From NCBI RefSeq assembly GCF_029542785.1, contig NC_083371.1, positions 310,001 to 374,000 of the forward strand: a stretch of 64,000 bases of DNA. Direction: 5' to 3'. A program made the translations under genes and the position numbers. Below are positions 1-64,000 of the stretch, in pieces (position 1 is the first letter of the stretch; the number at the start of each line of letters is the position of its first letter). Under the pieces are notes generated by a model, which saw only the letters and a list, made by a program, of their open reading frames with translations, was not told the DNA's origin and ran no database searches. Source of the stretch: Malassezia japonica. Taxonomy: Eukaryota > Basidiomycota > Malasseziomycetes > Malasseziales > Malasseziaceae.

Positions 1-416
1 TGCAGGCGCTCGCTGCCGAAGGCATCCACGTCTCGGAGCGTGTACCGGTGATTCCCCGCGTGTGGCAGACGCAAGCACAGGCCCCGAAGCGCGCGCGGCG
101 GCGCCCGCGGCTCCTAGGGTCGATCGGCACACGGACCAACTCGGTCGTGTCGCTGGACCGCACACGGGCTGCGCCGACGCCTCCGCGCGCATCTGTGAGC
201 CCGATGCCCGTGTCGGAGCTGAGCGACGACGACTCGGACTGGGACGACGAGGTGGACGAGCAGATGCAGCGCAGCCAGGGCGTGACGCTCATCGGCGGCA
301 GTATGACGCAGAGCACCGACCTCGAGCGATACCTACGGACAAAGGTGGAGAAAATGGGGCATATGCTTGTTGTCCCAGACACGGAGCGTGCCACGCCCGA
401 GTCTAGACACGATTAG
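1..416 (+). CDS. RIB1: GTP cyclohydrolase II, C-terminal part (cut by window edge)
   Basis: First committed step of riboflavin synthesis (GTP to 2,5-diamino-6-ribosylamino-pyrimidinone phosphate, formate and pyrophosphate). Only the last 137 codons are present; the frame is open from base 3, so there is no start here. The end matches the bacterial RibA C-terminus: a GIHVSERVPV segment (RibA: GINIVERVPL) and YLRTKVEKMGHML (RibA: YLDTKAEKMGHLL). Between them is a poorly conserved, Arg/Pro-rich and then acidic insert of about 75 residues that bacterial enzymes lack. The stop at 414-416 lies two bases from the stop of the convergent F-box gene. The family call rests on the conserved tail only; the catalytic zinc site lies outside the window. 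Confidence 0.82.
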   Translation, partial: QALAAEGIHVSERVPVIPRVWQTQAQAPKRARRRPRLLGSIGTRTNSVVSLDRTRAAPTPPRASVSPMPVSELSDDDSDWDDEVDEQMQRSQGVTLIGGSMTQSTDLERYLRTKVEKMGHMLVVPDTERATPESRHD

Positions 417-418
417 CG

Positions 419-2629
419 CTAGCTCGCTTGGTAGGCCACCCACGCATAATTCCCGATCTCGTGCCCCAGCATGCCGTAGCCGAGAAGGACTTCCATTTTG
501 TGACTGTGCCACCCGATCGTGCCGCCGACCGAGCCGTGGAGCGACGCAAGGTGCTCGAGCTCGCGCCGGCGGGGGTGCGTCTCGGGCAGGTCGCGCACGA
601 CCTGTGGCTGCACCGGCACGTCTTTGTCGCTCGCCTCCTCGTTCGCCGGCCGGGGCGCGGAGAGGGACAGCGAGCGCGAGCGCGTCTCGTGTGTGGGCGC
701 CATGCGGGGCACCTCGGGCACGACGCGCGGCGCGCGGCGGGAGAGCGAGCCGGAGCGCGCGGGCCACCGCGACGTGCTCGAGCGCCCACGCGACTCGTCG
801 CGGCGCATCGGATCCAAGCCGCGGCGCTCGGGCGAGCGTGTATCCACGTCGGCGTACCGCATTGGCGCTGGCGACGCACTCGCAAGGCGCACAGGGGGGG
901 CGGCGCTCGTGTGCATCGTGCGCCCCCGGCCCCGGTCCTGTTTCTCCTCGACCGGAATATCGACGGCACACGGGCTGGGCCCCGCGGCCGCGTCGACGAC
1001 CCAGCCGCGGCGCCCGGCGCCCCAGATCACCTTCCAGGTGCTCAGGCCGCCGCGCACCGTGTTCAGCGCCACGGCGCTCAGCTCGACGACACGCAGGTTC
1101 GTCGGCGCGCGCCACATGTCGTCGTCGGGCGCCGCGTCGTCCTGCTTGAGGCCCATCCGCCGCAGCTGCTGCGCAATCGCCAGCGCCTGGGGGCGCTGCG
1201 TGCACGGAGCAAGAAGCTCATGGTATAGGTTGACGGCGTGGATGTGCCCCGATGTGGCGTGTGCGCCACAGCTGTAGGACAGATCAAGGACTTGCACGTT
1301 CGGCGTGCGGTGCAGCAAGAGCGTCGCGACGCCGGGAAGTGAGATGCGGGGGATGGAGCCGAGGCCGAGGTCGAGGAGCGCTGGCTGGCCCGGGAAGAGA
1401 CTCAGCTCCTCGTCCGTCAGCGGGCACCCGCCGAGATCGAGGTATCGCAGCGCGCCACTGCGCATACACGGCGCCGTGCGCAGAATCGTCCGCAGATCGT
1501 CCGGGGAGAGGGGGGTGGGGAAGAGCAGCGTGCCCTGCAGCGCCAGCTCCACGAGGTTCTCGGTCGGGGGCGCAAGAAGCAGCTCGACGATGCTCTGTGA
1601 GGTCAGCGCACGGCAGCGCGACAGCGACAGGCTCTCGAGGCGGATGTGCGAGTCGGCGAGCGCCTCGAGCAGCGGCGCATCCGCCTTGGTCTGCGACAGG
1701 TCGAGGTGCGTGAGGTTTGGAAAAGCACACACAAACGACGACAGGATATCGCGGTGTAGCGACACGCCCGACAGGCCCAGGCGCTCGAGCGAGGGAAAGG
1801 TGCGGCCATGCGACCGGAGCTGCACGGACGGCGCACGCCGCCCCTCAGAGCGCCCACGCTCGGCATCCGTGCGCATATTCGAGCGCCCACGCTCGTCCTC
1901 GCTGTCCTCCTCCTCGGCCAGGTCGTAAATCGCGCGCCGGCCGCGTGTCGAGACGGCGAGATGCTTCTCGACAAAGTCATACATGGCCTCGACAAAGCGC
2001 GGCGAGACACAGCCACAGAGATCGAGGCTCTGTAGCGCATTGTGCGTCACGCCGCGCGAGCCACGCTCGATACTCACGCCACGCAGGCGCCCAGGCCGCG
2101 AGCGCGCACCGCCCCGCAGCAGGAGCGACTCGAGGACGGCGAGGGACAGGGCGCTGTCCATAGTCGCGCTGGAGCCGAACGCCACGAGTCCGCTCGCCGC
2201 CTCGATCATCGACTCGAGGCGCTCGGGCGTGACAAAACGGCGCTCGGAGCTCTCGCCGACGGTGCGCCGCAGGCCCAGCGCACGAAAAGTTGCAAAGTCC
2301 AGCAGGCGGATGGCTGATAACGCGCTCATGGCGCGGTTCCGCTCCGCCTCTTCAAATAGATACATGAAACGGTACGGCAGTGTAATCTGTACACGCCTGA
2401 ACAGAAGCGGCTGCGAGTACTCGTGAAATGCGCGGTTGACCAGGCACAGCGAATAGAGGTCCCGCCGGGTTTCTTCCACCGACGTCGACGCCGCCTGCCC
2501 GTTAAAGGCCGCAGACGGCAGCCCTTCAGGATCCAGCGTACGCAGCGTACATAGAGGCACACAGCCTAGGTACACCAACTCACACACACGCTGCACGATC
2601 TCGGCAGGGAGGGCCGTCCCTGGGAGCAT
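419..2629 (-). CDS. F-box/leucine-rich-repeat-like protein
   Basis: A single 736-codon frame with an ATG at 2629. The N-terminus (LPAEIVQRVCELVYLG) looks like an F-box, and the middle holds irregular leucine-rich repeats (for example LTHLDLSQT and LESLSLSRC, around residues 290-450). These are broken by a charged Ser/Arg/Glu-rich insert near residues 235-270. The last third is Arg/Ser-rich and ends in an aromatic tail (GNYAWVAYQAS). In this class the F-box binds Skp1 and the repeats bind the substrate of an SCF ubiquitin ligase; that role is inferred from architecture only and I do not recognise the specific orthologue. It shares a 56-bp divergent promoter with NUS1 and converges on RIB1. Confidence 0.6.
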   Translation of the reverse strand: MLPGTALPAEIVQRVCELVYLGCVPLCTLRTLDPEGLPSAAFNGQAASTSVEETRRDLYSLCLVNRAFHEYSQPLLFRRVQITLPYRFMYLFEEAERNRAMSALSAIRLLDFATFRALGLRRTVGESSERRFVTPERLESMIEAASGLVAFGSSATMDSALSLAVLESLLLRGGARSRPGRLRGVSIERGSRGVTHNALQSLDLCGCVSPRFVEAMYDFVEKHLAVSTRGRRAIYDLAEEEDSEDERGRSNMRTDAERGRSEGRRAPSVQLRSHGRTFPSLERLGLSGVSLHRDILSSFVCAFPNLTHLDLSQTKADAPLLEALADSHIRLESLSLSRCRALTSQSIVELLLAPPTENLVELALQGTLLFPTPLSPDDLRTILRTAPCMRSGALRYLDLGGCPLTDEELSLFPGQPALLDLGLGSIPRISLPGVATLLLHRTPNVQVLDLSYSCGAHATSGHIHAVNLYHELLAPCTQRPQALAIAQQLRRMGLKQDDAAPDDDMWRAPTNLRVVELSAVALNTVRGGLSTWKVIWGAGRRGWVVDAAAGPSPCAVDIPVEEKQDRGRGRTMHTSAAPPVRLASASPAPMRYADVDTRSPERRGLDPMRRDESRGRSSTSRWPARSGSLSRRAPRVVPEVPRMAPTHETRSRSLSLSAPRPANEEASDKDVPVQPQVVRDLPETHPRRRELEHLASLHGSVGGTIGWHSHKMEVLLGYGMLGHEIGNYAWVAYQAS

Positions 2630-2648
2630 CGTCGCAAGGTGTGGGGTT

Positions 2649-2661
2649 CCCGATCATCGGG
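2649..2661. promoter_or_regulatory. Inverted repeat CCCGATCATCGGG in the divergent F-box/NUS1 promoter
   Basis: A 13-bp inverted repeat (CCCGAT, one base, ATCGGG) in the 56-bp gap between the two start codons. It contains CCG-N5-CGG, a layout used by Zn2Cys6 fungal regulators. The flanked 16-mer TTCCCGATCATCGGGG recurs exactly before ABC transporter copy 1 (20001-20013). Function is inference only. Confidence 0.3.
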
Positions 2662-2685
2662 GCCGGCGCAGCAGGTTCCTTCTCC

Positions 2686-3595
2686 ATGGTGCGGCCGCCG
2701 CCCAGCCGCGCTGCGAGCGCGGTGTTCTCCGTGCTGCTGCTGCTGCTGCACGTTGCGTACGGGATATACAGTGCAATCGTCGATGCGATACAGGCGCTGC
2801 CGTTTGTGCTCGCCGCCGCAGACGACACGCCGCTGCCGAGCGACATCCAGGGCGTGCGTGTGCCGCAGCACCTCGCGGTCGTCTTTCCCCTTGCACCGTC
2901 CAAGGCGAGTGCGTACATTGCGCTTGCGCGACATCGGACGGAGCAGCAGAGAATCCGTGTGCAGGACGCGCTGCACGATGTCTTTCGCCTGGCCGCCTGG
3001 TGCGCCGTGCTGGGCACAGCCGAGCTCTCGGTCTATGACCGCGACGCGCTGCTCTGGAGCGCGCTCGCAAAAAGCCGCACGGCGCTCGATGGGCTGCCGG
3101 ATGATGTTGGGAATGTAGCGACCGAGGCGTGCATCCACGTCGACGTGCACCTCGGCCAGGGGGGGGCCGTGCCGCCCTTTTCTCTGTACATTGCCGTGTC
3201 CGACGAGGCGTGTGCCGCGTACCGCCAGCAGGGCCTGACGCTTCCCCTGCGCGTGCGCCTAAATGTGCTGAGCGCGCGCGATGACAAGCCGCCGCTGGTG
3301 CTGGCCGCCAACCAACTCACAAAAGACGCAGACGTCGCTACGCTGCGTGCTGCGGTGATGCAGCACAGCGTGCTGACGAGCGACCCCGACCTGGTGGTGA
3401 TCTGCGGCCGTGGCGCGCGTCCCATCCAGCTGTACGGCTTCCCGTGCTGGGCGATCCGCATCGCGGACCTTCGGTACGTCGCGCGACTAACGCAGCACGC
3501 TGCCTTCCTGGACATGGCTCGGCCGCTGGACCGCCGCCCAGTTCCTTGATACCCTTCGGCGCTATGCACTCTCCGAGCAGCGATACGGTGCATGA
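2686..3595 (+). CDS. NUS1: NUS1-type subunit of cis-prenyltransferase (dehydrodolichyl diphosphate synthase complex)
   Basis: Partner subunit of the ER enzyme that makes the dolichol backbone; related to human NgBR. Exons 2686-3473 and 3496-3595 give 295 aa. A hydrophobic stretch at residues 11-31 is the membrane anchor. The cis-prenyltransferase fold follows, with ELSVYDRDA, PDLVVICG and LYGFPCWAIRIADL. The 22-nt intron (3474-3495) begins GTACGT and ends CTAACGCAG. Without splicing, the frame runs into an unrelated tail at 3549. With splicing it ends in QFLDTLRRYALSEQRYGA, which supplies the RxG motif (RYG, 292-294) characteristic of the NgBR/Nus1 subunit. The start is the first ATG; the codon at 2641 is GTG. 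It converges on the hydrolase gene with 10 bp between stops. Confidence 0.88.
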
Positions 3596-3605
3596 TATAG
3601 ACAAT

Positions 3606-4901
3606 CTATTCGCGATGGGCCGGCGCACGTCCGCTCAGCTTTGTAGGAAGCATGATCGGGAGGAGGTCCGCGTTCTTGTCAAAGAGGTGGTTGTGGCCAC
3701 CCTCGTCCAGGCGCATGTAGGTCATCACCGCGTTGCGCGGTAGGACCGCACGCGCGCCCGGCAGCAGGCCTCGCGACTCGGGCAGGCGCGCGGAGCGGTG
3801 CAGGACCGACTGCACAAAGCCGACATCGGGCACGTTGGACGCCCACACGTGGTACGCAGACGTCTTGGTCATCGCCTCGAATGCAGTCTCGACGCCGGCG
3901 TAGAGGTCGTCGCCGTGGTACACCGGAATCACCTCGTCGTTCTTGGCGTGCATCAGGAGAATCGTCGGGGGCGTCATGCCGCCTTCGGTGCGATGGCCCC
4001 GAAGGATCTCGGCAAGCGCCTCCTCCGTGTTGAAGCTGTAGTGCAAGAACTTCTCGATGACCTGCTCGCGGAATGGGAAGTACTCGAGCCAGCCAAGCAT
4101 CGGCACGACGCCGCCCATGCGGAACTCGATGACCATCGGGCGGATGGCCTTGAAGGCGGCGAGGAGGATGAGCGCGTCAAGCTGGATGCCGTCGCGGTAC
4201 AGGCGCAGCGCGGTCTGTGCCGCAATACCCGTGCCGAGACTCTGGCCCATGATCGCGAGCGACTGGCGGCGGCCGGTCTCGGGGTCGAGTGACCTTTCCC
4301 GCACGTACTGCACCGCGCTGTACGCGTCGTTGACCACGCCTTCCTCCGTCGGGAAGCTCTCCGAGTCGCCAAAGCCACGGTAGTCGATGGCAATCACGTT
4401 GGCGTTCTGCACCTTGGACAGGTGCTTGTACGTGCGCACGCGGAACGTCGCCGCGCGGTTCATCGCATTCCCATGCAGATACACAAACGTAGGGTACTCG
4501 CGCAGCGCGCGCTCGTACACCTCCTCCGGCAGGTCGGGGTTCTCGGGGTCGATCGACTTGGATACCTCCTCGTAGAGCGAGTCGGGCAGGTGGTGCCACA
4601 TGCCGATTTTCACGCCGTCCGACGTGGTAATGTGCATGTTGCGCGCCTGGGCCGCTGCGTCAGTCTCCCCACGTACGCTCAATTCCATGCTGGTGCGGCT
4701 CGGAGAAGCGCGGCCATATGGGGAACGGGATCTTGTGCAGGAACAGGTAGCTGCGTCAGCCGTACGACATACTGCCGCTGGAGCTCAGGGATACCCAGCA
4801 CAAACATAAACGCAATGTACGCGCCGCATGCGGCGAGCGCCTGAATAAGTCACACTACGTACGTAGACGTGCATCCGCACCACTGTCGACCAGGTCACCA
4901 T
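3606..4901 (-). CDS. ABHD12-like membrane alpha/beta hydrolase
   Basis: Serine hydrolase of the ABHD12 (lysophospholipase / BEM46-like) group, probably on an endomembrane. Exons, in transcription order: 4863-4901, 4773-4840, 4677-4750 and 3606-4654; 409 aa. The three introns (4841-4862, 4751-4772, 4655-4676) are each 22 nt. Splicing builds an N-terminal membrane segment (ALAACGAYIAFMFVLGIPEL) and the family-typical run IPFPIWPRFSEPHQHGIEPA leading to ARNMHITTSDGVKIGMWHHL. Visible catalytic features are the oxyanion region VYLHGNAMN, the nucleophile elbow GQSLG (Ser about 199), the acid in HAKNDEVIP and the histidine in DEGGHNHLF. The start is only 19 bp from the stop of the upstream same-strand gene. 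Confidence 0.85.
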
Positions 4902-4914
4902 GGTTTTAAGAATC

Positions 4915-4920
4915 CACGTG
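4915..4920. promoter_or_regulatory. CACGTG box next to the ABHD12-like start
   Basis: A CACGTG hexamer fills most of the 19-bp gap between the Phe-tRNA synthetase stop and the ABHD12-like ATG. It is 14 bp from the start, so it may lie inside the transcript; regulatory meaning is uncertain. Confidence 0.2.
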
Positions 4921-6273
4921 CTACCGAATCTCCAGCGCGTAGCGCGTGTGGAGGCGCTCGAGGACGTCGGCGTGGAGCGCATTCACGTGCTCGTTCTCCA
5001 GGTTGCGGTCCATGCTCCGGTAGTTTACGCGGTAGCACCGGCTCTCGCGCTTGGTCTTGGGGTGGGTAAAGTTGTCGATGCATGCGACGTCCTCGACAAG
5101 GTCGCCGGCGACGTCGCGCACCGTCTCGAACAGGTCGTTCTCGTGGAACTGCGCAGGGACCCAGAACGAAATGTCCTTGTAGCACGGGGGGTATTTCGAG
5201 TAGGGCTTGAACGTCATAAGCGTGCCGCTTGCGTTTGCAAATTGGTTCAGGAAGCGCTTGTCTTCCGACCAAAACAGGCGGATATCCGGGATGGAAAAGA
5301 GGACCATGGCGATGCGCTCGAGACCCAGGCCAAACGCCCAGCCCATCTTGTCCGGCACGCCGGCCTGGTTCAGGATCGGCTGCTGCACCACGCCGCAGCC
5401 CAGGATCTCGAGCCAGCGGCCGCGGAACCATACTTCGACTTCGTAGCTCGGCGAGGTAAAGGGGAAAAAGGCGGGGATCCAGCGCACCTTGAGCGGCTCG
5501 TCGCTGTCCGACTCGTGCGCCCAGCGGGGCTGAAAGAGGCCGTAGACGAGCGTGTTGAGCGTCGCCTTGAGGTGGCGCACGGCGAGCTTTGCCGCTTCCG
5601 GAGACTCGGACGCGTGCACGGCTTGCCAGCCGCCGGCCTCGTCGAGCGACACCTCGTCGCTGATCTCCATCTGCGACGCGGCAAGCTGCGCCTCCATCGC
5701 TTCGCACTCCCGCTCGACCTCGCCGCCGGGGGCGTATGCATCCTTCGTCCAGACGCTCGCGCCTTCCATCTGGTGAAAGACGGGGTAGTGCGACGAGTCG
5801 ATCTCGTCGCGGCGGAACACGTCAGCGGTCAGCAGCCAGCGCGCGTTGCCTTCACGGAATGTGCCGATCTGGTGCGCGGACGTGTGCGTACGCAGACACG
5901 TGTCCTTGTTCACAAAGTACGTGTCGGACGGCTGGCGGCCGGGGTGGTCTTTGGGAAAGCCCAGCTCGTCAAAGTTGAGCTCCATCGAGACGACAGGCGA
6001 CGGCGCACGGATTGGTGTGTAGTTGTCGCCCATGATACGCTGGATCTCGTTGCGCAGCAGCATCAACGGCTGGCTCGCTTGGTAGGGCAGCTGCGGCGCC
6101 GGATGGACGCGGCGCAAGATCGACGCGGGGATGTTGGTCGTCTCGTCCGTCTTGTACTCGATCCCATTCAGCATCAAGGGGGGGGTGAATACTGGCGTCG
6201 CATGCAGCGCGCGGCACACGCTCGGGCGCGCAGCGGCACAGACCCGCGCACGCACCACGCCGAGAAAGGACAT
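4921..6273 (-). CDS. MSF1: Mitochondrial phenylalanyl-tRNA synthetase
   Basis: Monomeric class II synthetase charging mitochondrial tRNA-Phe. One 450-aa frame. I start at the ATG at 6273, because the upstream in-frame initiator at 6381 is GTG. The N-terminus (MSFLGVVRARVCAAARPSV) is Arg-rich without acidic residues, a good matrix-targeting presequence. Class II features follow: the motif-2 region RWLLTADVFRRDEIDSSHYP with FHQMEG, VRWIPAFFPFTSPSYEVEV, the glycine-rich ILGCGVV and motif 3 GWAFGLGLERIAMVLF. The C-terminal anticodon-binding domain includes FWSEDKRFLNQF and RVNYRSMDRNL. An acidic insert near residues 190-220 separates the halves of the catalytic core. It shares a 48-bp divergent promoter with the gene at 6322. 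Confidence 0.9.
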   Translation of the reverse strand: MSFLGVVRARVCAAARPSVCRALHATPVFTPPLMLNGIEYKTDETTNIPASILRRVHPAPQLPYQASQPLMLLRNEIQRIMGDNYTPIRAPSPVVSMELNFDELGFPKDHPGRQPSDTYFVNKDTCLRTHTSAHQIGTFREGNARWLLTADVFRRDEIDSSHYPVFHQMEGASVWTKDAYAPGGEVERECEAMEAQLAASQMEISDEVSLDEAGGWQAVHASESPEAAKLAVRHLKATLNTLVYGLFQPRWAHESDSDEPLKVRWIPAFFPFTSPSYEVEVWFRGRWLEILGCGVVQQPILNQAGVPDKMGWAFGLGLERIAMVLFSIPDIRLFWSEDKRFLNQFANASGTLMTFKPYSKYPPCYKDISFWVPAQFHENDLFETVRDVAGDLVEDVACIDNFTHPKTKRESRCYRVNYRSMDRNLENEHVNALHADVLERLHTRYALEIR

Positions 6274-6321
6274 GGTCAAGAAATGGAGGTGTGTGCGTGA
6301 CACGTGGAGGTGCGCTTCCTC

Positions 6322-7314
6322 ATGGCCGACGAGCCGTACAGCGCGACGAGCGCGGCGGCGACCGACGCGGGCGCCCCGCACCCCGCGACCGAGGTCGAGG
6401 TGATGACGCAGCGCATCGAGGACCAGGTCACGAACCTCGTAGGAAGCTTTTCGGCGTGGTGGGGCGGCGTGAACCGCCAGTCGCAGACGGCACTCCAGGA
6501 CGCACGTACCTACATTGAGAAACAGGGCGGCGTGCTTGCTACTGCAAAGCAGAGCATTGCGCAGCTCGAGGCGTCTATGGAGAAGGCGAGCCAGGATGCG
6601 CGCGCAAAGGGGCGGGACGGTGCACCGCCGGCCGACGACGGCGAGCCGTTCGAGCTGCCGGACGACGAGGCGCCCAAGGACAAGGGCAAGGGCGTCGAGC
6701 GCGACGCGCCCGCAGCCGAGACCGAAGCACAGACACTTGCTTCGCTAGGCACGAGCGCGTGGACGTCGCTCCAGCGACTTGCGCACCTTCCTCAGGTCGC
6801 ACACGTCCAAGAGCAGCTCTCCCACGCCCTGCACACCGCCGAGGGGCAAACCGGACCGACGCTCCAGCGCGCGATGCACGACGCCGAGGCACTCATGACC
6901 AAGTACATGCACGACGGCGAGGCACTCGCACGCGACGTCGGCAAGGACTTACGTGGACTTATGGACGACATTGTCAAGATTGTGCCACCCGAAGAGGCGG
7001 AGCGCGTCGCGGCTGACACACCCCAATCCGTTCCGCAGGAGAGGGCAGAGGAGGCCAAGACCGACGTACCGCACGCGCTGGGCGACGCCGACGACTTTGC
7101 GTGGGACGACGACGAGGAGCCCGAAGCGGTGCAGCCGGCCGATCCTCAGGCGGCGCAGCCTGCGGGCGCCGCCGCGCCTGCCGCGCCGCCGGCTGAACCC
7201 ACGGTGGCTGCCGCCGCCCCTGTGCCGCACCCCGCGCCTGCCCCGAGCACGGCGCCGGCCCCGAGCACGGCTGCGCCCCAGACCGAGCACGACTCCGACT
7301 CGGACTGGGAATAG
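6322..7314 (+). CDS. Conserved-looking acidic fungal protein of unknown function
   Basis: 330 aa from the ATG at 6322 (the codon at 6304 is GTG). I do not recognise a catalytic domain. The N-terminal third has an amphipathic segment with a WW pair (SFSAWWGGVNRQSQTALQDA) followed by predicted helix. A second helical region (about 140-220) contains repeated heptad-like Leu/Ala positions. The last third is disordered: Asp/Glu-rich (DDFAWDDDEEPE), then Ala/Pro repeats, ending DSDSDWE. The WW-containing amphipathic start and the acidic W-containing end faintly recall BSD-domain proteins, but I see no BSD core. No signal peptide or membrane segment. Confidence 0.5.
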   Translation: MADEPYSATSAAATDAGAPHPATEVEVMTQRIEDQVTNLVGSFSAWWGGVNRQSQTALQDARTYIEKQGGVLATAKQSIAQLEASMEKASQDARAKGRDGAPPADDGEPFELPDDEAPKDKGKGVERDAPAAETEAQTLASLGTSAWTSLQRLAHLPQVAHVQEQLSHALHTAEGQTGPTLQRAMHDAEALMTKYMHDGEALARDVGKDLRGLMDDIVKIVPPEEAERVAADTPQSVPQERAEEAKTDVPHALGDADDFAWDDDEEPEAVQPADPQAAQPAGAAAPAAPPAEPTVAAAAPVPHPAPAPSTAPAPSTAAPQTEHDSDSDWE

Positions 7315-7355
7315 TACATACATCCCTTCCATAATTCCCAATTGCACAGACCATC

Positions 7356-7778
7356 ATGGACGGCGTCAGTGCGGAGCAGTTCCACGGTGCGTAGCGCGGC
7401 TCATGTAGCGCTCGTCTATGACTTGGTGCGCGAAATACCCTGCGGGAAGGTGACGACCTACGGTATGCTACGCTACTTACCCAGGCACAATAGCACAGCT
7501 CGCGGGCTTCCCACGGCGTACGTCGTGCTCCTGACGCAGATTCGCGCATGGTCGGCGCGGCGCTGAAATATGTCCAGGACGAGACGCTCCCATGGCAGCG
7601 TGTCGTCGGCTCCGGGGGCATTATATCCGAGCGTGGCGACGGCGGCGCGGGCGCTGCACGCCAAGCCGACGCGCTGCGGGCAGAAGGTGTCGAAGTCGTC
7701 CCCACGCGCGGCGACCGCGGCAAATGGCGCGTGGAAAACTTCATGGCCCATGCCTGGGACGGAAAGGTATCTACATAG
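7356..7778 (+). CDS. ATL1: Alkyltransferase-like protein (ATL), DNA-lesion recognition without methyltransfer
   Basis: ATL proteins bind O6-alkylguanine and flag it for nucleotide excision repair. Four exons (7356-7386, 7409-7462, 7485-7517, 7540-7778) joined across three 22-nt introns give 118 aa. Splicing restores the DNA-binding fold of the O6-methylguanine methyltransferase family: EIPCGKVTTYGTIAQLAGFP, the arginine-finger region RHSRMVGAAL, then PWQRV where active transferases have PCHRV. Trp58 thus replaces the alkyl-accepting cysteine, as in S. pombe Atl1. A GIISERGDGG loop and a basic C-terminus follow. Every exon junction falls inside a conserved motif, which makes this a very clean test of the short-intron model. 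Its stop is one base from the DOT1 stop. Confidence 0.9.
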
Positions 7779-7779
7779 T

Positions 7780-9453
7780 CTACGGATTTTGGCGCCGCCG
7801 CTCGAGTGCGGCGGCGTACGCATGCACCTTGCTGCGGTCGACGACGTGGACGTAGTACTTCCCGCTGCCGGCCGTCCAGCTCACGCTTCCGCTCGTATAG
7901 GTGCGCTCCTCGACGCGCAGGATCGCCGCTGGGGACGAGAGCGTGCGCTCCGTGAGCCGAAAGTCGCTCGGGACGAACGAGCGCAAGGACACTATCACCG
8001 AGCCCTCCTTCAGGTCGAGGAACAGGAGCGAGAGCGTGTCGTTCGTCTGGGGCCGGAACGCATAGTTGTTGACTAGCACAAGGTCAGCGTCGCGCAGCAC
8101 GGTGCGCACCGGCTCCGAGTCGGTAAAGTCGGCGCACCACGCCTCCATGCGCGGCCCGCCGCAGAGGCCCCACATCTTCCAGCGCGCGGCCGACTCGCGC
8201 AGCTGCGCCTGCGCGAGCTCGCTGGGGATCGGCATGTACTCGCAGCCGTATGCCGCGCATCCCGTCTGCAGCGACGCCTGGACAATCAGGTTGCCGATTC
8301 CGCTGCCGAGGTCGACAAACACCGACTGGGGCCCGAGCTGCGCCAGGCGGCACACTTCGCTCAGGAACGGCGGGAGCATCTCGCCATACACATTATCCGA
8401 GAACGCCTCGTACTGCTTCAGCTTCTCGACGTGCGGCGCAGCGGCGCGCGCATACACCTGGTCCTGCACCGCGCGCCAGACGCTCTCGGGCACGCCGTGC
8501 GTGGCGCCGAGGGTGCGCAGGTGCGCCTCGACCACGCCCTCGTCCTTGAGTGCGTTGAGCAGCGCATTAAAGCGCTGCACAGTGCGCACAAACAGGCCGC
8601 CGTGCCGGCGGTTGCGTGCCTTGGTAAAGCTGCGCAGGATCGAGTCCGTGTCCAGCGCGTCCTCCGACAGGCTCTGCGACATGGGCGATGCGCCGTCCAC
8701 GAGCGGCGTCGAGTCGCGTGAGCTGCTGTCGCGCGTGCGCGCCCGCGCACGCCACTCGGCGAGCGGCACGCCGGTGCTGCTCGACACGTCGAGTGCCTCG
8801 AGCGCTCCAAACTCGCTTTGGCGCTCTTTTGGGATATAATGGGCGACGATCGCGCCGACGGTGCGCAAGAGGTCGGCGATCGGATCGTACTCGTCCGTGT
8901 CCTTGGGCACAAGGAGCAGGAACGATTCCTGGGCGTCGGGCGCAGGATATGCGAGCGACACGACTGTTTCGTCGGGAATCCCCTCGAAGAACGGGAGGTA
9001 CGTCGCACTGGATGTGCGAACCAGTGCTTCGCTCGACATTGCCGCGCCGGGCTCCTTATCAAGCACCGCGTACCCGTCTTTCGGCACGATGGTGCGCGGC
9101 GCGTTGTACTGAAACGGCCGCCCCGGCACTGCGTCAAACATGGAGCGCGGCTTCGCTTTTGGCTCCTCCTCGCCCTCGCTCACCGATACACGGCGTGCTT
9201 TCTTCGCCGGGCGCGGTGCCTCGGCGCGTTTTTTATCCGCGGCGGCGACTTGTTCGGCGAGACGCGCCTGGTGCGCCGCGACGCGCTCTTTTTCGATGCG
9301 CTCCTGCACGGCCGCAGGGAGCGCATTGTGGCGCTTTTCCGAGGACACCTGCCGCCTCTGTGACACCGGTGCGGCCTGTGCCACCCGCGTCGTGGTCACA
9401 ACCGCGGCGCCGGGCGGCCGCCCCTTGCGCGCCTTGCCGCCGAAGAAGTCCAT
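7780..9453 (-). CDS. DOT1: Histone H3-Lys79 methyltransferase
   Basis: Nuclear SAM-dependent methyltransferase acting on H3K79 in nucleosomes. 557 aa, ATG at 9453. The N-terminal third is low-complexity and Lys/Arg/Glu-rich (about 1-90), as in yeast Dot1, where it binds DNA and histone H4. The catalytic region occupies roughly 330-540: D1-loop region YEAFSDNVYGEMLPPFL, SAM-binding motif I VDLGSGIGNLIVQ (about 380), CEYMPIP, then VNNYAF (about 460) in place of the usual VNNFAF, and SLRSFVPSDFRL. The 54-bp gap to CMK1 contains a perfect GTCACGTGAC palindrome. The gene is intronless. Confidence 0.92.
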   Translation of the reverse strand: MDFFGGKARKGRPPGAAVVTTTRVAQAAPVSQRRQVSSEKRHNALPAAVQERIEKERVAAHQARLAEQVAAADKKRAEAPRPAKKARRVSVSEGEEEPKAKPRSMFDAVPGRPFQYNAPRTIVPKDGYAVLDKEPGAAMSSEALVRTSSATYLPFFEGIPDETVVSLAYPAPDAQESFLLLVPKDTDEYDPIADLLRTVGAIVAHYIPKERQSEFGALEALDVSSSTGVPLAEWRARARTRDSSSRDSTPLVDGASPMSQSLSEDALDTDSILRSFTKARNRRHGGLFVRTVQRFNALLNALKDEGVVEAHLRTLGATHGVPESVWRAVQDQVYARAAAPHVEKLKQYEAFSDNVYGEMLPPFLSEVCRLAQLGPQSVFVDLGSGIGNLIVQASLQTGCAAYGCEYMPIPSELAQAQLRESAARWKMWGLCGGPRMEAWCADFTDSEPVRTVLRDADLVLVNNYAFRPQTNDTLSLLFLDLKEGSVIVSLRSFVPSDFRLTERTLSSPAAILRVEERTYTSGSVSWTAGSGKYYVHVVDRSKVHAYAAALERRRQNP

Positions 9454-9464
9454 CGGTGGTGGTG

Positions 9465-9474
9465 GTCACGTGAC
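9465..9474. promoter_or_regulatory. GTCACGTGAC palindrome (E-box) between DOT1 and CMK1
   Basis: A perfect 10-bp palindrome centred on CACGTG in the 54-bp divergent intergenic region. CACGTG is the site of bHLH factors such as Cbf1 and Pho4 in fungi. Which factor binds here is unknown. Confidence 0.35.
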
Positions 9475-9507
9475 CCACACCGCCCTTGCGACACGCCTCG
9501 AGACGGG

Positions 9508-10566
9508 ATGGCGGCGAACGCGGGTCAGAAGCCGGCGACGGTGCCGTGCGCATACAAGACGGGACGCACGCTCGGACAAGGAACCTACGCAGTCGTGAAA
9601 GAGGCCGTGCATATCGAGACCGGAAAGTATTATGCATGCAAGGTAATTAGCAAGAGCCTGATGCGGGGTCGTGAGCACATGGTGCGCAATGAGATTGCGT
9701 CGCTGAAGCGCGTCTCGGTCGACCACAAAGGCATTGTGTCGCTGGTGGACTACTTTGAGACGATGAACAACCTGTACCTCGTGACTGACCTGTGCCAGGG
9801 CGGCGAGCTCTTTGACCGCATCTGCGAGCGGGGCAGCTACTACGAGAAGGATGCTGCGCAAATTATCCGCACGGTCCTCGAGGCGGTGGCCTATCTGCAC
9901 GACCAAGGCATCGTGCACCGCGACCTGAAGCCAGAGAACCTCCTCTTCCGCGACCGCTCGGAGCACTCGGACCTCCTCATTGCCGACTTTGGTCTCTCGC
10001 GCATGGTCGACGACGAAAAGATGACCGCGCTCAGCACGACGTGTGGTACGCCTGGGTACATGGCGCCCGAGATCTTTAAAAAGACGGGCCACGGCAAGCC
10101 GGTAGACATGTGGGCGATGGGCGTCATTACCTACTTCCTCCTCTGCGGCTACACGCCCTTCGACCGCGACTCGGGCATGGAGGAGATGCAGGCAATCGTG
10201 CACGCCGACTACAAATTCGAGCCGGTCATTTACTGGCAAGGCGTCTCGGAGGACGCGCGCGACTTTATCCGGCGCCTCCTCACGATTAGCCAGGACGACC
10301 GCATGACCGCACACCAGGCGCTCGAGCACCCGTGGATCAAGAGCGTGGACGTGCCCGAGGAAGCCGGCCAAAAGGACCTGCTGCCGGACATCAAGTCGGC
10401 CTTCAACGCGAAGCGGACGTTCCGCAAGGCGGTCAACGGCATCCGCATCATCAACCGCCTGCGCTCCGAAACGCAGGAACATCAGCTCGCTCGCCAGCAG
10501 ATGGAGCAGATCCACAAGCAGGCCCAGGAGGAGTCGGACCACCTCGACCAGGTCTGGGCCCCATAG
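9508..10566 (+). CDS. CMK1: Calcium/calmodulin-dependent protein kinase
   Basis: Ser/Thr kinase of the CaMK group. 352 aa from the ATG at 9508, intronless. Kinase landmarks: glycine loop LGQGTYAVVKEA, catalytic Lys in YACKVISK, HRDLKPENLL (about 137), ADFGLSR (about 158-164), CGTPGYMAPE and PVDMWAMGVITYFLLCGYTP. After the kinase domain comes a basic amphipathic helix (AFNAKRTFRKAVNGIRIINR), placed and composed as an autoinhibitory/calmodulin-binding segment. A short Gln/Glu-rich tail ends the protein. It fits fungal Cmk1/Cmk2; I cannot separate those paralogues from sequence alone. MCD4 starts 48 bp downstream on the same strand. Confidence 0.9.
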   Translation: MAANAGQKPATVPCAYKTGRTLGQGTYAVVKEAVHIETGKYYACKVISKSLMRGREHMVRNEIASLKRVSVDHKGIVSLVDYFETMNNLYLVTDLCQGGELFDRICERGSYYEKDAAQIIRTVLEAVAYLHDQGIVHRDLKPENLLFRDRSEHSDLLIADFGLSRMVDDEKMTALSTTCGTPGYMAPEIFKKTGHGKPVDMWAMGVITYFLLCGYTPFDRDSGMEEMQAIVHADYKFEPVIYWQGVSEDARDFIRRLLTISQDDRMTAHQALEHPWIKSVDVPEEAGQKDLLPDIKSAFNAKRTFRKAVNGIRIINRLRSETQEHQLARQQMEQIHKQAQEESDHLDQVWAP

Positions 10567-10614
10567 TCCTCCACATGAGCACGTGTATGCGCACGTTCTT
10601 CGCGTTGCTTTCAT

Positions 10615-13600
10615 ATGGGAGCAACGCGATCGCCGTGGGCGGCGCTGCGCCGCCTCGAGTTCTTTGCGGTTACGTTTGTGTTCCATTTAATATTCACTTG
10701 GTCGATCTTTGACATCTACTTCCGCTCGCCCGTCGTCCACCCGGCGCCGCGCTACAGCGTGCACGACGACGTGGAGGCGGCCGCACCGGCGGAGCGCGCC
10801 GTGTTGTTTGTCGCGGACGGGCTCCGGGCGGACACGCTGTTTAAGTGGCACGATATCGACAAGCTCCCGGAATGGGCGCGTGCGGACCTCGTCGCGATGA
10901 ACGCGGCGGACGAGACGTTTGACCGCGCCTTTCCGTCGGTGTTTGTGCGCAATGCCACGACCGACGCCGAGCCCGTGACGGACGCGGCGTACGTCGCGCC
11001 GTACCTGCGCAGCATCGCCAAGGAGCGGGGCACGTACGGCGTGAGCCACACGCGCGTCCCGACCGAGAGCCGCCCGGGACACGTCGCGCTGCTTGCGGGG
11101 ATGTACGAGGACATCAGCGCAGTGACCAAGGGATGGAAGGTGAACCCGATCGCATTCGACTCGCTCCTGAACCAGTCGTCGCACACGTTCGCGTACGGCT
11201 CGCCGGACATTGTGCCGATGTTTGCGCTCGGTGCACCGGGCAAGGTCGAGTCGGCCGTGTACGACGAGGCAGCCGAGGACTTTACCAAGGACGCCGTCGC
11301 GCTCGACGTGTGGGTCCTCGACGAGGTGCGCGCACTCCTGTCGCGGGCCAGGACCGACGCGGAGCTCGACCGCAAACTGCGTGCGCCGCGCACCTTTTTC
11401 TTCCTGCACCTCTTGGGCCTGGACACGACGGGGCACACCTACCGCCCGCTGTCTCCCGAGTACCTCGGCAACACAATTGTCGTCGATGCGATCGTGAAAG
11501 AGGTCGAGGCGATGCTCGATGCGTACTTTGGCGATGACCGCACGGCCTACATTCTCACCGCCGACCACGGCATGTCGCACCGCGGCAACCACGGCGACGG
11601 CGACCCGGACAATACGCGCACGCCGCTCATTGCATGGGGCGCAGGCGTGCCGACGCCGCAGCGCGCCAAGTCGTACGAGTTCCCCACGGACGACTACTAC
11701 GAAAACTGGGAGCTCGAGGCGTTTGCGCGCAACGACATTGACCAGGCCGACCTTGCGCCGCTCATTTCGGCGCTCGTCGGCATGCCGGTGCCGGCAAACT
11801 CGGAAGGCCACCTGCCGTTTGCGTACCTCGACGCACCGCCGGCGTACGCGGCGCACGCGGCGCGCGCAAACGCGCGCCAGGTGCTCGAGGTGTACCGCGT
11901 CAAGCACGACGATCTCGCCACGCGCATGCGCGCCTTTGTCCCGTATGCGCCGCTCGATACGCCCGGGCGCCCGGGCGACACGCATCTCGCCGAGATCGAC
12001 GCGCGGATCGCCGAGGGCGACTTTGAAGAGGCACAGGAGCTGTGCTCCGACCTGATCCACGCCGCCCTGCGCGGCGCGGCGTACCTGCACAAGTACGACG
12101 CCAAGACGCTGATCACGGTTGTGGTGCTCGGCTACATTGGCGTGATTTTGTACGGCGTCACGTTCCTGCTGCACTATGGCCTGGAAGAGAGCATGCCGGC
12201 GTACCGTCTCGCGCTCGTGCCTCTTGCGGTAGTCCTTGCGGCGCTCGCAGCGGTCTGGGCGCAGTTCTTTGCGAACCGCGCGCCAGAGATGTACTTTGTG
12301 TACAGCGGCGCGTGTGCGTGCGTCTGGGCGATGGTCGCGCTGCGCATGCACGTCATCTCGTCGGTGCTCACGCAGACGGCTGCGCCGTACATGGCACAAG
12401 GCTCGTCGAAGCGCGACGCGTACGGATGGGCCATTGCGCGTGTCGTCCTCTATGCCGCGTTTACAATCGGGATGCTCGAGGCCGCTGCGTATGCCTACAC
12501 GCACCGCTTGATGTGGACCGGCATTCTGCTTCTCGGCGCGACGTGGCCCTTTTTGCTTTCGCGCTCGTTCCAGCAAGCGCACGAGCTCGGGGCGCTCTTT
12601 TGGATCTTTGGGTGCTCGATGTGTGCCGTGTTTACCGCGCTTTCCACCGAGAAGGACGAGAGCGTGACGCAGCTTGTGCTCGGTGGGCTGCTCTTTTTCG
12701 CGATCGGCGTGCTGATCTACGCGAACCCCGCAACGTTCCTGGTGAACGCCGACTACCTCGGCCGCGACAAACAGGTCGCGGCGATGGTCACGGCCAAGTC
12801 GAAAGAGAACCTCGAGGAGCTGAAGAAGCTCGCGGACGAGGATACCGAGGACCCCGTGAGCTTCCTTCCCCGCACGCGTGCCGCGCTCGCCGTCGAGCTC
12901 GTGCTGATGCTCGTCGCGGTGCTCACGACCGCGACGTCGGCCGGGAGCCTGCGCCGCAAGGAAGGCCTGCCGCTTGCGAACCAGGTTGCGGCGTGGTCCG
13001 TGCTTGTGCTCGCGCTCGCGATCCCCTTTCTCGTGGGCTTTCAGCGCCCCAAGGCGCATGGCGGCAAGCAGTACGCCCAGCCGATGCGCCAGCGCATTGT
13101 CCTGCTCCTCTTTGGCTTTGCGCCGATCTTTGTGCTGCTCTCGCTCCGCGACGAGGTCTTTTTCTTCTTCTGCTACTCGCTCCTGGTCCTCACCTGGGCG
13201 CACCACGAGGCGGAGCTCGCGCGCGAGCGCTGCCTGATGGAGGCCCACAGCGAGAAGCGCACGAGCGCGCCCGCGCTCCGTGGCATGGTGCTGGATGACG
13301 TGCGTGTCGGCCTGTTCTACTTCTTGCTGCTCAACGTCGGCTTCTTTGGCACCGGCAACGTCGCGTCCATTTCCTCGTTCTATTTGTCGCCTGTCTACCG
13401 GCTGCTGCCCGTCTTCAACCCCTTTTGGATGGCCGCCTTGCTCGTGCTCAAGCTCATTATCCCCTTTATTCTACTCTCCTGTGTACTCGCTGCGCTCTGC
13501 GCGCAGCGCGCCGAATGGCGCATGTACCCCCCCATCTCGAGCCGTGTGCCGATTCTCGCGAGCGGTCTTGGCGTGCGCGACGTGTACATCCCCCTGACCG

Positions 13601-13788
13601 CCGCTGCGCTCGCTGGCGACGTGCTCGCGCTCAACTTCTTCTTCGCTTTGCGCGACACCGGGTCGTGGCTCGAGATCGGCCAGTCCATCACGCACTTTGT
13701 CATGGCGAACCTGATGCAGATGTACATGCTCGTGATTGCCGCCCTAGGCGCCGTCCTGATCGGCGCGCGCACGGCGCACTCTTTGTAG
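10615..13788 (+). CDS. MCD4: GPI ethanolamine phosphate transferase 1 (PIG-N family)
   Basis: ER enzyme that adds ethanolamine phosphate to the first mannose of the GPI anchor. 1057 aa, intronless. Residues about 17-37 form a signal anchor. The luminal alkaline-phosphatase-like domain follows, with metal/nucleophile motif FVADGLRADTLF (Asp68), VPTESRPGHVALLAGMYED, LLGLDTTGHTYRP and TADHGMSHRGNHGDG (about 316-330). From about residue 495 the protein is a series of hydrophobic helices (I count a dozen or more), as in PIG-N. A charged loop (KSKENLEELKKLADEDTEDP) lies between helices near residue 735. Length and order match the family. Confidence 0.93.
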   Translation: MGATRSPWAALRRLEFFAVTFVFHLIFTWSIFDIYFRSPVVHPAPRYSVHDDVEAAAPAERAVLFVADGLRADTLFKWHDIDKLPEWARADLVAMNAADETFDRAFPSVFVRNATTDAEPVTDAAYVAPYLRSIAKERGTYGVSHTRVPTESRPGHVALLAGMYEDISAVTKGWKVNPIAFDSLLNQSSHTFAYGSPDIVPMFALGAPGKVESAVYDEAAEDFTKDAVALDVWVLDEVRALLSRARTDAELDRKLRAPRTFFFLHLLGLDTTGHTYRPLSPEYLGNTIVVDAIVKEVEAMLDAYFGDDRTAYILTADHGMSHRGNHGDGDPDNTRTPLIAWGAGVPTPQRAKSYEFPTDDYYENWELEAFARNDIDQADLAPLISALVGMPVPANSEGHLPFAYLDAPPAYAAHAARANARQVLEVYRVKHDDLATRMRAFVPYAPLDTPGRPGDTHLAEIDARIAEGDFEEAQELCSDLIHAALRGAAYLHKYDAKTLITVVVLGYIGVILYGVTFLLHYGLEESMPAYRLALVPLAVVLAALAAVWAQFFANRAPEMYFVYSGACACVWAMVALRMHVISSVLTQTAAPYMAQGSSKRDAYGWAIARVVLYAAFTIGMLEAAAYAYTHRLMWTGILLLGATWPFLLSRSFQQAHELGALFWIFGCSMCAVFTALSTEKDESVTQLVLGGLLFFAIGVLIYANPATFLVNADYLGRDKQVAAMVTAKSKENLEELKKLADEDTEDPVSFLPRTRAALAVELVLMLVAVLTTATSAGSLRRKEGLPLANQVAAWSVLVLALAIPFLVGFQRPKAHGGKQYAQPMRQRIVLLLFGFAPIFVLLSLRDEVFFFFCYSLLVLTWAHHEAELARERCLMEAHSEKRTSAPALRGMVLDDVRVGLFYFLLLNVGFFGTGNVASISSFYLSPVYRLLPVFNPFWMAALLVLKLIIPFILLSCVLAALCAQRAEWRMYPPISSRVPILASGLGVRDVYIPLTAAALAGDVLALNFFFALRDTGSWLEIGQSITHFVMANLMQMYMLVIAALGAVLIGARTAHSL

Positions 13789-13910
13789 CCAATCACAGAT
13801 AATCGTTTTCGGCCGAAACGCGTGGCAGCGACGGGGGCCGTGTCTCTTCGTCTTCCGTTGCGCGCAGCGCTGGGCACGAGCGCAGAGTTGCGTGGGCTAG
13901 CACAATCACT

Positions 13911-16900
13911 GTGCGGGGCATATCACCGATCGCGCAGACGCTCCGTTCGCAGGCACGCCTAGGCCTGACGCAGCGGCACTCGGACAGCCCGGAAAAAAGC
14001 GAGGACCGTGCGGAGAGCGACGTTTCGGCGCCCGTACTGGCCGAGCGACAGATTGCCTTTCTCGTTTGGCATTTGTGCGAAGGGAACTTTGACGAGACCC
14101 TCGCGGAGCTTCATCTCCTCGTCAACGAGTTTGGCGTGCGTGCACAGCACGCACTGGCACACGAACTGCACAGCAGTCCTACTTCCCCTTTTCTACGCCG
14201 CGCTCGCAACGAGTGCATCACCTCGGGCCTTGTCTCGCAAGATATGTTTACCCCCCTTCCCGACGTGAACCCCAATACGCTTGCCGGCCTCCCGGCCGAT
14301 GCAGGCGGCGCGACCGTCCTCGACGCCGCGCTCGAACACCTGGCCCGCGCGCGCCAAGCAGCGCTCGCCCCTCAGGCACTCGCCGCGTTCCTCGCGTCGT
14401 TCCTCGAGGGCGACGGGCCGCTGCTCTGCGCACAGCGCCAACAGCTGGTCTCGGCGGTGAGCGAGCGCGTAAGCGCCGACGCCTTTGCCCAGGCCATTTC
14501 GCAGGCGCTGCCCAAGCTCGGCAAGCGCACGCTTGCCGAGGCGCTTCTGGACCTTGGGCCGGACGGCCTGCCCACCGTTGAGCTCGCCGAGGGCGTGCTG
14601 CGCCACTTTTCCTTTGCGCCGAGCGCACAGAGCGTTGCGCAGCTCCTCGGCACGCTCCTCTCGGCCCCGGATGCCTCCGCGCGGCCGCTGACCAACTTTG
14701 AGGCGCTGACGCGCGCCGTTGCCAAGAGCGACAAGGGCCTGTCGTGGGCCAAGGCGATCCGCGGCCTCGACAAGCTCGAGTACGCGGCCTTTACGCCGAG
14801 CGTCGCGCTGGGCACGGCGCTTGCCGCGGTGCTGCGGGCCGCGCCCACGGCCGATAGCCTGAGCGATGCGGGCGACGTTGCGGTCGCGGGCCTGTGGGGC
14901 GTCTGGACGCACCGCCTGCGCCAGCTGCAGCTGCTGTACAGCCTGCTGGTGCTCGGCGAAGATACCTTTACGTTCTCGGCGCTGCCTACGCGCCGCATCC
15001 TCACGCTCGAGAGCATCGCTTCGGCGCCGGTCGCCGTCAAGACGCAGGGCCAGCACGCCCTGGACACGACGTGGAACTCGCTCGACCTCATCGAGACGCT
15101 CATGGAACTCGCGGGCAGCGCCCCGGGCGCCGAGGACAGTGCCGAGGTCGGCAAGGCCGTCACGGCGATCCTCGAGCGCGCGATCAAGACGCATGCCGAC
15201 ATTGTGTTGCTCGGCCTCGTGCAGCTGCCGCTGTCGACCAACGCGGTGCACCCCGAGCTGGTGAGCAAGCTCCTAGTGATGTTTTTGGCAGGACACGCAC
15301 AGCACCAGCTCGTCTTTTGGACACTGTACCACACGCAGTCGAAGCTCTTTTTTGAGCTGCTCTTGCGTGTGTACGCCGAGAGCCCGCTGCACCTCACGCG
15401 CATCGTCGAGGTCGCGCAGGAGCTCGGGTTTGTCGACCGTCTCTTGGAGCTGCGCCCTCTTGCGTTTGCGATGGACGCGGCGGCGTTTGCTGCGCGCCGC
15501 GACCTCGTCGCGCTCGAGCCGTGGCTGCAAAAGCTCATCGGTGAGGAGTCGCACGTCATCCACGCCGCGCTCGAGTTCTTGGAAGGCAAGATCAAGGCGG
15601 ATCTGCTCCGCCGCGACCCCCAGATCGAGCCGACGTTTGTGCCGCTGAGCGTGCAGTCCGTCGCGACATTCCTGCGCGTGCTGCGCGCCAACGGCGACAG
15701 CATGAGCCCGGAAGAGATTGAGCACTTCAAGGTCGTGCGCAACCTCTGCCTGCAGCTTCACCCCCGCCTCATGACGCTCACGCCGGGGCCGGAGAGTGTC
15801 GAGCCGGGCCTGTCCGTGGCGTCCTTCTCAAAAGAGATCCACCGCGAGGCGGATTCGTGGTACCGCCAGATGTACGAGGAAAAGACGAGCGTCGACGACA
15901 TTATTGCGCTCCTGCAGCGGTGCAAGCTGTCGGACGAGCCGCACGACCACCAGCTCTTTGCCTGCATGGTGCACACGCTCTTTGACGAGCACCGCTGGTT
16001 CGAGCTGTACTATCCCCCGCGCGAGCTGCTGATGACTGCCGTCGTCTTTGGCTCGCTGATCCAGTACCAGTTGGTGGACTCGATCCCCTTGGGCATTGCG
16101 ATCCGGTATGTGCTTGACGCGCTTCGCTCGCCGCCGGACTCGACCATGTTCCACTTTGGTATCCAGGCTTTGCTGCGCTTCCAGACGCGCCTCGCCGAGT
16201 GGCCGCAGCTGTGCCATGCGCTGCTTGCGCTGCCCCAGCTGCAGCAGACGCACCCCGAGATTGTCAACGTGGTGAACCACGCGCTGGCCAACGCCAAGAG
16301 CGGCAAGGTGCCGCCGCCGCCGCCGGTGCCCGACACGCGCAGCTTCCCTGCGATCAACCCAGAGACGCTCCCGCCCAACGACGGGCAGCAGCAGCCGACC
16401 GAAGAGGTCTCGGACAAGATCCTCTTTGTGATCAACAACCTCACTGCCGCGAACCTCGACGCGAAGCTGCCGGGCCTGCGCGATATGATCTCGACCGAGA
16501 TCCTGCACTGGTTCGCCAAGTACCTCGTGATTGAGCGTGCGAGCATCGAGCCGAACAACCACGACCTGTACATGCAGGTGCTCGACGGGATCGAGCAGCC
16601 GGCCGTCTTCCGCTACGTCCTGTACGAGACGCTCGTCAAGCTCAAGTCGCTGCTCGAGAGCGAAAAGACGATGCAGTCGACCTCGGAGCGCACCGTGCTC
16701 AAGAACCTCGCGTCGTGGCTCGGCAGCGCCACGCTGGCCAAGAACAAGCCGATCCGCTTCCGCAACCTCGCGCTGAAGGAGCTCCTGCTCCAGGGCCACG
16801 AGTCCGGCCGCCTGATTGTCGTGATTCCGTTCGTGTGCAAGGTGCTGGAGCACTGCGCGACGTCGGACGTCTTCCAGCCGCCGAACCCGTGGCTGATGGC

Positions 16901-19900
16901 CGTGTGCCGTCTGCTGGTGGAGCTGTACCAGTTTGCGGACCTGAAGCTGAACCTCAAGTTTGAGATCGAGGTGTTGTGCAAGTCGCTGCAGGTCGACCTG
17001 CAGTCGCTCGAGCCGAGCGCACTGCTGATAGGCCGCCGCCCGACAGAGCCGGTGCAGGAAGCGCCGTACCCTGCTGTTGTGCAGGGCATGGAAAAGCTCG
17101 GTGTGAGCGAGGCGTACGCCCCGCCCGACACGCTCGCGACGCTCCTGCAGAACATGGCGCAGTACATCGTCGTGAACCCCCAGCTGGTGCCGTACGCAAA
17201 CAACGCCGCGTGGAAGCGCGTCATGTTTGTCGCGATCGAGCGTGCGATCCAGGAGATCATCACGCCGGTCGTCGAGCGCTCCGTGACGATCGCCTCGATC
17301 TCCACGCGCGAGCTCGTCAGCAAAGACTTTGCGATGGAGCCCGACGAGCTCAAGATGGCCGCCGCCGCGCACCACATGGCGCAGAGCATGGCGGGCAGCT
17401 TGGCGCTCGTTACGTGCAAGGAGCCGCTGCGTGTGAGCATTCTGGCCCACGCACGCACGCTCTTTGCCGCGGGCGGCGTCACGGAGCAGCAGCTGCCTGA
17501 GCAGGGGCTCCTCCTCCTCGTGCAGGACAACCTCGACCTGGCGTGCATGGTCATTGAAAAGACCGCGATGGAGAAGGCGCTCTCTAAGGCCGACGAGGGC
17601 CTCGCGGCGGCCTACACGGCGCGCCGCGAGTTCCGCGCGCACGGCCGCGGGACGCTGTTCTGGGACAGCAGCGCGCTGTCGCATTACAGCACTACGCTGC
17701 CCGACCTGCTGCGCATTGCGCCGCCCGGCCTCCAGCCGCAGCAGCAGCGTGTGTACGAGAGCCTGGCGATGCCGGCCGAGCCGCGCGACGAGCGCCCGGT
17801 GCCCGAGTACGAGGAGCTGGCGGCCGCGACGCTGTCCCCCGCCAAGGCGCTCGAGCGTTTCCTGCTGATTGCGGCGAAGCTCGAGCAGTTCTTTGCCGAG
17901 GTCGGCGACGCGCAGACGCTTGCGACGCTGCCTGCGACGCACTTTGTGCGCCAGGTCTCGCCGCACCTCACCGAGCTCGTGAACCAGGCGGCGCCGCGCG
18001 ACGAGACGATCCTCATTATCGCGCAAAAGGTCGTGCAGCTGCTGTACAAGACGCACTCGGGTCTTGCGCGCGACGTGTGGGTGGCGCTACTCGAGCAGCT
18101 GTGCGAGCAGTCGCTCAAGGTCGCTAAAGAGGTCACTGCGTGGCTCATTTACGCCGAGGACGAGCGCAAATTTAATGTCCCGGTCACGGTGGCACTCATG
18201 CGTGCGAACCTCGTGGGCCTTGCCGAGCAGGATGCGCAGCTTGCCAAGCTGCTTGTCCGCTCGCACTTCCGCCCGAGCGTCGTCGAGTTTAGCGCGGCGC
18301 TCGCGCGCGAGTGCCTGCAGCAAAAGATGGCCGGCCGTGGCCAGCTGCAGGGCATCCTCGGCGCGCTGCGCCAGGCGGTGCAGTACGGGCGCACCTCGCC
18401 GGCGATTGCTGCGCTGCTCGAGGAGGCGGACGACGTGCCGTCCGAGGGCCTGCCGCTGCGCGAGCAGCTGGCGTACTCCTTTGCGAGCTGGGTGCGTGCG
18501 TACCAGCAGTCGCCGCAGCCGGAGAAGTCGTTCATCGAGTACGTGACGCAGCTCCAGGGCCAAAACGTGCTTAAAGGTGAGGAGATCTCGTCGCTCTTTT
18601 TCCGTGTGTGCACCGAAGTGAGCGTCGACCACTACCTGAAGCAGCAGGCCGTCGGCGGCACGCTTGCGTCGGGCATCTACTCGCCGGTGGACACGTTTGC
18701 CAAGATGATCGTGTACATGGTCAAGTACCATGCCGATCCGCTCGGGGTGAATGACGAGCAGGCCAAGGTGCACTACCTCACCAAGATCCTCTCGATCATT
18801 GTGCTGGTTCTGGCGCAGTCGCACGAGGAGCTTGGGCCGCGCTTCCAGCAGCGCCCCTTTTTCCGCCTCTTTTCGAGCCTGCTGCACGACCTGCACGCGG
18901 CCGAAGGCGCGCTGCACGGCGCGTACGGCGCGGCGCTGCTCGCGGTCGGCAACTCGCTCAACACGCTCCAGCCGCTCTTTTTCCCCGGCTTTGCGTTTGC
19001 GTGGGTGTCGCTCGTGTCGCACCGTCTCTTTTTGCCGCAGCTGCTCAAGCGGCAGCCCGAGGGGCGCGCGGCGTTCCACCGCCTGTTCCTCGCGCAGCTG
19101 CGCTTCCTTGCGCCGTTCCTGCGCCAGAGCAGCATGCACGACACGACGCGCCTGCTCTACCAGGCGACGCTACGCATGCTCCTGCTCCTGCTGCACGACT
19201 TCCCCGAGTACCTCACCGAGCACCACCAGAGCCTCGTGGACGCGATCCCTGCGACGTGCATCCAGATGCGCAATCTCGTCTTGTGCGCGTTCCCCCGCAC
19301 GGTGCGCCTCCCCGATCCGTTTGCGCAGAGCGTGCGTGTGCAGCAGCTGCCGGATGCGAGCCACGACCCGGTGGTCCTTTACGACTTCCACGCGGTCCTC
19401 TCCACCGTGCCCAAGCTGCAGGACGCGCTCGAGGCGTTTGCGCGCCGCCACGCGCCGCCCGCGTTCCTCAGCTCGCTGAAAGAGTCGCTGACCCTGCCCC
19501 AGCGCGGCGCCGAGGCGCGCTACAACGAGCCGGTGATGAACGCGGCGGTGCTGTACGTCGCGACGCTCGCGCTCGACGGCCAGGTGCACCTGCTCGCGGG
19601 CGATGCGCAGCACGACCCCCTCGTCGAGATGTACACGTATCTCTTGCATGAGCTCGAGCCCGAGGGCCGCTACCTCCTGCTCAGCGCCGCAGCGAACCAG
19701 CTGCGGTACCCGTCGCGTCACACGGCCTACTTCAGCACGCTGCTCCTCCTCCTCTACACCGAGGTGTCGGACGCACTCGTGAAGGAACAGGTGCTCCGCG
19801 TCCTTCTCGAGCGCGTGATCGTCAACCGCCCGCACCCCTGGGGTCTGCTGTACACCTTTGCACAGCTCCTGCGCGTGAGGTCCGTCCCGCTGCCGCAGGC

Positions 19901-19979
19901 CCCGCCCGAAATTCATGCGATCCTCGAGCACATTTCCCACCTGCTGTCGGACACGCGCCCCGTGCCCGCCGCCGCGTAG
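13911..19979 (+). CDS. NOT1: CCR4-NOT complex scaffold Not1
   Basis: Scaffold of the deadenylase complex that shortens mRNA poly(A) tails. The frame is open from 13803 to the stop at 19979; the listed start is a GTG used only as a marker (2022 aa). The N-terminal HEAT region begins at about 14040 (ERQIAFLVWHLCEGNFDETL). The central part includes the MIF4G-like CAF1-binding region and the stretch IRFRNLALKELLLQGHESGR. The CAF40-binding (DUF3819-like) region contains FVAIERAIQEIITPVVERSV and RELVSKDFAMEPDE. The C-terminal Not1 superfamily domain ends with RYPSRHTAYFSTLLLLLY and HPWGLLYTFAQLL. There is no AUG in any forward frame from 13789 to 14243. The first in-frame AUG (14244) would delete the conserved N-terminus, so the true initiation codon is unresolved. 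Confidence 0.9.
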   Translation: MRGISPIAQTLRSQARLGLTQRHSDSPEKSEDRAESDVSAPVLAERQIAFLVWHLCEGNFDETLAELHLLVNEFGVRAQHALAHELHSSPTSPFLRRARNECITSGLVSQDMFTPLPDVNPNTLAGLPADAGGATVLDAALEHLARARQAALAPQALAAFLASFLEGDGPLLCAQRQQLVSAVSERVSADAFAQAISQALPKLGKRTLAEALLDLGPDGLPTVELAEGVLRHFSFAPSAQSVAQLLGTLLSAPDASARPLTNFEALTRAVAKSDKGLSWAKAIRGLDKLEYAAFTPSVALGTALAAVLRAAPTADSLSDAGDVAVAGLWGVWTHRLRQLQLLYSLLVLGEDTFTFSALPTRRILTLESIASAPVAVKTQGQHALDTTWNSLDLIETLMELAGSAPGAEDSAEVGKAVTAILERAIKTHADIVLLGLVQLPLSTNAVHPELVSKLLVMFLAGHAQHQLVFWTLYHTQSKLFFELLLRVYAESPLHLTRIVEVAQELGFVDRLLELRPLAFAMDAAAFAARRDLVALEPWLQKLIGEESHVIHAALEFLEGKIKADLLRRDPQIEPTFVPLSVQSVATFLRVLRANGDSMSPEEIEHFKVVRNLCLQLHPRLMTLTPGPESVEPGLSVASFSKEIHREADSWYRQMYEEKTSVDDIIALLQRCKLSDEPHDHQLFACMVHTLFDEHRWFELYYPPRELLMTAVVFGSLIQYQLVDSIPLGIAIRYVLDALRSPPDSTMFHFGIQALLRFQTRLAEWPQLCHALLALPQLQQTHPEIVNVVNHALANAKSGKVPPPPPVPDTRSFPAINPETLPPNDGQQQPTEEVSDKILFVINNLTAANLDAKLPGLRDMISTEILHWFAKYLVIERASIEPNNHDLYMQVLDGIEQPAVFRYVLYETLVKLKSLLESEKTMQSTSERTVLKNLASWLGSATLAKNKPIRFRNLALKELLLQGHESGRLIVVIPFVCKVLEHCATSDVFQPPNPWLMAVCRLLVELYQFADLKLNLKFEIEVLCKSLQVDLQSLEPSALLIGRRPTEPVQEAPYPAVVQGMEKLGVSEAYAPPDTLATLLQNMAQYIVVNPQLVPYANNAAWKRVMFVAIERAIQEIITPVVERSVTIASISTRELVSKDFAMEPDELKMAAAAHHMAQSMAGSLALVTCKEPLRVSILAHARTLFAAGGVTEQQLPEQGLLLLVQDNLDLACMVIEKTAMEKALSKADEGLAAAYTARREFRAHGRGTLFWDSSALSHYSTTLPDLLRIAPPGLQPQQQRVYESLAMPAEPRDERPVPEYEELAAATLSPAKALERFLLIAAKLEQFFAEVGDAQTLATLPATHFVRQVSPHLTELVNQAAPRDETILIIAQKVVQLLYKTHSGLARDVWVALLEQLCEQSLKVAKEVTAWLIYAEDERKFNVPVTVALMRANLVGLAEQDAQLAKLLVRSHFRPSVVEFSAALARECLQQKMAGRGQLQGILGALRQAVQYGRTSPAIAALLEEADDVPSEGLPLREQLAYSFASWVRAYQQSPQPEKSFIEYVTQLQGQNVLKGEEISSLFFRVCTEVSVDHYLKQQAVGGTLASGIYSPVDTFAKMIVYMVKYHADPLGVNDEQAKVHYLTKILSIIVLVLAQSHEELGPRFQQRPFFRLFSSLLHDLHAAEGALHGAYGAALLAVGNSLNTLQPLFFPGFAFAWVSLVSHRLFLPQLLKRQPEGRAAFHRLFLAQLRFLAPFLRQSSMHDTTRLLYQATLRMLLLLLHDFPEYLTEHHQSLVDAIPATCIQMRNLVLCAFPRTVRLPDPFAQSVRVQQLPDASHDPVVLYDFHAVLSTVPKLQDALEAFARRHAPPAFLSSLKESLTLPQRGAEARYNEPVMNAAVLYVATLALDGQVHLLAGDAQHDPLVEMYTYLLHELEPEGRYLLLSAAANQLRYPSRHTAYFSTLLLLLYTEVSDALVKEQVLRVLLERVIVNRPHPWGLLYTFAQLLRVRSVPLPQAPPEIHAILEHISHLLSDTRPVPAAA

Positions 19980-20000
19980 ACAGCCATACGATGCATAGTT

Positions 20001-20013
20001 CCCGATCATCGGG
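20001..20013. promoter_or_regulatory. Inverted repeat CCCGATCATCGGG before ABC transporter copy 1
   Basis: Same 13-bp inverted repeat (16-bp identity with flanks) as at 2649-2661, ending 32 bp before the ATG at 20046. CCG-N5-CGG could suit a Zn2Cys6 regulator, a class that often controls fungal drug-efflux genes. Inference only. Confidence 0.3.
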
Positions 20014-20045
20014 GTTCCTGACTCCACTCGACGCCACGAACGCCC

Positions 20046-23000
20046 ATGCCGCGGCTCGCGCCAATCTGGACCGGGGAGGACTGGGCGCCGTGGTTCCGTA
20101 ATGATGTGCTGAATGGCGCTGTTCCGATTGCGGTTCTAGTTGCGGTACTTGTTACAGCGTCGTGGCAGCATGCGCCCAAGCACACGGAGCCGCCGCACCT
20201 CGACACGGACCTCGAGCCCGTGCACGAGGTGCTCCGGTCGGAGAACCAAATTATCTTCGAGGCGGCGTCGGGCGTGCTCGACGAGCGCCCGGCGATCCAG
20301 ATCCCACGCGCAAGGGGGTGGAAGAACGCGGCAGACATGGCGATGACCCTTCTCCTGGTCCTCATGCAGGTCGTCGACGCAGAGTACAGCGGGTTTCACC
20401 GGCAACACATCCGCTGGTTCTTTGTATGGGCGGCGGGGTGCGCACTTTCCCGCATCGCGCTGCACCACCGCAAGCGCTTCTGGGGGCAAAAGCTCGCACT
20501 GGGCGCGGCGTACTTTGTCGTGACCTTGTTCAACCTGCGCACTGCGTTGCTCAACGACGCAACGCCGCGCATGCTCGCTCTCCTGGGGGGGGAGCTCGCC
20601 TGCTCGGGAGGGTTGGTCCTCCTTGCCATGCTCGTGCGCACGACGGCGCCACTGCCCCGGGCGCTCACGCGCCTGCACGAGACGTATCCGCCACGCGCGA
20701 CGCCGGCCGCCAGCACAAACGCGCCGCCGCCGCAGGACCTGTACACGTCACCGCTTGCACGCGTGACAATGGGCTACTTGACCAACTTTATCTACGCGCA
20801 GTACTGGGTGCCTACGACGCTCGGTGCCATCCCGCAGGTCCTGCCGTACGTGCGCACGGCGTGCGTCGTGGGCCTTGCGCGGCTCGCTGACCAGGCACAC
20901 GGCGCACACCCGGCGTCGCTCCACCGCCGCCTGTGGCGCGCGATCGGCAGCCTCACCATCCAGCAGCTCCTCCTGCAGGTGCTGCGGGTGTCGTTTCGCA
21001 TGGGGCCGATTCTCTCGCTCTCCGCCCTCTTGTCCTACGCCGAGGACCGCGACGCGGCGACTCGCGAGGGACGGCTGCCGCCGCCGCTGCACCTCGGTCT
21101 CCTCTTTGCGCTGACGATGCTCGTCAGCCAGATCGGCGAGTCGCTGTCGGACGTCAACTGCATGCAGACCGGCCGCGCGGCCGCGTCCAAGATGCGTGCG
21201 CTGGTCATTACCGAGGTCTTTAGCAAGATTCTCCGCCGAAAGATGCACTACGAAAGCACCGCGAGCGAGACGCAGGCCGTGCCAGAGGTCAACGACGGCC
21301 ACGTTATGAATCTGATCGCGGTCGACACGATGAAAATCGAGGCGCTCGTCTCGCAGTGCCACCAGCCACTGGTCGAGCACCCACTCACGATTCTGTACTG
21401 TGTCATCTTCTTGTTCCACACGCTCGGCGTCGCGTCGCTGATAGGCATTCTGATCATGCTTGTCGCCTCGCCGCTGCAGGCGCGCCTCTCAAAGCGCATG
21501 CTCAAGATCCAGGAACTGTCGCTGCGCGCGACCGACGCACGCCTCAATCTCGCCAACGAGGTCCTGGCAAGTATCAAGACAGTCAAGTTTTTCGCGTGGG
21601 AACGGCCGTTTGCGCAGCGCATGAACAACGCGCGAACGCGCGAACTGCGTATGCTGTACCTCGACAATGTGGTCAGCGTGCTGAGCAACCTCATTTTTGT
21701 CGGCATGCCGATGCTCGTTACGCTCGCTACCTTTGGCATCTACACGCTCGTTCTGGGGCAGCCGCTCACCGCCCAAAAGGCCTTTACTTCGCTCTCGATC
21801 TTTGTCACGCTGCGCACGCCGCTCGCCGACTTTCCCGAGCTCTTGGTCGTGATGCTCAACTCGTGGGTGTCGATTCGCCGCGTCGACACATTCCTCGGGA
21901 CGCCAGAGACGGAAAAGTACGACCAGCTGCTCAAGGTCGCGCCGCCGCCGACGTACCTCGGCTTTGACCACGCGTCGTTCACTTTTGCACGCACCTCGGA
22001 CAGTGCGCCGCGCTTCTCACTCAAGGACCTCGACTGCAAGTTTCCTGTGGGCGAGACGAGCATCGTCGTTGGGCCCGTCGGCAGCGGGAAAACGTCGCTC
22101 TTGCTCGCCATGCTCGGCGAGCTGCACCGCACCAAGGGCTCGACGTCGATGCCGTGCCCCATCACGCGCTCCACGACGCTGGACCTCGCCGAGTCGGTGG
22201 CATACTGCGGCCAGAGCCCGTGGATCCTCGGCACTACCGTGCGCCAAAACATTCTGTTTGGCGCCGCGTTTGACGAGCGCCGCTACCGCCAAGTGCTCGC
22301 GGCGTGTGCGCTTGAGCCGGACCTCGATATCCTCGAGTACCACGACGAGACCGAAGTCGGGGAAAAGGGCACGTCGCTCTCGGGCGGCCAGAAAGCGCGC
22401 GTCGCCCTCGCGCGGGCTTTCTACTCCAACGCAAAGCACATTCTCATCGACGACGCTTTGTCGGCCGTCGACGCACACACGGCGCACCACATCGTGGACC
22501 ACTGCTTTAGCGGACCGCTCGCCAAAGGACGTACCATTGTCCTGGTCACGCACGCTGTTTCGCTCATGCATCAGCACGCGAAGTATGCGGCCGTGATGGA
22601 CGGCGGCCGTGTGCGTGCACAAGGCGCTCCGGCGGACCTACTCGCTGCGGGCGACCTCCCTTCTGTCGAGACGCTCGAGACGCAAATGGCGTCTAGCCTG
22701 TACGAAGAGCAAGAGTCCGACGATGCCCGGTGGGCCGCGACGCAAGCAAAGCGCGATCGTAAGGACGTCGAGGCAAACGCCGAGAGTATCCAGCGCAAGA
22801 CCAAAGGCGGCGACCTCTACCTTACGTATATCGGTGCCATCTCCGAGCACCGATGGGTCGCCGCTGGCCTGTGGCTCAGCCTCCTTGCCCTGTACGTGTC
22901 GGTGCGCAGCGCGGACGTCAGCAGCAATTCGTGGCTGCGTTTCTGGGCGAGCTCGTACGACGATCCAAGTGCGCACCACGAGAATACACTCTATTACATG

Positions 23001-24623
23001 AAGCGCTACGTCCTTCTCGTCCTCCTCTTTGTCTTTTTGTCGGCTGGACGCGACATGGCCCAGTTTTCGATCGCGATGCGTGCGTCAAAGCGCATGTACA
23101 CGGATCTCATTGCGAGTTTGATGCGCGCCCCGCCGCGGTTCTTTGACGTGACGCCGATCGGACGTATCATGAACCGCCTCTCGAAAGACATCCAGACAGT
23201 CGACACGGAAATCACGCCCGCGCTGCGCATGCTCACCGAAGGCATCGTGACACTCCTTGCCATTCTCGGCGTAATTTGCTGGGCTGCGCCCCAGTTTTTG
23301 TACTTTGTCGGGTTTGTGCTGGCAGTGTACTATGTGATCGGCGCGCTGTACCTCGCCTCATCCCGCGACTTGAAGCGCATCGAGAGTGTGCAGCGCTCGC
23401 CATTGTATACCTTGCTCGGCGAGACGCTCGCAGGCACCGTGACGATCCGCGCATACAGTGACACGCAGCGCGTGGTGTACAACTGCATGAACCTGCTTGA
23501 CAGTTCGACACGCGCCTACATCTGCCTCTGGACCGAGAACCGATGGGTGAGCGTGCGTGTGAATGTGATGGGCGCTTTGGTGACATTTTCCACGGCCGTG
23601 CTGCTGCTTGTGTCGCACGCCGACGCAGCGCTGCTCGGCTTCACCCTCTCGTACGCGGTCCTGATTTTGGTCACGATCCTGCGCATCGTCCGTCGGTACA
23701 CCATGACCGAAATTACACTCAACTCGGTTGAGCGCGTCCAGGAGTACATCGACCTTCCACCCGAGAACCAAGGCGGCGCAGAGCCACCGGCGCACTGGCC
23801 CACCGACACGGGCAGCATCGACGTACGCAACTTGTCGGTGCGGTACGCGCCCGAGTTTCCGCTCGCCCTGCGTGACGTGTCGTTCCGCATCGCCCCGGGC
23901 GAAAAGGTCGGCATTGTCGGCCGCACCGGCAGCGGCAAGTCGACGTTGTCTCTTGCCTTTTTCCGCTTCCTCGAAGCGGAAGCGGGCTCGATTGTGATCG
24001 ACGGGATCGACATTTCGACCGTCACGCTCGAGGCGCTGCGCAGCCGCCTGACCATTATTCCCCAGGACTCGCAGCTATTCAAAGGCACGGTCCGCACGAA
24101 CCTCGATCCGTTTGGAACGTGCGACGACACGGACATGTGGTTTGCGCTGCAACGCTGCCAGCTCGCGTCTGGATCTGAGCAAGGCACCTTTACGCCGTCC
24201 AAGACAAGCGTCATTCAGACGCTCGACGACCCCGTCGAGCAGGGCGGCGCGAACCTCAGCGCCGGCCAGCGCCAGCTTCTCTCGCTCGCTCGCGGCCTGC
24301 TCAAGATGCGCGACAGCCGTATCCTCATCCTCGACGAGAGCACCGCGAATCTCGACTCGGAGTCTGACGCGCTCATCCAGCACACGATCCGCGAGCAGAT
24401 GGCGCCGGGCGCGACGATTTTGACGGTGGCCCACCGTTTGAGAACGATTATCGACTATGACAAGGTGCTTGTGCTGGACAAGGGCCAGGTCCTTGAATTT
24501 AACTCTCCCTCGCAGCTCCTGGCGAACCCTTCGTCGGAATTCTATGGACTGTGCAAACGCAGCGGCGAGCTCAATGCTCTCACCGAAGCCGCGCACGCCG
24601 CGCAAAAGCGGCCCTTTTCGTAG
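20046..24623 (+). CDS. ABCC-type (MRP) full-length ABC transporter, copy 1
   Basis: ATP-driven exporter of the MRP/Ycf1/Ybt1 class. 1525 aa, intronless. Order: short TMD0-like N-terminal membrane region (about 1-220), TMD1, NBD1, charged linker, TMD2, NBD2. NBD1 has Walker A GPVGSGKTSLL (about 675), signature LSGGQKAR and Walker B ILIDDALSAVD. The residue after the Walker B aspartate is Asp, not Glu, as is usual for the degenerate ABCC NBD1. NBD2 has GRTGSGKSTLSL (about 1292), LSAGQRQLL and ILILDESTANLD with the catalytic Glu. It is the most divergent of three paralogues here: its N-terminus (WTGEDWAPWFRNDVLNGAVP) keeps the pattern of copies 2 and 3 but the region is over 100 residues shorter. 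Substrate unknown. Confidence 0.9.
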   Translation: MPRLAPIWTGEDWAPWFRNDVLNGAVPIAVLVAVLVTASWQHAPKHTEPPHLDTDLEPVHEVLRSENQIIFEAASGVLDERPAIQIPRARGWKNAADMAMTLLLVLMQVVDAEYSGFHRQHIRWFFVWAAGCALSRIALHHRKRFWGQKLALGAAYFVVTLFNLRTALLNDATPRMLALLGGELACSGGLVLLAMLVRTTAPLPRALTRLHETYPPRATPAASTNAPPPQDLYTSPLARVTMGYLTNFIYAQYWVPTTLGAIPQVLPYVRTACVVGLARLADQAHGAHPASLHRRLWRAIGSLTIQQLLLQVLRVSFRMGPILSLSALLSYAEDRDAATREGRLPPPLHLGLLFALTMLVSQIGESLSDVNCMQTGRAAASKMRALVITEVFSKILRRKMHYESTASETQAVPEVNDGHVMNLIAVDTMKIEALVSQCHQPLVEHPLTILYCVIFLFHTLGVASLIGILIMLVASPLQARLSKRMLKIQELSLRATDARLNLANEVLASIKTVKFFAWERPFAQRMNNARTRELRMLYLDNVVSVLSNLIFVGMPMLVTLATFGIYTLVLGQPLTAQKAFTSLSIFVTLRTPLADFPELLVVMLNSWVSIRRVDTFLGTPETEKYDQLLKVAPPPTYLGFDHASFTFARTSDSAPRFSLKDLDCKFPVGETSIVVGPVGSGKTSLLLAMLGELHRTKGSTSMPCPITRSTTLDLAESVAYCGQSPWILGTTVRQNILFGAAFDERRYRQVLAACALEPDLDILEYHDETEVGEKGTSLSGGQKARVALARAFYSNAKHILIDDALSAVDAHTAHHIVDHCFSGPLAKGRTIVLVTHAVSLMHQHAKYAAVMDGGRVRAQGAPADLLAAGDLPSVETLETQMASSLYEEQESDDARWAATQAKRDRKDVEANAESIQRKTKGGDLYLTYIGAISEHRWVAAGLWLSLLALYVSVRSADVSSNSWLRFWASSYDDPSAHHENTLYYMKRYVLLVLLFVFLSAGRDMAQFSIAMRASKRMYTDLIASLMRAPPRFFDVTPIGRIMNRLSKDIQTVDTEITPALRMLTEGIVTLLAILGVICWAAPQFLYFVGFVLAVYYVIGALYLASSRDLKRIESVQRSPLYTLLGETLAGTVTIRAYSDTQRVVYNCMNLLDSSTRAYICLWTENRWVSVRVNVMGALVTFSTAVLLLVSHADAALLGFTLSYAVLILVTILRIVRRYTMTEITLNSVERVQEYIDLPPENQGGAEPPAHWPTDTGSIDVRNLSVRYAPEFPLALRDVSFRIAPGEKVGIVGRTGSGKSTLSLAFFRFLEAEAGSIVIDGIDISTVTLEALRSRLTIIPQDSQLFKGTVRTNLDPFGTCDDTDMWFALQRCQLASGSEQGTFTPSKTSVIQTLDDPVEQGGANLSAGQRQLLSLARGLLKMRDSRILILDESTANLDSESDALIQHTIREQMAPGATILTVAHRLRTIIDYDKVLVLDKGQVLEFNSPSQLLANPSSEFYGLCKRSGELNALTEAAHAAQKRPFS

Positions 24624-24659
24624 AGTACGAGCATTCGTAAGCGCATCTCCACCTCCACC

Positions 24660-25457
24660 ATGGCACGTCCCTTTTGTGTAGCAGCAGGGAGCACGACGCT
24701 CGACTTTCGCGGGCGGACGCTGGTCCTGCCGGTGATCAGCGTCGGCTCTGTTCCCCAGCTTGCCATGGATCTGCTGATCCACTCGCCGGACCTGCAGTGC
24801 CTGCGTGTCGCGAGCTTGGACGGCGCAGAGTGCGTGCCGTTCATCGGGCCTGCCGAGGTCGGCACGCCCGGAGGCGGCGTGTGCACCGCGCTCGACGGTA
24901 CGTGGTGTAGCTAATGCAGTATACCAAGCGGCGAGCTCGGGTGTTGTATTTGTGCAGCAGCGCAGTCCGGTGCTCAAGGTAGGTGTGCATTCTGACGCAG
25001 TCGCGCAAAGCGCCGTTTGTCGAGCGCCTCATGGCATGGATCGAGGAGGCTGGCTTTGCCGAAGTGATCGTCATCGCCACGGTCGATGCGGCGTTCCGCA
25101 CGGATGCCGAGTTTCTGTACGTTGCGTTTCTCACCCAGCACGCCGCAAGTCCAGCTGCGGCCACCAAAGGCAGTCGAGACCGCTGCCTCGAGGCTCGCCG
25201 AGGTGCCACGCCTCGGCGATGCAGACACCCTGCCACCGGTACCGGGCGGCGGCATGACACGCGCGTACCTCGAGGCGGGACCGCCGACGATGCTCGCGCT
25301 CCTCCAGTTCTGCGCCGAGGGCGACAATCGTGGAGACGCGTATGCGCTGGCCGAGTCGGCCGCGCGCCTCTGCCGCGTTCCGCGCCCTGCGCTGCGGGAG
25401 CCGGAGAGCTGGAAGACGCTGTTTGGTGGCGCGCCGGAGCCGTCGCTCTATGGATAA
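24660..25457 (+). CDS. ADD66: Proteasome assembly chaperone 2
   Basis: Pba2/PSMG2-type chaperone that with Pba1 guides assembly of the 20S proteasome alpha ring. Exons 24660-24897, 24920-24978, 25001-25116 and 25139-25457 give 243 aa; the three introns are each exactly 22 nt. Recognisable segments are GRTLVLPVISVGSVPQLAMD, VYQAASSGVVFVQQRSPVLK (built across the first junction) and the C-terminal pattern MTRAYLEAGPPTMLALLQFC plus EGDN, which matches PSMG2. The gene sits between ABC copy 1 (36 bp upstream) and MSH1 (convergent, 27 bp). Confidence 0.85.
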
Positions 25458-25484
25458 TAGGAGAGGCGGATAGGGCATAGAGAG

Positions 25485-28374
25485 TTAGGACAGTACGTCG
25501 GTCACGAGGCCCTGGGTAGGGATGCGGTGCCCGCCGTGGCGCTCGAGCCATGCGTGCGTACGTGCCGCGAGGTCCATGGTATCGTGCGGCATATCCGCGA
25601 GGCGCGCAACGTCTAGGCCATGCGATGTGCGATTCACGCCAGGGCGCACTTTATGGGAGTACCGCAGTCCCTCGCCGCACGTTTCGAGTGTCGTGCACAC
25701 GAATGCGACACGGCGTGCCAAGTCCTGCGCGGCCCCCTGTGCAGTTTCTGCACTCTCCAAGAGGTCAGCGAGTTCGTAGTAGTGGGTCGCAAAGAGACTG
25801 CGGCACCCGATCCGCGTCGCCAACGTGTGCAGAGTACCAAACGCAATCGAGAGCCCAACCGATGTATTCGTCCCGCGCCCGATTTCGTCGGCAATCACAA
25901 AGCTGCGTGGTGTCGCACGTCGCAGGATCTCGGCAGTCTCGGCCATCTCGACCATAAAGGTGCTGCGCGAGTGGAAGAGGTCGTCTTTTGCGCCGACGCG
26001 AGAAAAGATGCGGTCGACGACGCCAAGGTGCGCGGCCTCTGCCGGGACAAAGCTGCCGGCCTGCGCAAGGACGCTGAGGATTGCATTCTGGCGCAGAAAT
26101 GTCGACTTTCCGCCCATGTTCGGCCCGGTGACGAGGTGCATGCACTCCTTGTGACCGAGCACCAAATCGTTCTTGGTAAAGAGGCGCTGTCGCTCCAAAA
26201 GGCCCATCTCGACCGCGAGATGGCGCCCGCCGTGGATCGTAAACGTGGTCGAGTCGTCGACCGTCGGCCGCGTGAGGTGCAGTTCCTCAGCCGCCTGCGC
26301 AAAGGACAGCAGCACGTCAAGCTGGTCGATGAGCCGCGCATTGCGCCGCAGTGCGGCTGTTTCTTGCAGGACCTCTTGGCGCAGCATCTCGAGGCTCTCG
26401 GCCTCGCGCTCCGACAGGCGCGCCGCCAGCTTTTGGAGTTTCATACCGATCTTGGTCCATCCGGCATGGTAATAGGTCCGTGTCGTCTTTGTTTTGTAGG
26501 CAAGCGATAGGGGTGCGTCGCTCGGCGCGCCACGCGCACTGGCAAAGTGCACAACGTGCCCTTGGCCAAGGAGGAAGCGCAGCGTAACCGGCTCTTGGAA
26601 CTCGGTACGCAGCGCATTTTCGAGGCGGCGTGCCTCTTTTCGCAGGCTCGTGTGCTCGTCCGTGAACGCACGGAGCACCGGCGAGGCGTCGGGGCGGATA
26701 AGATGCTCAAAGTCGTCGCCCCACAAGTCCCCGTCGAGGAGAAGCGCGGCCGGCTCGCTCTTTCGCGTGCGCCGCTTGGGCGGGTCATCGGTCGGCGTCG
26801 CCCCTCCGCCGTACGCGACGTCGCGCGACTGCTCCATGGCCTCTTGGCGCTGGATACGTTTTTCAATCACGCGCTCATCGATGGCGCCGCCGAGCCGCTC
26901 GCCCAGCGCGTGCAGCGACTGGAACTTGGCCAACAGCTCCCCGAGCTCGGTCCATCCCAGCGTGCTGGGCGCTGCGGCCGCCTGCTCGGCCTGCAGGCGC
27001 TGCACCAGTGCGTCCGAGGTGCGCACAAAGTCGCGCACTTCCAGCAAGTCTTGCTCGTCGTTGCGCCGCAGGCTAATACGCTGCAGCGTACGCAAAATAT
27101 CGCCGACGCCGCCCCGCAGCAGCGTACGCAGATCTTTGCGAAGAAACGGGCGCTGAAGCAGCCAGTCGACGAGCGCGTGGCGTGCGCGAATCAGGGGTAT
27201 CGAGGTGCTGGGCTGTGCGAGCCACTGCGTGAGGAGCCGCGTGCCGCCTTGTGTCATGGTCCGGCGCACAATGCTAGTCAGGCTTCCCCGCACGCTGCCG
27301 TCGCGCGCCGTCTCGCGGATTTCGAGGGCACCGAGCGTATGGGCGTCGAGGTGCATCACCTGGTCGTCCGCAGCGCCGAGTGTGCCTTCGGACGTGTCAA
27401 TGTGCAGGCCCGGCATGTGCTCCATGAGGCGCGTCTCGAGGTAGTACGTGAGCACTGCGATTGCGTCGCGCTCCGCGTCCGACGCATGCGCCGGCACATG
27501 CCGCAGGTCGAGCGCGTCGCGCCGAGGCTCAACCGCTGCAACCGCGGCGTGAATCATATCCATGGCCTCGTACACGAGCGCTGCGTCCGGCCCCAGCTGG
27601 CCATCGACAAGCACGACCTCGCGGGGCTGGATGCGTACAATCTCGTCGCGCACCTCTTTTTCGTCGGCACACTGGCCAGTCTGAAAATCAGCCGTGCTCA
27701 CATCAAGCCAGGCGATACCGTAGCCGGCGTGGGTCTTGGACAGGGCAAGGATAAAATTATTCGAGAACGGATCGAGGAAGCGCTCGTCGATTAGCGTGCC
27801 GGGCGACACGATACGCGTCACGCGCCGCGAGAACGAAGCGCTCGATGGGCTCTCTTTAAACTCTTCGCAGATCGCAACGAGCCGCCCTTTTTCCTGGACG
27901 AGCACCTTGAGGTACTTGTCGAGCTGGTGGATCGGAAATCCCGACATTGGCACGACCTGCCCCGCCCACCGGCGCGTCGCAAGCTTGATGCTGATGTCGG
28001 CCGCCAGCTGCGGTGCCTGCTCAAAGTACGACTGGGTAAGCCAGTGCACGCACCTCGTAGAATCCACCCACGCGCGTAAGCAGCAGGCAGTTGGGAAACT
28101 TGCGCATGTTATCAAGCACATTCAGCGCGAGCGGCGGCCATTCCGGCTCGGGCGGCGCGACGACGCGCTCCTGCGGCGCATCGACGCGGTCTGGAAGATC
28201 GTCGAGCGTAAACGCTTTCGACCGCCGCGCGCCCACCGGACCTTGGCTATGCAGCGCGCGTTCCGCTGCCGCACGCACCCCGAGCATCCATCCCGCACAG
28301 AGACCCCGGCGTGGGGCCGCAGCGGCCGCCAGTCTCCGCACTCCGAGGCCACGTCCCTGCACGACGCGCCGCAT
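25485..28374 (-). CDS. MSH1: Mitochondrial MutS homologue
   Basis: Mismatch-binding ATPase for mitochondrial DNA maintenance. Exons 28054-28374 and 25485-28031, joined over a 22-nt intron (28032-28053), give 955 aa. Exon 1 encodes an Arg-rich presequence ([20 protein letters not shown]) and the mismatch-contact motif in [10 protein letters not shown]. The intron falls directly after that Phe-Tyr-Glu, and exon 2 continues [20 protein letters not shown] as in MutS domain I. The C-terminal ATPase has Walker [15 protein letters not shown] (about 739), an ABC-type region and Walker B with [20 protein letters not shown] (about 819). A Lys/Arg-rich insert (KRRTRKSEP) lies in the lever region. It is divergent from ABC copy 2 (71 bp between starts). 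Confidence 0.92.
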
Positions 28375-28386
28375 GAAGGTGCAGGA

Positions 28387-28393
28387 TTAGTCA
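28387..28393. promoter_or_regulatory. TTAGTCA, AP-1/Yap-like element between MSH1 and ABC copy 2
   Basis: TTAGTCAT in the 71-bp divergent promoter resembles a Yap/AP-1 site. Yeast YCF1, a member of the same transporter class, is Yap1-controlled. One short match, so weak. Confidence 0.2.
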
Positions 28394-28445
28394 TACGACG
28401 CACAAGCCTCCTGCAGGTGCTGCTGACAGGTCACGACCGACGTTG

Positions 28446-31400
28446 ATGCCCAGCGCCTTGGGAACGCTCGTCTCGAGCAGTGGCCCCTGCTGGCTGTCCC
28501 CGTTTGGGACGGTTGACTGGAACCCATGCTTCCGCGCGGAAGTTTTAAACGCCGCGCTTCCCTATGCGGCAATCGTGCTCTCTGCCATTTTTTGGGCGGC
28601 GGCCGTGGCGGTCGATAAGCGCCACCGCCAAGAAAAGTTTGCGCGCGAGGTCGCGCAGCTGAACCCTGACTCGTCCAACTTTTACCAGACATTCCCCGAG
28701 TCGAGCGAGACGTCGCCGATCGTGCAGGCGACGACGCCGGCGGAGCGCGTCTTTCAGACGGAAAATGCGGTGGTAATCGACGCCGCGCTCTCGATCAAGG
28801 AAGATTTGTCGTCGTGCGCGACGCACGAGCGCATCGCGCAGGAACATCGTGCCAAGCGCATTCTCGAGTGCGTCGTTGCGGCCATGCTTGCTCTGACGCA
28901 CATTGCTGGCGCGTCGCTGTCGGCAGAATGGGAGCGTTCCTGGATTGTGTTCTGGCTGTACGGCACGGCACTGTCGCTGTACACGCTGCGCACTGGCCGC
29001 GGATTCCTGATGCAAAAGACGCTCTTGTCGACGCTTTACCTGCTCGTGACTGTATCCAACTGGCGCACGAGTCTCGTGGCAAAAGACGCGGCGCCGACGC
29101 GGATCCTGACCGGTGTGCAGCTCGTGCTCGCGCTGTGCATGGCGGCGCTGAGCTACGTCACGCCGATGTCGCAGACTGTGCCGCACAAGTTGCGTGCGCT
29201 GTACGACACGATGCACAAGCGCACCGTCTACAGCCAGCTGCGCACGGCGATGCCGACGCCGCCCCACGAGCGCCGCGGCGGTGAAGAGGTCATTGCAAGC
29301 TACTCGGCGGACGCAGACCTGCCGCCGCCGCCGGAACAGCACGCGTCGCTGCTGAGCCGCGCGCTCTTTGCGTTTGTGCAGCCGGCCATCATCAAGTACT
29401 ACTTCCAGCCGATCACGCTTCCCGACGTCCCGCAGCTCATGCTGGGCGACCGTGCGGCCGCCGTGGTGTCCATGTTCCGCTCGAACGAGAAAGTGAGTCG
29501 GCCGGGAGATCAGCCGTCGCTGTGGGTGCGCCTGCTGAAAAACTTCCTGCCGCTGGTCGTGTATCAGTGCAGCTGCTCGCTGGTGACGACAATCATGACG
29601 ATTGTGCCGGTTTACTTCCTCTCGCGCCTGCTCAGCTTCTTTTCGGAGCGCGCCAAGAGCAGCGAGGCGCCGCTGCACATGGGCGTGCTTTTTGCGCTGG
29701 CCATGTTTGGCAGCCAGACGCTCCTCTCCGTCTTTCAGTCGCAGGCGCTCATGACCGGCCGCCACATCTGCGTGCAGATCCGCGCCGTACTTACGTTTGA
29801 GATCCTTAGCAAGACGATGCGCCGCAGCATCTCGCTCAAGAAGGCCGACGACACGCCGGTGGAACGCACGTCGGACGACGACACGGAAGACGACGCGGCG
29901 CCGGCAACCGACGGCCAGGTGACAAACTTGGTGTCGGTCGACGTGAACCGCGTGAGCGAGTTTGCGGCGTACACACACTTTCTCGTGCCGGAGCAGCCGC
30001 TGACGGTGATCCTCGGCATCGTTTACTTGGTGTCGCTCCTGGGCATGTCGGCCGTCATTGGCCTGATTCTGCTGGTGGTCATGATCCCATTCCAGGCGTA
30101 CCTCTCGCGCGTCCTCGTCTCGATCCAGACGCGCATGCTGCGTGCGACAGACGAGCGCATGAACCTCGCAAGCGAGGTCCTTACCTGCATCAAGACGGTC
30201 AAGTTCTTTGCGTGGGAAAAGCCGTTCGAAGTGCGCATGGGCGAGACGCGTACCAAGGAGCTACGTCTCCTGCGCCTCAACTTTTTCTTTTCGATCCTGA
30301 ACCACATTACGTTTATTGGCACGCCGATGCTCGTGACGATGGCGACCTTTGGCGCACATACGCTCGTCTTCCAAAAGACGCTCACCGCCGAGACGGCTTT
30401 TACGGCGCTTGCGCTGTTCAACACGCTGCGCCGGCCGCTTGCGGATCTGCCGCAGCTCATCCACTGGCTCCTGAACGCTGTCGTGTCGGTGCGCCGTATC
30501 GACAACTACCTCCAACAGCCGGACACGGGCAAGTACGACCAGCTGCTCGCCAACGTCCCGCAAGACGCAGTGTACACTCCTCCTTCGTTCTCCAAGATTG
30601 GGTTCGTGGACGCAACGTTCAGCTATGGCGAAGAGAGCCAGTTCTCGTTGCAAAATCTCAACTGCCTCTTTCCGGTCGGCGAGATCAGCTGCGTGATCGG
30701 CCCGGTAGGCTCGGGCAAGACGTCGCTTTTGCTTGCAATGATGGGCGAGCTGCACCGCGTCTCGGGCACGACGCGCATGCCGTGCCCTATTGCACGCTCG
30801 CTGGTCGAGCCGGATCCGGAGACGCACCTGACCGAGTCGGTCGCATACTGCTCCCAGAGCGCCTGGCTTCTCGGCACGACCGTGCGCCAAAACATTTTGT
30901 TTGGCGCCAAGTACGATCAAGGCCGCTACTGCGAGGTGCTCAAGGCCTGCGCGCTCGAGCCGGACCTCGATATCCTCGAGTATCACGACGAGACCGAGGT
31001 GGGCGAAAAGGGCACGTCGCTCTCGGGCGGCCAGAAAGCGCGCATCTCCCTGGCACGGGCATTCTACTCAAACGCGAAACACATTCTCATCGACGATGCC
31101 TTGTCGGCCGTCGATGCCCACACGGCGCGCCACCTGAACGAAAAGTGCTTCCGGGGCCCGCTGGCCAAGGGCCGCACGATCGTGCTCGTGACGCACGCCG
31201 TGACGCTCATGCTCCCGAGCGCATCGTACGCAATCGTGATGGATGGCGGGCGGATTGCAGCGCAGGGAAAGCCGGCTGCGCTCCTTGCCCAGGGCCATAT
31301 CAAGGAGGGGAGTGCGGTGCAGCTCGAGGCGGCCGATGAGGACACCGCCGTCGAGGACGAGTCGCTGCAAAAGGTGCGCTGGGAAAAGGCGCAGGAGCGC

Positions 31401-33344
31401 CGTGCGCGCAAGGCGCTGGCCGATAAGAATGAGGAAAAGATTGCGCGTGAGCAGTCGAGCACTTCGCTATACTGGCTGTACATGGGCTCGGTCGCGCACA
31501 AGACTGGCGCGGCGGTCCTCATTTGGCTTGTGCTGACGGCGATGTACGTCAGTATTCGTGCCGTGGACGTCGGGAGTGGCGCTTGGCTGCGCAACTGGGC
31601 GCGGTCGTACGAAGGCCACCGCGAGGTGCTGCTGCACGCCGTGCACTACGTCCGCTCCGTGCCGGAACAGCTGCTCAAGGAGAGCACCGTGCTGGAAGAG
31701 GACCGTACTGTGTACTACCTGAAAGGCTACGCGGCGATCGTGGTGGGCTTCATCGTGCTTAGTTTTGTCTGTGATCTGCTCCAGTTCCAGGCGTCGCTGC
31801 AGGCATCCGCGCGCTTGTACAACCGCCTCATCCGTGCACTGCTCTTTGCCAAGCCGCAGTTCTACGACAAGACGCCGATCGGGCGTATTACGAACCGGTT
31901 GTCACGCGATATGGAGGAAATCGACCAGGAGCTGTCGCCCGTTATGCAAATGACGGTCGAGAACCTGATTTCGCTCGTGGCGATCATTGCAGTCATCTGC
32001 TGGGCGACGCCCAAGTTTTTGCTTGTGCTCGGTGTGGTGATGGCCATGTACTTTACCATTGGCTCGCTGTACCTTGCCTCGTCGCGCGACCTGAAGCGCA
32101 TCGAGAGTGTGCAGCGCTCGCCGTTGTATACTCTCGTCGGTGAGACCATCTCGGGTATGGTCACGATTCGCGCGTACAGCGACGGCGAGCGTGTGATGCG
32201 CCAGTGCCTGAACCTGGTCGATAAGTGGAACCGTGCGTTCCTTTTCTTGTGGTACGAGAATCGCTGGCTGAGCATCTGCTGCGATGTGTCGGGCGCCGGC
32301 GTGACGCTCACCGCTGCGCTCTTCCTCCTGCTTGGCACGGCGGACGCAGCGCTGGCTGGCTTCACGCTATCGTATGCCATTACGCTCGTCGACGTCGTTT
32401 TGTGGCTCGTGCGTTTGTACTCGGTCGTGGAGATTAACATGAACTCGGTCGAGCGCATCGGCGAGTACATCAGCATCGAGTCGGAGCGTGCCGGCGGATC
32501 TTTGCCGCCTGCGCACTGGCCGACCGACTCAGGGAGCATCGATATCAAGGGGCTGTCCGTGCGCTACGGCCCGGAATTCCCGCTCGCACTTACCGATGTC
32601 TCTTTTACCATCACCCCTGGCGAAAAGGTCGGTATTGTCGGCCGTACGGGCAGCGGTAAGTCAACGCTGTCTCTTGCCTTTTTCCGCTTCCTCGAAGCCG
32701 AGTCGGGCTCGATCGTGATCGACGGGATCGACATTTCCAACATCACACTCGAGGCACTGCGCAGCCGCCTGACCATTATTCCCCAGGACTCGCAGCTCTT
32801 CCGCGGCACGGTCCGTGCAAACCTCGATCCGTTTGGGACATGCGACGATGGCGACATGTGGTTTGCGCTGCAGCGCTGCCAGCTTGCCACGGGCACGCAC
32901 GATGGTGCCTTCAGGCCGAGCGATACGAGTGTGATCAAGACGCTTGATGACGCTGTCGAGCAAGGTGGCGCCAACTTTAGCGCCGGTCAACGCCAGCTTC
33001 TCTCGCTCGCCCGCGGCCTGCTCAAGATGCGCAACAGCCGCATCCTCATTCTCGACGAGAGCACCGCAAATCTCGACTCAGAGTCCGACACACTCATCCA
33101 GCGCACTATCCGTGAGCAAATGGCGCCTGGCGTGACGATTCTCACGGTCGCCCACCGCCTCAAGACCATTATTGACTATGACAAGGTCCTTGTCTTGGAC
33201 AAGGGCCACGTTCTCGAGTTCGACTCGCCTGCGAACCTGCTCGCGAAGCCAAACTCGTCATTTTACCACCTCTGCGCCCAGAGTGGCGACTTGGACGAGC
33301 TGACCCAAGCCGCTTCCGAGGCGCAGTCGCATCGCATTCCGTAA
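28446..33344 (+). CDS. ABCC-type (MRP) full-length ABC transporter, copy 2
   Basis: 1632 aa from the ATG at 28446 (the preceding in-frame TTG is ignored). A TMD0 of about five helices starts with SPFGTVDWNPCFRAEVLN, followed by a Lys/Arg-rich linker and a helical ERVFQTENAVVIDAAL segment also found in copy 3. NBD1: GPVGSGKTSLLLAMMGEL (about 751), LSGGQKAR, LIDDALSAVD. NBD2: GRTGSGKSTLSLAFF (about 1397), FSAGQRQLL (Phe for the usual Leu) and LILDESTANLD. Copies 2 and 3 share domain layout end to end and are closer to each other than to copy 1. The last 400 bases contain a tract nearly identical to copy 3 (32970-33206). Likely vacuolar or plasma-membrane efflux; substrate unknown. Confidence 0.92.
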   Translation: MPSALGTLVSSSGPCWLSPFGTVDWNPCFRAEVLNAALPYAAIVLSAIFWAAAVAVDKRHRQEKFAREVAQLNPDSSNFYQTFPESSETSPIVQATTPAERVFQTENAVVIDAALSIKEDLSSCATHERIAQEHRAKRILECVVAAMLALTHIAGASLSAEWERSWIVFWLYGTALSLYTLRTGRGFLMQKTLLSTLYLLVTVSNWRTSLVAKDAAPTRILTGVQLVLALCMAALSYVTPMSQTVPHKLRALYDTMHKRTVYSQLRTAMPTPPHERRGGEEVIASYSADADLPPPPEQHASLLSRALFAFVQPAIIKYYFQPITLPDVPQLMLGDRAAAVVSMFRSNEKVSRPGDQPSLWVRLLKNFLPLVVYQCSCSLVTTIMTIVPVYFLSRLLSFFSERAKSSEAPLHMGVLFALAMFGSQTLLSVFQSQALMTGRHICVQIRAVLTFEILSKTMRRSISLKKADDTPVERTSDDDTEDDAAPATDGQVTNLVSVDVNRVSEFAAYTHFLVPEQPLTVILGIVYLVSLLGMSAVIGLILLVVMIPFQAYLSRVLVSIQTRMLRATDERMNLASEVLTCIKTVKFFAWEKPFEVRMGETRTKELRLLRLNFFFSILNHITFIGTPMLVTMATFGAHTLVFQKTLTAETAFTALALFNTLRRPLADLPQLIHWLLNAVVSVRRIDNYLQQPDTGKYDQLLANVPQDAVYTPPSFSKIGFVDATFSYGEESQFSLQNLNCLFPVGEISCVIGPVGSGKTSLLLAMMGELHRVSGTTRMPCPIARSLVEPDPETHLTESVAYCSQSAWLLGTTVRQNILFGAKYDQGRYCEVLKACALEPDLDILEYHDETEVGEKGTSLSGGQKARISLARAFYSNAKHILIDDALSAVDAHTARHLNEKCFRGPLAKGRTIVLVTHAVTLMLPSASYAIVMDGGRIAAQGKPAALLAQGHIKEGSAVQLEAADEDTAVEDESLQKVRWEKAQERRARKALADKNEEKIAREQSSTSLYWLYMGSVAHKTGAAVLIWLVLTAMYVSIRAVDVGSGAWLRNWARSYEGHREVLLHAVHYVRSVPEQLLKESTVLEEDRTVYYLKGYAAIVVGFIVLSFVCDLLQFQASLQASARLYNRLIRALLFAKPQFYDKTPIGRITNRLSRDMEEIDQELSPVMQMTVENLISLVAIIAVICWATPKFLLVLGVVMAMYFTIGSLYLASSRDLKRIESVQRSPLYTLVGETISGMVTIRAYSDGERVMRQCLNLVDKWNRAFLFLWYENRWLSICCDVSGAGVTLTAALFLLLGTADAALAGFTLSYAITLVDVVLWLVRLYSVVEINMNSVERIGEYISIESERAGGSLPPAHWPTDSGSIDIKGLSVRYGPEFPLALTDVSFTITPGEKVGIVGRTGSGKSTLSLAFFRFLEAESGSIVIDGIDISNITLEALRSRLTIIPQDSQLFRGTVRANLDPFGTCDDGDMWFALQRCQLATGTHDGAFRPSDTSVIKTLDDAVEQGGANFSAGQRQLLSLARGLLKMRNSRILILDESTANLDSESDTLIQRTIREQMAPGVTILTVAHRLKTIIDYDKVLVLDKGHVLEFDSPANLLAKPNSSFYHLCAQSGDLDELTQAASEAQSHRIP
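32970..33206. repeat. Gene-conversion-like tract, ABC copy 2 member
   Basis: 237 bp in NBD2 (signature, Walker B, H-loop) that differ from 38066-38302 at only four positions (98%). Directly outside the tract identity drops sharply, to roughly 70% over the next 60 bases. Confidence 0.85.
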
Positions 33345-33391
33345 TTCCCTAGTGACACACCTGCACCGTGCGTTCTGCCGCTGCATTCCGC

Positions 33392-33398
33392 TGAGTCA
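33392..33398. promoter_or_regulatory. TGAGTCA (AP-1/Gcn4-type site) before ABC copy 3
   Basis: Exact TGAGTCA heptamer, 102 bp before the ATG of copy 3 and 64 bp before the TATA box. It matches AP-1/Gcn4 sites; together with TTAGTCA before copy 2 it suggests shared bZIP control. Inference. Confidence 0.3.
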
Positions 33399-33461
33399 TA
33401 TGCAGAGTGGAGGTGGCGCGAGATAAAGTGCAGCGCTTCATTTTGACAGAATTCGCCCGGG

Positions 33462-33467
33462 TATAAA
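33462..33467 (+). promoter_or_regulatory. TATA box of ABC copy 3
   Basis: TATAAA within GGGTATAAATTATAAG, 33 bp before the ATG at 33500. It implies a very short leader, or initiation close to the start codon. Confidence 0.5.
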
Positions 33468-33499
33468 TTATAAGCACGCGCGCCGCCGTATTGCCTTGC

Positions 33500-36400
33500 A
33501 TGCTGTCTGTTTTAGACACGCAGAGTGGCCAGTCGTGCTGGCTCACCCCATTTGGTACCGTGGACTGGAATCCATGCTTTCGAGCTGAAATCTTGAACGG
33601 TGTCGTGCCGCTCGCCATCCTCACCGCCTCTGGTGCCTGGTGGTTCGTGAGCAGCGCAGTAGATAAGAAGAAGCGCCAAGAAGAACTCGCTCGTGAAGTC
33701 GCAAACCTCAACCCGGAATCCTCCAACTTTTACCATCCGACTGAGCGCGCAACAGAAGAGACGCCGCTCGCGCCGCAGCCGCCCAAGCCCAACGCAGCAC
33801 AGCGCGTTTTTCAGACAGAGAATGCCGTGCTCATTGATGCTGCTCTTGCCATCAAAGAGACATTCCGCGACGCAGAAGTCAAGGAGAATTGCCAGCGTGT
33901 GCAACACGTCAAGTCGCTCGTCGAACTTGCCGCTGCAGCATTGATTTGCATCACGCACGTCGCCGGCAGCGCACTTTCCGCAGAATGGGAGGCTCGCTGG
34001 ATCGTGTTTTGGGTGTATGCCACCGCACTTAGCGCGACTGCCTTATGGAAGCACAAACCGTTGATTGCGCAAAAGGTGCTGCTTTCTTCGGTCTATTTGG
34101 TCGTGATTGTGTCGAATCTGCGCACCAGTTTCCTAGCGCCGACGTCACAGGCAGTGCGTGTGGTCACGGCAGTCCAGACGGCACTTGCTGTGACTATATT
34201 TACAGCGATTGTTACTACACCGGTGACACATCCACTGCCGTCGAAGCTGACAGCACTGTACAACACAATGCACAAGCAAACGCACTACGAGGACCTCCGC
34301 ACGGCGATGCCTACGCCGCCGCACGAACATGAGGAAGAGACACTCGCCGCAAGCTATTCGAAGGATACACAACCGCTCCATACGCCGCCCGAGCAGTACG
34401 CTACACTCTTCGGTCGTGCCCTATTTACTTTTGTGCAACCGATTATCTTGAAGTACTATCGCACCCCAATTACTTTGCCAGATGTGCCCCAGATTATGGC
34501 AGGCGACCGCGCCGCAGCAGTCACTGCCCTGTTCCGCACGAACCAATGCGCAGACATCGGTACAGATGCCAAGTACGTTCCGCTTTGGCGCCGCCTCATT
34601 CAATTCTTTGCACCGATGCTCGTTTACCAGGGCATGTGCGGGCTGGTGGCCACGGTGCTGACTCTGCTTCCGATCGTATTCCTCTCTCGCCTGCTCAACT
34701 TCTTTACGCTGCAGGCCGAGGGAGGAGCGGCCGCGCCACCGCTGCACATGGGTGTCCTCTACGCTTCGGGCATGTTTTTCAGCCAGGTGTTCTTCTCTAT
34801 CGTCCAGTCACAGGGTCTCATGACCGGCCGCCATGTCTGCTCGCAGATCCGGTCGATTCTTACCTTTGAGATTCTCAGCAAGACGATGCGCCGAAGCATT
34901 AGTGCAAAGAAGGGGTCTTCGGACGAGGATGCAGAAGACAGCAAGGAGAAGGGAGACGACGAGGAAGAACAGGGGGCCGCAACAGATGGCCAGGTCACCA
35001 ACCTTGTGTCGGTCGACGTTAGCCAAGTTGCCGAGTTCTCGTCCTACATTCACCAACTCTTCCCGCAAGAGCCCTTGTCGGTCGTGCTGGGCATTGTTTA
35101 TCTGATCAATCTCCTTGGCATGTCGGCGGCCGTTGGCCTAATCCTCCTTGTGCTTACTATCCCGTTGCAGTCATACCTGATCCGCTTGTCGACCGAGGTC
35201 TCGGAGCGGATGCTAAAGGCGACCGATGCGCGTCTCGACCTCGCGGGCGAAGTCCTTGCTTGTATCAAAACGGTCAAGTTCTTTGCTTGGGAGAAGCCAT
35301 TTGAGGTGCGCATGGCCGAAACGCGTCGGAAAGAGCTCAATCTGCTGCGCTTCAGCAATATCCTCCAGCTCTTTATCTCTCTGACATTTGTGGGCACGCC
35401 CATGCTCGTAACGATGGCGACGTTTGGAGTGCACACGCTTGTGTTTAAGAAGGCGCTCACGGCAGAGACCGCTTTTACGGCGCTGGCCCTGTTCAATACG
35501 CTCCGTGCACCGCTCACGGGATTGCCGGGTATGATCCACTGGATGCTGGGAGCGATTGTGTCGGTGCGCCGTGTGGACAAGTACATGCAACAGCCGGATA
35601 CGACCAAGTACGAGCAGCTGCTCAACCCGAGCTCGGAGGCGGACCACTTTTCGGGAGGACCCGATGCAATCGGCTTTAAGAATGCCACCTTTACCTATGC
35701 ATCTGAGCAGGATACGGAGGAACAGTTCAAGCTGCGTGATATTACTTGCTCATTCCCTACGGGTGAGATCAGTCTTGTGGTCGGCCCTGTGGGCTCTGGC
35801 AAGACGTCAATTTTACTGGCCCTCATGGGTGAGCTCCGTCGGGTGAAGGGGGAGACGGTCATGCCATGGCCCATTGCGCGCTCGATGGTGCAACCAGACC
35901 CGCATACGCACCTGGCAGAGTCGGCGGCGTACTGCCCCCAGAGCGCCTGGCTCCTCGGCACAACCGTTCGCGAGAACATTTTGTTTGGTGCCAAGTATGA
36001 CGAAAGTCGCTACCGTGAGGTGCTCAAGGCCTGCGCACTTGAGCCGGACCTTGATATCTTGGAGTTCCACGACGAGACCGAGGTGGGTGAGAAGGGCACG
36101 TCGCTCTCGGGCGGCCAGAAAGCGCGCATCTCCCTGGCGCGTGCCTTTTACTCGAACGCTAAGTACATCCTGATTGACGATGCCTTGTCCGCTGTTGACG
36201 CTCACACTGCCCGACACCTGTGCGAAAAGTGTTTCCGCGGTCCACTGGCTAAGGGTCGCACTATTGTACTCGTGACACACGCAGTCACACTCATGCTCCC
36301 CAACTCTGCCTACGTTGCGGTGATGGACGGTGGTCGCATTTCGGCGCAGGGCAAGCCTTCAGTGCTGCTGGCCCAAGGTCAGATTCGCGAGATGACGTCC

Positions 36401-38440
36401 ACCAAGAGTCTAGGCGAAGAAGCCCACGAAGACGAGCAGGTGCAGGTCGAAGAAGACGAGGCATTAAAGACGCAGCGATGGGAAAAGGCGCTGGAGAGTC
36501 GCAAGCGGAAGGAGAATGCAGACAAGAACGAAGAGAAAATCTCGCGTGAGCAATCGAGTCTTTCGCTTTACAAGCTGTATATGGGCTCGGTCGCGTCGTC
36601 TGGCAGGGTTGCCGTCATCATCTGGGTTACAATCGTCTCAATGTACGTCACTATTCGCGCCATGGAGATCGGAAGCGGTGCCTGGCTTCGTGACTGGGCG
36701 CGGTCCTACGATAGTACGACCGCGGCAGTGGTGCGATCCGTGCACACATGGGCAGTGGCTGCCCTGGAGTCTCGCACGCAGACCTTACTCCGCGAAGACA
36801 ACACGGTGTACTATCTGAAAGGGTACGCCTTGATTTTTGTTGCTTTTATGCTCATGAGTTTTGTCTGCTACTATGTGCAGTACCAGGCATCGCTGTGGTC
36901 CTCGACACGTTTGTACAACCGCCTGATTCGCGCGCTACTCCTTGCCAAGCCGCAATTTTACGACAAAACGCCGATTGGGCGTATCACCAATCGACTCGCG
37001 CGCGACACAGAGGAGCTTGATCGCGAGCTCTCCTTTGTGCTGCTCGCCGTGTTGGAGTACTCGATCTCGCTCGTGTCCATCATCGGTGTCATTTGCTGGG
37101 CAACGCCCAAGTTCTTCTTCCTACTTGGTTTTGTGCTGGCCATGTACTATGCTATCGGAACGCTCTATCTCTCTTCCTCACGCGTTGTAAAGCGAATTGA
37201 GAGTGTGCAGCGTTCGCCGCTCTATACACTCGTCGGTGAGACCATTTCGGGCATGGTTACGATTCGCGCGTACAGCGATGGCGAGCGCGTGATGCGCCAG
37301 TGCCTCAGCCTCATTGACAAGTGGAACCGCGCCTTTTTGCTTCTCTGGTACGAGAACCGCTGGCTGAGTATTTACTGCGACTTGTCCGGCGCCTTGGTCA
37401 CCTTTAGCGCCTCGCTGTTCTTACTTTTGAGCGCTTCGGATGCGGCATTGGCTGGCTTCACCCTGTCGTATGCCATCACCCTGGTCGAAGTCGTGCTCTG
37501 GCTCGTGCGCCTGTACGCCAACGTCGAAATCAGCCTGAACTCGGTCGAGCGCATTGGCGAGTACATCGACATCCCGTCTGAGAACCGTGGTGGCGTCGCG
37601 CCCCCGGCGCATTGGCCGACCGACACGGGTGCGATTGAGATTAAGGAGCTGTCTGTTCGCTACGGCCCTGAATTCCCGCTGGCCCTGACCAAGGTTGCGT
37701 TCAGTATTACCCCTGGCGAGAAGGTCGGTATTGTCGGCCGTACCGGCAGCGGCAAGTCGACGCTATCGCTCGCCTTTTTCCGCTTCCTCGAAGCCGAGTC
37801 GGGCTCGATCGTGATCGACGGTATTGACATCTCCACGATTACATTGGAAGCGCTGCGCAGCCGCCTGACCATCATCCCCCAGGACTCGCAGCTGTTCAAA
37901 GGAACGGTCCGCTCGAACCTCGATCCTTTCGGAGCGTGTGAGGATGCCGAGATGTGGTTTGCTCTGCAGCGCTGCCAGCTCGCATCCGGTACGCTGGATG
38001 GTAGCTTTATGCCGAGTGAGACGAGTGTCGTCAAGTCGCTTGACGACGAGGTCGACCAGGGCGGTGCCAACTTTAGCGCCGGTCAACGCCAGCTTCTCTC
38101 GCTCGCCCGCGGCCTGCTCAAGATGCGCAACAGCCGTATCCTCATTCTCGACGAAAGCACCGCAAATCTCGACTCAGAGTCCGATACACTCATCCAGCGC
38201 ACTATCCGTGAGCAAATGGCGCCTGGCGCGACGATTCTCACGGTCGCCCACCGCCTCAAGACCATTATTGACTATGACAAGGTCCTTGTCTTGGACAAGG
38301 GCTACGTTGTCGAGTACGACTCGCCTAATAACTTGCTCAAGAAGAACGACTCGTCCTTCTTCCAGCTCTGCTCGCAAAGCGGCGACTTGGAAGAACTTGT
38401 ACAGCTCGCCGAAGCGGCGAGCGCCTCACGCGCATTGTAG
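33500..38440 (+). CDS. ABCC-type (MRP) full-length ABC transporter, copy 3
   Basis: 1646 aa from the ATG at 33500 (upstream TTG ignored). Same architecture as copy 2: TMD0 beginning LTPFGTVDWNPCFRAEILN, linker helix RVFQTENAVLIDAAL, TMD1, NBD1 (GPVGSGKTSILLALMGEL about 760, LSGGQKAR, LIDDALSAVD), linker, TMD2 and NBD2 (GRTGSGKSTLSLAFF about 1412, FSAGQRQLL, LILDESTANLD). An acidic insert (EDAEDSKEKGDDEEEQG) interrupts TMD1 near residue 490; copy 2 has a shorter one. Codon use is clearly more A/T-rich at third positions than in copy 2, except in the shared 3' tract 38066-38302. It is the only one of the three with an obvious TATA box. Confidence 0.92.
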   Translation: MLSVLDTQSGQSCWLTPFGTVDWNPCFRAEILNGVVPLAILTASGAWWFVSSAVDKKKRQEELAREVANLNPESSNFYHPTERATEETPLAPQPPKPNAAQRVFQTENAVLIDAALAIKETFRDAEVKENCQRVQHVKSLVELAAAALICITHVAGSALSAEWEARWIVFWVYATALSATALWKHKPLIAQKVLLSSVYLVVIVSNLRTSFLAPTSQAVRVVTAVQTALAVTIFTAIVTTPVTHPLPSKLTALYNTMHKQTHYEDLRTAMPTPPHEHEEETLAASYSKDTQPLHTPPEQYATLFGRALFTFVQPIILKYYRTPITLPDVPQIMAGDRAAAVTALFRTNQCADIGTDAKYVPLWRRLIQFFAPMLVYQGMCGLVATVLTLLPIVFLSRLLNFFTLQAEGGAAAPPLHMGVLYASGMFFSQVFFSIVQSQGLMTGRHVCSQIRSILTFEILSKTMRRSISAKKGSSDEDAEDSKEKGDDEEEQGAATDGQVTNLVSVDVSQVAEFSSYIHQLFPQEPLSVVLGIVYLINLLGMSAAVGLILLVLTIPLQSYLIRLSTEVSERMLKATDARLDLAGEVLACIKTVKFFAWEKPFEVRMAETRRKELNLLRFSNILQLFISLTFVGTPMLVTMATFGVHTLVFKKALTAETAFTALALFNTLRAPLTGLPGMIHWMLGAIVSVRRVDKYMQQPDTTKYEQLLNPSSEADHFSGGPDAIGFKNATFTYASEQDTEEQFKLRDITCSFPTGEISLVVGPVGSGKTSILLALMGELRRVKGETVMPWPIARSMVQPDPHTHLAESAAYCPQSAWLLGTTVRENILFGAKYDESRYREVLKACALEPDLDILEFHDETEVGEKGTSLSGGQKARISLARAFYSNAKYILIDDALSAVDAHTARHLCEKCFRGPLAKGRTIVLVTHAVTLMLPNSAYVAVMDGGRISAQGKPSVLLAQGQIREMTSTKSLGEEAHEDEQVQVEEDEALKTQRWEKALESRKRKENADKNEEKISREQSSLSLYKLYMGSVASSGRVAVIIWVTIVSMYVTIRAMEIGSGAWLRDWARSYDSTTAAVVRSVHTWAVAALESRTQTLLREDNTVYYLKGYALIFVAFMLMSFVCYYVQYQASLWSSTRLYNRLIRALLLAKPQFYDKTPIGRITNRLARDTEELDRELSFVLLAVLEYSISLVSIIGVICWATPKFFFLLGFVLAMYYAIGTLYLSSSRVVKRIESVQRSPLYTLVGETISGMVTIRAYSDGERVMRQCLSLIDKWNRAFLLLWYENRWLSIYCDLSGALVTFSASLFLLLSASDAALAGFTLSYAITLVEVVLWLVRLYANVEISLNSVERIGEYIDIPSENRGGVAPPAHWPTDTGAIEIKELSVRYGPEFPLALTKVAFSITPGEKVGIVGRTGSGKSTLSLAFFRFLEAESGSIVIDGIDISTITLEALRSRLTIIPQDSQLFKGTVRSNLDPFGACEDAEMWFALQRCQLASGTLDGSFMPSETSVVKSLDDEVDQGGANFSAGQRQLLSLARGLLKMRNSRILILDESTANLDSESDTLIQRTIREQMAPGATILTVAHRLKTIIDYDKVLVLDKGYVVEYDSPNNLLKKNDSSFFQLCSQSGDLEELVQLAEAASASRAL
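38066..38302. repeat. Gene-conversion-like tract, ABC copy 3 member
   Basis: Partner of 32970-33206: same length, four differences in 237 bp. It is G/C-rich at third positions like copy 2 and unlike the rest of copy 3, which suggests copy 2 as donor. Confidence 0.85.
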
Positions 38441-38560
38441 ACCTCCACAAAGGAGCACGGTTCAGAACGCAATGGAATTTGTGATTTGTCAGCGGCCTCA
38501 ACGTGCGACATCGTGGCGTCCGTGCAGGCAAACCGTTGTTGTCGGTGACTTGGTAATAGG

Positions 38561-39328
38561 ATGCGGAGTACCCCGTCGTACCTGATGTCTGTAGCCCCTC
38601 TGCTTCGTGCCCGTCCGCTTCAAGCGGTCCGTGCTACGACCCGGATGGCGATGCCGATGCCCCTGCATCGCAGCGTCCAGCGGGCTGTGCCGCAAGCGCT
38701 AACTGGCCGCGCGGTGGCCATGCAGCCGCTCGCGAGCCCCATCCTGCGTATGTCGCGCGCATTCGCGGCGGGTGCCCCACCACCTAAGCCTATTGGGGAG
38801 ACCATGGAGCAAAAAACCAAGGACGCGGCCAAGGCGGCCGAGACCCATATGGAGGACGAGGCGCCACCGACCGGTAGTCTCCGCCAGCGCCTGCGCACGA
38901 TCATGCGCCGCTACGGATGGTGGGCGCTCGGCATCTACTTCCTGATGTCGACTATCGACTGCGGTCTGACGTTTGCAGCGATCCACTTCTACGGTGGTGA
39001 TAATGTGCGGGAGCTCGAGCGCGTGGTCCGCGACTGGGTCGGCCTCGCCAAGAAGGAAGAGGAGCCTGCGGAGCAGTCGCCTGACACTGAGAAGGCGCGC
39101 AAGCTCGTCGCCGCCGAAGACCAGCCGACGGAGTGGGACGAGATGATCGCGCGTCTCTCGACCGAGTTTGTACTCGCCTATGGCATTCACAAGACCATCC
39201 TGCTTCCGGTGCGTGCTGGCGTTACGGCTGCCATCACCCCTGCAGTAGTCCGCTGGCTGATCCGCCGGGGATGGGCAAGGCCCATCAAGGCCGCAGCAAC
39301 GGCTTCGGCCGCCGGCGCCAAGGCGTGA
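38561..39328 (+). CDS. DUF1279/FAM210-family mitochondrial membrane protein
   Basis: 255 aa. The N-terminus (MRSTPSYLMSVAPLLRARPL and onward) is rich in Arg, Ala and Pro with no acidic residue for about 78 positions, typical of a matrix-targeting presequence. A second Met at residue 9 is an alternative start. The DUF1279 core follows: LRTIMRRYGWWALGIYFLMS with a membrane helix, then TEFVLAYGIHKTILLPVRAG and TPAVVRWLIRRGW. FAM210 proteins are inner-membrane proteins linked to mitochondrial translation; a precise role here is inference. Between the two hydrophobic parts lies a charged stretch (KKEEEPAEQSPDTEKARK). Intronless. Confidence 0.8.
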   Translation: MRSTPSYLMSVAPLLRARPLQAVRATTRMAMPMPLHRSVQRAVPQALTGRAVAMQPLASPILRMSRAFAAGAPPPKPIGETMEQKTKDAAKAAETHMEDEAPPTGSLRQRLRTIMRRYGWWALGIYFLMSTIDCGLTFAAIHFYGGDNVRELERVVRDWVGLAKKEEEPAEQSPDTEKARKLVAAEDQPTEWDEMIARLSTEFVLAYGIHKTILLPVRAGVTAAITPAVVRWLIRRGWARPIKAAATASAAGAKA

Positions 39329-39469
39329 GTTCGTAATAGAGGTAGCAATCACCATGCATTTTGGGGCATCAGGAATACACGAGTCTATAGCAGACGTGCA
39401 TTGCACAAATTCTTTAGCGTTGTGCAAGGGCATCATGCCAAAGAGGTGGCCATGCTAGGCATAGAGTAT

Positions 39470-39926
39470 TTAGCGGAACTTGGTGAAACCAATGTCGTGC
39501 GCCTTCTCACGGAAGCACTGGCGGCAAATGTTGAGGCCGTACTTGCGGACGATACCGCCCTGGTTGCCACAGACGCGGCTGTAAGGTTAGTATACATGCT
39601 CTCCTTAGGCGCGAGGAAGCAAGGGGCGGTCGACGTGACGCAGCGGTGAAAACGGCCAACTCTTGCGCACCACGCACTCGTCAATGCACACATGATTAGC
39701 GACAAAACGACACACGCTCCTGCGCGCAAAGCGCCACTCGAGTCGTTTTCACCCTGTCTGCACGCGACTTGTGCCACCTTCCTTCGCCCGTTGCGCTGCC
39801 TAGCGCGCCGATACATACCACTGGCGAGAGCCCTTGCCGAAGTTACGCTAGAAGACGGTCAGCATTCCGCTCATCATAACCATGAATACGTACGGGGTGC
39901 GAGAACCAAACGTTCGCGTGAGCCAT
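39470..39926 (-). CDS. RPS29: 40S ribosomal protein S29 (uS14)
   Basis: Small-subunit zinc-binding ribosomal protein, 56 aa as in yeast. Three exons: 39894-39926, 39819-39847 and 39470-39578. The spliced protein begins [20 protein letters not shown], followed by [20 protein letters not shown] and [16 protein letters not shown], with the CxxC...CxxC zinc ligands. The introns are the exceptions to the 22-nt rule here: intron 1 (39848-39893) is 46 nt with CTGAC; intron 2 (39579-39818) is 240 nt with a textbook TACTAAC and a longer gap to the 3' splice site. Two ATCACGTG boxes lie 69-99 bp upstream. Confidence 0.95.
39579..39818 (-). other. Long (240-nt) RPS29 intron
   Basis: Begins GTATGT and ends TACTAACCTTACAG. 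It is about ten times longer than most introns here. I looked for an intronic box C/D snoRNA (RTGATGA with CTGA) and found no convincing pair; no other RNA is recognised. Confidence 0.85.
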
Positions 39927-39994
39927 CTTGCTGGTTGTGACGATAAACTGGGCTTCGCCCTGCCTGCTGTCTAGACCACGCACCGCAATAAAAA

Positions 39995-40025
39995 ATCACG
40001 TGCAAATGTATATACGTATCACGTG
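39995..40025. promoter_or_regulatory. Pair of ATCACGTG boxes between RPS29 and the hydrolase-like gene
   Basis: ATCACGTG occurs at 39995-40002 and 40018-40025, in the same orientation and 23 bp apart (about two helical turns). ATCACGTG is the Cbf1-type site reported for ribosomal protein promoters in several non-Saccharomyces fungi. RPS29 is the likelier target; the hydrolase-like gene starts 92 bp to the right. Confidence 0.5.
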
Positions 40026-40117
40026 TTCGTGTTGACGGTTTTGGCTAAGTGGAGGTCCATGCACGCACATGTGGGGTAGCCGCAGGCGCGCACGTTGCTC
40101 GTTGGGGACGGCACAGC

Positions 40118-41684
40118 ATGACCGATGTACGCGGATCCGGCGGCCGGAGGCGTAGCGGGAGCGCGTCGTCGGGGCATCGTGTGAACCGTGGAAACGGTTT
40201 GAAGATGCGGCAGCGAACAGAGCCGCTATCGCCTGTCGTACATGGAGTCGCGCTGGCAGTGATGATCAGCTTAACCGCGGTGCTGGTGCCGTTGTTGTTG
40301 GGGGCGACGCTTTTGTCGATCGGTACGTCGTTTCTACTCACAGAAGTTCCCCTGCTTGGATTAGGGTACGCTATGAAACTAACGCAGCGCTGTCGCTCTC
40401 CTTCCTTTCCTGTTTGTATTGGTAGTATACAGCGTGGCCTGGACGGCCTATCTCCTCGTGGCCCAGCAAGACCCACCGCCGTACGCACTGCTGGGCTCTG
40501 CTGCTCTTGCGCGGCTGATTCCCTTTCTGCCCCTTGCTCCGCTGCGGTGTGTCAAGGTGGTCAAAGCATCGGCACAGTACGTTTGGGCCTGCCTCTGGAA
40601 TATTCGCATTGCGCACGACTGGTTCCTGCGATATGTATACTACACCCGCGCCAAGGAGCGGGGTGAGCCTATTTTTGATACCATTCCCTATGGAATCCCA
40701 TTCTCTCGGCAAGTCCTCGATGTATACCCTGCACCGCGCACGGCAGGCCCCGAGCCACGCTCCACACTCGCCGCGCCCGAAGTGACGGGCCTGGGCATCC
40801 AGCGCGGCGTGCCTGTGTTGGTGATTGTGCCTGCTCCGATCCTTCCCAGCAGCATCCTGGGACATCGCAAAACCTATCTTCAGCTTGCACTGAGCATGCG
40901 CAAGCTGGGCTACTGTGTCGTGGTCCCCGACATTACGTATTACCCCGCATCGCGCATCCGGCAGTCGGTAATCGACCTGCGCCTGGCGCTCAGCTGGGTC
41001 GGCGCGCATATTAGCAGCTATGGCGGCAACCCCGCCAGCATCTATGTGATGGGCTTTGGCCTATCCGCGCACCTCGTGAGCCTGACGCTGATCCAAGAGG
41101 CGACCGTGCTCAGTCACACGCTCGTGGTGAATGCCATTGCGCATGGCGAGGAGAGTAGCGCCGGCGCTTCACCGCACGGTGCTCTCCAGGCCGAGAAGCG
41201 CGAGCAGGTCGCCATGCGTCTGAAGAATCTCGAGATATACGTTCCCCAAGTCCGCCTTCCACATCTCGCCGGAGTCGTGCTCCTGGCCGGCGTGAGCGAT
41301 GTGGTGAAAGAGTATCGCCACGAAATGGAGCAGGGTACCGAGCATCTAAGCTACCTACGCCGCTCGAGTGGCCCTTCGCATGGACAATGCCTCTTGCATT
41401 CCCCCGCACACCTGCTTGTGGAATCGCGGGGGATCGTCGACCCCTCGTTCCTCCCCCCCAAGTTCCTCCTGATCCACGGCGGAAAGGACCAGGTGGTGCC
41501 CATCAGCCATTCTACACTCTTAAACACGCTTCTTTCCGAGGCCGGCGTCAAGCAGGTCGAGATGCGCGCATATCGCGAACTCGGCCACCTCGAAACGCTG
41601 ACAAGCCTCCTGACGATCCCCTGCCAGAAAGACTCGGCCTACGCACCCCAACTCCTCGCGGACGTGCGGGAGTTTATTTCCTAG
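40118..41684 (+). CDS. Alpha/beta hydrolase-like membrane protein with altered nucleophile elbow
   Basis: 514 aa from exons 40118-40365 and 40388-41684; the 22-nt intron ends CTAACGCAG. The N-terminus is Ser/Arg-rich, then two to three membrane helices (about 45-105, including VALAVMISLTAVLVPLLLGA). The hydrolase fold follows, with a strand and oxyanion region (VPVLVIVPAPIL), a cap and SWVGAHISSYGGNPASIYVM. The elbow reads GFGLS (305-309), so Gly307 sits where related esterases (GHSAG) have the catalytic Ser. The acid (GGKDQVVPIS) and histidine (RELGHLETL) are present. Closest in style to fungal steryl-acetyl or prenylcysteine methylesterase-like hydrolases. It could be a pseudoenzyme, or use the Ser two residues on. 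Confidence 0.7.
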
Positions 41685-41749
41685 ATACATAATGCCCCAA
41701 GCGAGTCACAGCGGAGTCACGCGGCCGATAGCGTCAGGGAAACCTTTAG

Positions 41750-43028
41750 ATGTACCTTTCTGTGCTCCGTCCTTCCCTTCTCCGAAGTGCTGTACGTGCA
41801 TACAGAATTCCTGCCATGTCGAGCACTGCTTCCAATGCTGTGAACGCACCTGATGCAAAGCGTCTCAAGTCCGATGTGGCGCCGCTTGATGCGAGCCGTC
41901 TGACGATCGAGCGCAACTCCGCACCCCGCAACCCCCCGCCGAGCGACAAGCTGGTCTTTGGCCAGACCTTTACCAACCACATGCTCACTGTCCCTTGGAA
42001 TGTGTCGACTGGTTGGGGCGAGCCCAAGATCCAGCCGTACGGCCCCTTCACCCTGGACCCCAGCTCGGTGATCTTCCACTACGCCCCGTCGCTCTTTGAG
42101 GGCCTCAAGGCATACCGCGCGCCCGACGGCAGCGTGCGCCTCTTCCGCCCGGATAAGAACGCGGAGCGCATGAACCGCAGTGCGGAGCGCATTGCTCTTC
42201 CGGTACGTGCCCCAACTCACACAGACCTTTGACGAGGACGAGCTGGTGAAGCTCATCAAGAAAACCGTCGAGATCGACCAGGACTGGGTGCCGAGCGAGC
42301 CGGGCTTCTCGCTCTACGTCCGTCCCACGCTCATTGGTACGCAGGCCTCACTGGGTGTCAGCCCCAGCTCGGATGCGATGCTCTTCATCATCATGTCGCC
42401 CGCCGGCCCCTACTACTCTTCCGGCGTGAAGCCTGTAGCGCTCGAGGCGAACCCTGCGCGCGTGCGTGCGTGGCCCGGCGGTACGGGTGACGCAAAGCTC
42501 GGTGCGAACTACGGCCCTTGCATTCTCCCCCAGCGTGAGGCCGCCAAGAAGGGCTACCAGCAGAACCTGTGGCTCTTTGGCGACGAGCACTACCTGACCG
42601 AGGTCGGTACCATGAACCTCTTTGTCGTGCTCAAGAACGACGACGGCAGCTTCGAGGTGGTCACGCCCCCCCTCAACGGCATGATCCTGCCGGGTGTGAC
42701 GCGCGACTCGGTCCTTGGTCTGCTCCGTGCGCACGGAAAGGGCGAGTCGAAGCTCGGCGAGCTTCCTGCTGTCCACGTCAGTGAGCGCGAGATTACCATG
42801 AAGGAGGTCGAGCAGGCTGCCGAGCAGGGCAAGCTGGTTGAGATCTTTGGTGCGGGCACTGCCGTGGTGATTAGCCCCGTGGACAAGATTGGCTACATGG
42901 GCAAGGACATCCCCGTGCCCGTCACCGAGTCTGGCTTCGGGCCTGTGGCAGATGTGATCCTCAAGACGCTGTCGGACATCCAGTGGGGCAAGGTGTCGCA
43001 CCCCTGGTCGGTGGCTGTGAGCGAATAG
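41750..43028 (+). CDS. BAT1: Branched-chain amino acid aminotransferase
   Basis: PLP enzyme that interconverts Leu/Ile/Val with their keto acids. Exons 41750-42202 and 42225-43028 give 418 aa. The 22-nt intron separates RIALP from TFDEDELVKLIKKTVEIDQ. Fold-type IV landmarks: HYAPSLFEGLKAYR, FRPDKNAERMNRSAERI, the PLP lysine in GTGDAKLGANYGP, DEHYLTEVGTMNLF and PPLNGMILPGVTRDSVL. The N-terminus (MYLSVLRPSLLRSAVRAYRI) is a good mitochondrial presequence. A second ATG at 41816 begins MSSTASNAV and would give a cytosolic form. Yeast splits these roles between BAT1 and BAT2; only one gene is seen in this window. Confidence 0.92.
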
Positions 43029-43052
43029 ACATGGAATAGGTCGTGCATGCAA

Positions 43053-44304
43053 CTACATATCCGCAAAAAACGCCTTGGCGTCCGCTTCGGTATCCTGCGC
43101 CTCGGCGGCGGCGGCGGGCGGCGGCAGGTTGCGGCGGCGCTGCAGAGGCGGCGCGTCGCTCTCCTCGTCGCTGCTATCTTCGTCGCTCGCCTCGGTGCTG
43201 CGTGCGATGGTCTCGGACTGGCGCAGAATGACCTCGTCCTCCTCGTCGTCCTCCTCCTCCTCGTCCCCCTCAAGGAGCGGGCGAAGATCCGTGAGCTTGC
43301 ACTCGCTGCCGTGGCCCAAACTGGCAATCAGATTGCCTTTGCGGCGCATGACTTCGACGGGCATCCCGTCGTGGTCCGCGACAATGCCCAGTAGCTTGTG
43401 CGGAAAGAGCTGGACGACACGCACAAGCCCATCAGAAGATCCTGTGAGTACGGTATCGTCGTCAAGCGTGCAGATCGTGTCGACACTCGACGGGTGGCCA
43501 GGGAACCGGTCGACGTGGTCGAGCAAGCCACGCGACGGCGCCCACAAAGAAAGAATGCCGAGCTGTGTGCCGACAACGAGCTTCTTTCCGCCTCGAATCG
43601 CAGCAATCGACAGCAGTTCGTCCTCCTGGTCGTCGCTCACTTCGACGGCCTTCTTCTTGGCGCGCACGTCAATCACACTCAGCGTTCCGTCGCCGCTTGT
43701 GCAGACCAGCCGGCTGCGGCCGTCACCGTCGCTCGGTTCGGCACGTTTCCGCTTCGGAGGCTCGTCCTTGCTGCGCGTGCGTGGCGCGTCGAGGTGCGTG
43801 CACCACAGCATGTCTGTGATCCAGTCAAAATGGTGGTCGTAGGACTGAATCGGCGCCGAGTCCTCCTTCGCTGACCGGGGATCCCAAAGACGCACTACAC
43901 CGTCGTCGTCTCCGGTCGCCACGAGATTAGTATCGATCGGGAGCACACGCGAGGGAGCGGAGCTGGGTAAGAAGAGCGACCTACTCATGCGCATTGTTCA
44001 CCCGCATCTTGACCTGCCCGGTGAGCGGATCGATGGAGAGGAGCGAGCGGTCCTTTGAAATTGAGTACAGGTTTGACGCTGTATCATCGAACGACACGCC
44101 GCGGCAGCTCTTGTGCGAAGTGCGCACGTTCCACAGGCGCTTGTACTTGCGCTTCGAAGAAGTCTCGTCTCCATCCTCGTCCAACATGGCGCTATAGTCG
44201 AATAGCTGGACCTTGCCGCTGATCAGCCCGACAGCGAGCAAGTTCTCATCCTCCCCAGGATGGAACGAGACGTCCAGCGCATCCGAAGACAGCGCAATGT
44301 CCAT
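43053..44304 (-). CDS. JIP5: WD-repeat ribosome biogenesis protein Jip5/WDR55
   Basis: WD40 propeller of the nucleolar Jip5/WDR55 family, needed for 60S subunit maturation. Exons 43985-44304 and 43053-43962 around a 22-nt intron (43963-43984) give 409 aa. I start at the ATG at 44304; the codon at 44313 is GTG. WD units include LLAVGLISGKVQLFDY, SCRGVSFDDTASNLYSISKD, then across the junction VNNAHDSAPSRVLPIDTNLV followed by ATGDDDGVVRLWDPR, and later TVLTGSSDGLVRVVQLF. The C-terminus is acidic (EGDEEEEDDEEDE) followed by an Arg/Pro/Ala tail. It is divergent from another ribosome-assembly gene, DBP3. Confidence 0.88.
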
Positions 44305-44349
44305 CGTAGGCACCCCGCACGGTCACAGACGGACCGTTGGAGCGATTCT

Positions 44350-44359
44350 ATCACGTGAT
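44350..44359. promoter_or_regulatory. ATCACGTGAT palindrome between JIP5 and DBP3
   Basis: Perfect 10-bp palindrome with a CACGTG core in the 102-bp divergent promoter of two ribosome-assembly genes. Same ATCACGTG core as the RPS29 promoter, which suggests shared growth control. Binding factor inferred, not known. Confidence 0.45.
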
Positions 44360-44406
44360 CCGCTCACTTTTTTGCGGCGGTTGGCCAAAGCTGCAGCTGC
44401 ACGACC

Positions 44407-46000
44407 ATGAGCGCCGAGAAGAGCAAGGTCGTCGGCGTCGAGCCGACGAAGGACAAGAAAGAGAAGAAGGACAAGAAGGACAAGAAGGACAAGAAGGACA
44501 AGAAAGAGAAAAAAGAAAAGAAGGAAAAGAAGGAAAAGAAAGACAAGAAGGACAAGAAGGACAAGCAGGAGGAGGCCGTCGCTGCGCCTGTCCCCACGGC
44601 TGCGTCCAAGGCTACGGTACGTTGCATCACTAACCCAGACGTCCAAAGAGGCTCGTGAGTTCCTGGAGAAGAACAGCATTACGATGGAAATGCCCGAGGA
44701 GAGCACGGAGCGTCCGCCGTTGCCGATGCTGTCCTTTGGCGAGCTCGACGGCAAGATCGATGCGAGCCTCAAGGAGCGCTTTGACGCCGAGGGTTTCAAG
44801 CAGCCTACGCTCATCCAGTCGTGCTGCTGGCCTGTCCTGCTGCAAGGCAAAGACATTGTCGGTATCGCCGAGACGGGTTCCGGCAAGACGCTTGCGTTCG
44901 GTGTGCCGGCACTCCAGTACGTGATTGAGAACCAGCCGAAGAAGAAGAAGAACACGATCCAGGTGCTCGTCATTGCGCCGACGCGCGAGCTTGCGATTCA
45001 GACGCGCGACAACCTCGCGCGTGTGAGCGAGCCGCTGGGCTTTGGCACGTTCTGTGTCTATGGTGGTGTGTCTAAGTCGGAGCAGCTGCGTGCGCTGGAG
45101 AACAACGCGCTGCCTGTGCGCATTGTTGTCGGTACTCCGGGCCGTGTGCTCGATCTTGCGCGCGAAGGCTCACTGGATCTGAGCAACGTCAGCTACCTTA
45201 CGCTCGACGAGGCCGACCGTATGCTCGACAAGGGTTTCGAGCCGGATATCCGTGCGATTATCGGCATGACCAAGTCGCACGACGAGGGGCGCCATACCAA
45301 CATGTTCAGTGCGACGTGGCCGCCGGCTGTGCGCGGCCTCGCCGAGACGTTCATGCGCTCGCCTGTGCGTGTGACGGTCGGCAGCGACGAGCTGAGTGCG
45401 AACCGCAAGGTGTCGCAGACGGTCGAGGTGCTGCAGGACGGTCGCGAGAAGGAGCGCCGCCTCAACACGTTCCTGCGCTCGGTCAACGCGCAAACGGCCA
45501 ACGACAAGATTCTCATCTTTGCACTCTACAAGAAAGAGGCGCAGCGTGTGGAAGGTACGCTGAAGCGCTGGGGATACCGTGTCTCGGGCATCCACGGCGA
45601 TCTCAACCAGCACGAGCGTATCGCGAGTCTCGAGGCGTTCAAGACAGGCGAGACGCCTCTGCTGGTTGCAACCGATGTCGCGGCGCGTGGACTGGATATT
45701 CCGAACGTCGAGCACGTCGTCAACTACACCTTCCCTCTTACAATTGAAGACTATATTCACCGCATTGGGCGTACCGGCCGTGGCGGCAAGACGGGTAAGG
45801 CCCTCACTTTCTTTACCGACGAGGACAAGGCGCACGCGGGCGAGCTGATTCGTGTCCTGAAGGACGCGGACCAGCCTGTGCCGGACGCGATGGACAAGTT
45901 CCCAACGACCATCAAGCGCAAGTCGCACTCGAGCTACGGTGATCACTACAAGGAGCTCGTTCCCGGAAAGGCGAAGAAGATCACCTTCGATGATGATTAG
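44407..46000 (+). CDS. DBP3: DEAD-box RNA helicase Dbp3
   Basis: ATP-dependent RNA helicase of 60S ribosome assembly. Exons 44407-44616 and 44639-46000 (22-nt intron ending CTAACCCAG) give 523 aa. The N-terminus is a long Lys/Asp/Glu repeat (see separate entry), as in Dbp3 orthologues. The splice joins AASKAT to TSKEAREFLEKNSITMEMPE. Helicase motifs in order: Q motif PTLIQSCCWP, motif I AETGSGKT (about 148), PTRELAIQT, GTPGRVLDL, DEAD in TLDEADRML (about 260), SATWPP (in place of SAT followed by other residues), VATDVAARGLDIP and HRIGRTGRGG. Confidence 0.92.
44452..44565 (+). repeat. Coding minisatellite: (D/E)KK repeats in DBP3
   Basis: About 12 complete 9-bp units encoding Asp-Lys-Lys or Glu-Lys-Lys (residues 16-53). 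Units differ mainly by GAC versus GAG/GAA, so the tract can change length by slippage without losing charge. Confidence 0.9.
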
Positions 46001-46098
46001 TGTATAACAAGGTAGAATGCAACCGTGTGAGTGAAAGGATGCTAGGGGAACCACTGCGCAATGGAGGGCAAATGGAGTGGAGTCCAAAAAAATTTGGC

Positions 46099-46107
46099 AA
46101 AAAAAAA
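46099..46107 (-). terminator. RNA polymerase III terminator of tRNA-Lys
   Basis: Run of nine T on the minus strand, directly after the tRNA 3' end. Confidence 0.85.
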
Positions 46108-46207
46108 CTCCCAACGTGGGGCTCGAACCCACGACATTCAGATAACTCTTCGTAACCGAAGAGACCCTTTTAAGAGTCTGACGCTCTACCGACTGAGCTA
46201 GCCGGGA
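46108..46207 (-). tRNA. tRNA-Lys(CUU) with 27-nt intron
   Basis: All arms fold: acceptor TCCCGGC with GTTGGGA (two G-T pairs), D-arm GCTC...GAGC, anticodon stem TCAGA/TCTGA, loop with CTT anticodon, T-arm GTGGG TTCGAGC CCCAC, discriminator G73. The intron (46144-46170) sits after position 37, the canonical site, and contains a perfect 7-bp hairpin (CTCTTCG/CGAAGAG). Mature length 73 nt. A and B boxes are intact and a T9 terminator follows. Confidence 0.95.
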
Positions 46208-46326
46208 TAAATTCTGAAGGTGGACAAGTCGTTGGGTGTCTATAACGCTTCTCGACTCCGCGGTAGCCTCGCACGGCCGCTTTCTTGTTCTCTCTATCCT
46301 TTGTACTGTCTACAACCTCTTTTCCT

Positions 46327-48241
46327 CTACTCTGAAAGCGACACTGCTGTTAGTCATTGCACGTACTCAGGCTCCCCACAAAGGTGAGGATGAGGCGCTG
46401 GCGCAGCTCCACAATATCCTCGGGCACCAAGAAAATCAGCGCGCCGAGCTTGCGGGCAATGCTGATGGCCAGTTTCGCGTTGAGCTTGCACTCCTCCTCG
46501 GTATCGCCATTGGTCACAAGCGAGTAATCGACGATTCCCTTGCGCATCGTGTCGAGCAGGTCCAAGAAGAACTTGGCATTGGCCAGGCTCGGGTCGCGGA
46601 ACGAGCGGACCGGGGACTTGCCAGCTGCCTTTACGCGGCTGTTGGCCCAGTTGAGAATTTCAAGGTCCGACACCGACTTGCCGCTGCGCGAAAGTTCTGC
46701 GAGGGTCTTGGTAATGTTCATGCGCATGATCTGCCAGACTAGGCCGAGCGTCAGGGTCTTGGCGCCGTCGGTGATGTCGGCGCCCTGGATGCCGACGATG
46801 TGCAAGTTGTTTGCGCGGGCGACTTCGATGGCATAGTTGGTGTTCTCGACCATCTTGAAGCGCGACAGTTCCTGGCCCTCGCGCGGCTTAGAAACGCGCT
46901 TCCAGTTGATGGAGCCCGGAGCGACCTTGTCAAAGGCCTGTGCGAGAATATTGCCGTCCTTCAGGTCTTCAAACAGGTGGAAGATGCCCGGTTGGACGTC
47001 CAGCGAGTTGAGCCAGAGCGTAAACACACGCGCCTCGCGCTCTCCCTCCGCGTCAAAGTCCTCGACCTCGAGCGGCGGCGCGTCTTCCACCGGCTCCAGC
47101 GACGGCCAGGTGTTGAAGAGCGTCGCGACAAACGCCAAGTTCAGCTTGGGGTTGCCCGCGATCATCGAGCCCGGCGTGAGGTACTTGCGGCACCCGATCG
47201 CTTCCGCGCGCTGGAGCACCATCTCGGCGCGCGTAATCAGATCCTGCTCCTGGAGCGGGCGCTTGTCGCAGGCGTCCGGCTTGATTTGGTTCAGGAGGAT
47301 GGTGTAGTTCTCACCGTCCGAGACGTCCTTGGAAAAGTTGGACACACGGCGTCCCCACTGCGCAGCCTTAAGGTGGTAGTTGAACCAGCGCAGGAGGATT
47401 TGGTCGGGCGGAAGCTTGAGGAACGCGTCGAGTTCCTCGCCCTCCTCGAGCAAACGGAAGAGTTCGGGGTGGTGCTTCAAGTCGATCTTGCTCAGGAGCC
47501 CGCGGCGCACAATCTGCCAGATGAGACCCAGGATCAGGTGCTCGCGCCCGTCGGTCAGGTCCTGCGGGCCAATGTTGACGACGCTGCATCCGATCGCTTT
47601 GGCCGACTGGATGACAATGTTGTTGTTTTCCGTCATCTGGAACGCGTTCGGCCCCTTGCCTCCCTTTCCGACATTCAGGACACGCTCGTCAATCGTGTCC
47701 GGCACCGCGTCGTTGATGAGCTTGCACAGAATCAGACCGTCGCGGCACTCGTCAAACAGCTGGAAGGTGTCGGTCGGGATGGGCAGGCGCGCGCCGATGT
47801 GCACGTCGCCATCCAGGCTCATGTTAATGTGGCGCGTAAACTCGGAGCGCTCGTCCTCGTTGATCGAGTGCTGCGTCGAGGCGTTGCTGCCCTTGACCGT
47901 CACACGGCCCTTGTTCACGACGCCCGCCTCGGCATTGCTTCCTTTGCGCAGGCGTGCAATGAGCTGTGTCAGCATAGAGACGTACATCGACATAGTCCTC
48001 GAGCTCGACACGCCCGCTCGCGTCCAGGTCGACGTCCTTGAGCGTCGCACGCACCTGGTCGTAGGACGCACGCTCCAAGTCCTGCACCTCTTTGACGACG
48101 ACCTGGCGCTCAAGGCTGCCTTTGTCGTCGACATCGATCTGCTTGAACTTGGATATGAGAGACATCATCTCCTCTTGGGAGCTGCGTTAGCCGCGCTACC
48201 TACAATTGGGGATACTTTCGCTGCAGCTTAATCGCCTCCAT
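46327..48241 (-). CDS. SAC6: Fimbrin (actin-bundling protein)
   Basis: Cross-links actin filaments in patches and cables. Exons, in transcription order: 48204-48241, 47986-48181, 46367-47963 and 46327-46343; introns of 22, 22 and 23 nt; 615 aa. Exon 1 encodes MEAIKLQRKYPQ and exon 2 the EF-hand-like part (ISKFKQIDVDDKG, DASGRVELEDYVD). The long exon carries four calponin-homology domains in two actin-binding units (for example NEDERSEFTRHINMSL, RWFNYHLKAAQWGRRVSNFS and LTLGLVWQIMRMNI). The last coding exon is only 17 nt and replaces a wrong unspliced end with GSLMSLSE, the expected fimbrin C-terminus. Confidence 0.92.
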
Positions 48242-48272
48242 GGTGGCCGCCGAGCCGCACGGACGGCTGTGC

Positions 48273-48278
48273 CACGTG
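48273..48278. promoter_or_regulatory. CACGTG (Pho4-type) box between SAC6 and the phosphate transporter
   Basis: GCCACGTGGT lies in the 87-bp divergent promoter, 50 bp before the transporter ATG. CACGTGG(G/T) is the high-affinity core of Pho4, the phosphate-starvation bHLH factor of yeasts. The link is inferred from motif plus target gene. Confidence 0.4.
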
Positions 48279-48328
48279 GTGACCCGGCCGATGGGCCTGA
48301 CCAAAGACCGTCGTAAGCAGGGAGCAGG

Positions 48329-50973
48329 ATGAAGTGTAGGTCGCGTGTCTGACGCAGTCTCCCACAGCTTGCAGCTGAATAGTGTTCCAGAATGGTCGGA
48401 CAACTATATTGAGTAGGTGCCTTGGCTGACCCAGTTATCAGCACCTAAAAAAGGTGATTTATACCTTGGAGCGTGCACGATACGCAAATGACGGCCTCAA
48501 CGACGCCGCGCCGGAGCGCCTCGAGAACGAATCGACCGTGCTGCTGGATGCCTCACCGTCTGACACCGACCGGCTGTTTGTTCCCGAGCTCGATAAGCAG
48601 CTGCGCAAGATTGTCGACTTTTACTGCCGCAAAGAAAAGGAACTTGCGGACGGCGTGCGTGCCGTGCGCGCGCACATCCAGCTCGCCGAGGACGAGTACG
48701 ACACGTACGCGAGCGGCGGCGAGTCGGATGCAGACGTGAGCGAGGACCCCGACGCGGATGAGTCGGGCCACGAGCCGGTCCGGCGGAAGATGCCGTCGTG
48801 GTACGCGCCGAAGCGCCCTCGCTCGCACACGTCCCAGAGCGACACGGACGGACATGCAGGCGCGTCGCCGAATGCTTCGACAGACCTGCTTCCTACGTAC
48901 AAGCGCTGGATCAAGACGTTTGGCAAGTCGGGCTCTTACCGCCGCCCCCGGCGTCTGTCGAATGCCGACCACTCTGACTTTAACCTGCTGGGCCACTCGA
49001 GCACGGGCGGCAGCAGTTTTGAAAATGTGACCGCCGCGTCTGTGTGGGCCGCGCACGATGAGTACGCCATTGACGTGCGCATCACGATCAAGCGCGAGGT
49101 GACGGAGCTCTTTACGTCGCTGAGCGAGCTGCAGCAGTACACCGAGCTCAACCTGACCGGCATGAAAAAGATTCTCAAAAAATACGACAAGATCACCGAC
49201 AGCCAGCTCAAGGACCGTTACGTGGAGCAGGTCGTGATGGTCAAATACCCCTTCCAGACGCACGCCAAGGCACAGCTCGACGAGTACCTCAATGATGTCG
49301 TGCACCTCTATGCCCACATCGCGACGCGCGGCGACGAGGAGCAGGCGCGCTCGCAGCTCAAGGCACAGCTCCGCGAGGAGGTCGTGTGGCAGCGCAACAC
49401 AGTCTGGCGTGAGATGATCAACATTGAGCGCCGTGCGCAGGCCGCCTCGCTCGAGCGCAGCTTGATTGGCACGGCCGCTGGCGACCTGCTGGCCAAAGAG
49501 ACGCAGCCGCCGCGCGTGGTGCACACCTTCTTTGGCGATATCATGCTTCCTTCCTTCTTTACGGCTGGCACGCTCCAGCTCTTCTTTTCCATCGCCCTGT
49601 TTATTTTGCTGCTCAAGAACCCCTTCCTCCGTGTCTTTGACGAGGTCGAGGTGCAGAATTGCTTTGCGATGCTCATCTTTTGCACGTGTCTGTGGGTGAC
49701 CGAGGTTATCCCGCTGTTTGTCACCTCGCTCCTTGTCCCGTTCCTGATCACGACGCTGCGTGTGGCGCGCCACGAAAAGGACGGCGAGTACACGCGCATG
49801 ACCGCGCCCGAGACCAGCAAGTGGATCTTTTCGCAAATGTTTGCACCGAACGTCTCGCTGCTGCTTGGTGGCTTTACGCTCGCCGCGGCCTTGTCGAAGT
49901 ACGGCATCGACAAGGTGCTCGCGACACGCGTGCTCCGCCTCGCGGGCACCAAGCCGAGCATCGTTCTTCTGGCACACATGCTCGTCGCATGCTTTGCGAG
50001 CATGTGGATTTCGAACGTCGCCGCGCCTGTGCTCATGTTCTCGCTCGTGCAGCCGATTCTGCGCAATTTGCCCCCCCGGTCGCCGTACGCGACGAGTCTC
50101 GTGATGGGCATCGCGCTCGCGTCGAATATCGGCGGCCAGACGTCGCCGATTGCCTCGCCGCAGAACCTCATTGCGCTCGAGTACATGAAGGAGCCGATCG
50201 GCTGGCTGCAGTGGTTCTCGATTACGATTCCCGTGTCGGGCCTGTCGCTGATTGTCCTTTGGCTCCTGCTCCTCTGGTCCTTTGGCACCGGCAAGGGCGT
50301 CGTGATCAAGCGCATCCCCGAGCCGACCGAACCTTTGCAAAAGACGCAGTGGTTCATTTCGGCCGTGTGCATCGGCACCATTGTGCTGTGGTGCCTCGAG
50401 CGCAAGATCGAGTGGATTGTGGGCGACATGGCGATCATCGCCATTGTCCCCCTCGTGTGCTTCTTTGGCACGGGCATCCTGACCAAGGAAGACTTTAACA
50501 ACTTCCTTTGGACGATCGTCTTCCTTGCGATGGGTGGTATCGCACTCGGCAAGGGCGTCGACTCGAGCGGTCTGCTTGCGAGCCTCGACCACTTTGTGCA
50601 GGACCGCGTCGAGGGACTGCCGCTATGGGGCATCCTGCTGCTCCTTGTCAGCATTGGCCTCGTGGTCGCCACCTTTATCTCGCACACCATCGCCGCCGTT
50701 CTCCTGGTGCCGATCGCGGCACAGATGGGCGAGAACCTTTCGCAGCCGCATCCCCGACTGCTCATCATGGCCACGGTGCTCACCGCGAGCGCCGCCATGG
50801 GCCTTCCCATCTCGGGCTTCCCCAACATGACCGCCATCAACCTCGAGGATGAGGTCGGGCAGCGGTACGTCTCGGTCAAGACGTTCTTGCGGGTCGGTAT
50901 CCCCGCCAGCATTGCCGCGACGGTGATCATCGCCTCGGTCGGCTACTTGATCATGTCGTTACTGGGGCTGTAG
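48329..50973 (+). CDS. SPX-domain low-affinity phosphate transporter (Pho87/Pho90/Pho91 family)
   Basis: Sodium- or proton-coupled phosphate carrier with a regulatory SPX domain. Exons 48329-48335, 48358-48412 and 48435-50973 with two 22-nt introns give 866 aa. Exon 1 has just 7 coding bases (ATGAAGT). Splicing creates the classic SPX start MKFSHSLQLNSVPEWSDNYI followed by DYQHLKKVIYTLERARY, including the Lys cluster that senses inositol pyrophosphates. The SPX domain is split by acidic and Ser-rich inserts and ends near residue 320. The DASS/SLC13 domain follows with about twelve helices and the conserved SNIGGQTSPIASPQN and GLPISGFPNMTA elements. I cannot tell a plasma-membrane (Pho87/90) from a vacuolar (Pho91) form. 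Confidence 0.9.
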
Positions 50974-51009
50974 TTCCTATCTATAGCTTGTACATGCAAG
51001 GGTATCGAG

Positions 51010-52384
51010 TCAAGAAGACTGGCGCGCGTTCGCCAGAAGGCGACCCACGACCTCAAAGGAGCCGATCATGATGCCACACGACGGCGCCACTTTGGCCAGG
51101 CGGGGCGACAGGCCACGGAAAAGACCCGCGGCGCCTTCGGTGTCGACGATGTGTCGCAGCGCGCGGAACATGGAGCGCGCAGGCGACGCGGCCGGCGATG
51201 CAGGGTATCGGGGGTCTGCCGGGGACATCTCCGCCTGGAGACGCGTCTTGACCAGGTCAAAGGGCTGCGTCGCAATGGCCGCAACGCAGCCGCTCGTGGC
51301 ACCGACGCCAAACGAAATGCCAAACTCGTGCCAAAAGGTCGACGTCTGGCTCTCGCCAAAGCCGGCGCCGGTGAGCATGTACTTGCCGGCCTCGTAGCCA
51401 GTAAAGTAGAGCGCAGAAAAGGGCACGTCGCGCCACAAGGTCGCCGAGAGACCGCGCCACAAGACACCGGGGCCGTCGTTGCACACCTCGCGGAACAAGG
51501 GATCGAGCACCGAGGTCATGGACGAGCGCCCGTACGACGCCTGCAGACGCGTGCGCAGCAGCTCCAGCGGCGTCACGAGCGTCGCCGAGACCGAACGCGA
51601 GAATGCACCGGAAATGAGCGACGCGCCGAGCAGGGGAATACGCAGCGGCTCGCTCGGGCCGCGCTCGTGCTCGCATGGCATGTCGCACGGAAAGTCGGGC
51701 ACGTAGAGCTCCGAGTCAGAATCGTACGCAAGGTTCGGCGAAGGTTGCGCTGCTTTTTGGTCGATGCGCGACGGACGCGCCACCTCGAGCGAGAGGAGCA
51801 TGCGGCGGAAGATGTCGTAGCACGTCATGTACGTTACCTGCGAGGGCACGGTCATCGCCACGGTCGGCACGAGGCCCCGCCACAGGCCGCTCCAGCCTTC
51901 GGTGCGCGCCACCTTCACGATGCCGTCCCAGATGCCGTTCATGCGCCGCTCGCGCAGCAGCGACTCGACCTCGCACGCCTGTGGCCGGCACTTTTCGGGG
52001 AATACGCACACCGCCTGCCCATTCTCGGCCAGCGTCATGGGGATCGTGGGGGTGAGGTGGTAGGTAGGCGCAGTGCGTGGCACGACGTACGCACCCCGCG
52101 TGTGCAGGGCATTTTGGCGCACCTGCTCCTGTCCAGGGCATGGCCGCGACACGTTTGCGCTTCGCGCCTCGGATGCCACAGCTGTGGTATCGTAGCGCAC
52201 GCTATTTTGCACCTGCAAGCGGGTCTTTACCACGTCGAGCGGCGTCACTGGGTCAGATAGGCGACGTACTTAAAAAAGAAGTAGAGATAGCACCTGCGAT
52301 AGCTGCAATTGCACGGTCTGTGTGCGACATGACAATCCGGACAGGCTCCTCCTCCTTCGGAGGCGTATCCAAACGGGAGGACAT
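51010..52384 (-). CDS. MTM1: Mitochondrial carrier of the Mtm1/SLC25A39-SLC25A40 type
   Basis: Inner-membrane carrier family linked to glutathione import and manganese/iron-sulfur homeostasis. Exons 52270-52384 and 51010-52247 (22-nt intron ending CTGACCCAG) give 450 aa. Exon 1 supplies the first half of helix 1 (RAIAAIAGAISTSFL); the junction rebuilds LMTPLDVVKTRLQ. The three carrier signatures are PLDVVKTRLQ, PLELLRTRLQ and PFDLVKTRLQ. The long matrix loop after the first signature contains cysteines (CVFPEKCRPQACEVES), and a second Cys pair occurs in DFPCDMPCEHERG, features consistent with the SLC25A39/40 group. The protein is longer than a typical 300-aa carrier because of these loops. 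Confidence 0.85.
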
Positions 52385-52475
52385 GGCGCCGCTGCCGACA
52401 AAATTGCGGTGGCGAAGCAAGCTTCGTTCTGCTGACTAAGACGCCACGGGTCGCGGTGATAAATTTATCAGATAG

Positions 52476-54140
52476 CTACGGCGCGGCGGCGCGGCGCTCC
52501 GCCCGCCGGCGGCCCTTTCCCTCGCGCCACTTTTCGTTTTTGACGTCCGCCGAGACGTCGCGCGGACGCTGCACCATCGGGGTGTACTTGGTCGTAGGGC
52601 GCACCGCGCCATTGCCGAGGGGAACAAGCTGCGCACGCAGCGGAGGGTGCTCCGAGCCGTGCGCCGCAGGCAGACGCGGCATGCGCGCATCGTTAAAGGA
52701 CGTCTGCGTAGGGATAGTCGATAGGCTCGACGAGGCACTGGATATCGTAAAGTGGCGCAGGAGCTCGGTGTGAATCGCCTCGCGCGTCCACTGCGCATGG
52801 AGCTGCGCGGTGGCACGCAGCGTCGGCGTAAAGTCGATCGCCTCGGGCTGCACCCCGGCGAGGTCGTCGCTCGCACATGCCCGCCATTGGACATGCTCGG
52901 GGCGGAAACCACACTCCCAGAGCATCAACGGACGGTCGGCGGCCATCTCGTAGCTGGGCTTGGTCTCGTACACGGCGAGGCCCTCGCTGGGCGGGGGGAG
53001 CGCACGCAAGGCGTGCTTGTCAGGCGTGTCTTCGCCAAGCAGTGCATCGAGGTTCGCGAGCGTGCGGATACGGTCTGCGGCCGCAGCGCCTTGGTACACG
53101 TTGACCAGCTCGTCGATCACCGACGGCTCTTCCAGGCGTGCGCCGACCATGAAGAGCACCGCCATAATGTTGCGCACTTGGTGGTACAAAAAGGCAGAGC
53201 CGCGCAGATTCAGCACATACATCGGCTCGGCCGTAGGGGAGATGGGCGCAATGTCCAGGGGATCGTGCATCGTCGCCCAGCCGGACGGGACTTGGTCGAT
53301 CGTCGCGCCGTCGATGCGGCGCACAAAGTTGGTAATCTGCTTGCTCGCATCGACCTTGCACAGATTCCGGAAGTCGTGCTCGCCAATGAGCCGCGCCGCG
53401 GCCGCGCGCATGCGGTCCACGTCGAGGCGCTGGGGAAAGTTGGACGCACTTTCTTTCTGCCAGATCAGCGACGCGGGTGCGCCGAGCGTAAAGAAGTATT
53501 TATAGTGGCGGTACACGCAGTCGAAGCGCGAGGAAAACGTGGGGGAGACCGGCGACCACGCCTGCACACGGATCGAAGGAGGGAGCAGGCGGTTGAGCGT
53601 CGCGACGTACGGCAGCTCGTCGCCAGCAGCGAGCCGGATAGGCTCCGGCGCATCCTCGATTCCATGGTCGCTTTGCTCATGGTAGGCGCGCAGCGCACGC
53701 TCGTCGACGCACCGGCTGCGCACCCACAGCGCAATCACCTGGCCGGCGGCACTGACGCCCGCGTCCGTGCGGCCACACCGGCTCCACCCTGCACCCTCCA
53801 TGCCTTTCGCAGGATCGACAAGGCGCGCGGTACCCATCGCCTCCCAGATCGTCTCCTCGACCGTGGGCAGGGGCGTAACCTGCTGCGTCTGCGCAGCGAG
53901 GCCCGAGTAGCGGCTGCCGTCGTAGCAAAAACGCAGCGCAATCTTCCGCTGGGGCTGCAAAGACACGTCAAAGGGGCGAGGGGCTTTGGTTTTGGGTTTC
54001 TTTTCGGGGTCCGCGTCGCTCGGCGCCTGCTCCAGCTCGGGCGTCGGCACATTCGCCGTCGATGCCGAGGCTTCCAGCTGCGCGATGCGGCGCAGAAGCT
54101 GACTCCGCGTCCAATCTCCGTAGCGCTCGTGTGCACTCAT
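52476..54140 (-). CDS. DEG1: tRNA pseudouridine(38/39) synthase
   Basis: TruA-family enzyme (Pus3/Deg1) that modifies U38/U39 in the anticodon arm. From the ATG at 54140 the protein has 554 aa and starts MSAHERYGDWTRSQLLRRIA, the usual Deg1 helix. Core motifs: IALRFCYDGSRYSGLAAQTQ, the catalytic Asp in SRCGRTDAGVSAAGQVIAL, YRHYKYFFT, EHDFRNLCKVD and FLYHQVRNIMAVLFMVG. A long C-terminal extension ends in Arg/Lys-rich GKGRRRAERRAAAP. An upstream in-frame ATG at 54233 would add 31 residues with five Arg, one Lys and no acidic residue. Yeast Deg1 acts in cytosol and mitochondria, so this may be a second, mitochondrial start. Confidence 0.88.
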   Translation of the reverse strand: MSAHERYGDWTRSQLLRRIAQLEASASTANVPTPELEQAPSDADPEKKPKTKAPRPFDVSLQPQRKIALRFCYDGSRYSGLAAQTQQVTPLPTVEETIWEAMGTARLVDPAKGMEGAGWSRCGRTDAGVSAAGQVIALWVRSRCVDERALRAYHEQSDHGIEDAPEPIRLAAGDELPYVATLNRLLPPSIRVQAWSPVSPTFSSRFDCVYRHYKYFFTLGAPASLIWQKESASNFPQRLDVDRMRAAAARLIGEHDFRNLCKVDASKQITNFVRRIDGATIDQVPSGWATMHDPLDIAPISPTAEPMYVLNLRGSAFLYHQVRNIMAVLFMVGARLEEPSVIDELVNVYQGAAAADRIRTLANLDALLGEDTPDKHALRALPPPSEGLAVYETKPSYEMAADRPLMLWECGFRPEHVQWRACASDDLAGVQPEAIDFTPTLRATAQLHAQWTREAIHTELLRHFTISSASSSLSTIPTQTSFNDARMPRLPAAHGSEHPPLRAQLVPLGNGAVRPTTKYTPMVQRPRDVSADVKNEKWREGKGRRRAERRAAAP

Positions 54141-54257
54141 GATAAATTTCGTGTTTCCAGTAAAGTGTGCTCGATAAAGGACCCTGTTGCTCGCGACACG
54201 CACCACCCACACCCGACAGCGCGCCAGGAGCATGCACGCGGAAGATTTTCGTGGAGG

Positions 54258-55765
54258 TCACGTGGACTGGGCCCAGGCGCGAGCGCGGTGGAGGGTGTCA
54301 GACTCTTGCAGCGCGAGCTGGACCGTGCTCCGCAGCGGCCCCCGGTCCGCCTGGAGCAAGGCGCCGGCTTCGTCGTCGTGGGTCGTCACGTAGAGATTTT
54401 TCATGCGGGATGTGCAGAGGTGTGCGAGGCACTGGGCGGCCAGGTGTACCGCGTGGTCAGGAGCGGCCTGCATCGCGCCGCCGAACGACTGCACCTGGTT
54501 CAACAGCATCGGCCAGTCGGTAATGGGCGCTGCGGCGCAGGCCATGGCGGCGCCAAGGCACAGGCGCCACAGTACATAGCTCGGTCTCCCGGTAGGATCG
54601 ACAAAGAGAGGGCGTGAAAAGTCGCGCGGGCTCTGCAGCCGCGCAAAGAGCGCGTCGTCCGAGGCGGCTTCTGGCTCGAGCGAAAGCAGCAGGTGGTCCA
54701 ATCCAGGAGCGTGGTTACCATTAGGTGTGTAAGCCAGGCACGAAGAAAAGGCCTCTTCGAGCTCGCGGAGCTCGGCGGGCATGGCGGGCCCCCAGCTCGA
54801 GCGGTCGTACAGGGTCTTGCTATCCAACACGAATCCGTACTGGCACAAAAGCTCGGCATTGCTTAGATCGCCGTACGTATTGATGGCTTCGTCCCCTTCG
54901 TAGAGCGCCTCGATGCAGCGCACGTCGATCGTATTGCTGAGCGCTTGCGTGCATGGGCCCTGGTGGGGATAGCCGCACTGGAGGCACACGAGCTCCTCGG
55001 CCTCGACTTGCACATTGTGCATATCTGTGTGATTGAATAGGTCTGCGATGGGCACCATGCACAGGCTGCATTAGGAGAGAGACGTACCCGTGGTACACAT
55101 TAATCACAAAAGCACGACTCGAGACCAAGGTAAAAGCATCCACATAGGAGGGCCAGTCGACCTGGGCCTGTTGGGTTTTGCGGACGACCCCCTTTCCATG
55201 TGTCTCCCAGTAGGTATGCAGGCGGCGCTGCGTTAGGCCAGAAACGTACCAAAGAGTAGCCAGGCTTGCTGGTCGATGCGTCGCTGTCCCAAAACTGAGC
55301 AGCACGGGCTACAGACCGTGCGGCCTCGGTGCTTTGAATCCATCTTGTTCCTTCGTACGATGCATCCCAGCACATGGGCAAGTTGACGCGGCGTGGCAGA
55401 CTTTGCACGTAGCCCGCAAACGCCGACTTGTCCTCCAAGCCCCGTTCGTAGGCCAAGCACAAGGCGAGGTGCAGCGCATTGTCTGCACACAGCCTCAGTG
55501 CCTCTTGAAACTCACTCGAATGTGCTAGTGTACTGGTCTTGGTCGAGAGGACCGCATCGCAGGGAATATAGACCACCGTGTCCCCCGCTGGAATCGGTGC
55601 GTTGGCTACGACCGCGATGGCGCCGCCCTCGGCCTGGTACTCGAGGTCCGAGTCTTCGTGTGCATCCAGAGGCACATGTTCGATTGACAAGCGCTCATCC
55701 ACCGCGATTCCGTGCCGGACGCACCACGCAAGTAGCGCCGCCGTGTCCGGCCCCCCGCTGGCCAT
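54258..55765 (-). CDS. SET-domain protein, probable lysine methyltransferase (SETD6/Rkm-like)
   Basis: Exons 55250-55765, 55088-55227 and 54258-55065 (two 22-nt introns) give 487 aa. The N-terminus LLAWCVRHGIAVDERLSIE and the split SET domain (EGGAIAVVANAPIPAGDTVV ... SSRAFVINVYHGLCMVPIAD followed by LFNH) fit the non-histone, ribosomal-protein or SETD6-like class with a long insert in SET. The SAM-binding and catalytic part reads VPIADLFNHTDMHNV and YEGDEAINTYGDLSNAELL, with the Tyr in YGD. The C-terminal half is helical, like the Rubisco-LSMT substrate-binding domain. I place the start at 55765, because the next ATG upstream (55834) shares its CATG with the start of the divergent RRM gene. 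Substrate unknown. Confidence 0.8.
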
Positions 55766-55832
55766 CCCTGAATGGACGTGCGCAATGTGGAGAAATCGCC
55801 CGATTTTCGCTTTCGTCGCCTTCTTGATCGCC

Positions 55833-56278
55833 ATGACGTCCAGCAGCAAGACAGTGTATATTGGTACGTCCCACTCCCTAACGCAGGTGGTCTCGACAAA
55901 GATACCACAGAAGAGATCTTGCACAATACGTTTGTGACCTTTGGCGAGATCAGCGATATCCAGTTGCCGAAAGTCTCGGAAGGAGGTACGTTGCTCCCCT
56001 CACCCAGCGTCTGCGAACCGCGGCTTTGGGTTCATTACCTTTACGCAGGAGGATGCAGCGGAGGATGCGATTGATAATATGCACTTGAACGAGTTTCGTG
56101 GCGTACGTCGCTCTGCTAACGCAGAATGTGATCACGGTCAATGCGGCCAAGCCCCAGAGAATCCAGACGGGCGATGCATGGCGGCCGATTTGGGAGACCG
56201 AGGTACGCGGCACGACTGACGCAGGAATGGAACCAAGAGTACGGCAACAAGCCATTGCCTAGCCAGCCTGGGGCATAG
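55833..56278 (+). CDS. RRM protein like the N-terminal domain of cyclophilin E
   Basis: Five exons (55833-55863, 55887-55985, 56008-56102, 56125-56202, 56225-56278), with introns of 23, 22, 22 and 22 nt; 118 aa. The spliced frame is one RRM: RNP2 TVYIGGL and RNP1 RGFGFITF, with EGASAN and the fourth strand NVITVNAAKP assembled across junctions. After the domain comes RIQTGDAWRPIWETEEWNQE, resembling the linker after the PPIE RRM. The gene then stops, so there is no cyclophilin domain. Unspliced, no frame covers more than a fragment of it. In other eukaryotes this RRM-cyclophilin is a spliceosome component. It converges on IDI1 with 58 bp between stops. Confidence 0.85.
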
Positions 56279-56336
56279 CATGTGGATAGCATAAATGCGA
56301 CTGGTATACTAGAGCAAAGGCAGCTACAGCATCCTT

Positions 56337-57119
56337 CTAAAGACGGTGAATCTTGTCATTCTCGAGGCTGGCAAGCACCTTGGCATCGTACTTGCCCTCG
56401 CTGGTAGGGTGCTCCAGCAGCTCCTTCCACCACGGGAAAAGGAACTCGTTCACGATAAGCTTGAACCAAGGCGTGAAGGAAGAGGCTGTGTGAGTCTTGA
56501 CAACGTACGGTCCAGGTCGTTCATCAGTTGCTTCAGCTCGTCCACAGAAACCCATTTCACGTCGCAAACCTCGTTCTCGTTGACCTTCAGCGAGACCGGC
56601 GCAGTCAGGAACAGGATATAGTCGACTAACGTCAGTCGCACAGTACGTACTTTCGTGCTCGCCCCACAGGCCGTCGCTCGGCGCGAGGTAGTGGATACGC
56701 GTCAGGAACTGAATATCTTCCAAATTCACTTCGTTCAGCGGGATACCAAGCTCGTGCTCGAGCTTGCGCTGCGCCGCACGCTTCGCACCCTCACGGCCGT
56801 CCAGCTCGGACCGCACAGCGAGGGGGTGCGAGCAGCACGTATTCGTCCACATATTCGGGAACGTAATCTTTTCCGGAGCGCGGCGCTGGAGAAGCAGCTT
56901 GCCGGTCGTCGGGTCAAAAATGAACATGGAAAAGGCACGGTGAAGCAGGCCGTCGTTGATGTTGGTCATCAAATGGCACTCCTTCTTGCTGCCATCGCGG
57001 ATGTAGTTATCGTCATTGTCCAGGACAATACAGCGCTCCTCCATCAGACGAATCTGCTCCTCATCGTGTCCCGCAAGCGAGACATCCTCAGCACGCGTCG
57101 GTTCCGCGGTCGTCGACAT
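56337..57119 (-). CDS. IDI1: Isopentenyl-diphosphate delta-isomerase
   Basis: Nudix-fold enzyme interconverting IPP and DMAPP in the mevalonate pathway; its products feed the NUS1 reaction encoded earlier in the window. Exons 56651-57119, 56509-56625 and 56337-56485 with introns of 25 and 23 nt; 244 aa. Motifs: the active-site Cys in MWTNTCCSHPL, the Nudix helix region AAQRKLEHELGIP and, across the first junction, LWGEHEIDYILFLTAP, then CDVKWVSVDELKQLM. The second junction gives PSSFTPWFKLIVNEFLFPWW. I start at the ATG at 57119; the earlier in-frame codon is TTG. Confidence 0.94.
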   Translation of the reverse strand: MSTTAEPTRAEDVSLAGHDEEQIRLMEERCIVLDNDDNYIRDGSKKECHLMTNINDGLLHRAFSMFIFDPTTGKLLLQRRAPEKITFPNMWTNTCCSHPLAVRSELDGREGAKRAAQRKLEHELGIPLNEVNLEDIQFLTRIHYLAPSDGLWGEHESTYCATDVSRLYPVPDCAGLAEGQRERGLRREMGFCGRAEATDERPGPYVVKTHTASSFTPWFKLIVNEFLFPWWKELLEHPTSEGKYDAKVLASLENDKIHRL

Positions 57120-57165
57120 CCTGGCCGTTTCCAACGCGCCTCGGCGCAGTTGTCCCTTTTTTTGT

Positions 57166-57171
57166 CACGTG
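57166..57171. promoter_or_regulatory. CACGTG box between IDI1 and EIF3K
   Basis: GTCACGTGTT follows a T-rich run in the 94-bp divergent promoter. One of several CACGTG boxes in this window's short intergenic gaps. Confidence 0.3.
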
Positions 57172-57213
57172 TTGCCCGATCGTCCTTCGGCGAGCCCTTC
57201 GTGGATCTTTACC

Positions 57214-58191
57214 ATGGCCTCGACTTCGGACACGGCCACTGCGCACACTTGGGTAGGTAGAGCCAGCTGACTCCAGGTGCACCCCGAGTGCCGCCCTGAG
57301 AATATCGAGAAGCTTATTTCGGATGTCGGTAAGTTTTTTTTCTTGCTCATTCAGACCGGTACAACCCCCAAAACCGCACGGTTCTGGTGGAATACCTCAA
57401 CGCCCAGCTGAAGAACGGGACGTACGACGCACTTCCGAACCTGGCTATTCTGAAACTGTAAGTACCCAACCAAGTCTTCGCACAAGGACGAGAAGGCTTT
57501 GCCTATCTTTCGTGAGCGCAGTGGACTCGAGACCCACGCGCGTGTGATGCTTTAGTTATTAGCTCTAGCTGAGATCCACCTGTCAAGAGCACGCTAACAA
57601 CAGCTTCCAGCTCAACCCTAGCGAATTTGACCTTGACGTGGCGGTGAACATTCTCGTCAAGGCGCTGACCGCCGCGCCGTTCCCCGACTTTAGCCTGTGC
57701 ATTTCGCTCCTCGGCGAGGCGCCGGTCAAGACACTCTCGAGCAACGATGCGGCGCTGTCCACCGGCGCGGCTGGCATCATTACCGAGCCTATCATTGTGC
57801 ACCTCGCTACGCTCTCTACCTTCCTGTTCGAGACCAAGTTCCGCGACTTTTGGGCGCTCTACAACAGCGGCGACTTTGCGGACGTGCGGAAGTACACTGC
57901 GAACGCGGCGGGCTTTGAGGAAGACGTGCGCAAGGTGGTGCTGAACAGCGTCAAGGGAACGTTCCGTACCATCTCGGAGGCTCGCATCGGCGGCTACCTC
58001 AACCTCCAGGGCGCCGATCTCGCCAAGTTCATCAATGAGCAGCCCGGCTGGGAGCTCAGCAACGGCACCGTGACCGTCCCTGCGAATATCGACAACGAGG
58101 TGAAGCCGACGGTGACGCGCGAGGAGATCTCGCTTGAAAGTATGTACGGTTTTCTCACACAGACCTGTCCAAGCTCCTGGCGCAGGCATAA
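57214..58191 (+). CDS. EIF3K: Eukaryotic translation initiation factor 3 subunit K
   Basis: Small PCI-like subunit of eIF3. Five exons (57214-57252, 57277-57328, 57355-57457, 57604-58139, 58163-58191); introns of 24, 26, 146 and 23 nt; 252 aa. The spliced protein reads TWVHPECRPENIEKLISDVD, RYNPQNRTVLVEYL, LPNLAILKLFQLNPSEFDLD and ILVKALTAAPFPDFSLCISL, then a winged-helix part ending ISLENLSKLLAQA. The order matches eIF3k. This gene holds the widest spread of intron sizes in the window. It converges on PHA2 with 41 bp between stops. Confidence 0.9.
57458..57603 (+). other. Long (146-nt) EIF3K intron
   Basis: Begins GTAAGT and ends GCTAACAACAG. Contains GTGATGC and CTGA about 20 nt apart, too close and too imperfect for a box C/D snoRNA. 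No recognised RNA inside. Confidence 0.85.
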
Positions 58192-58232
58192 TAGTCATAG
58201 TGAAAATACTACGTGGAAAGATATCCCAATGC

Positions 58233-59336
58233 CTATTTACGGGGATACGCAGGCGCACGCCAAGTGCCGAGGCACGCAAGGCGCACATCCACACTAAGAG
58301 ACGCCAGGAGCGAGCGGAGCGGCTCGGTCGGCGCTGTGGGTATTGATAAGGTATCATTTTCCGTGGCCTCCATCTCCAGCAGGAAGGTGTGCACTTCTGG
58401 CGTAGGCACAGAATGCACCGCCGAGGCCAGCTGCCAGCCGTGGAGGGGCTGCGAAAGCGCCGCCGCCAGCGTCGAACCAAGGTCCGTCTCGGACACAATA
58501 CGATAGAGCGTGCGGCTCAAATACTGGGGAGTCCACCGCTCCTTGCGGCTCGCATTCAGCAGCCCAGCCACGGCTGCGCTGCGCGCGTCGGTCGTTGCGA
58601 CGATAAAACGTGTCACGTTTTCTGCATGAGTAATACGACGTACCTTTTGAGTTTTGTATGCCGCGCGCAAGGACGTGCGCACCCATCAGCTCAGCAGACA
58701 GAGGGGACGCAATCGCAGCATCGTGCTCGCCTAGGAGATGGACGGCCTCGGCCGTCGATGCAGTTTCTTCCTGCGTCGCCTTTGACAACTGCGTTGCAAG
58801 GAATTCAGAGCACTGCCCGAGCGCCTGGGTAAGCCAAGAAGGATACACACCTGGGGATGACTACGCACGACCTGCACCTGTGCCAAGTCCACCTGTGGGC
58901 TGCGCACGATCAAGGCGTGGGCAATAGTCAGATGGATTTCGTCAACAATCTCCAGCCCCTTGCTTCCAAACACCTCATCCCTCGCCAAGCATTGAAATGC
59001 TTCGAGGACAGGTCCCTGGAAGCTATTCTCCACAGGCGCCACGACGAGACTGGGCCTAGCCCCCTCCGCATTGCCTTGGCAAGAGAATGCCGAGAGACCA
59101 GCCTGCACCGTATCTTCAATAGTCGGCTTGGCACATAGGGATGCAGCTTGCCCAGCCACAAGTTCCCGAGCCGCCTGGTGCGAATAGGTGCCTAGGGGCC
59201 CCAAAAAGTACACATCCACGCTCCCATGGCTTGGCGTGCACCCTGCCGGTGCCGCCTCCACGACCATGGCTTCGGTAAAGTGGAGGGTTCTTGCCCCGCG
59301 TGGCCTCCAACGCGCTGCGCGCGCCAAGCCCGACAT
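58233..59336 (-). CDS. PHA2: Prephenate dehydratase
   Basis: Converts prephenate to phenylpyruvate in phenylalanine synthesis. Exons 58851-59336, 58644-58824 and 58233-58621 with introns of 26 and 22 nt; 351 aa. Motifs: VYFLGPLGTYSHQAARELV, VAPVENSFQGPVLEAFQCLA, SHPQALGQCSEFLA (built over intron 1) and the catalytic Thr-Arg-Phe in SKENVTRFIVATTD (built over intron 2). The C-terminal ACT-like region is present, but the Phe-binding ESRP motif is not recognisable; the nearest match is HSVP. The start at 59336 gives an Arg-rich N-terminus; an ATG at 59267 is an alternative. Confidence 0.88.
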
Positions 59337-59385
59337 CGGCGCGCGTAGGGGGCTATTAGGGGTGATATTAGGCGATGGGTTGTCG

Positions 59386-59391
59386 CACGTG
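59386..59391. promoter_or_regulatory. CACGTG box between PHA2 and SAP gene 1
   Basis: CGCACGTGATT, 50 bp from the PHA2 start and 319 bp before the protease ATG. The 373-bp gap (59337-59709) also holds a TGCAT/ATGCA inverted pair near 59452-59465 and the TATA box of the protease. I see no gene in it. Confidence 0.3.
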
Positions 59392-59626
59392 ATTAAAAAG
59401 GAATGTACCGCGCGTAGCGATGCATATGTCATTGGTACGATCTGCAGGGGGTGCATAATAATGCATCCGGTGACGCGCCGTCCTATACAAGCAATGGCGT
59501 GGATCAGCGATCGACGCCTCTCATTCGCGCTCTGCCCCTTGCGGACAGCGCGCTCCGTTTGGCCAAGACATTTACGTGAACCAACGGGCCAAAGTGAACT
59601 ATGGGGATACTCGGCGTTCAAATCCC

Positions 59627-59633
59627 TTTATAA
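59627..59633 (+). promoter_or_regulatory. TATA-like box (TTTATAA) of SAP gene 1
   Basis: TTTATAA ends 76 bp before the ATG at 59710. The second protease gene has a TATATAAA in a similar place; most housekeeping genes here have none. Confidence 0.45.
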
Positions 59634-59709
59634 CAACAAACCCCTGCTGCCTCAGGCTTGGTTCCCACCGTCCCTATCCTATTGACGTTCCCATCCTTGT
59701 TCATTCATT

Positions 59710-60885
59710 ATGCAACTTAGCCTCAAGTTCGTTACGGGCCTTCTCCTCGCCTCGAGTGCTGCCTTCGCTGAGAACGCGAACGAGATCAGCCTCGAGCGCC
59801 GCAACTCGTTCATCTCGTCCAACAACGAGCTGAACGTCAACCTGTTCTCCAAGCACATGGTCCAGATCGACCACAAGTACAAGACTGCGCTCAACAACTA
59901 CAAGCGCAACATCGGCAAGGACCACCCTCTTCTCCGCCTGCTCCTCGGCCAGAAGCGTGGTGGCCCCGCCTCGCTCGACCTGACCGACGTTCAGAACGAG
60001 CAGCTCTGGGCTGGTGAGGTCACCTTCGGCGGTCAGACCTTTGGCATTGACTTCGACACTGGCTCGGCGGACACGCTCGTGAACCCCAGCGCCTACAACC
60101 CCAAGAAGTCGAAGTCGGCCAAGAACACCCACGAGTCGTTCCAGGCCTCGTACGGTGACGGCACCACTGCCAAGGGTGCTATCTACACCGACAGCTTCGA
60201 GATCGCTGGTCTCAAGGCTAAGAACGTCGCCATTGGCCACTCGACCACCAAGTTCATCGACGACCAGGACCCCAGCGAGGGTATCTCGGGTATGGCTTTC
60301 CCCTCGATCCAGACCTTCCCCAAGCAGTACAAGCCCTTCTTTGAGTCGCTCAAGGACCAGAAGGCTGTGAGCCAGGGTGTCTTCCAGTTCACCCTCAAGT
60401 CCGGCAAGGGCTCGACCCTCACCCTTGGTGGTGTGGACTCGTCCAAGTACACTGGTGACGTTGCTTACACCGACGTTGACCCCAGCCAGGGCTTCTGGCT
60501 CACTGACGCCAAGATCAACGGCAAGGGTATCAAGGCCATCATTGACTCGGGCTCGACCATCATCTCGGGTCCCACCGACCAGGTTCGCAGCGTTGTTCAG
60601 GGTCTCAAGGGCATGACCCCCTTCAACCAGGGTGGCACTATCATGTACACCTACGACTGCTCGCAGACTCCCAGCATCACCATCAACGTTGCTGGCAAGG
60701 ACTTCAAGCTCGGCAAGGCCCAGACCCGCTACGGTACCGTGCAGGGCGGCAAGTGTGTGCTTCCGATTGCTGGTCAGGATGGTATGCCCATGGACGCCTG
60801 GATCGTCGGTGACACCTTCTTCCAGGCCACCTCGATCATCTTTGACACCGACAAGAACCGCATGGGCTTCGCCAAGCAGGCTTAA
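59710..60885 (+). CDS. Secreted aspartyl protease 1 (pepsin-like, A1 family)
   Basis: Extracellular endopeptidase of the Malassezia SAP family. 391 aa, intronless. Signal peptide about 1-20 (LSLKFVTGLLLASSAAFA). The propeptide, with YKTALNNYKRN, ends at a Kex2-type Lys-Arg (82-83). Catalytic aspartates: Asp116 in FDTGSADT and Asp279 in IIDSGSTII. The flap region is SYGDGT. In the first motif the family Trp (DTGSSDLWV in pepsins) is Leu (DTGSADTLV). One Cys pair (YDCSQT, GGKCVLP) frames the C-terminal lobe. Third positions are T/C-biased with almost no A, pointing to strong expression. Paralogue of the gene at 62360. Confidence 0.92.
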   Translation: MQLSLKFVTGLLLASSAAFAENANEISLERRNSFISSNNELNVNLFSKHMVQIDHKYKTALNNYKRNIGKDHPLLRLLLGQKRGGPASLDLTDVQNEQLWAGEVTFGGQTFGIDFDTGSADTLVNPSAYNPKKSKSAKNTHESFQASYGDGTTAKGAIYTDSFEIAGLKAKNVAIGHSTTKFIDDQDPSEGISGMAFPSIQTFPKQYKPFFESLKDQKAVSQGVFQFTLKSGKGSTLTLGGVDSSKYTGDVAYTDVDPSQGFWLTDAKINGKGIKAIIDSGSTIISGPTDQVRSVVQGLKGMTPFNQGGTIMYTYDCSQTPSITINVAGKDFKLGKAQTRYGTVQGGKCVLPIAGQDGMPMDAWIVGDTFFQATSIIFDTDKNRMGFAKQA

Positions 60886-61792
60886 ATGGAGTCGCCTTGG
60901 ATGTTGATGACTTCCTAAAACGCCTGTGATGATTTTTATATGTTCCCTATTTGTACACCTCCTTAGCAGTAATTGCATATTGCCATGAACATACTTGGGC
61001 CGCGTGTGCCCAGCATTGGTCAAGATGGCGTGTCGGGTATTGGTCAGCGTGAAGTATTTTGGGAGCATAATTGTTTGGCCCCTCCAGAAAGGCAATTCGC
61101 AAGGCACCATGATGCACCCCCATCATAAACAAAAGAACAGGGTGGTCGGTGCTGTAGTAGCACAAGTGTAACCTTGCATTTTTATTTTGAGGGGGTTGTA
61201 TACCCTTATGCAACACAGCCAGCGGCTCTCAGGATCTACTTCACGAAAGTGGGACTCCTCAGCGTATCCGGGCTGGGTGATTTTTTATTTTTTATTTTTG
61301 AAAAAGTTAGAGTATTCGGAGAGTTTTTGCCAATACTGCTTCCGTGCAAACTCGCCTGCAAACATGTGTATTGATGTGTAATGTAGCAAACATTTCGACG
61401 TGGCTGTATTGGCTCTCACCGCCTTACACTGATCTCATGCAAATGTCACACCATTAACTAAAATTAACTATGGGTGCTCAGTTTGTTTGTCGTAGACCTG
61501 TCATTGGTCACGCGTGTATCCGTTGTCAAGAAACAAGACAGAAGACCAACCCTGGGGGAAAAAAACAAGAGAAATAAGCGAACTCTCTGAGGCTTGTACC
61601 TTCCAATGAAATAATGCAACCCTAGATTTTGTCTATCCAAACTTACGAGAAATAAGGTATCTTCCTATCAATTCATCATTTGTAGGTCATAACGGCCAAA
61701 CTGAAGATCAGATCCTGTCGGGAGGCCAATGCACTCTCGGAGCGTTTACAATTGGGGAGTATCACACTGGGCAGTGAGTCAAATCAGGCTGC

Positions 61793-61822
61793 GCTAGGGT
61801 TTGTTAGGGTTCGTCAGGGTCT
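61793..61822 (+). repeat. Three 10-bp repeats around (T/C)AGGGT
   Basis: GCTAGGGTTT, GTTAGGGTTC, GTCAGGGTCT in direct succession. Resembles degenerate telomere-like TTAGGGTT, but with a 10-bp period. Confidence 0.6.
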
Positions 61823-61976
61823 CAAGTAGCGCCCTAGTATGGTCTATATTGTATTATAGGCTCTCGAGAAGCATAATGATGAGCTCTTTGATCCATTTTT
61901 TCATCGCTGGGGAGGGTATGACCTCTCCCTCGAACCGTTTTCGGTTATAGGTTTACGTCTAAACTACGCCCTCATG

Positions 61977-62007
61977 ATGAGCACATTTCAAATCGAAATG
62001 TTCTCAT
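61977..62007. repeat. 13-bp inverted repeat (hairpin)
   Basis: Arms ATGAGCACATTTC and GAAATGTTCTCAT with one mismatch and a 5-base loop. An overlapping CTCAT-G-ATGAG pair (61971-61981) precedes it. Confidence 0.7.
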
Positions 62008-62045
62008 TCAAAGACGCGATGTAGTATGCCTATCTCACCCAATGA

Positions 62046-62059
62046 TGGGCGTACGCCCA
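62046..62059. repeat. Perfect 14-bp palindrome TGGGCGTACGCCCA
   Basis: Self-complementary without loop, in the gene-free region about 310 bp before SAP gene 2. It could be a dimeric-factor site. Confidence 0.7.
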
Positions 62060-62291
62060 AATTCACTATGATTAGGTTTCGGGTTTAATCCGGCATGACT
62101 CTTGATCCAACTTTCTCCACTAGGGACTCCCTGTCAAGACATCTAAAATTACCTCAAGGTGGAGAATCCCCAGACGCGATAGGCTGCACACGAAACCGGG
62201 GGTTTCACAACGATACCCGCGGGCGTTGACGCCGTCAGAATTTACCAGGATTTGAGATGCGTGCGATAGCGTGACAACGCCGACCAAAAAC

Positions 62292-62299
62292 TATATAAA
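62292..62299 (+). promoter_or_regulatory. TATA box (TATATAAA) of SAP gene 2
   Basis: TATATAAA ends 60 bp before the ATG at 62360. An ATG at 62302 lies too close to the box to be in the transcript if initiation is at the usual distance. Confidence 0.6.
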
Positions 62300-62359
62300 C
62301 CATGCTGTTTGGCAGGCGGCAAACCACAAGCATCGCAACTCTTTGCCGCACACCGCACA

Positions 62360-63544
62360 ATGCAGCTCTCTCTTACCTTTGTTACTGCTCTTCTCCTTGC
62401 CTCTGGCGCCGTCTTTGCTAGTCCTGTGGACACAAAGACCGGCACTACCCCTATTGAGCTCCAGCGCCGCGCCCAGCTGGTGGCCAGTGATGGTAAGCTG
62501 AACGTTTCCGCTCTGCACCACCACTTCCAGGGTGTAGAGAACAAGTACAAGACTGCCTTGAACAACTACAAGCGCAACACTGGCAAGAACCACCCCCTGG
62601 CTAAGCAGTCGAACACTAAGCGTGCCACGGGTGATGTGAGCCTGGAAGACATCGAACACGAGCAGCTGTGGGCCGGTGATGTGACTTTCGGTGGCCAGAC
62701 CTTTGCCATTGATTTCGATACGGGTTCGGCTGACACCCTTGCGAACCCTGGTGCGTACAATCCTTCGCGTTCGTCGAACTCGAAGAACACCCACCGGTCG
62801 TTCTATACTTCGTACGGTGACGGTACCAATGCGCAGGGTACCATCTACACCGACTCGTTCTCCATCGGTGGCCTCAACGCCAGGGACGTGGCCATTGGAC
62901 GCTCGTCGAACTCGTTCATCGGTGGTGAGAACGACAACCAGGGAATTAGTGGTCTCGCTTTCCCGTCGATCCAGTCCTTCCCTAAGCAGTACCCCCCTTT
63001 CTTCGAGTCCCTTCGCCAGCAGCGCGCAGTGAGCCAAGGCGTGTTCCAGTTCACGCTGAAAGCTGGCGGCGGCTCGTCCTTGCACCTCGGTGGCATTGAT
63101 TCATCCAAGTACTCTGGCAGCATTTCGTACGCCGACGTTGACTCGTCGCAGGGCTTCTGGATCACCGATGCGACCGTCAACGGCGAGAGGATCACGGCGA
63201 TCGTCGACTCGGGCTCGACCATCATCAGCGGCCCCTCCGACCAGGTCCGCTCGGTGGTTAGCAACATCAACGGCGTCCGTGAGGTAAACCAGGGCGGCCA
63301 GACCCTCTACGTCTACGACTGCAGCCAGACTCCTCATGTTACGATCAACATTGCCGGCAAGAGCTTCACGCTGAGCAGGGACCAGACGCGTTACGGTACC
63401 TATGATGGCCAATGTGTTCTCCCTATTGCTCCTGTGGATGGAATGCCTTTGAACGGCTGGATTCTGGGCGACACCCTCTTCCGTTCGGCCTCGGTGATCT
63501 TCGATGTTGACCGCAGCCGCATCGGTTTCGCCAACCAGGCTTAA
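62360..63544 (+). CDS. Secreted aspartyl protease 2 (pepsin-like, A1 family)
   Basis: 394 aa from the ATG at 62360 (the in-frame GTG/ATG-less extension upstream is ignored). Signal peptide about 1-20 (LSLTFVTALLLASGAVFA), propeptide with the same YKTALNNYKRN block, Kex2-type Lys-Arg at 87-88. Catalytic Asp120 (FDTGSADT) and Asp283 (IVDSGSTII), flap SYGDGT, Cys pair YDCSQT/DGQCVLP. The Trp-to-Leu change after DTGS is shared with the first protease. It is clearly related to that gene along its whole length, but the insert before the mature enzyme differs. Intronless, own TATA box. Confidence 0.92.
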   Translation: MQLSLTFVTALLLASGAVFASPVDTKTGTTPIELQRRAQLVASDGKLNVSALHHHFQGVENKYKTALNNYKRNTGKNHPLAKQSNTKRATGDVSLEDIEHEQLWAGDVTFGGQTFAIDFDTGSADTLANPGAYNPSRSSNSKNTHRSFYTSYGDGTNAQGTIYTDSFSIGGLNARDVAIGRSSNSFIGGENDNQGISGLAFPSIQSFPKQYPPFFESLRQQRAVSQGVFQFTLKAGGGSSLHLGGIDSSKYSGSISYADVDSSQGFWITDATVNGERITAIVDSGSTIISGPSDQVRSVVSNINGVREVNQGGQTLYVYDCSQTPHVTINIAGKSFTLSRDQTRYGTYDGQCVLPIAPVDGMPLNGWILGDTLFRSASVIFDVDRSRIGFANQA

Positions 63545-64000
63545 GAAGCATACGAAGCGTGCCTTTTTTTCCTCTGTCGACGTATCTGTTTTATCACCGC
63601 TTTTTGTTGTTTTGCATAGAATTGCAAACCTGCCATAGTTGGCCTTTTTTATACCGGTGTCATACATCTCTCATGTCCGAAATTTTGCCGATGTGTCACT
63701 CCTAGTTGATCGTGCGCACGGACCCAAGGTCAAAAATTACGCCCTCATCACGAGAGAGCCAATCGAACAATTATTTTTGATGCTTCCTGCAACGAGTACA
63801 TATGGGGTACTCTGAAAAGGCTTGTGCGCAGAGCAGAATTGTGCAAGTCGTACAGGTGCTCGAACGATATGCTGGCGATCCTCTGTCCTCTCCCGTGTGA
63901 TAGGCTAACTAGGGTGATCGGCATACGCCTGCAAATCGCCTAGGCGGTTGATTCGCTCCGATCCTTATGAACGGTCCCTGAAGCTGACGACACCATACAG
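63545..64000. other. Gene-free sequence to the window end
   Basis: 456 bp after SAP gene 2 with a T-rich stretch just after the stop (likely the transcript end, near 63565-63615). I see no gene, tRNA or repeat in it. Confidence 0.6.

Follow-up and report, generated by a model that had tools for sequence, protein, structure and literature searches.

Intron lengths of Malassezia japonica concentrate at exactly 22 nucleotides

Very short introns are a stated feature of the genus Malassezia (PMC7426719). In M. restricta, introns have a mean length of 37.2 nt and a median length of 30 nt, and annotation was performed with a minimum intron length of 15 (min_intron_len 15; PMC9241646, PMC6473144). 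M. japonica belongs to the same genus; the available excerpts of the M. restricta account mention neither a mode at 22 nt nor a floor or a branch geometry (PMC9241646, PMC6473144). Introns of 15-16 nt occur in the heterotrich ciliate Stentor coeruleus (PMC9505925), of 16-17 nt in mikrocytids and of 18-21 nt in chlorarachniophyte nucleomorphs (PMC10245619), and the introns of Encephalitozoon cuniculi range from 22 to 76 nt (PMC3629993). The literature matches listed include no report of a 22-nt mode in Malassezia, a size that may already be published.

In the genome of the yeast-like skin fungus M. japonica, both motif counts and gene models reveal intron lengths concentrated at exactly 22 nt. 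The stretch analysed (64,000 nt of contig NC_083371.1, hereafter the window) yields 27 gene models, 17 of which contain introns. Twenty-three modelled introns are 22 nt long and two are 23 nt long, with single introns of 21, 24, 25, 26, 35, 56, 98, 101 and 116 nt; several of the longer ones are probably gene-model errors. Across 254 kb, 62 of 124 modelled introns measure 22 nt and the remainder reaches more than 100 nt, so that the confinement of nearly all introns to a range of a few nucleotides, as in ciliate, nucleomorph and mikrocytid sets, is not found here. A sharp mode at the minimum length, which characterizes size-constrained ultra-short introns, is present. Intron density is about one per gene model, and extrapolation puts the number of 22-nt introns in the genome at roughly 2,000. 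With a motif-free gene finder, the peak at 22 nt was weak (10 of the 165 introns that it predicted, compared with 2 to 4 per control run in five runs); this method is too weak, and its result therefore carries no weight in the argument.

The original prediction of ultra-short introns with a sharp 22-nt mode and a hard floor is supported by the genome-wide motif counts together with frame and protein evidence. Its statement that nothing is shorter than 22 nt is nearly right: the 254-kb models gave four shorter introns, which are mostly explained away. By reading, two of these have an acceptor available 3 nt downstream (a CAG in one, an AAG in the one from the window), and a 13-nt modelled intron was rejected as a false call. 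One 21-nt candidate, located outside the window, persists. A looser pattern that accepts any AG gave two 20-nt matches ending in CTAACAG among the first 100 matches listed; both were read as 23 nt, with CAG coming directly after. Paramecium-like intron sets are short of lengths divisible by three (3n). Such a shortage is absent here, with 19 of the 67 listed introns above 22 nt being 3n.

The 22-nt introns share the plan GTACGT-N7-CTRAY-N-YAG, in which the inferred branch adenosine occupies position 17 and is followed by a 5-nt tail. This plan was absent from the earlier description of the introns. As expected for U2-type introns, GT-AG ends with a donor consensus are present, and CTRAY, the putative branch site, lies near the 3´ end and can pair with U2. 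Genome-wide and on both strands, GTACGT-N7-CTAAC-NYAG occurs 442 times, compared with 0 in the reversed control. Versions with a spacer of 0-6 nt occur once (control 2), and the version with a tail one base shorter (CTAACYAG) also occurs once (control 4). All CTAAC forms together number 757 (control 19), and forms with the second branch motif, CTGAC, number 816 (control 8). Among the first 100 matches listed for each motif (one strand, one contig), 61 with CTAAC and 72 with CTGAC are 22 nt long, and 0 of the 200 are shorter. Two separate floors, one for the spacer and one for the tail, thus exist for the commonest motifs; the genome-wide counts cover GTACGT donors with CTAAC, and the CTGAC floor comes from the matches listed. 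In the 254 kb, the 22-nt motif with CTNAY was found 77 times and 0 times in reversed DNA, and a spacer scan with looser motifs gave 49 cases at spacer 7 and one in total at spacers 0-6. The distance from the branch motif to the intron end is short and fixed, as in Yarrowia-type introns: it equals 4 nt in 67/100 CTAAC and 89/100 CTGAC matches listed, with patterns that allowed up to 7 and 6 nt, respectively. The minimal tail is commoner at the minimal spacer than at longer spacers (Fisher p = 7.8e-10 for CTAAC and 5.6e-4 for CTGAC).

Compared with the described systems, this geometry exhibits both likenesses and discrepancies. Stentor and M. japonica have in common a near-constant size, a mostly fixed place of the branch adenosine and, for the 15-nt Stentor introns, the 5-nt tail that follows it (PMC9505925). 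In contrast, the branch adenosine is at position 10 in Stentor and at the inferred position 17 in M. japonica; the Stentor introns are AU-rich with a weak branch consensus, whereas M. japonica combines a strong consensus with a G+C-rich genome and, unlike Stentor, has longer introns too (PMC9505925). Yarrowia lipolytica and M. japonica both lack a polypyrimidine tract between branch and AG, and in both 2 nt separate CTAAC from AG; Yarrowia is intron-poor with rather long introns, whereas the introns of M. japonica are ultra-short and number about one per gene model (PMC2483917). Encephalitozoon cuniculi shares the 22-nt minimum and the strict donor and branch motifs, but its introns number 37 and its spliceosome is strongly reduced, whereas extrapolation gives M. 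japonica roughly 2,000 introns of this minimum size (PMC3629993). Narrow sizes at a floor are also common to M. japonica, mikrocytids and chlorarachniophyte nucleomorphs. The introns of the latter two are shorter, belong to an intracellular parasite or a nucleomorph and form a closed range, whereas the range in M. japonica is open upward (PMC10245619).

The coding frame fits removal of 24 of the 27 testable motif-defined 22-mers, compared with 467 of 8306 random 22-mers; at other lengths, removal fits for 1 of 2 segments of 34 nt and 0 of 1 of 49 nt. Among relaxed candidates in the window, the best frames of the 26 segments of 22 nt fit removal in 23, retention in two and neither in one. The four 23-nt candidates divide into one removal and three retentions, and the single 24-nt candidate fits neither. 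The 62 modelled 22-nt introns in the 254 kb fall into phases 0, 1 and 2 in numbers of 24, 18 and 20, which confirms that all three phases are used and indicates that the introns are not coding repeats. Removal thus restores the frame and the protein-family sequence, if not for every candidate. Protein alignments run without gaps across six 22-nt junctions (three in ADD66, one in an aminotransferase and two in an SPX transporter), one 25-nt junction (IDI1) and one 26-nt junction (eIF3k-like). The features of the window are as follows.

3474..3495, + strand, 22-nt intron, CTAAC branch motif; motif, frame fits removal, gene model; gene without Pfam match
4841..4862, - strand, alpha/beta-hydrolase gene intron 1, 22 nt; frame test, gene model
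4751..4772, - strand, alpha/beta-hydrolase gene intron 2, 22 nt; motif, frame test, gene model
4655..4676, - strand, alpha/beta-hydrolase gene intron 3, 22 nt; motif, frame test, gene model
7518..7539, + strand, 22-nt motif, doubtful coding intron; frame fits neither removal nor retention, weak model
24898..24919, + strand, ADD66/PAC2-family gene intron 1, 22 nt; gap-free against Malassezia P0001, P0002 and P0005; frame
24979..25000, + strand, ADD66 intron 2, 22 nt; gap-free alignment, frame
25117..25138, + strand, ADD66 intron 3, 22 nt, CTCAC branch motif; gap-free alignment, frame
28032..28053, - strand, MutS-family gene, 22 nt, CTTAC branch motif; junction at residue 79 within MutS_I match 61-161; frame
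39848..39893, - strand, RPS29 first intron, 46 nt; motif; shows that not all introns are ultra-short
40366..40387, + strand, 22-nt intron; motif, frame test, gene model
42203..42224, + strand, branched-chain aminotransferase, 22 nt, CTCAC branch motif; junction at residue 130, gap-free against 2hdk; frame
43963..43984, - strand, WDR55-like gene, 22 nt; frame test, model; WDR55 family match, junction outside the stretch shown
44617..44638, + strand, DEAD-box-like gene (named by eye), 22 nt; motif, frame test, gene model
48182..48203, - strand, fimbrin (SAC6) intron 1, 22 nt; motif, frame test, gene model
47964..47985, - strand, fimbrin (SAC6) intron 2, 22 nt; residue 79 within plastin-3 match span 12-607; frame
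48336..48357, + strand, PHO90-like SPX transporter intron 1, 22 nt; residues 1-34 gap-free to Pho90 (8r33)
48413..48434, + strand, SPX transporter intron 2, 22 nt; residues 1-34 gap-free to Pho90 (8r33); frame
52248..52269, - strand, mitochondrial-carrier gene, 22 nt; motif, frame test; Mito_carr match
55228..55249, - strand, 22-nt intron; motif, frame test, gene model; gene without Pfam match
55066..55087, - strand, 22-nt intron; motif, frame test, gene model; gene without Pfam match
55986..56007, + strand, RRM gene, 22 nt; junction at residue 72 within RRM_1 match 39-106; frame
56103..56124, + strand, RRM gene, 22 nt; junction at residue 104 within RRM_1 match; frame
56203..56224, + strand, RRM gene, 22 nt; motif, frame test, gene model
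56626..56650, - strand, IDI1, 25 nt; junction at residue 157, gap-free against human IDI1
56486..56508, - strand, IDI1, 23 nt; frame test; 2-residue alignment gap at or beside the junction
57253..57276, + strand, eIF3k-like gene, 24-nt candidate; motif; frame fits neither; upstream of the aligned protein part
57329..57354, + strand, eIF3k-like gene, 26 nt; junction at residue 31 gap-free to human eIF3k

The original prediction counted 37 introns, among them 26 of 22 nt, four of 23 nt, one of 24 nt, one of 25 nt and two of 26 nt. Its interval opened on 3474-3495, which coincides with a 22-nt candidate, and closed on 58850, the end of a 26-nt candidate (58825-58850). The genes that it named as examples hold in part: ADD66, SAC6 and IDI1 are confirmed by homology, but the first intron of RPS29 measures 46 nt and its second appears longer too, and NUS1 is not confirmed, the gene at 2686-3595 having no Pfam match. 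In the alpha/beta-hydrolase gene, the Pfam hydrolase match is situated downstream of the intron junctions. Intron 1 of the SPX transporter is preceded by a 7-nt first coding exon; it was scored as retained in the frame test because the upstream stretch lies mostly outside this exon.

These segments are very probably ordinary U2-type spliceosomal introns reduced to the smallest size that the host spliceosome accepts, and their removal would represent spliceosomal splicing of RNA. The GT-AG ends and a branch-like CTRAY at a fixed position, pairable with U2, together with a genome that encodes spliceosomal RNAs and proteins, leave a negligible chance that the 22-mers are not introns and are bypassed by ribosome skipping or DNA removal. 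The origin of the fixed length bears on a further alternative, in which an introner-like mobile element of fixed length was copied to give 22-nt introns, rather than old introns being shortened. The fixed length, the strong ends and a few identical 7-base spacers are compatible with copying, and the 77 introns in 254 kb include 27 near-identical spacer pairs, in excess of a column-shuffle mean of 14.2 (maximum 24 in 100 shuffles). However, spacer identity among the 172 listed introns is no higher than expected under a first-order Markov null (p = 0.22 and 0.19), so that near-identical copies, the mark of introner-like elements, are not found by this measure; the 100 CTAAC introns alone are borderline (p = 0.085 and 0.07). 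The exon flanks share little beyond a G at -1 (41/77), and the lengths run on to 23, 24, 25 nt and upward. Copying of such an element is thus highly improbable.

The original prediction also suggested that the spliceosome is adapted to a minimum-size substrate. Such a spliceosome would itself have changed to prefer or measure 22 nt and would now splice longer introns less well, and the extremely sharp edge for spacer and tail alike, as well as the co-occurrence of the minimal tail with the minimal spacer, would suit it. The splicing machinery does not bear this out. U2 and U6 were found in the genome, and the GUAGUA branch-binding region of U2 and the ACAGAGA region of U6 are canonical; no compensation by U6 for the C at donor position 4 was seen. 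Prp18 and Slu7, the spliceosomal proteins examined, are present; both would be less important at a short branch-to-end distance. Longer introns still exist. We therefore regard an altered spliceosome as unlikely, and an ordinary spliceosome, with genome compaction heaping introns at its limit, explains the data no less well. An Rfam search of the genome gave no match to U1, a miss that does not show absence, and a U1 5´-end pattern hit 17 loci (reversed control 4), none of which is a U1.

If ordinary introns have shrunk to the minimum that an ordinary spliceosome can handle, two lower limits would apply. The branch adenosine would have to lie at position 17 or later, counted from the initial G (GTACGT, 7 free bases, CTRA), with at least 5 nt beyond it (Y-N-YAG). 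Very many introns lie at both limits simultaneously, which gives 22 = 17 + 5. Their end motifs remain strong, and no clear sign of recent copying is seen in the 7 free bases. Deletion-driven compaction against these mechanical limits may have produced the 22-nt heap.

The novelty of this finding is partly lost, since the accounts cited, as far as their excerpts go, place short introns in Malassezia, a 22-nt minimum in Encephalitozoon and introns of 15-21 nt elsewhere. The unusual feature is the combination of about one intron per gene model with ultra-short size and strong consensus. In a genome of this kind, gene finders whose minimum intron length is set higher would overlook many introns and truncate proteins. 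Estimates of the smallest intron that a spliceosome accepts have so far come mostly from lineages whose motifs are weak or whose spliceosomes are reduced. In M. japonica, strong motifs fix the positions of both ends and of the inferred branch site, so that the minimum can be resolved into one limit for the loop and another for the tail, each thus open to testing by single-base changes. Stentor has the same 5-nt tail with a 10-nt loop, suggesting a tail limit that may be general and a loop limit that may be specific to the lineage. We tentatively propose, as a reading with nearly even prospects, that some two thousand introns, with donor and branch consensus still strong, have come up against two mechanical limits that can be told apart, one set by the 17-nt branch loop and the other by the 5-nt tail, and may serve as a natural caliper of a spliceosome that is otherwise canonical.

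The GT...AG ends and the 22-nt length of the introns in the original prediction were borne out, and the sequences add a common plan to both. The 22-nt introns comprise a GTACGT donor (variants GTRNGT), seven free bases, a CTRAY branch motif (sometimes CTCAC or CTTAC), one base and YAG. The branch adenosine would be located at position 17, with a 5-nt tail behind it. Among 49 seeds of 22 nt (motif-matched candidate introns), C is the most frequent base at position 4 (39/49), and position 19 is occupied by G in 32, C in 13 and A in 4. The remaining motif letters were set by the search; the evidence lies in the spacing counts, not in the frequency of these letters in the seeds.

The spacing counts cover the commonest motifs only and were obtained from 8.43 Mb in 9 contigs. 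On both strands, GTACGT-N7-CTAAC-NYAG was observed 442 times genome-wide and 0 times in the reversed control (the same motif in reversed DNA). With a shorter spacer between donor and branch motif, GTACGT-N(0-6)-CTAAC with YAG occurs once (control 2), and with a shorter tail, GTACGT-N(7-30)-CTAAC-YAG also occurs once (control 4), again genome-wide on both strands. Accepting every spacer from 0 to 30 and 3-7 following nucleotides gave 757 CTAAC matches genome-wide (control 19); the second motif, CTGAC, with 3-6 nt following and CAG, gave 816 (control 8). Looser motifs were counted in a local sample of 254 kb, which consists of the window and 19 readable 10-kb stretches (one more stretch, reading N, was left out), and gave 49 matches at spacer 7 versus 1 over spacers 0-6 combined. 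Because the counts collapse both below spacer 7 and below the minimal tail, the floors are separate: one lies between donor and branch, the other between branch and intron end.

Among the matches listed, which are the first 100 places per motif on one strand of one contig and form a non-random sample, 61/100 (CTAAC) and 72/100 (CTGAC) are exactly 22 nt. A minimal spacer is accompanied by a minimal tail in 61 of 71 (CTAAC) and 72 of 75 (CTGAC) of the matches listed, and a longer spacer less often (6/29 and 17/25; Fisher p = 7.8e-10 and 5.6e-4, respectively). Two 20-nt matches appeared among the first 100 listed for a pattern accepting any AG; both end in CTAACAG with CAG next to it, and we read them as 23-nt introns. 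The prediction that nothing is shorter than 22 nt held for the matches listed (0/200 shorter), and one candidate would break the floor: a 21-nt segment at L014, a locus outside the window (positions 2053-2073), with CTCAC then CAG. Its length is a multiple of three, and the reading frame is therefore not decisive.

Reading frames played no part in defining the motif, and a segment was testable when coding-like sequence lay on both sides. Of 47 motif-defined 22-mers with enough flank in the 254 kb, 27 were testable; the best-scoring frames fit removal in 24 of these and retention in 2, as against 467/8306 and 7515/8306, respectively, for random 22-mers. At other lengths in the 254 kb, removal fit at 23 nt (2/2), 25 nt (4/4), 26 nt (1/1), 32 nt (1/1), 34 nt (1/2) and 49 nt (0/1). 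Within the window, relaxed 22-mers fit removal in 23/26, retention in 2/26 and neither in 1/26, and 23-mers fit removal in 1/4 and retention in 3/4. Of the two 22-mers reading as retained, one is intron 1 of the SPX transporter gene, which follows a first coding exon of only 7 nt. This exon and other features of the window are as follows.

39470-39930, minus strand: RPS29, with a 46-nt first intron and a longer second (by eye)
46108-46207, minus strand: tRNA match of 100 nt, perhaps intron-bearing
48329-48335: 7-nt exon that opens the coding sequence of the SPX transporter, followed by a 22-nt intron
59710-60885 and 62360-63544: two similar, mutually near, intronless aspartyl-protease-like genes (by eye)

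Rfam at the gathering threshold detected no known RNA within the RPS29 region. Along the window the G+C content drops: the first 4 kb have 0.68, the last 4 kb 0.52.

Protein alignments cross the junctions. The three 22-nt introns of ADD66 leave junctions that are gap-free against three Malassezia entries; its closest named proteins belong to Malassezia psittaci, M. furfur, M. brasiliensis and a further Malassezia entry, which places the genome in this genus. Two deposited ADD66-like proteins, those of M. furfur and M. brasiliensis (P0002 and P0005), lose similarity to other orthologues near a common place and end early, as a missed or wrong annotated intron would produce. Gap-free junctions were also observed in the aminotransferase (one of 22 nt, against 2hdk), the SPX transporter (two of 22 nt, against Pho90), IDI1 (25 nt, against the human enzyme) and eIF3k (26 nt, against the human subunit); the 23-nt intron of IDI1 lies at or beside a 2-residue gap relative to the human enzyme. 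In the MutS-like and RRM genes, the junctions are covered by Pfam matches, and Pfam gave no match for two intron-bearing genes (2686-3595 and 54258-55834). Because the frames fit removal and the proteins are continuous across the junctions, we infer from sequence that the 22-nt segments are introns.

Gene models of the 254 kb used the motif with no length preference, yet still favour lengths at which the frame is kept only by splicing. They comprise 116 genes with 124 introns, of which 62 measure 22 nt. Introns are carried by 64/116 genes and a 22-nt intron by 37/116; the 17/124 introns longer than 60 nt are often wrong joins. Extrapolation from these models suggests approximately 2,000 22-nt introns in the whole genome.

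The proposal of a spliceosome adapted to a minimum size found no such backing: U2 and U6 are present and canonical at their branch- and donor-pairing regions, Prp18 and Slu7 are present, and these four components, a small share of the spliceosome, give no sign of a specialised machine. A Rfam search and loci from a U1 5'-end pattern did not find U1 in the genome, which does not show its absence. The donor consensus carries C at position 4 despite a canonical U6 ACAGAGA. Most likely, the genome shrank its introns until two geometric minima, loop and tail, halted the process.

The literature reports very short introns in Malassezia genes (PMC7426719), a mean length of 37.2 nt with a median of 30 in M. 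restricta (PMC9241646) and averages of 76 and 79 in M. globosa (PMC4634964). PMC10245619 describes shorter introns for heterotrichs, mikrocytids and a nucleomorph, and PMC3629993 a range of 22-76 nt for E. cuniculi. The introns of E. cuniculi and T. vaginalis are described as short but conserved, a combination tied to a low intron number; those of M. japonica are also short and conserved, but many. The 15-nt introns of Stentor have the branch A at position 10 and a 5-nt tail (PMC9505925). Compared with these, the putative tail minimum of M. japonica is the same, 5 nt, whereas its loop minimum would be 7 nt higher. Because the tail minimum equals that of Stentor and the loop minimum differs, a universal limit is possible for the tail but would not hold for the loop.
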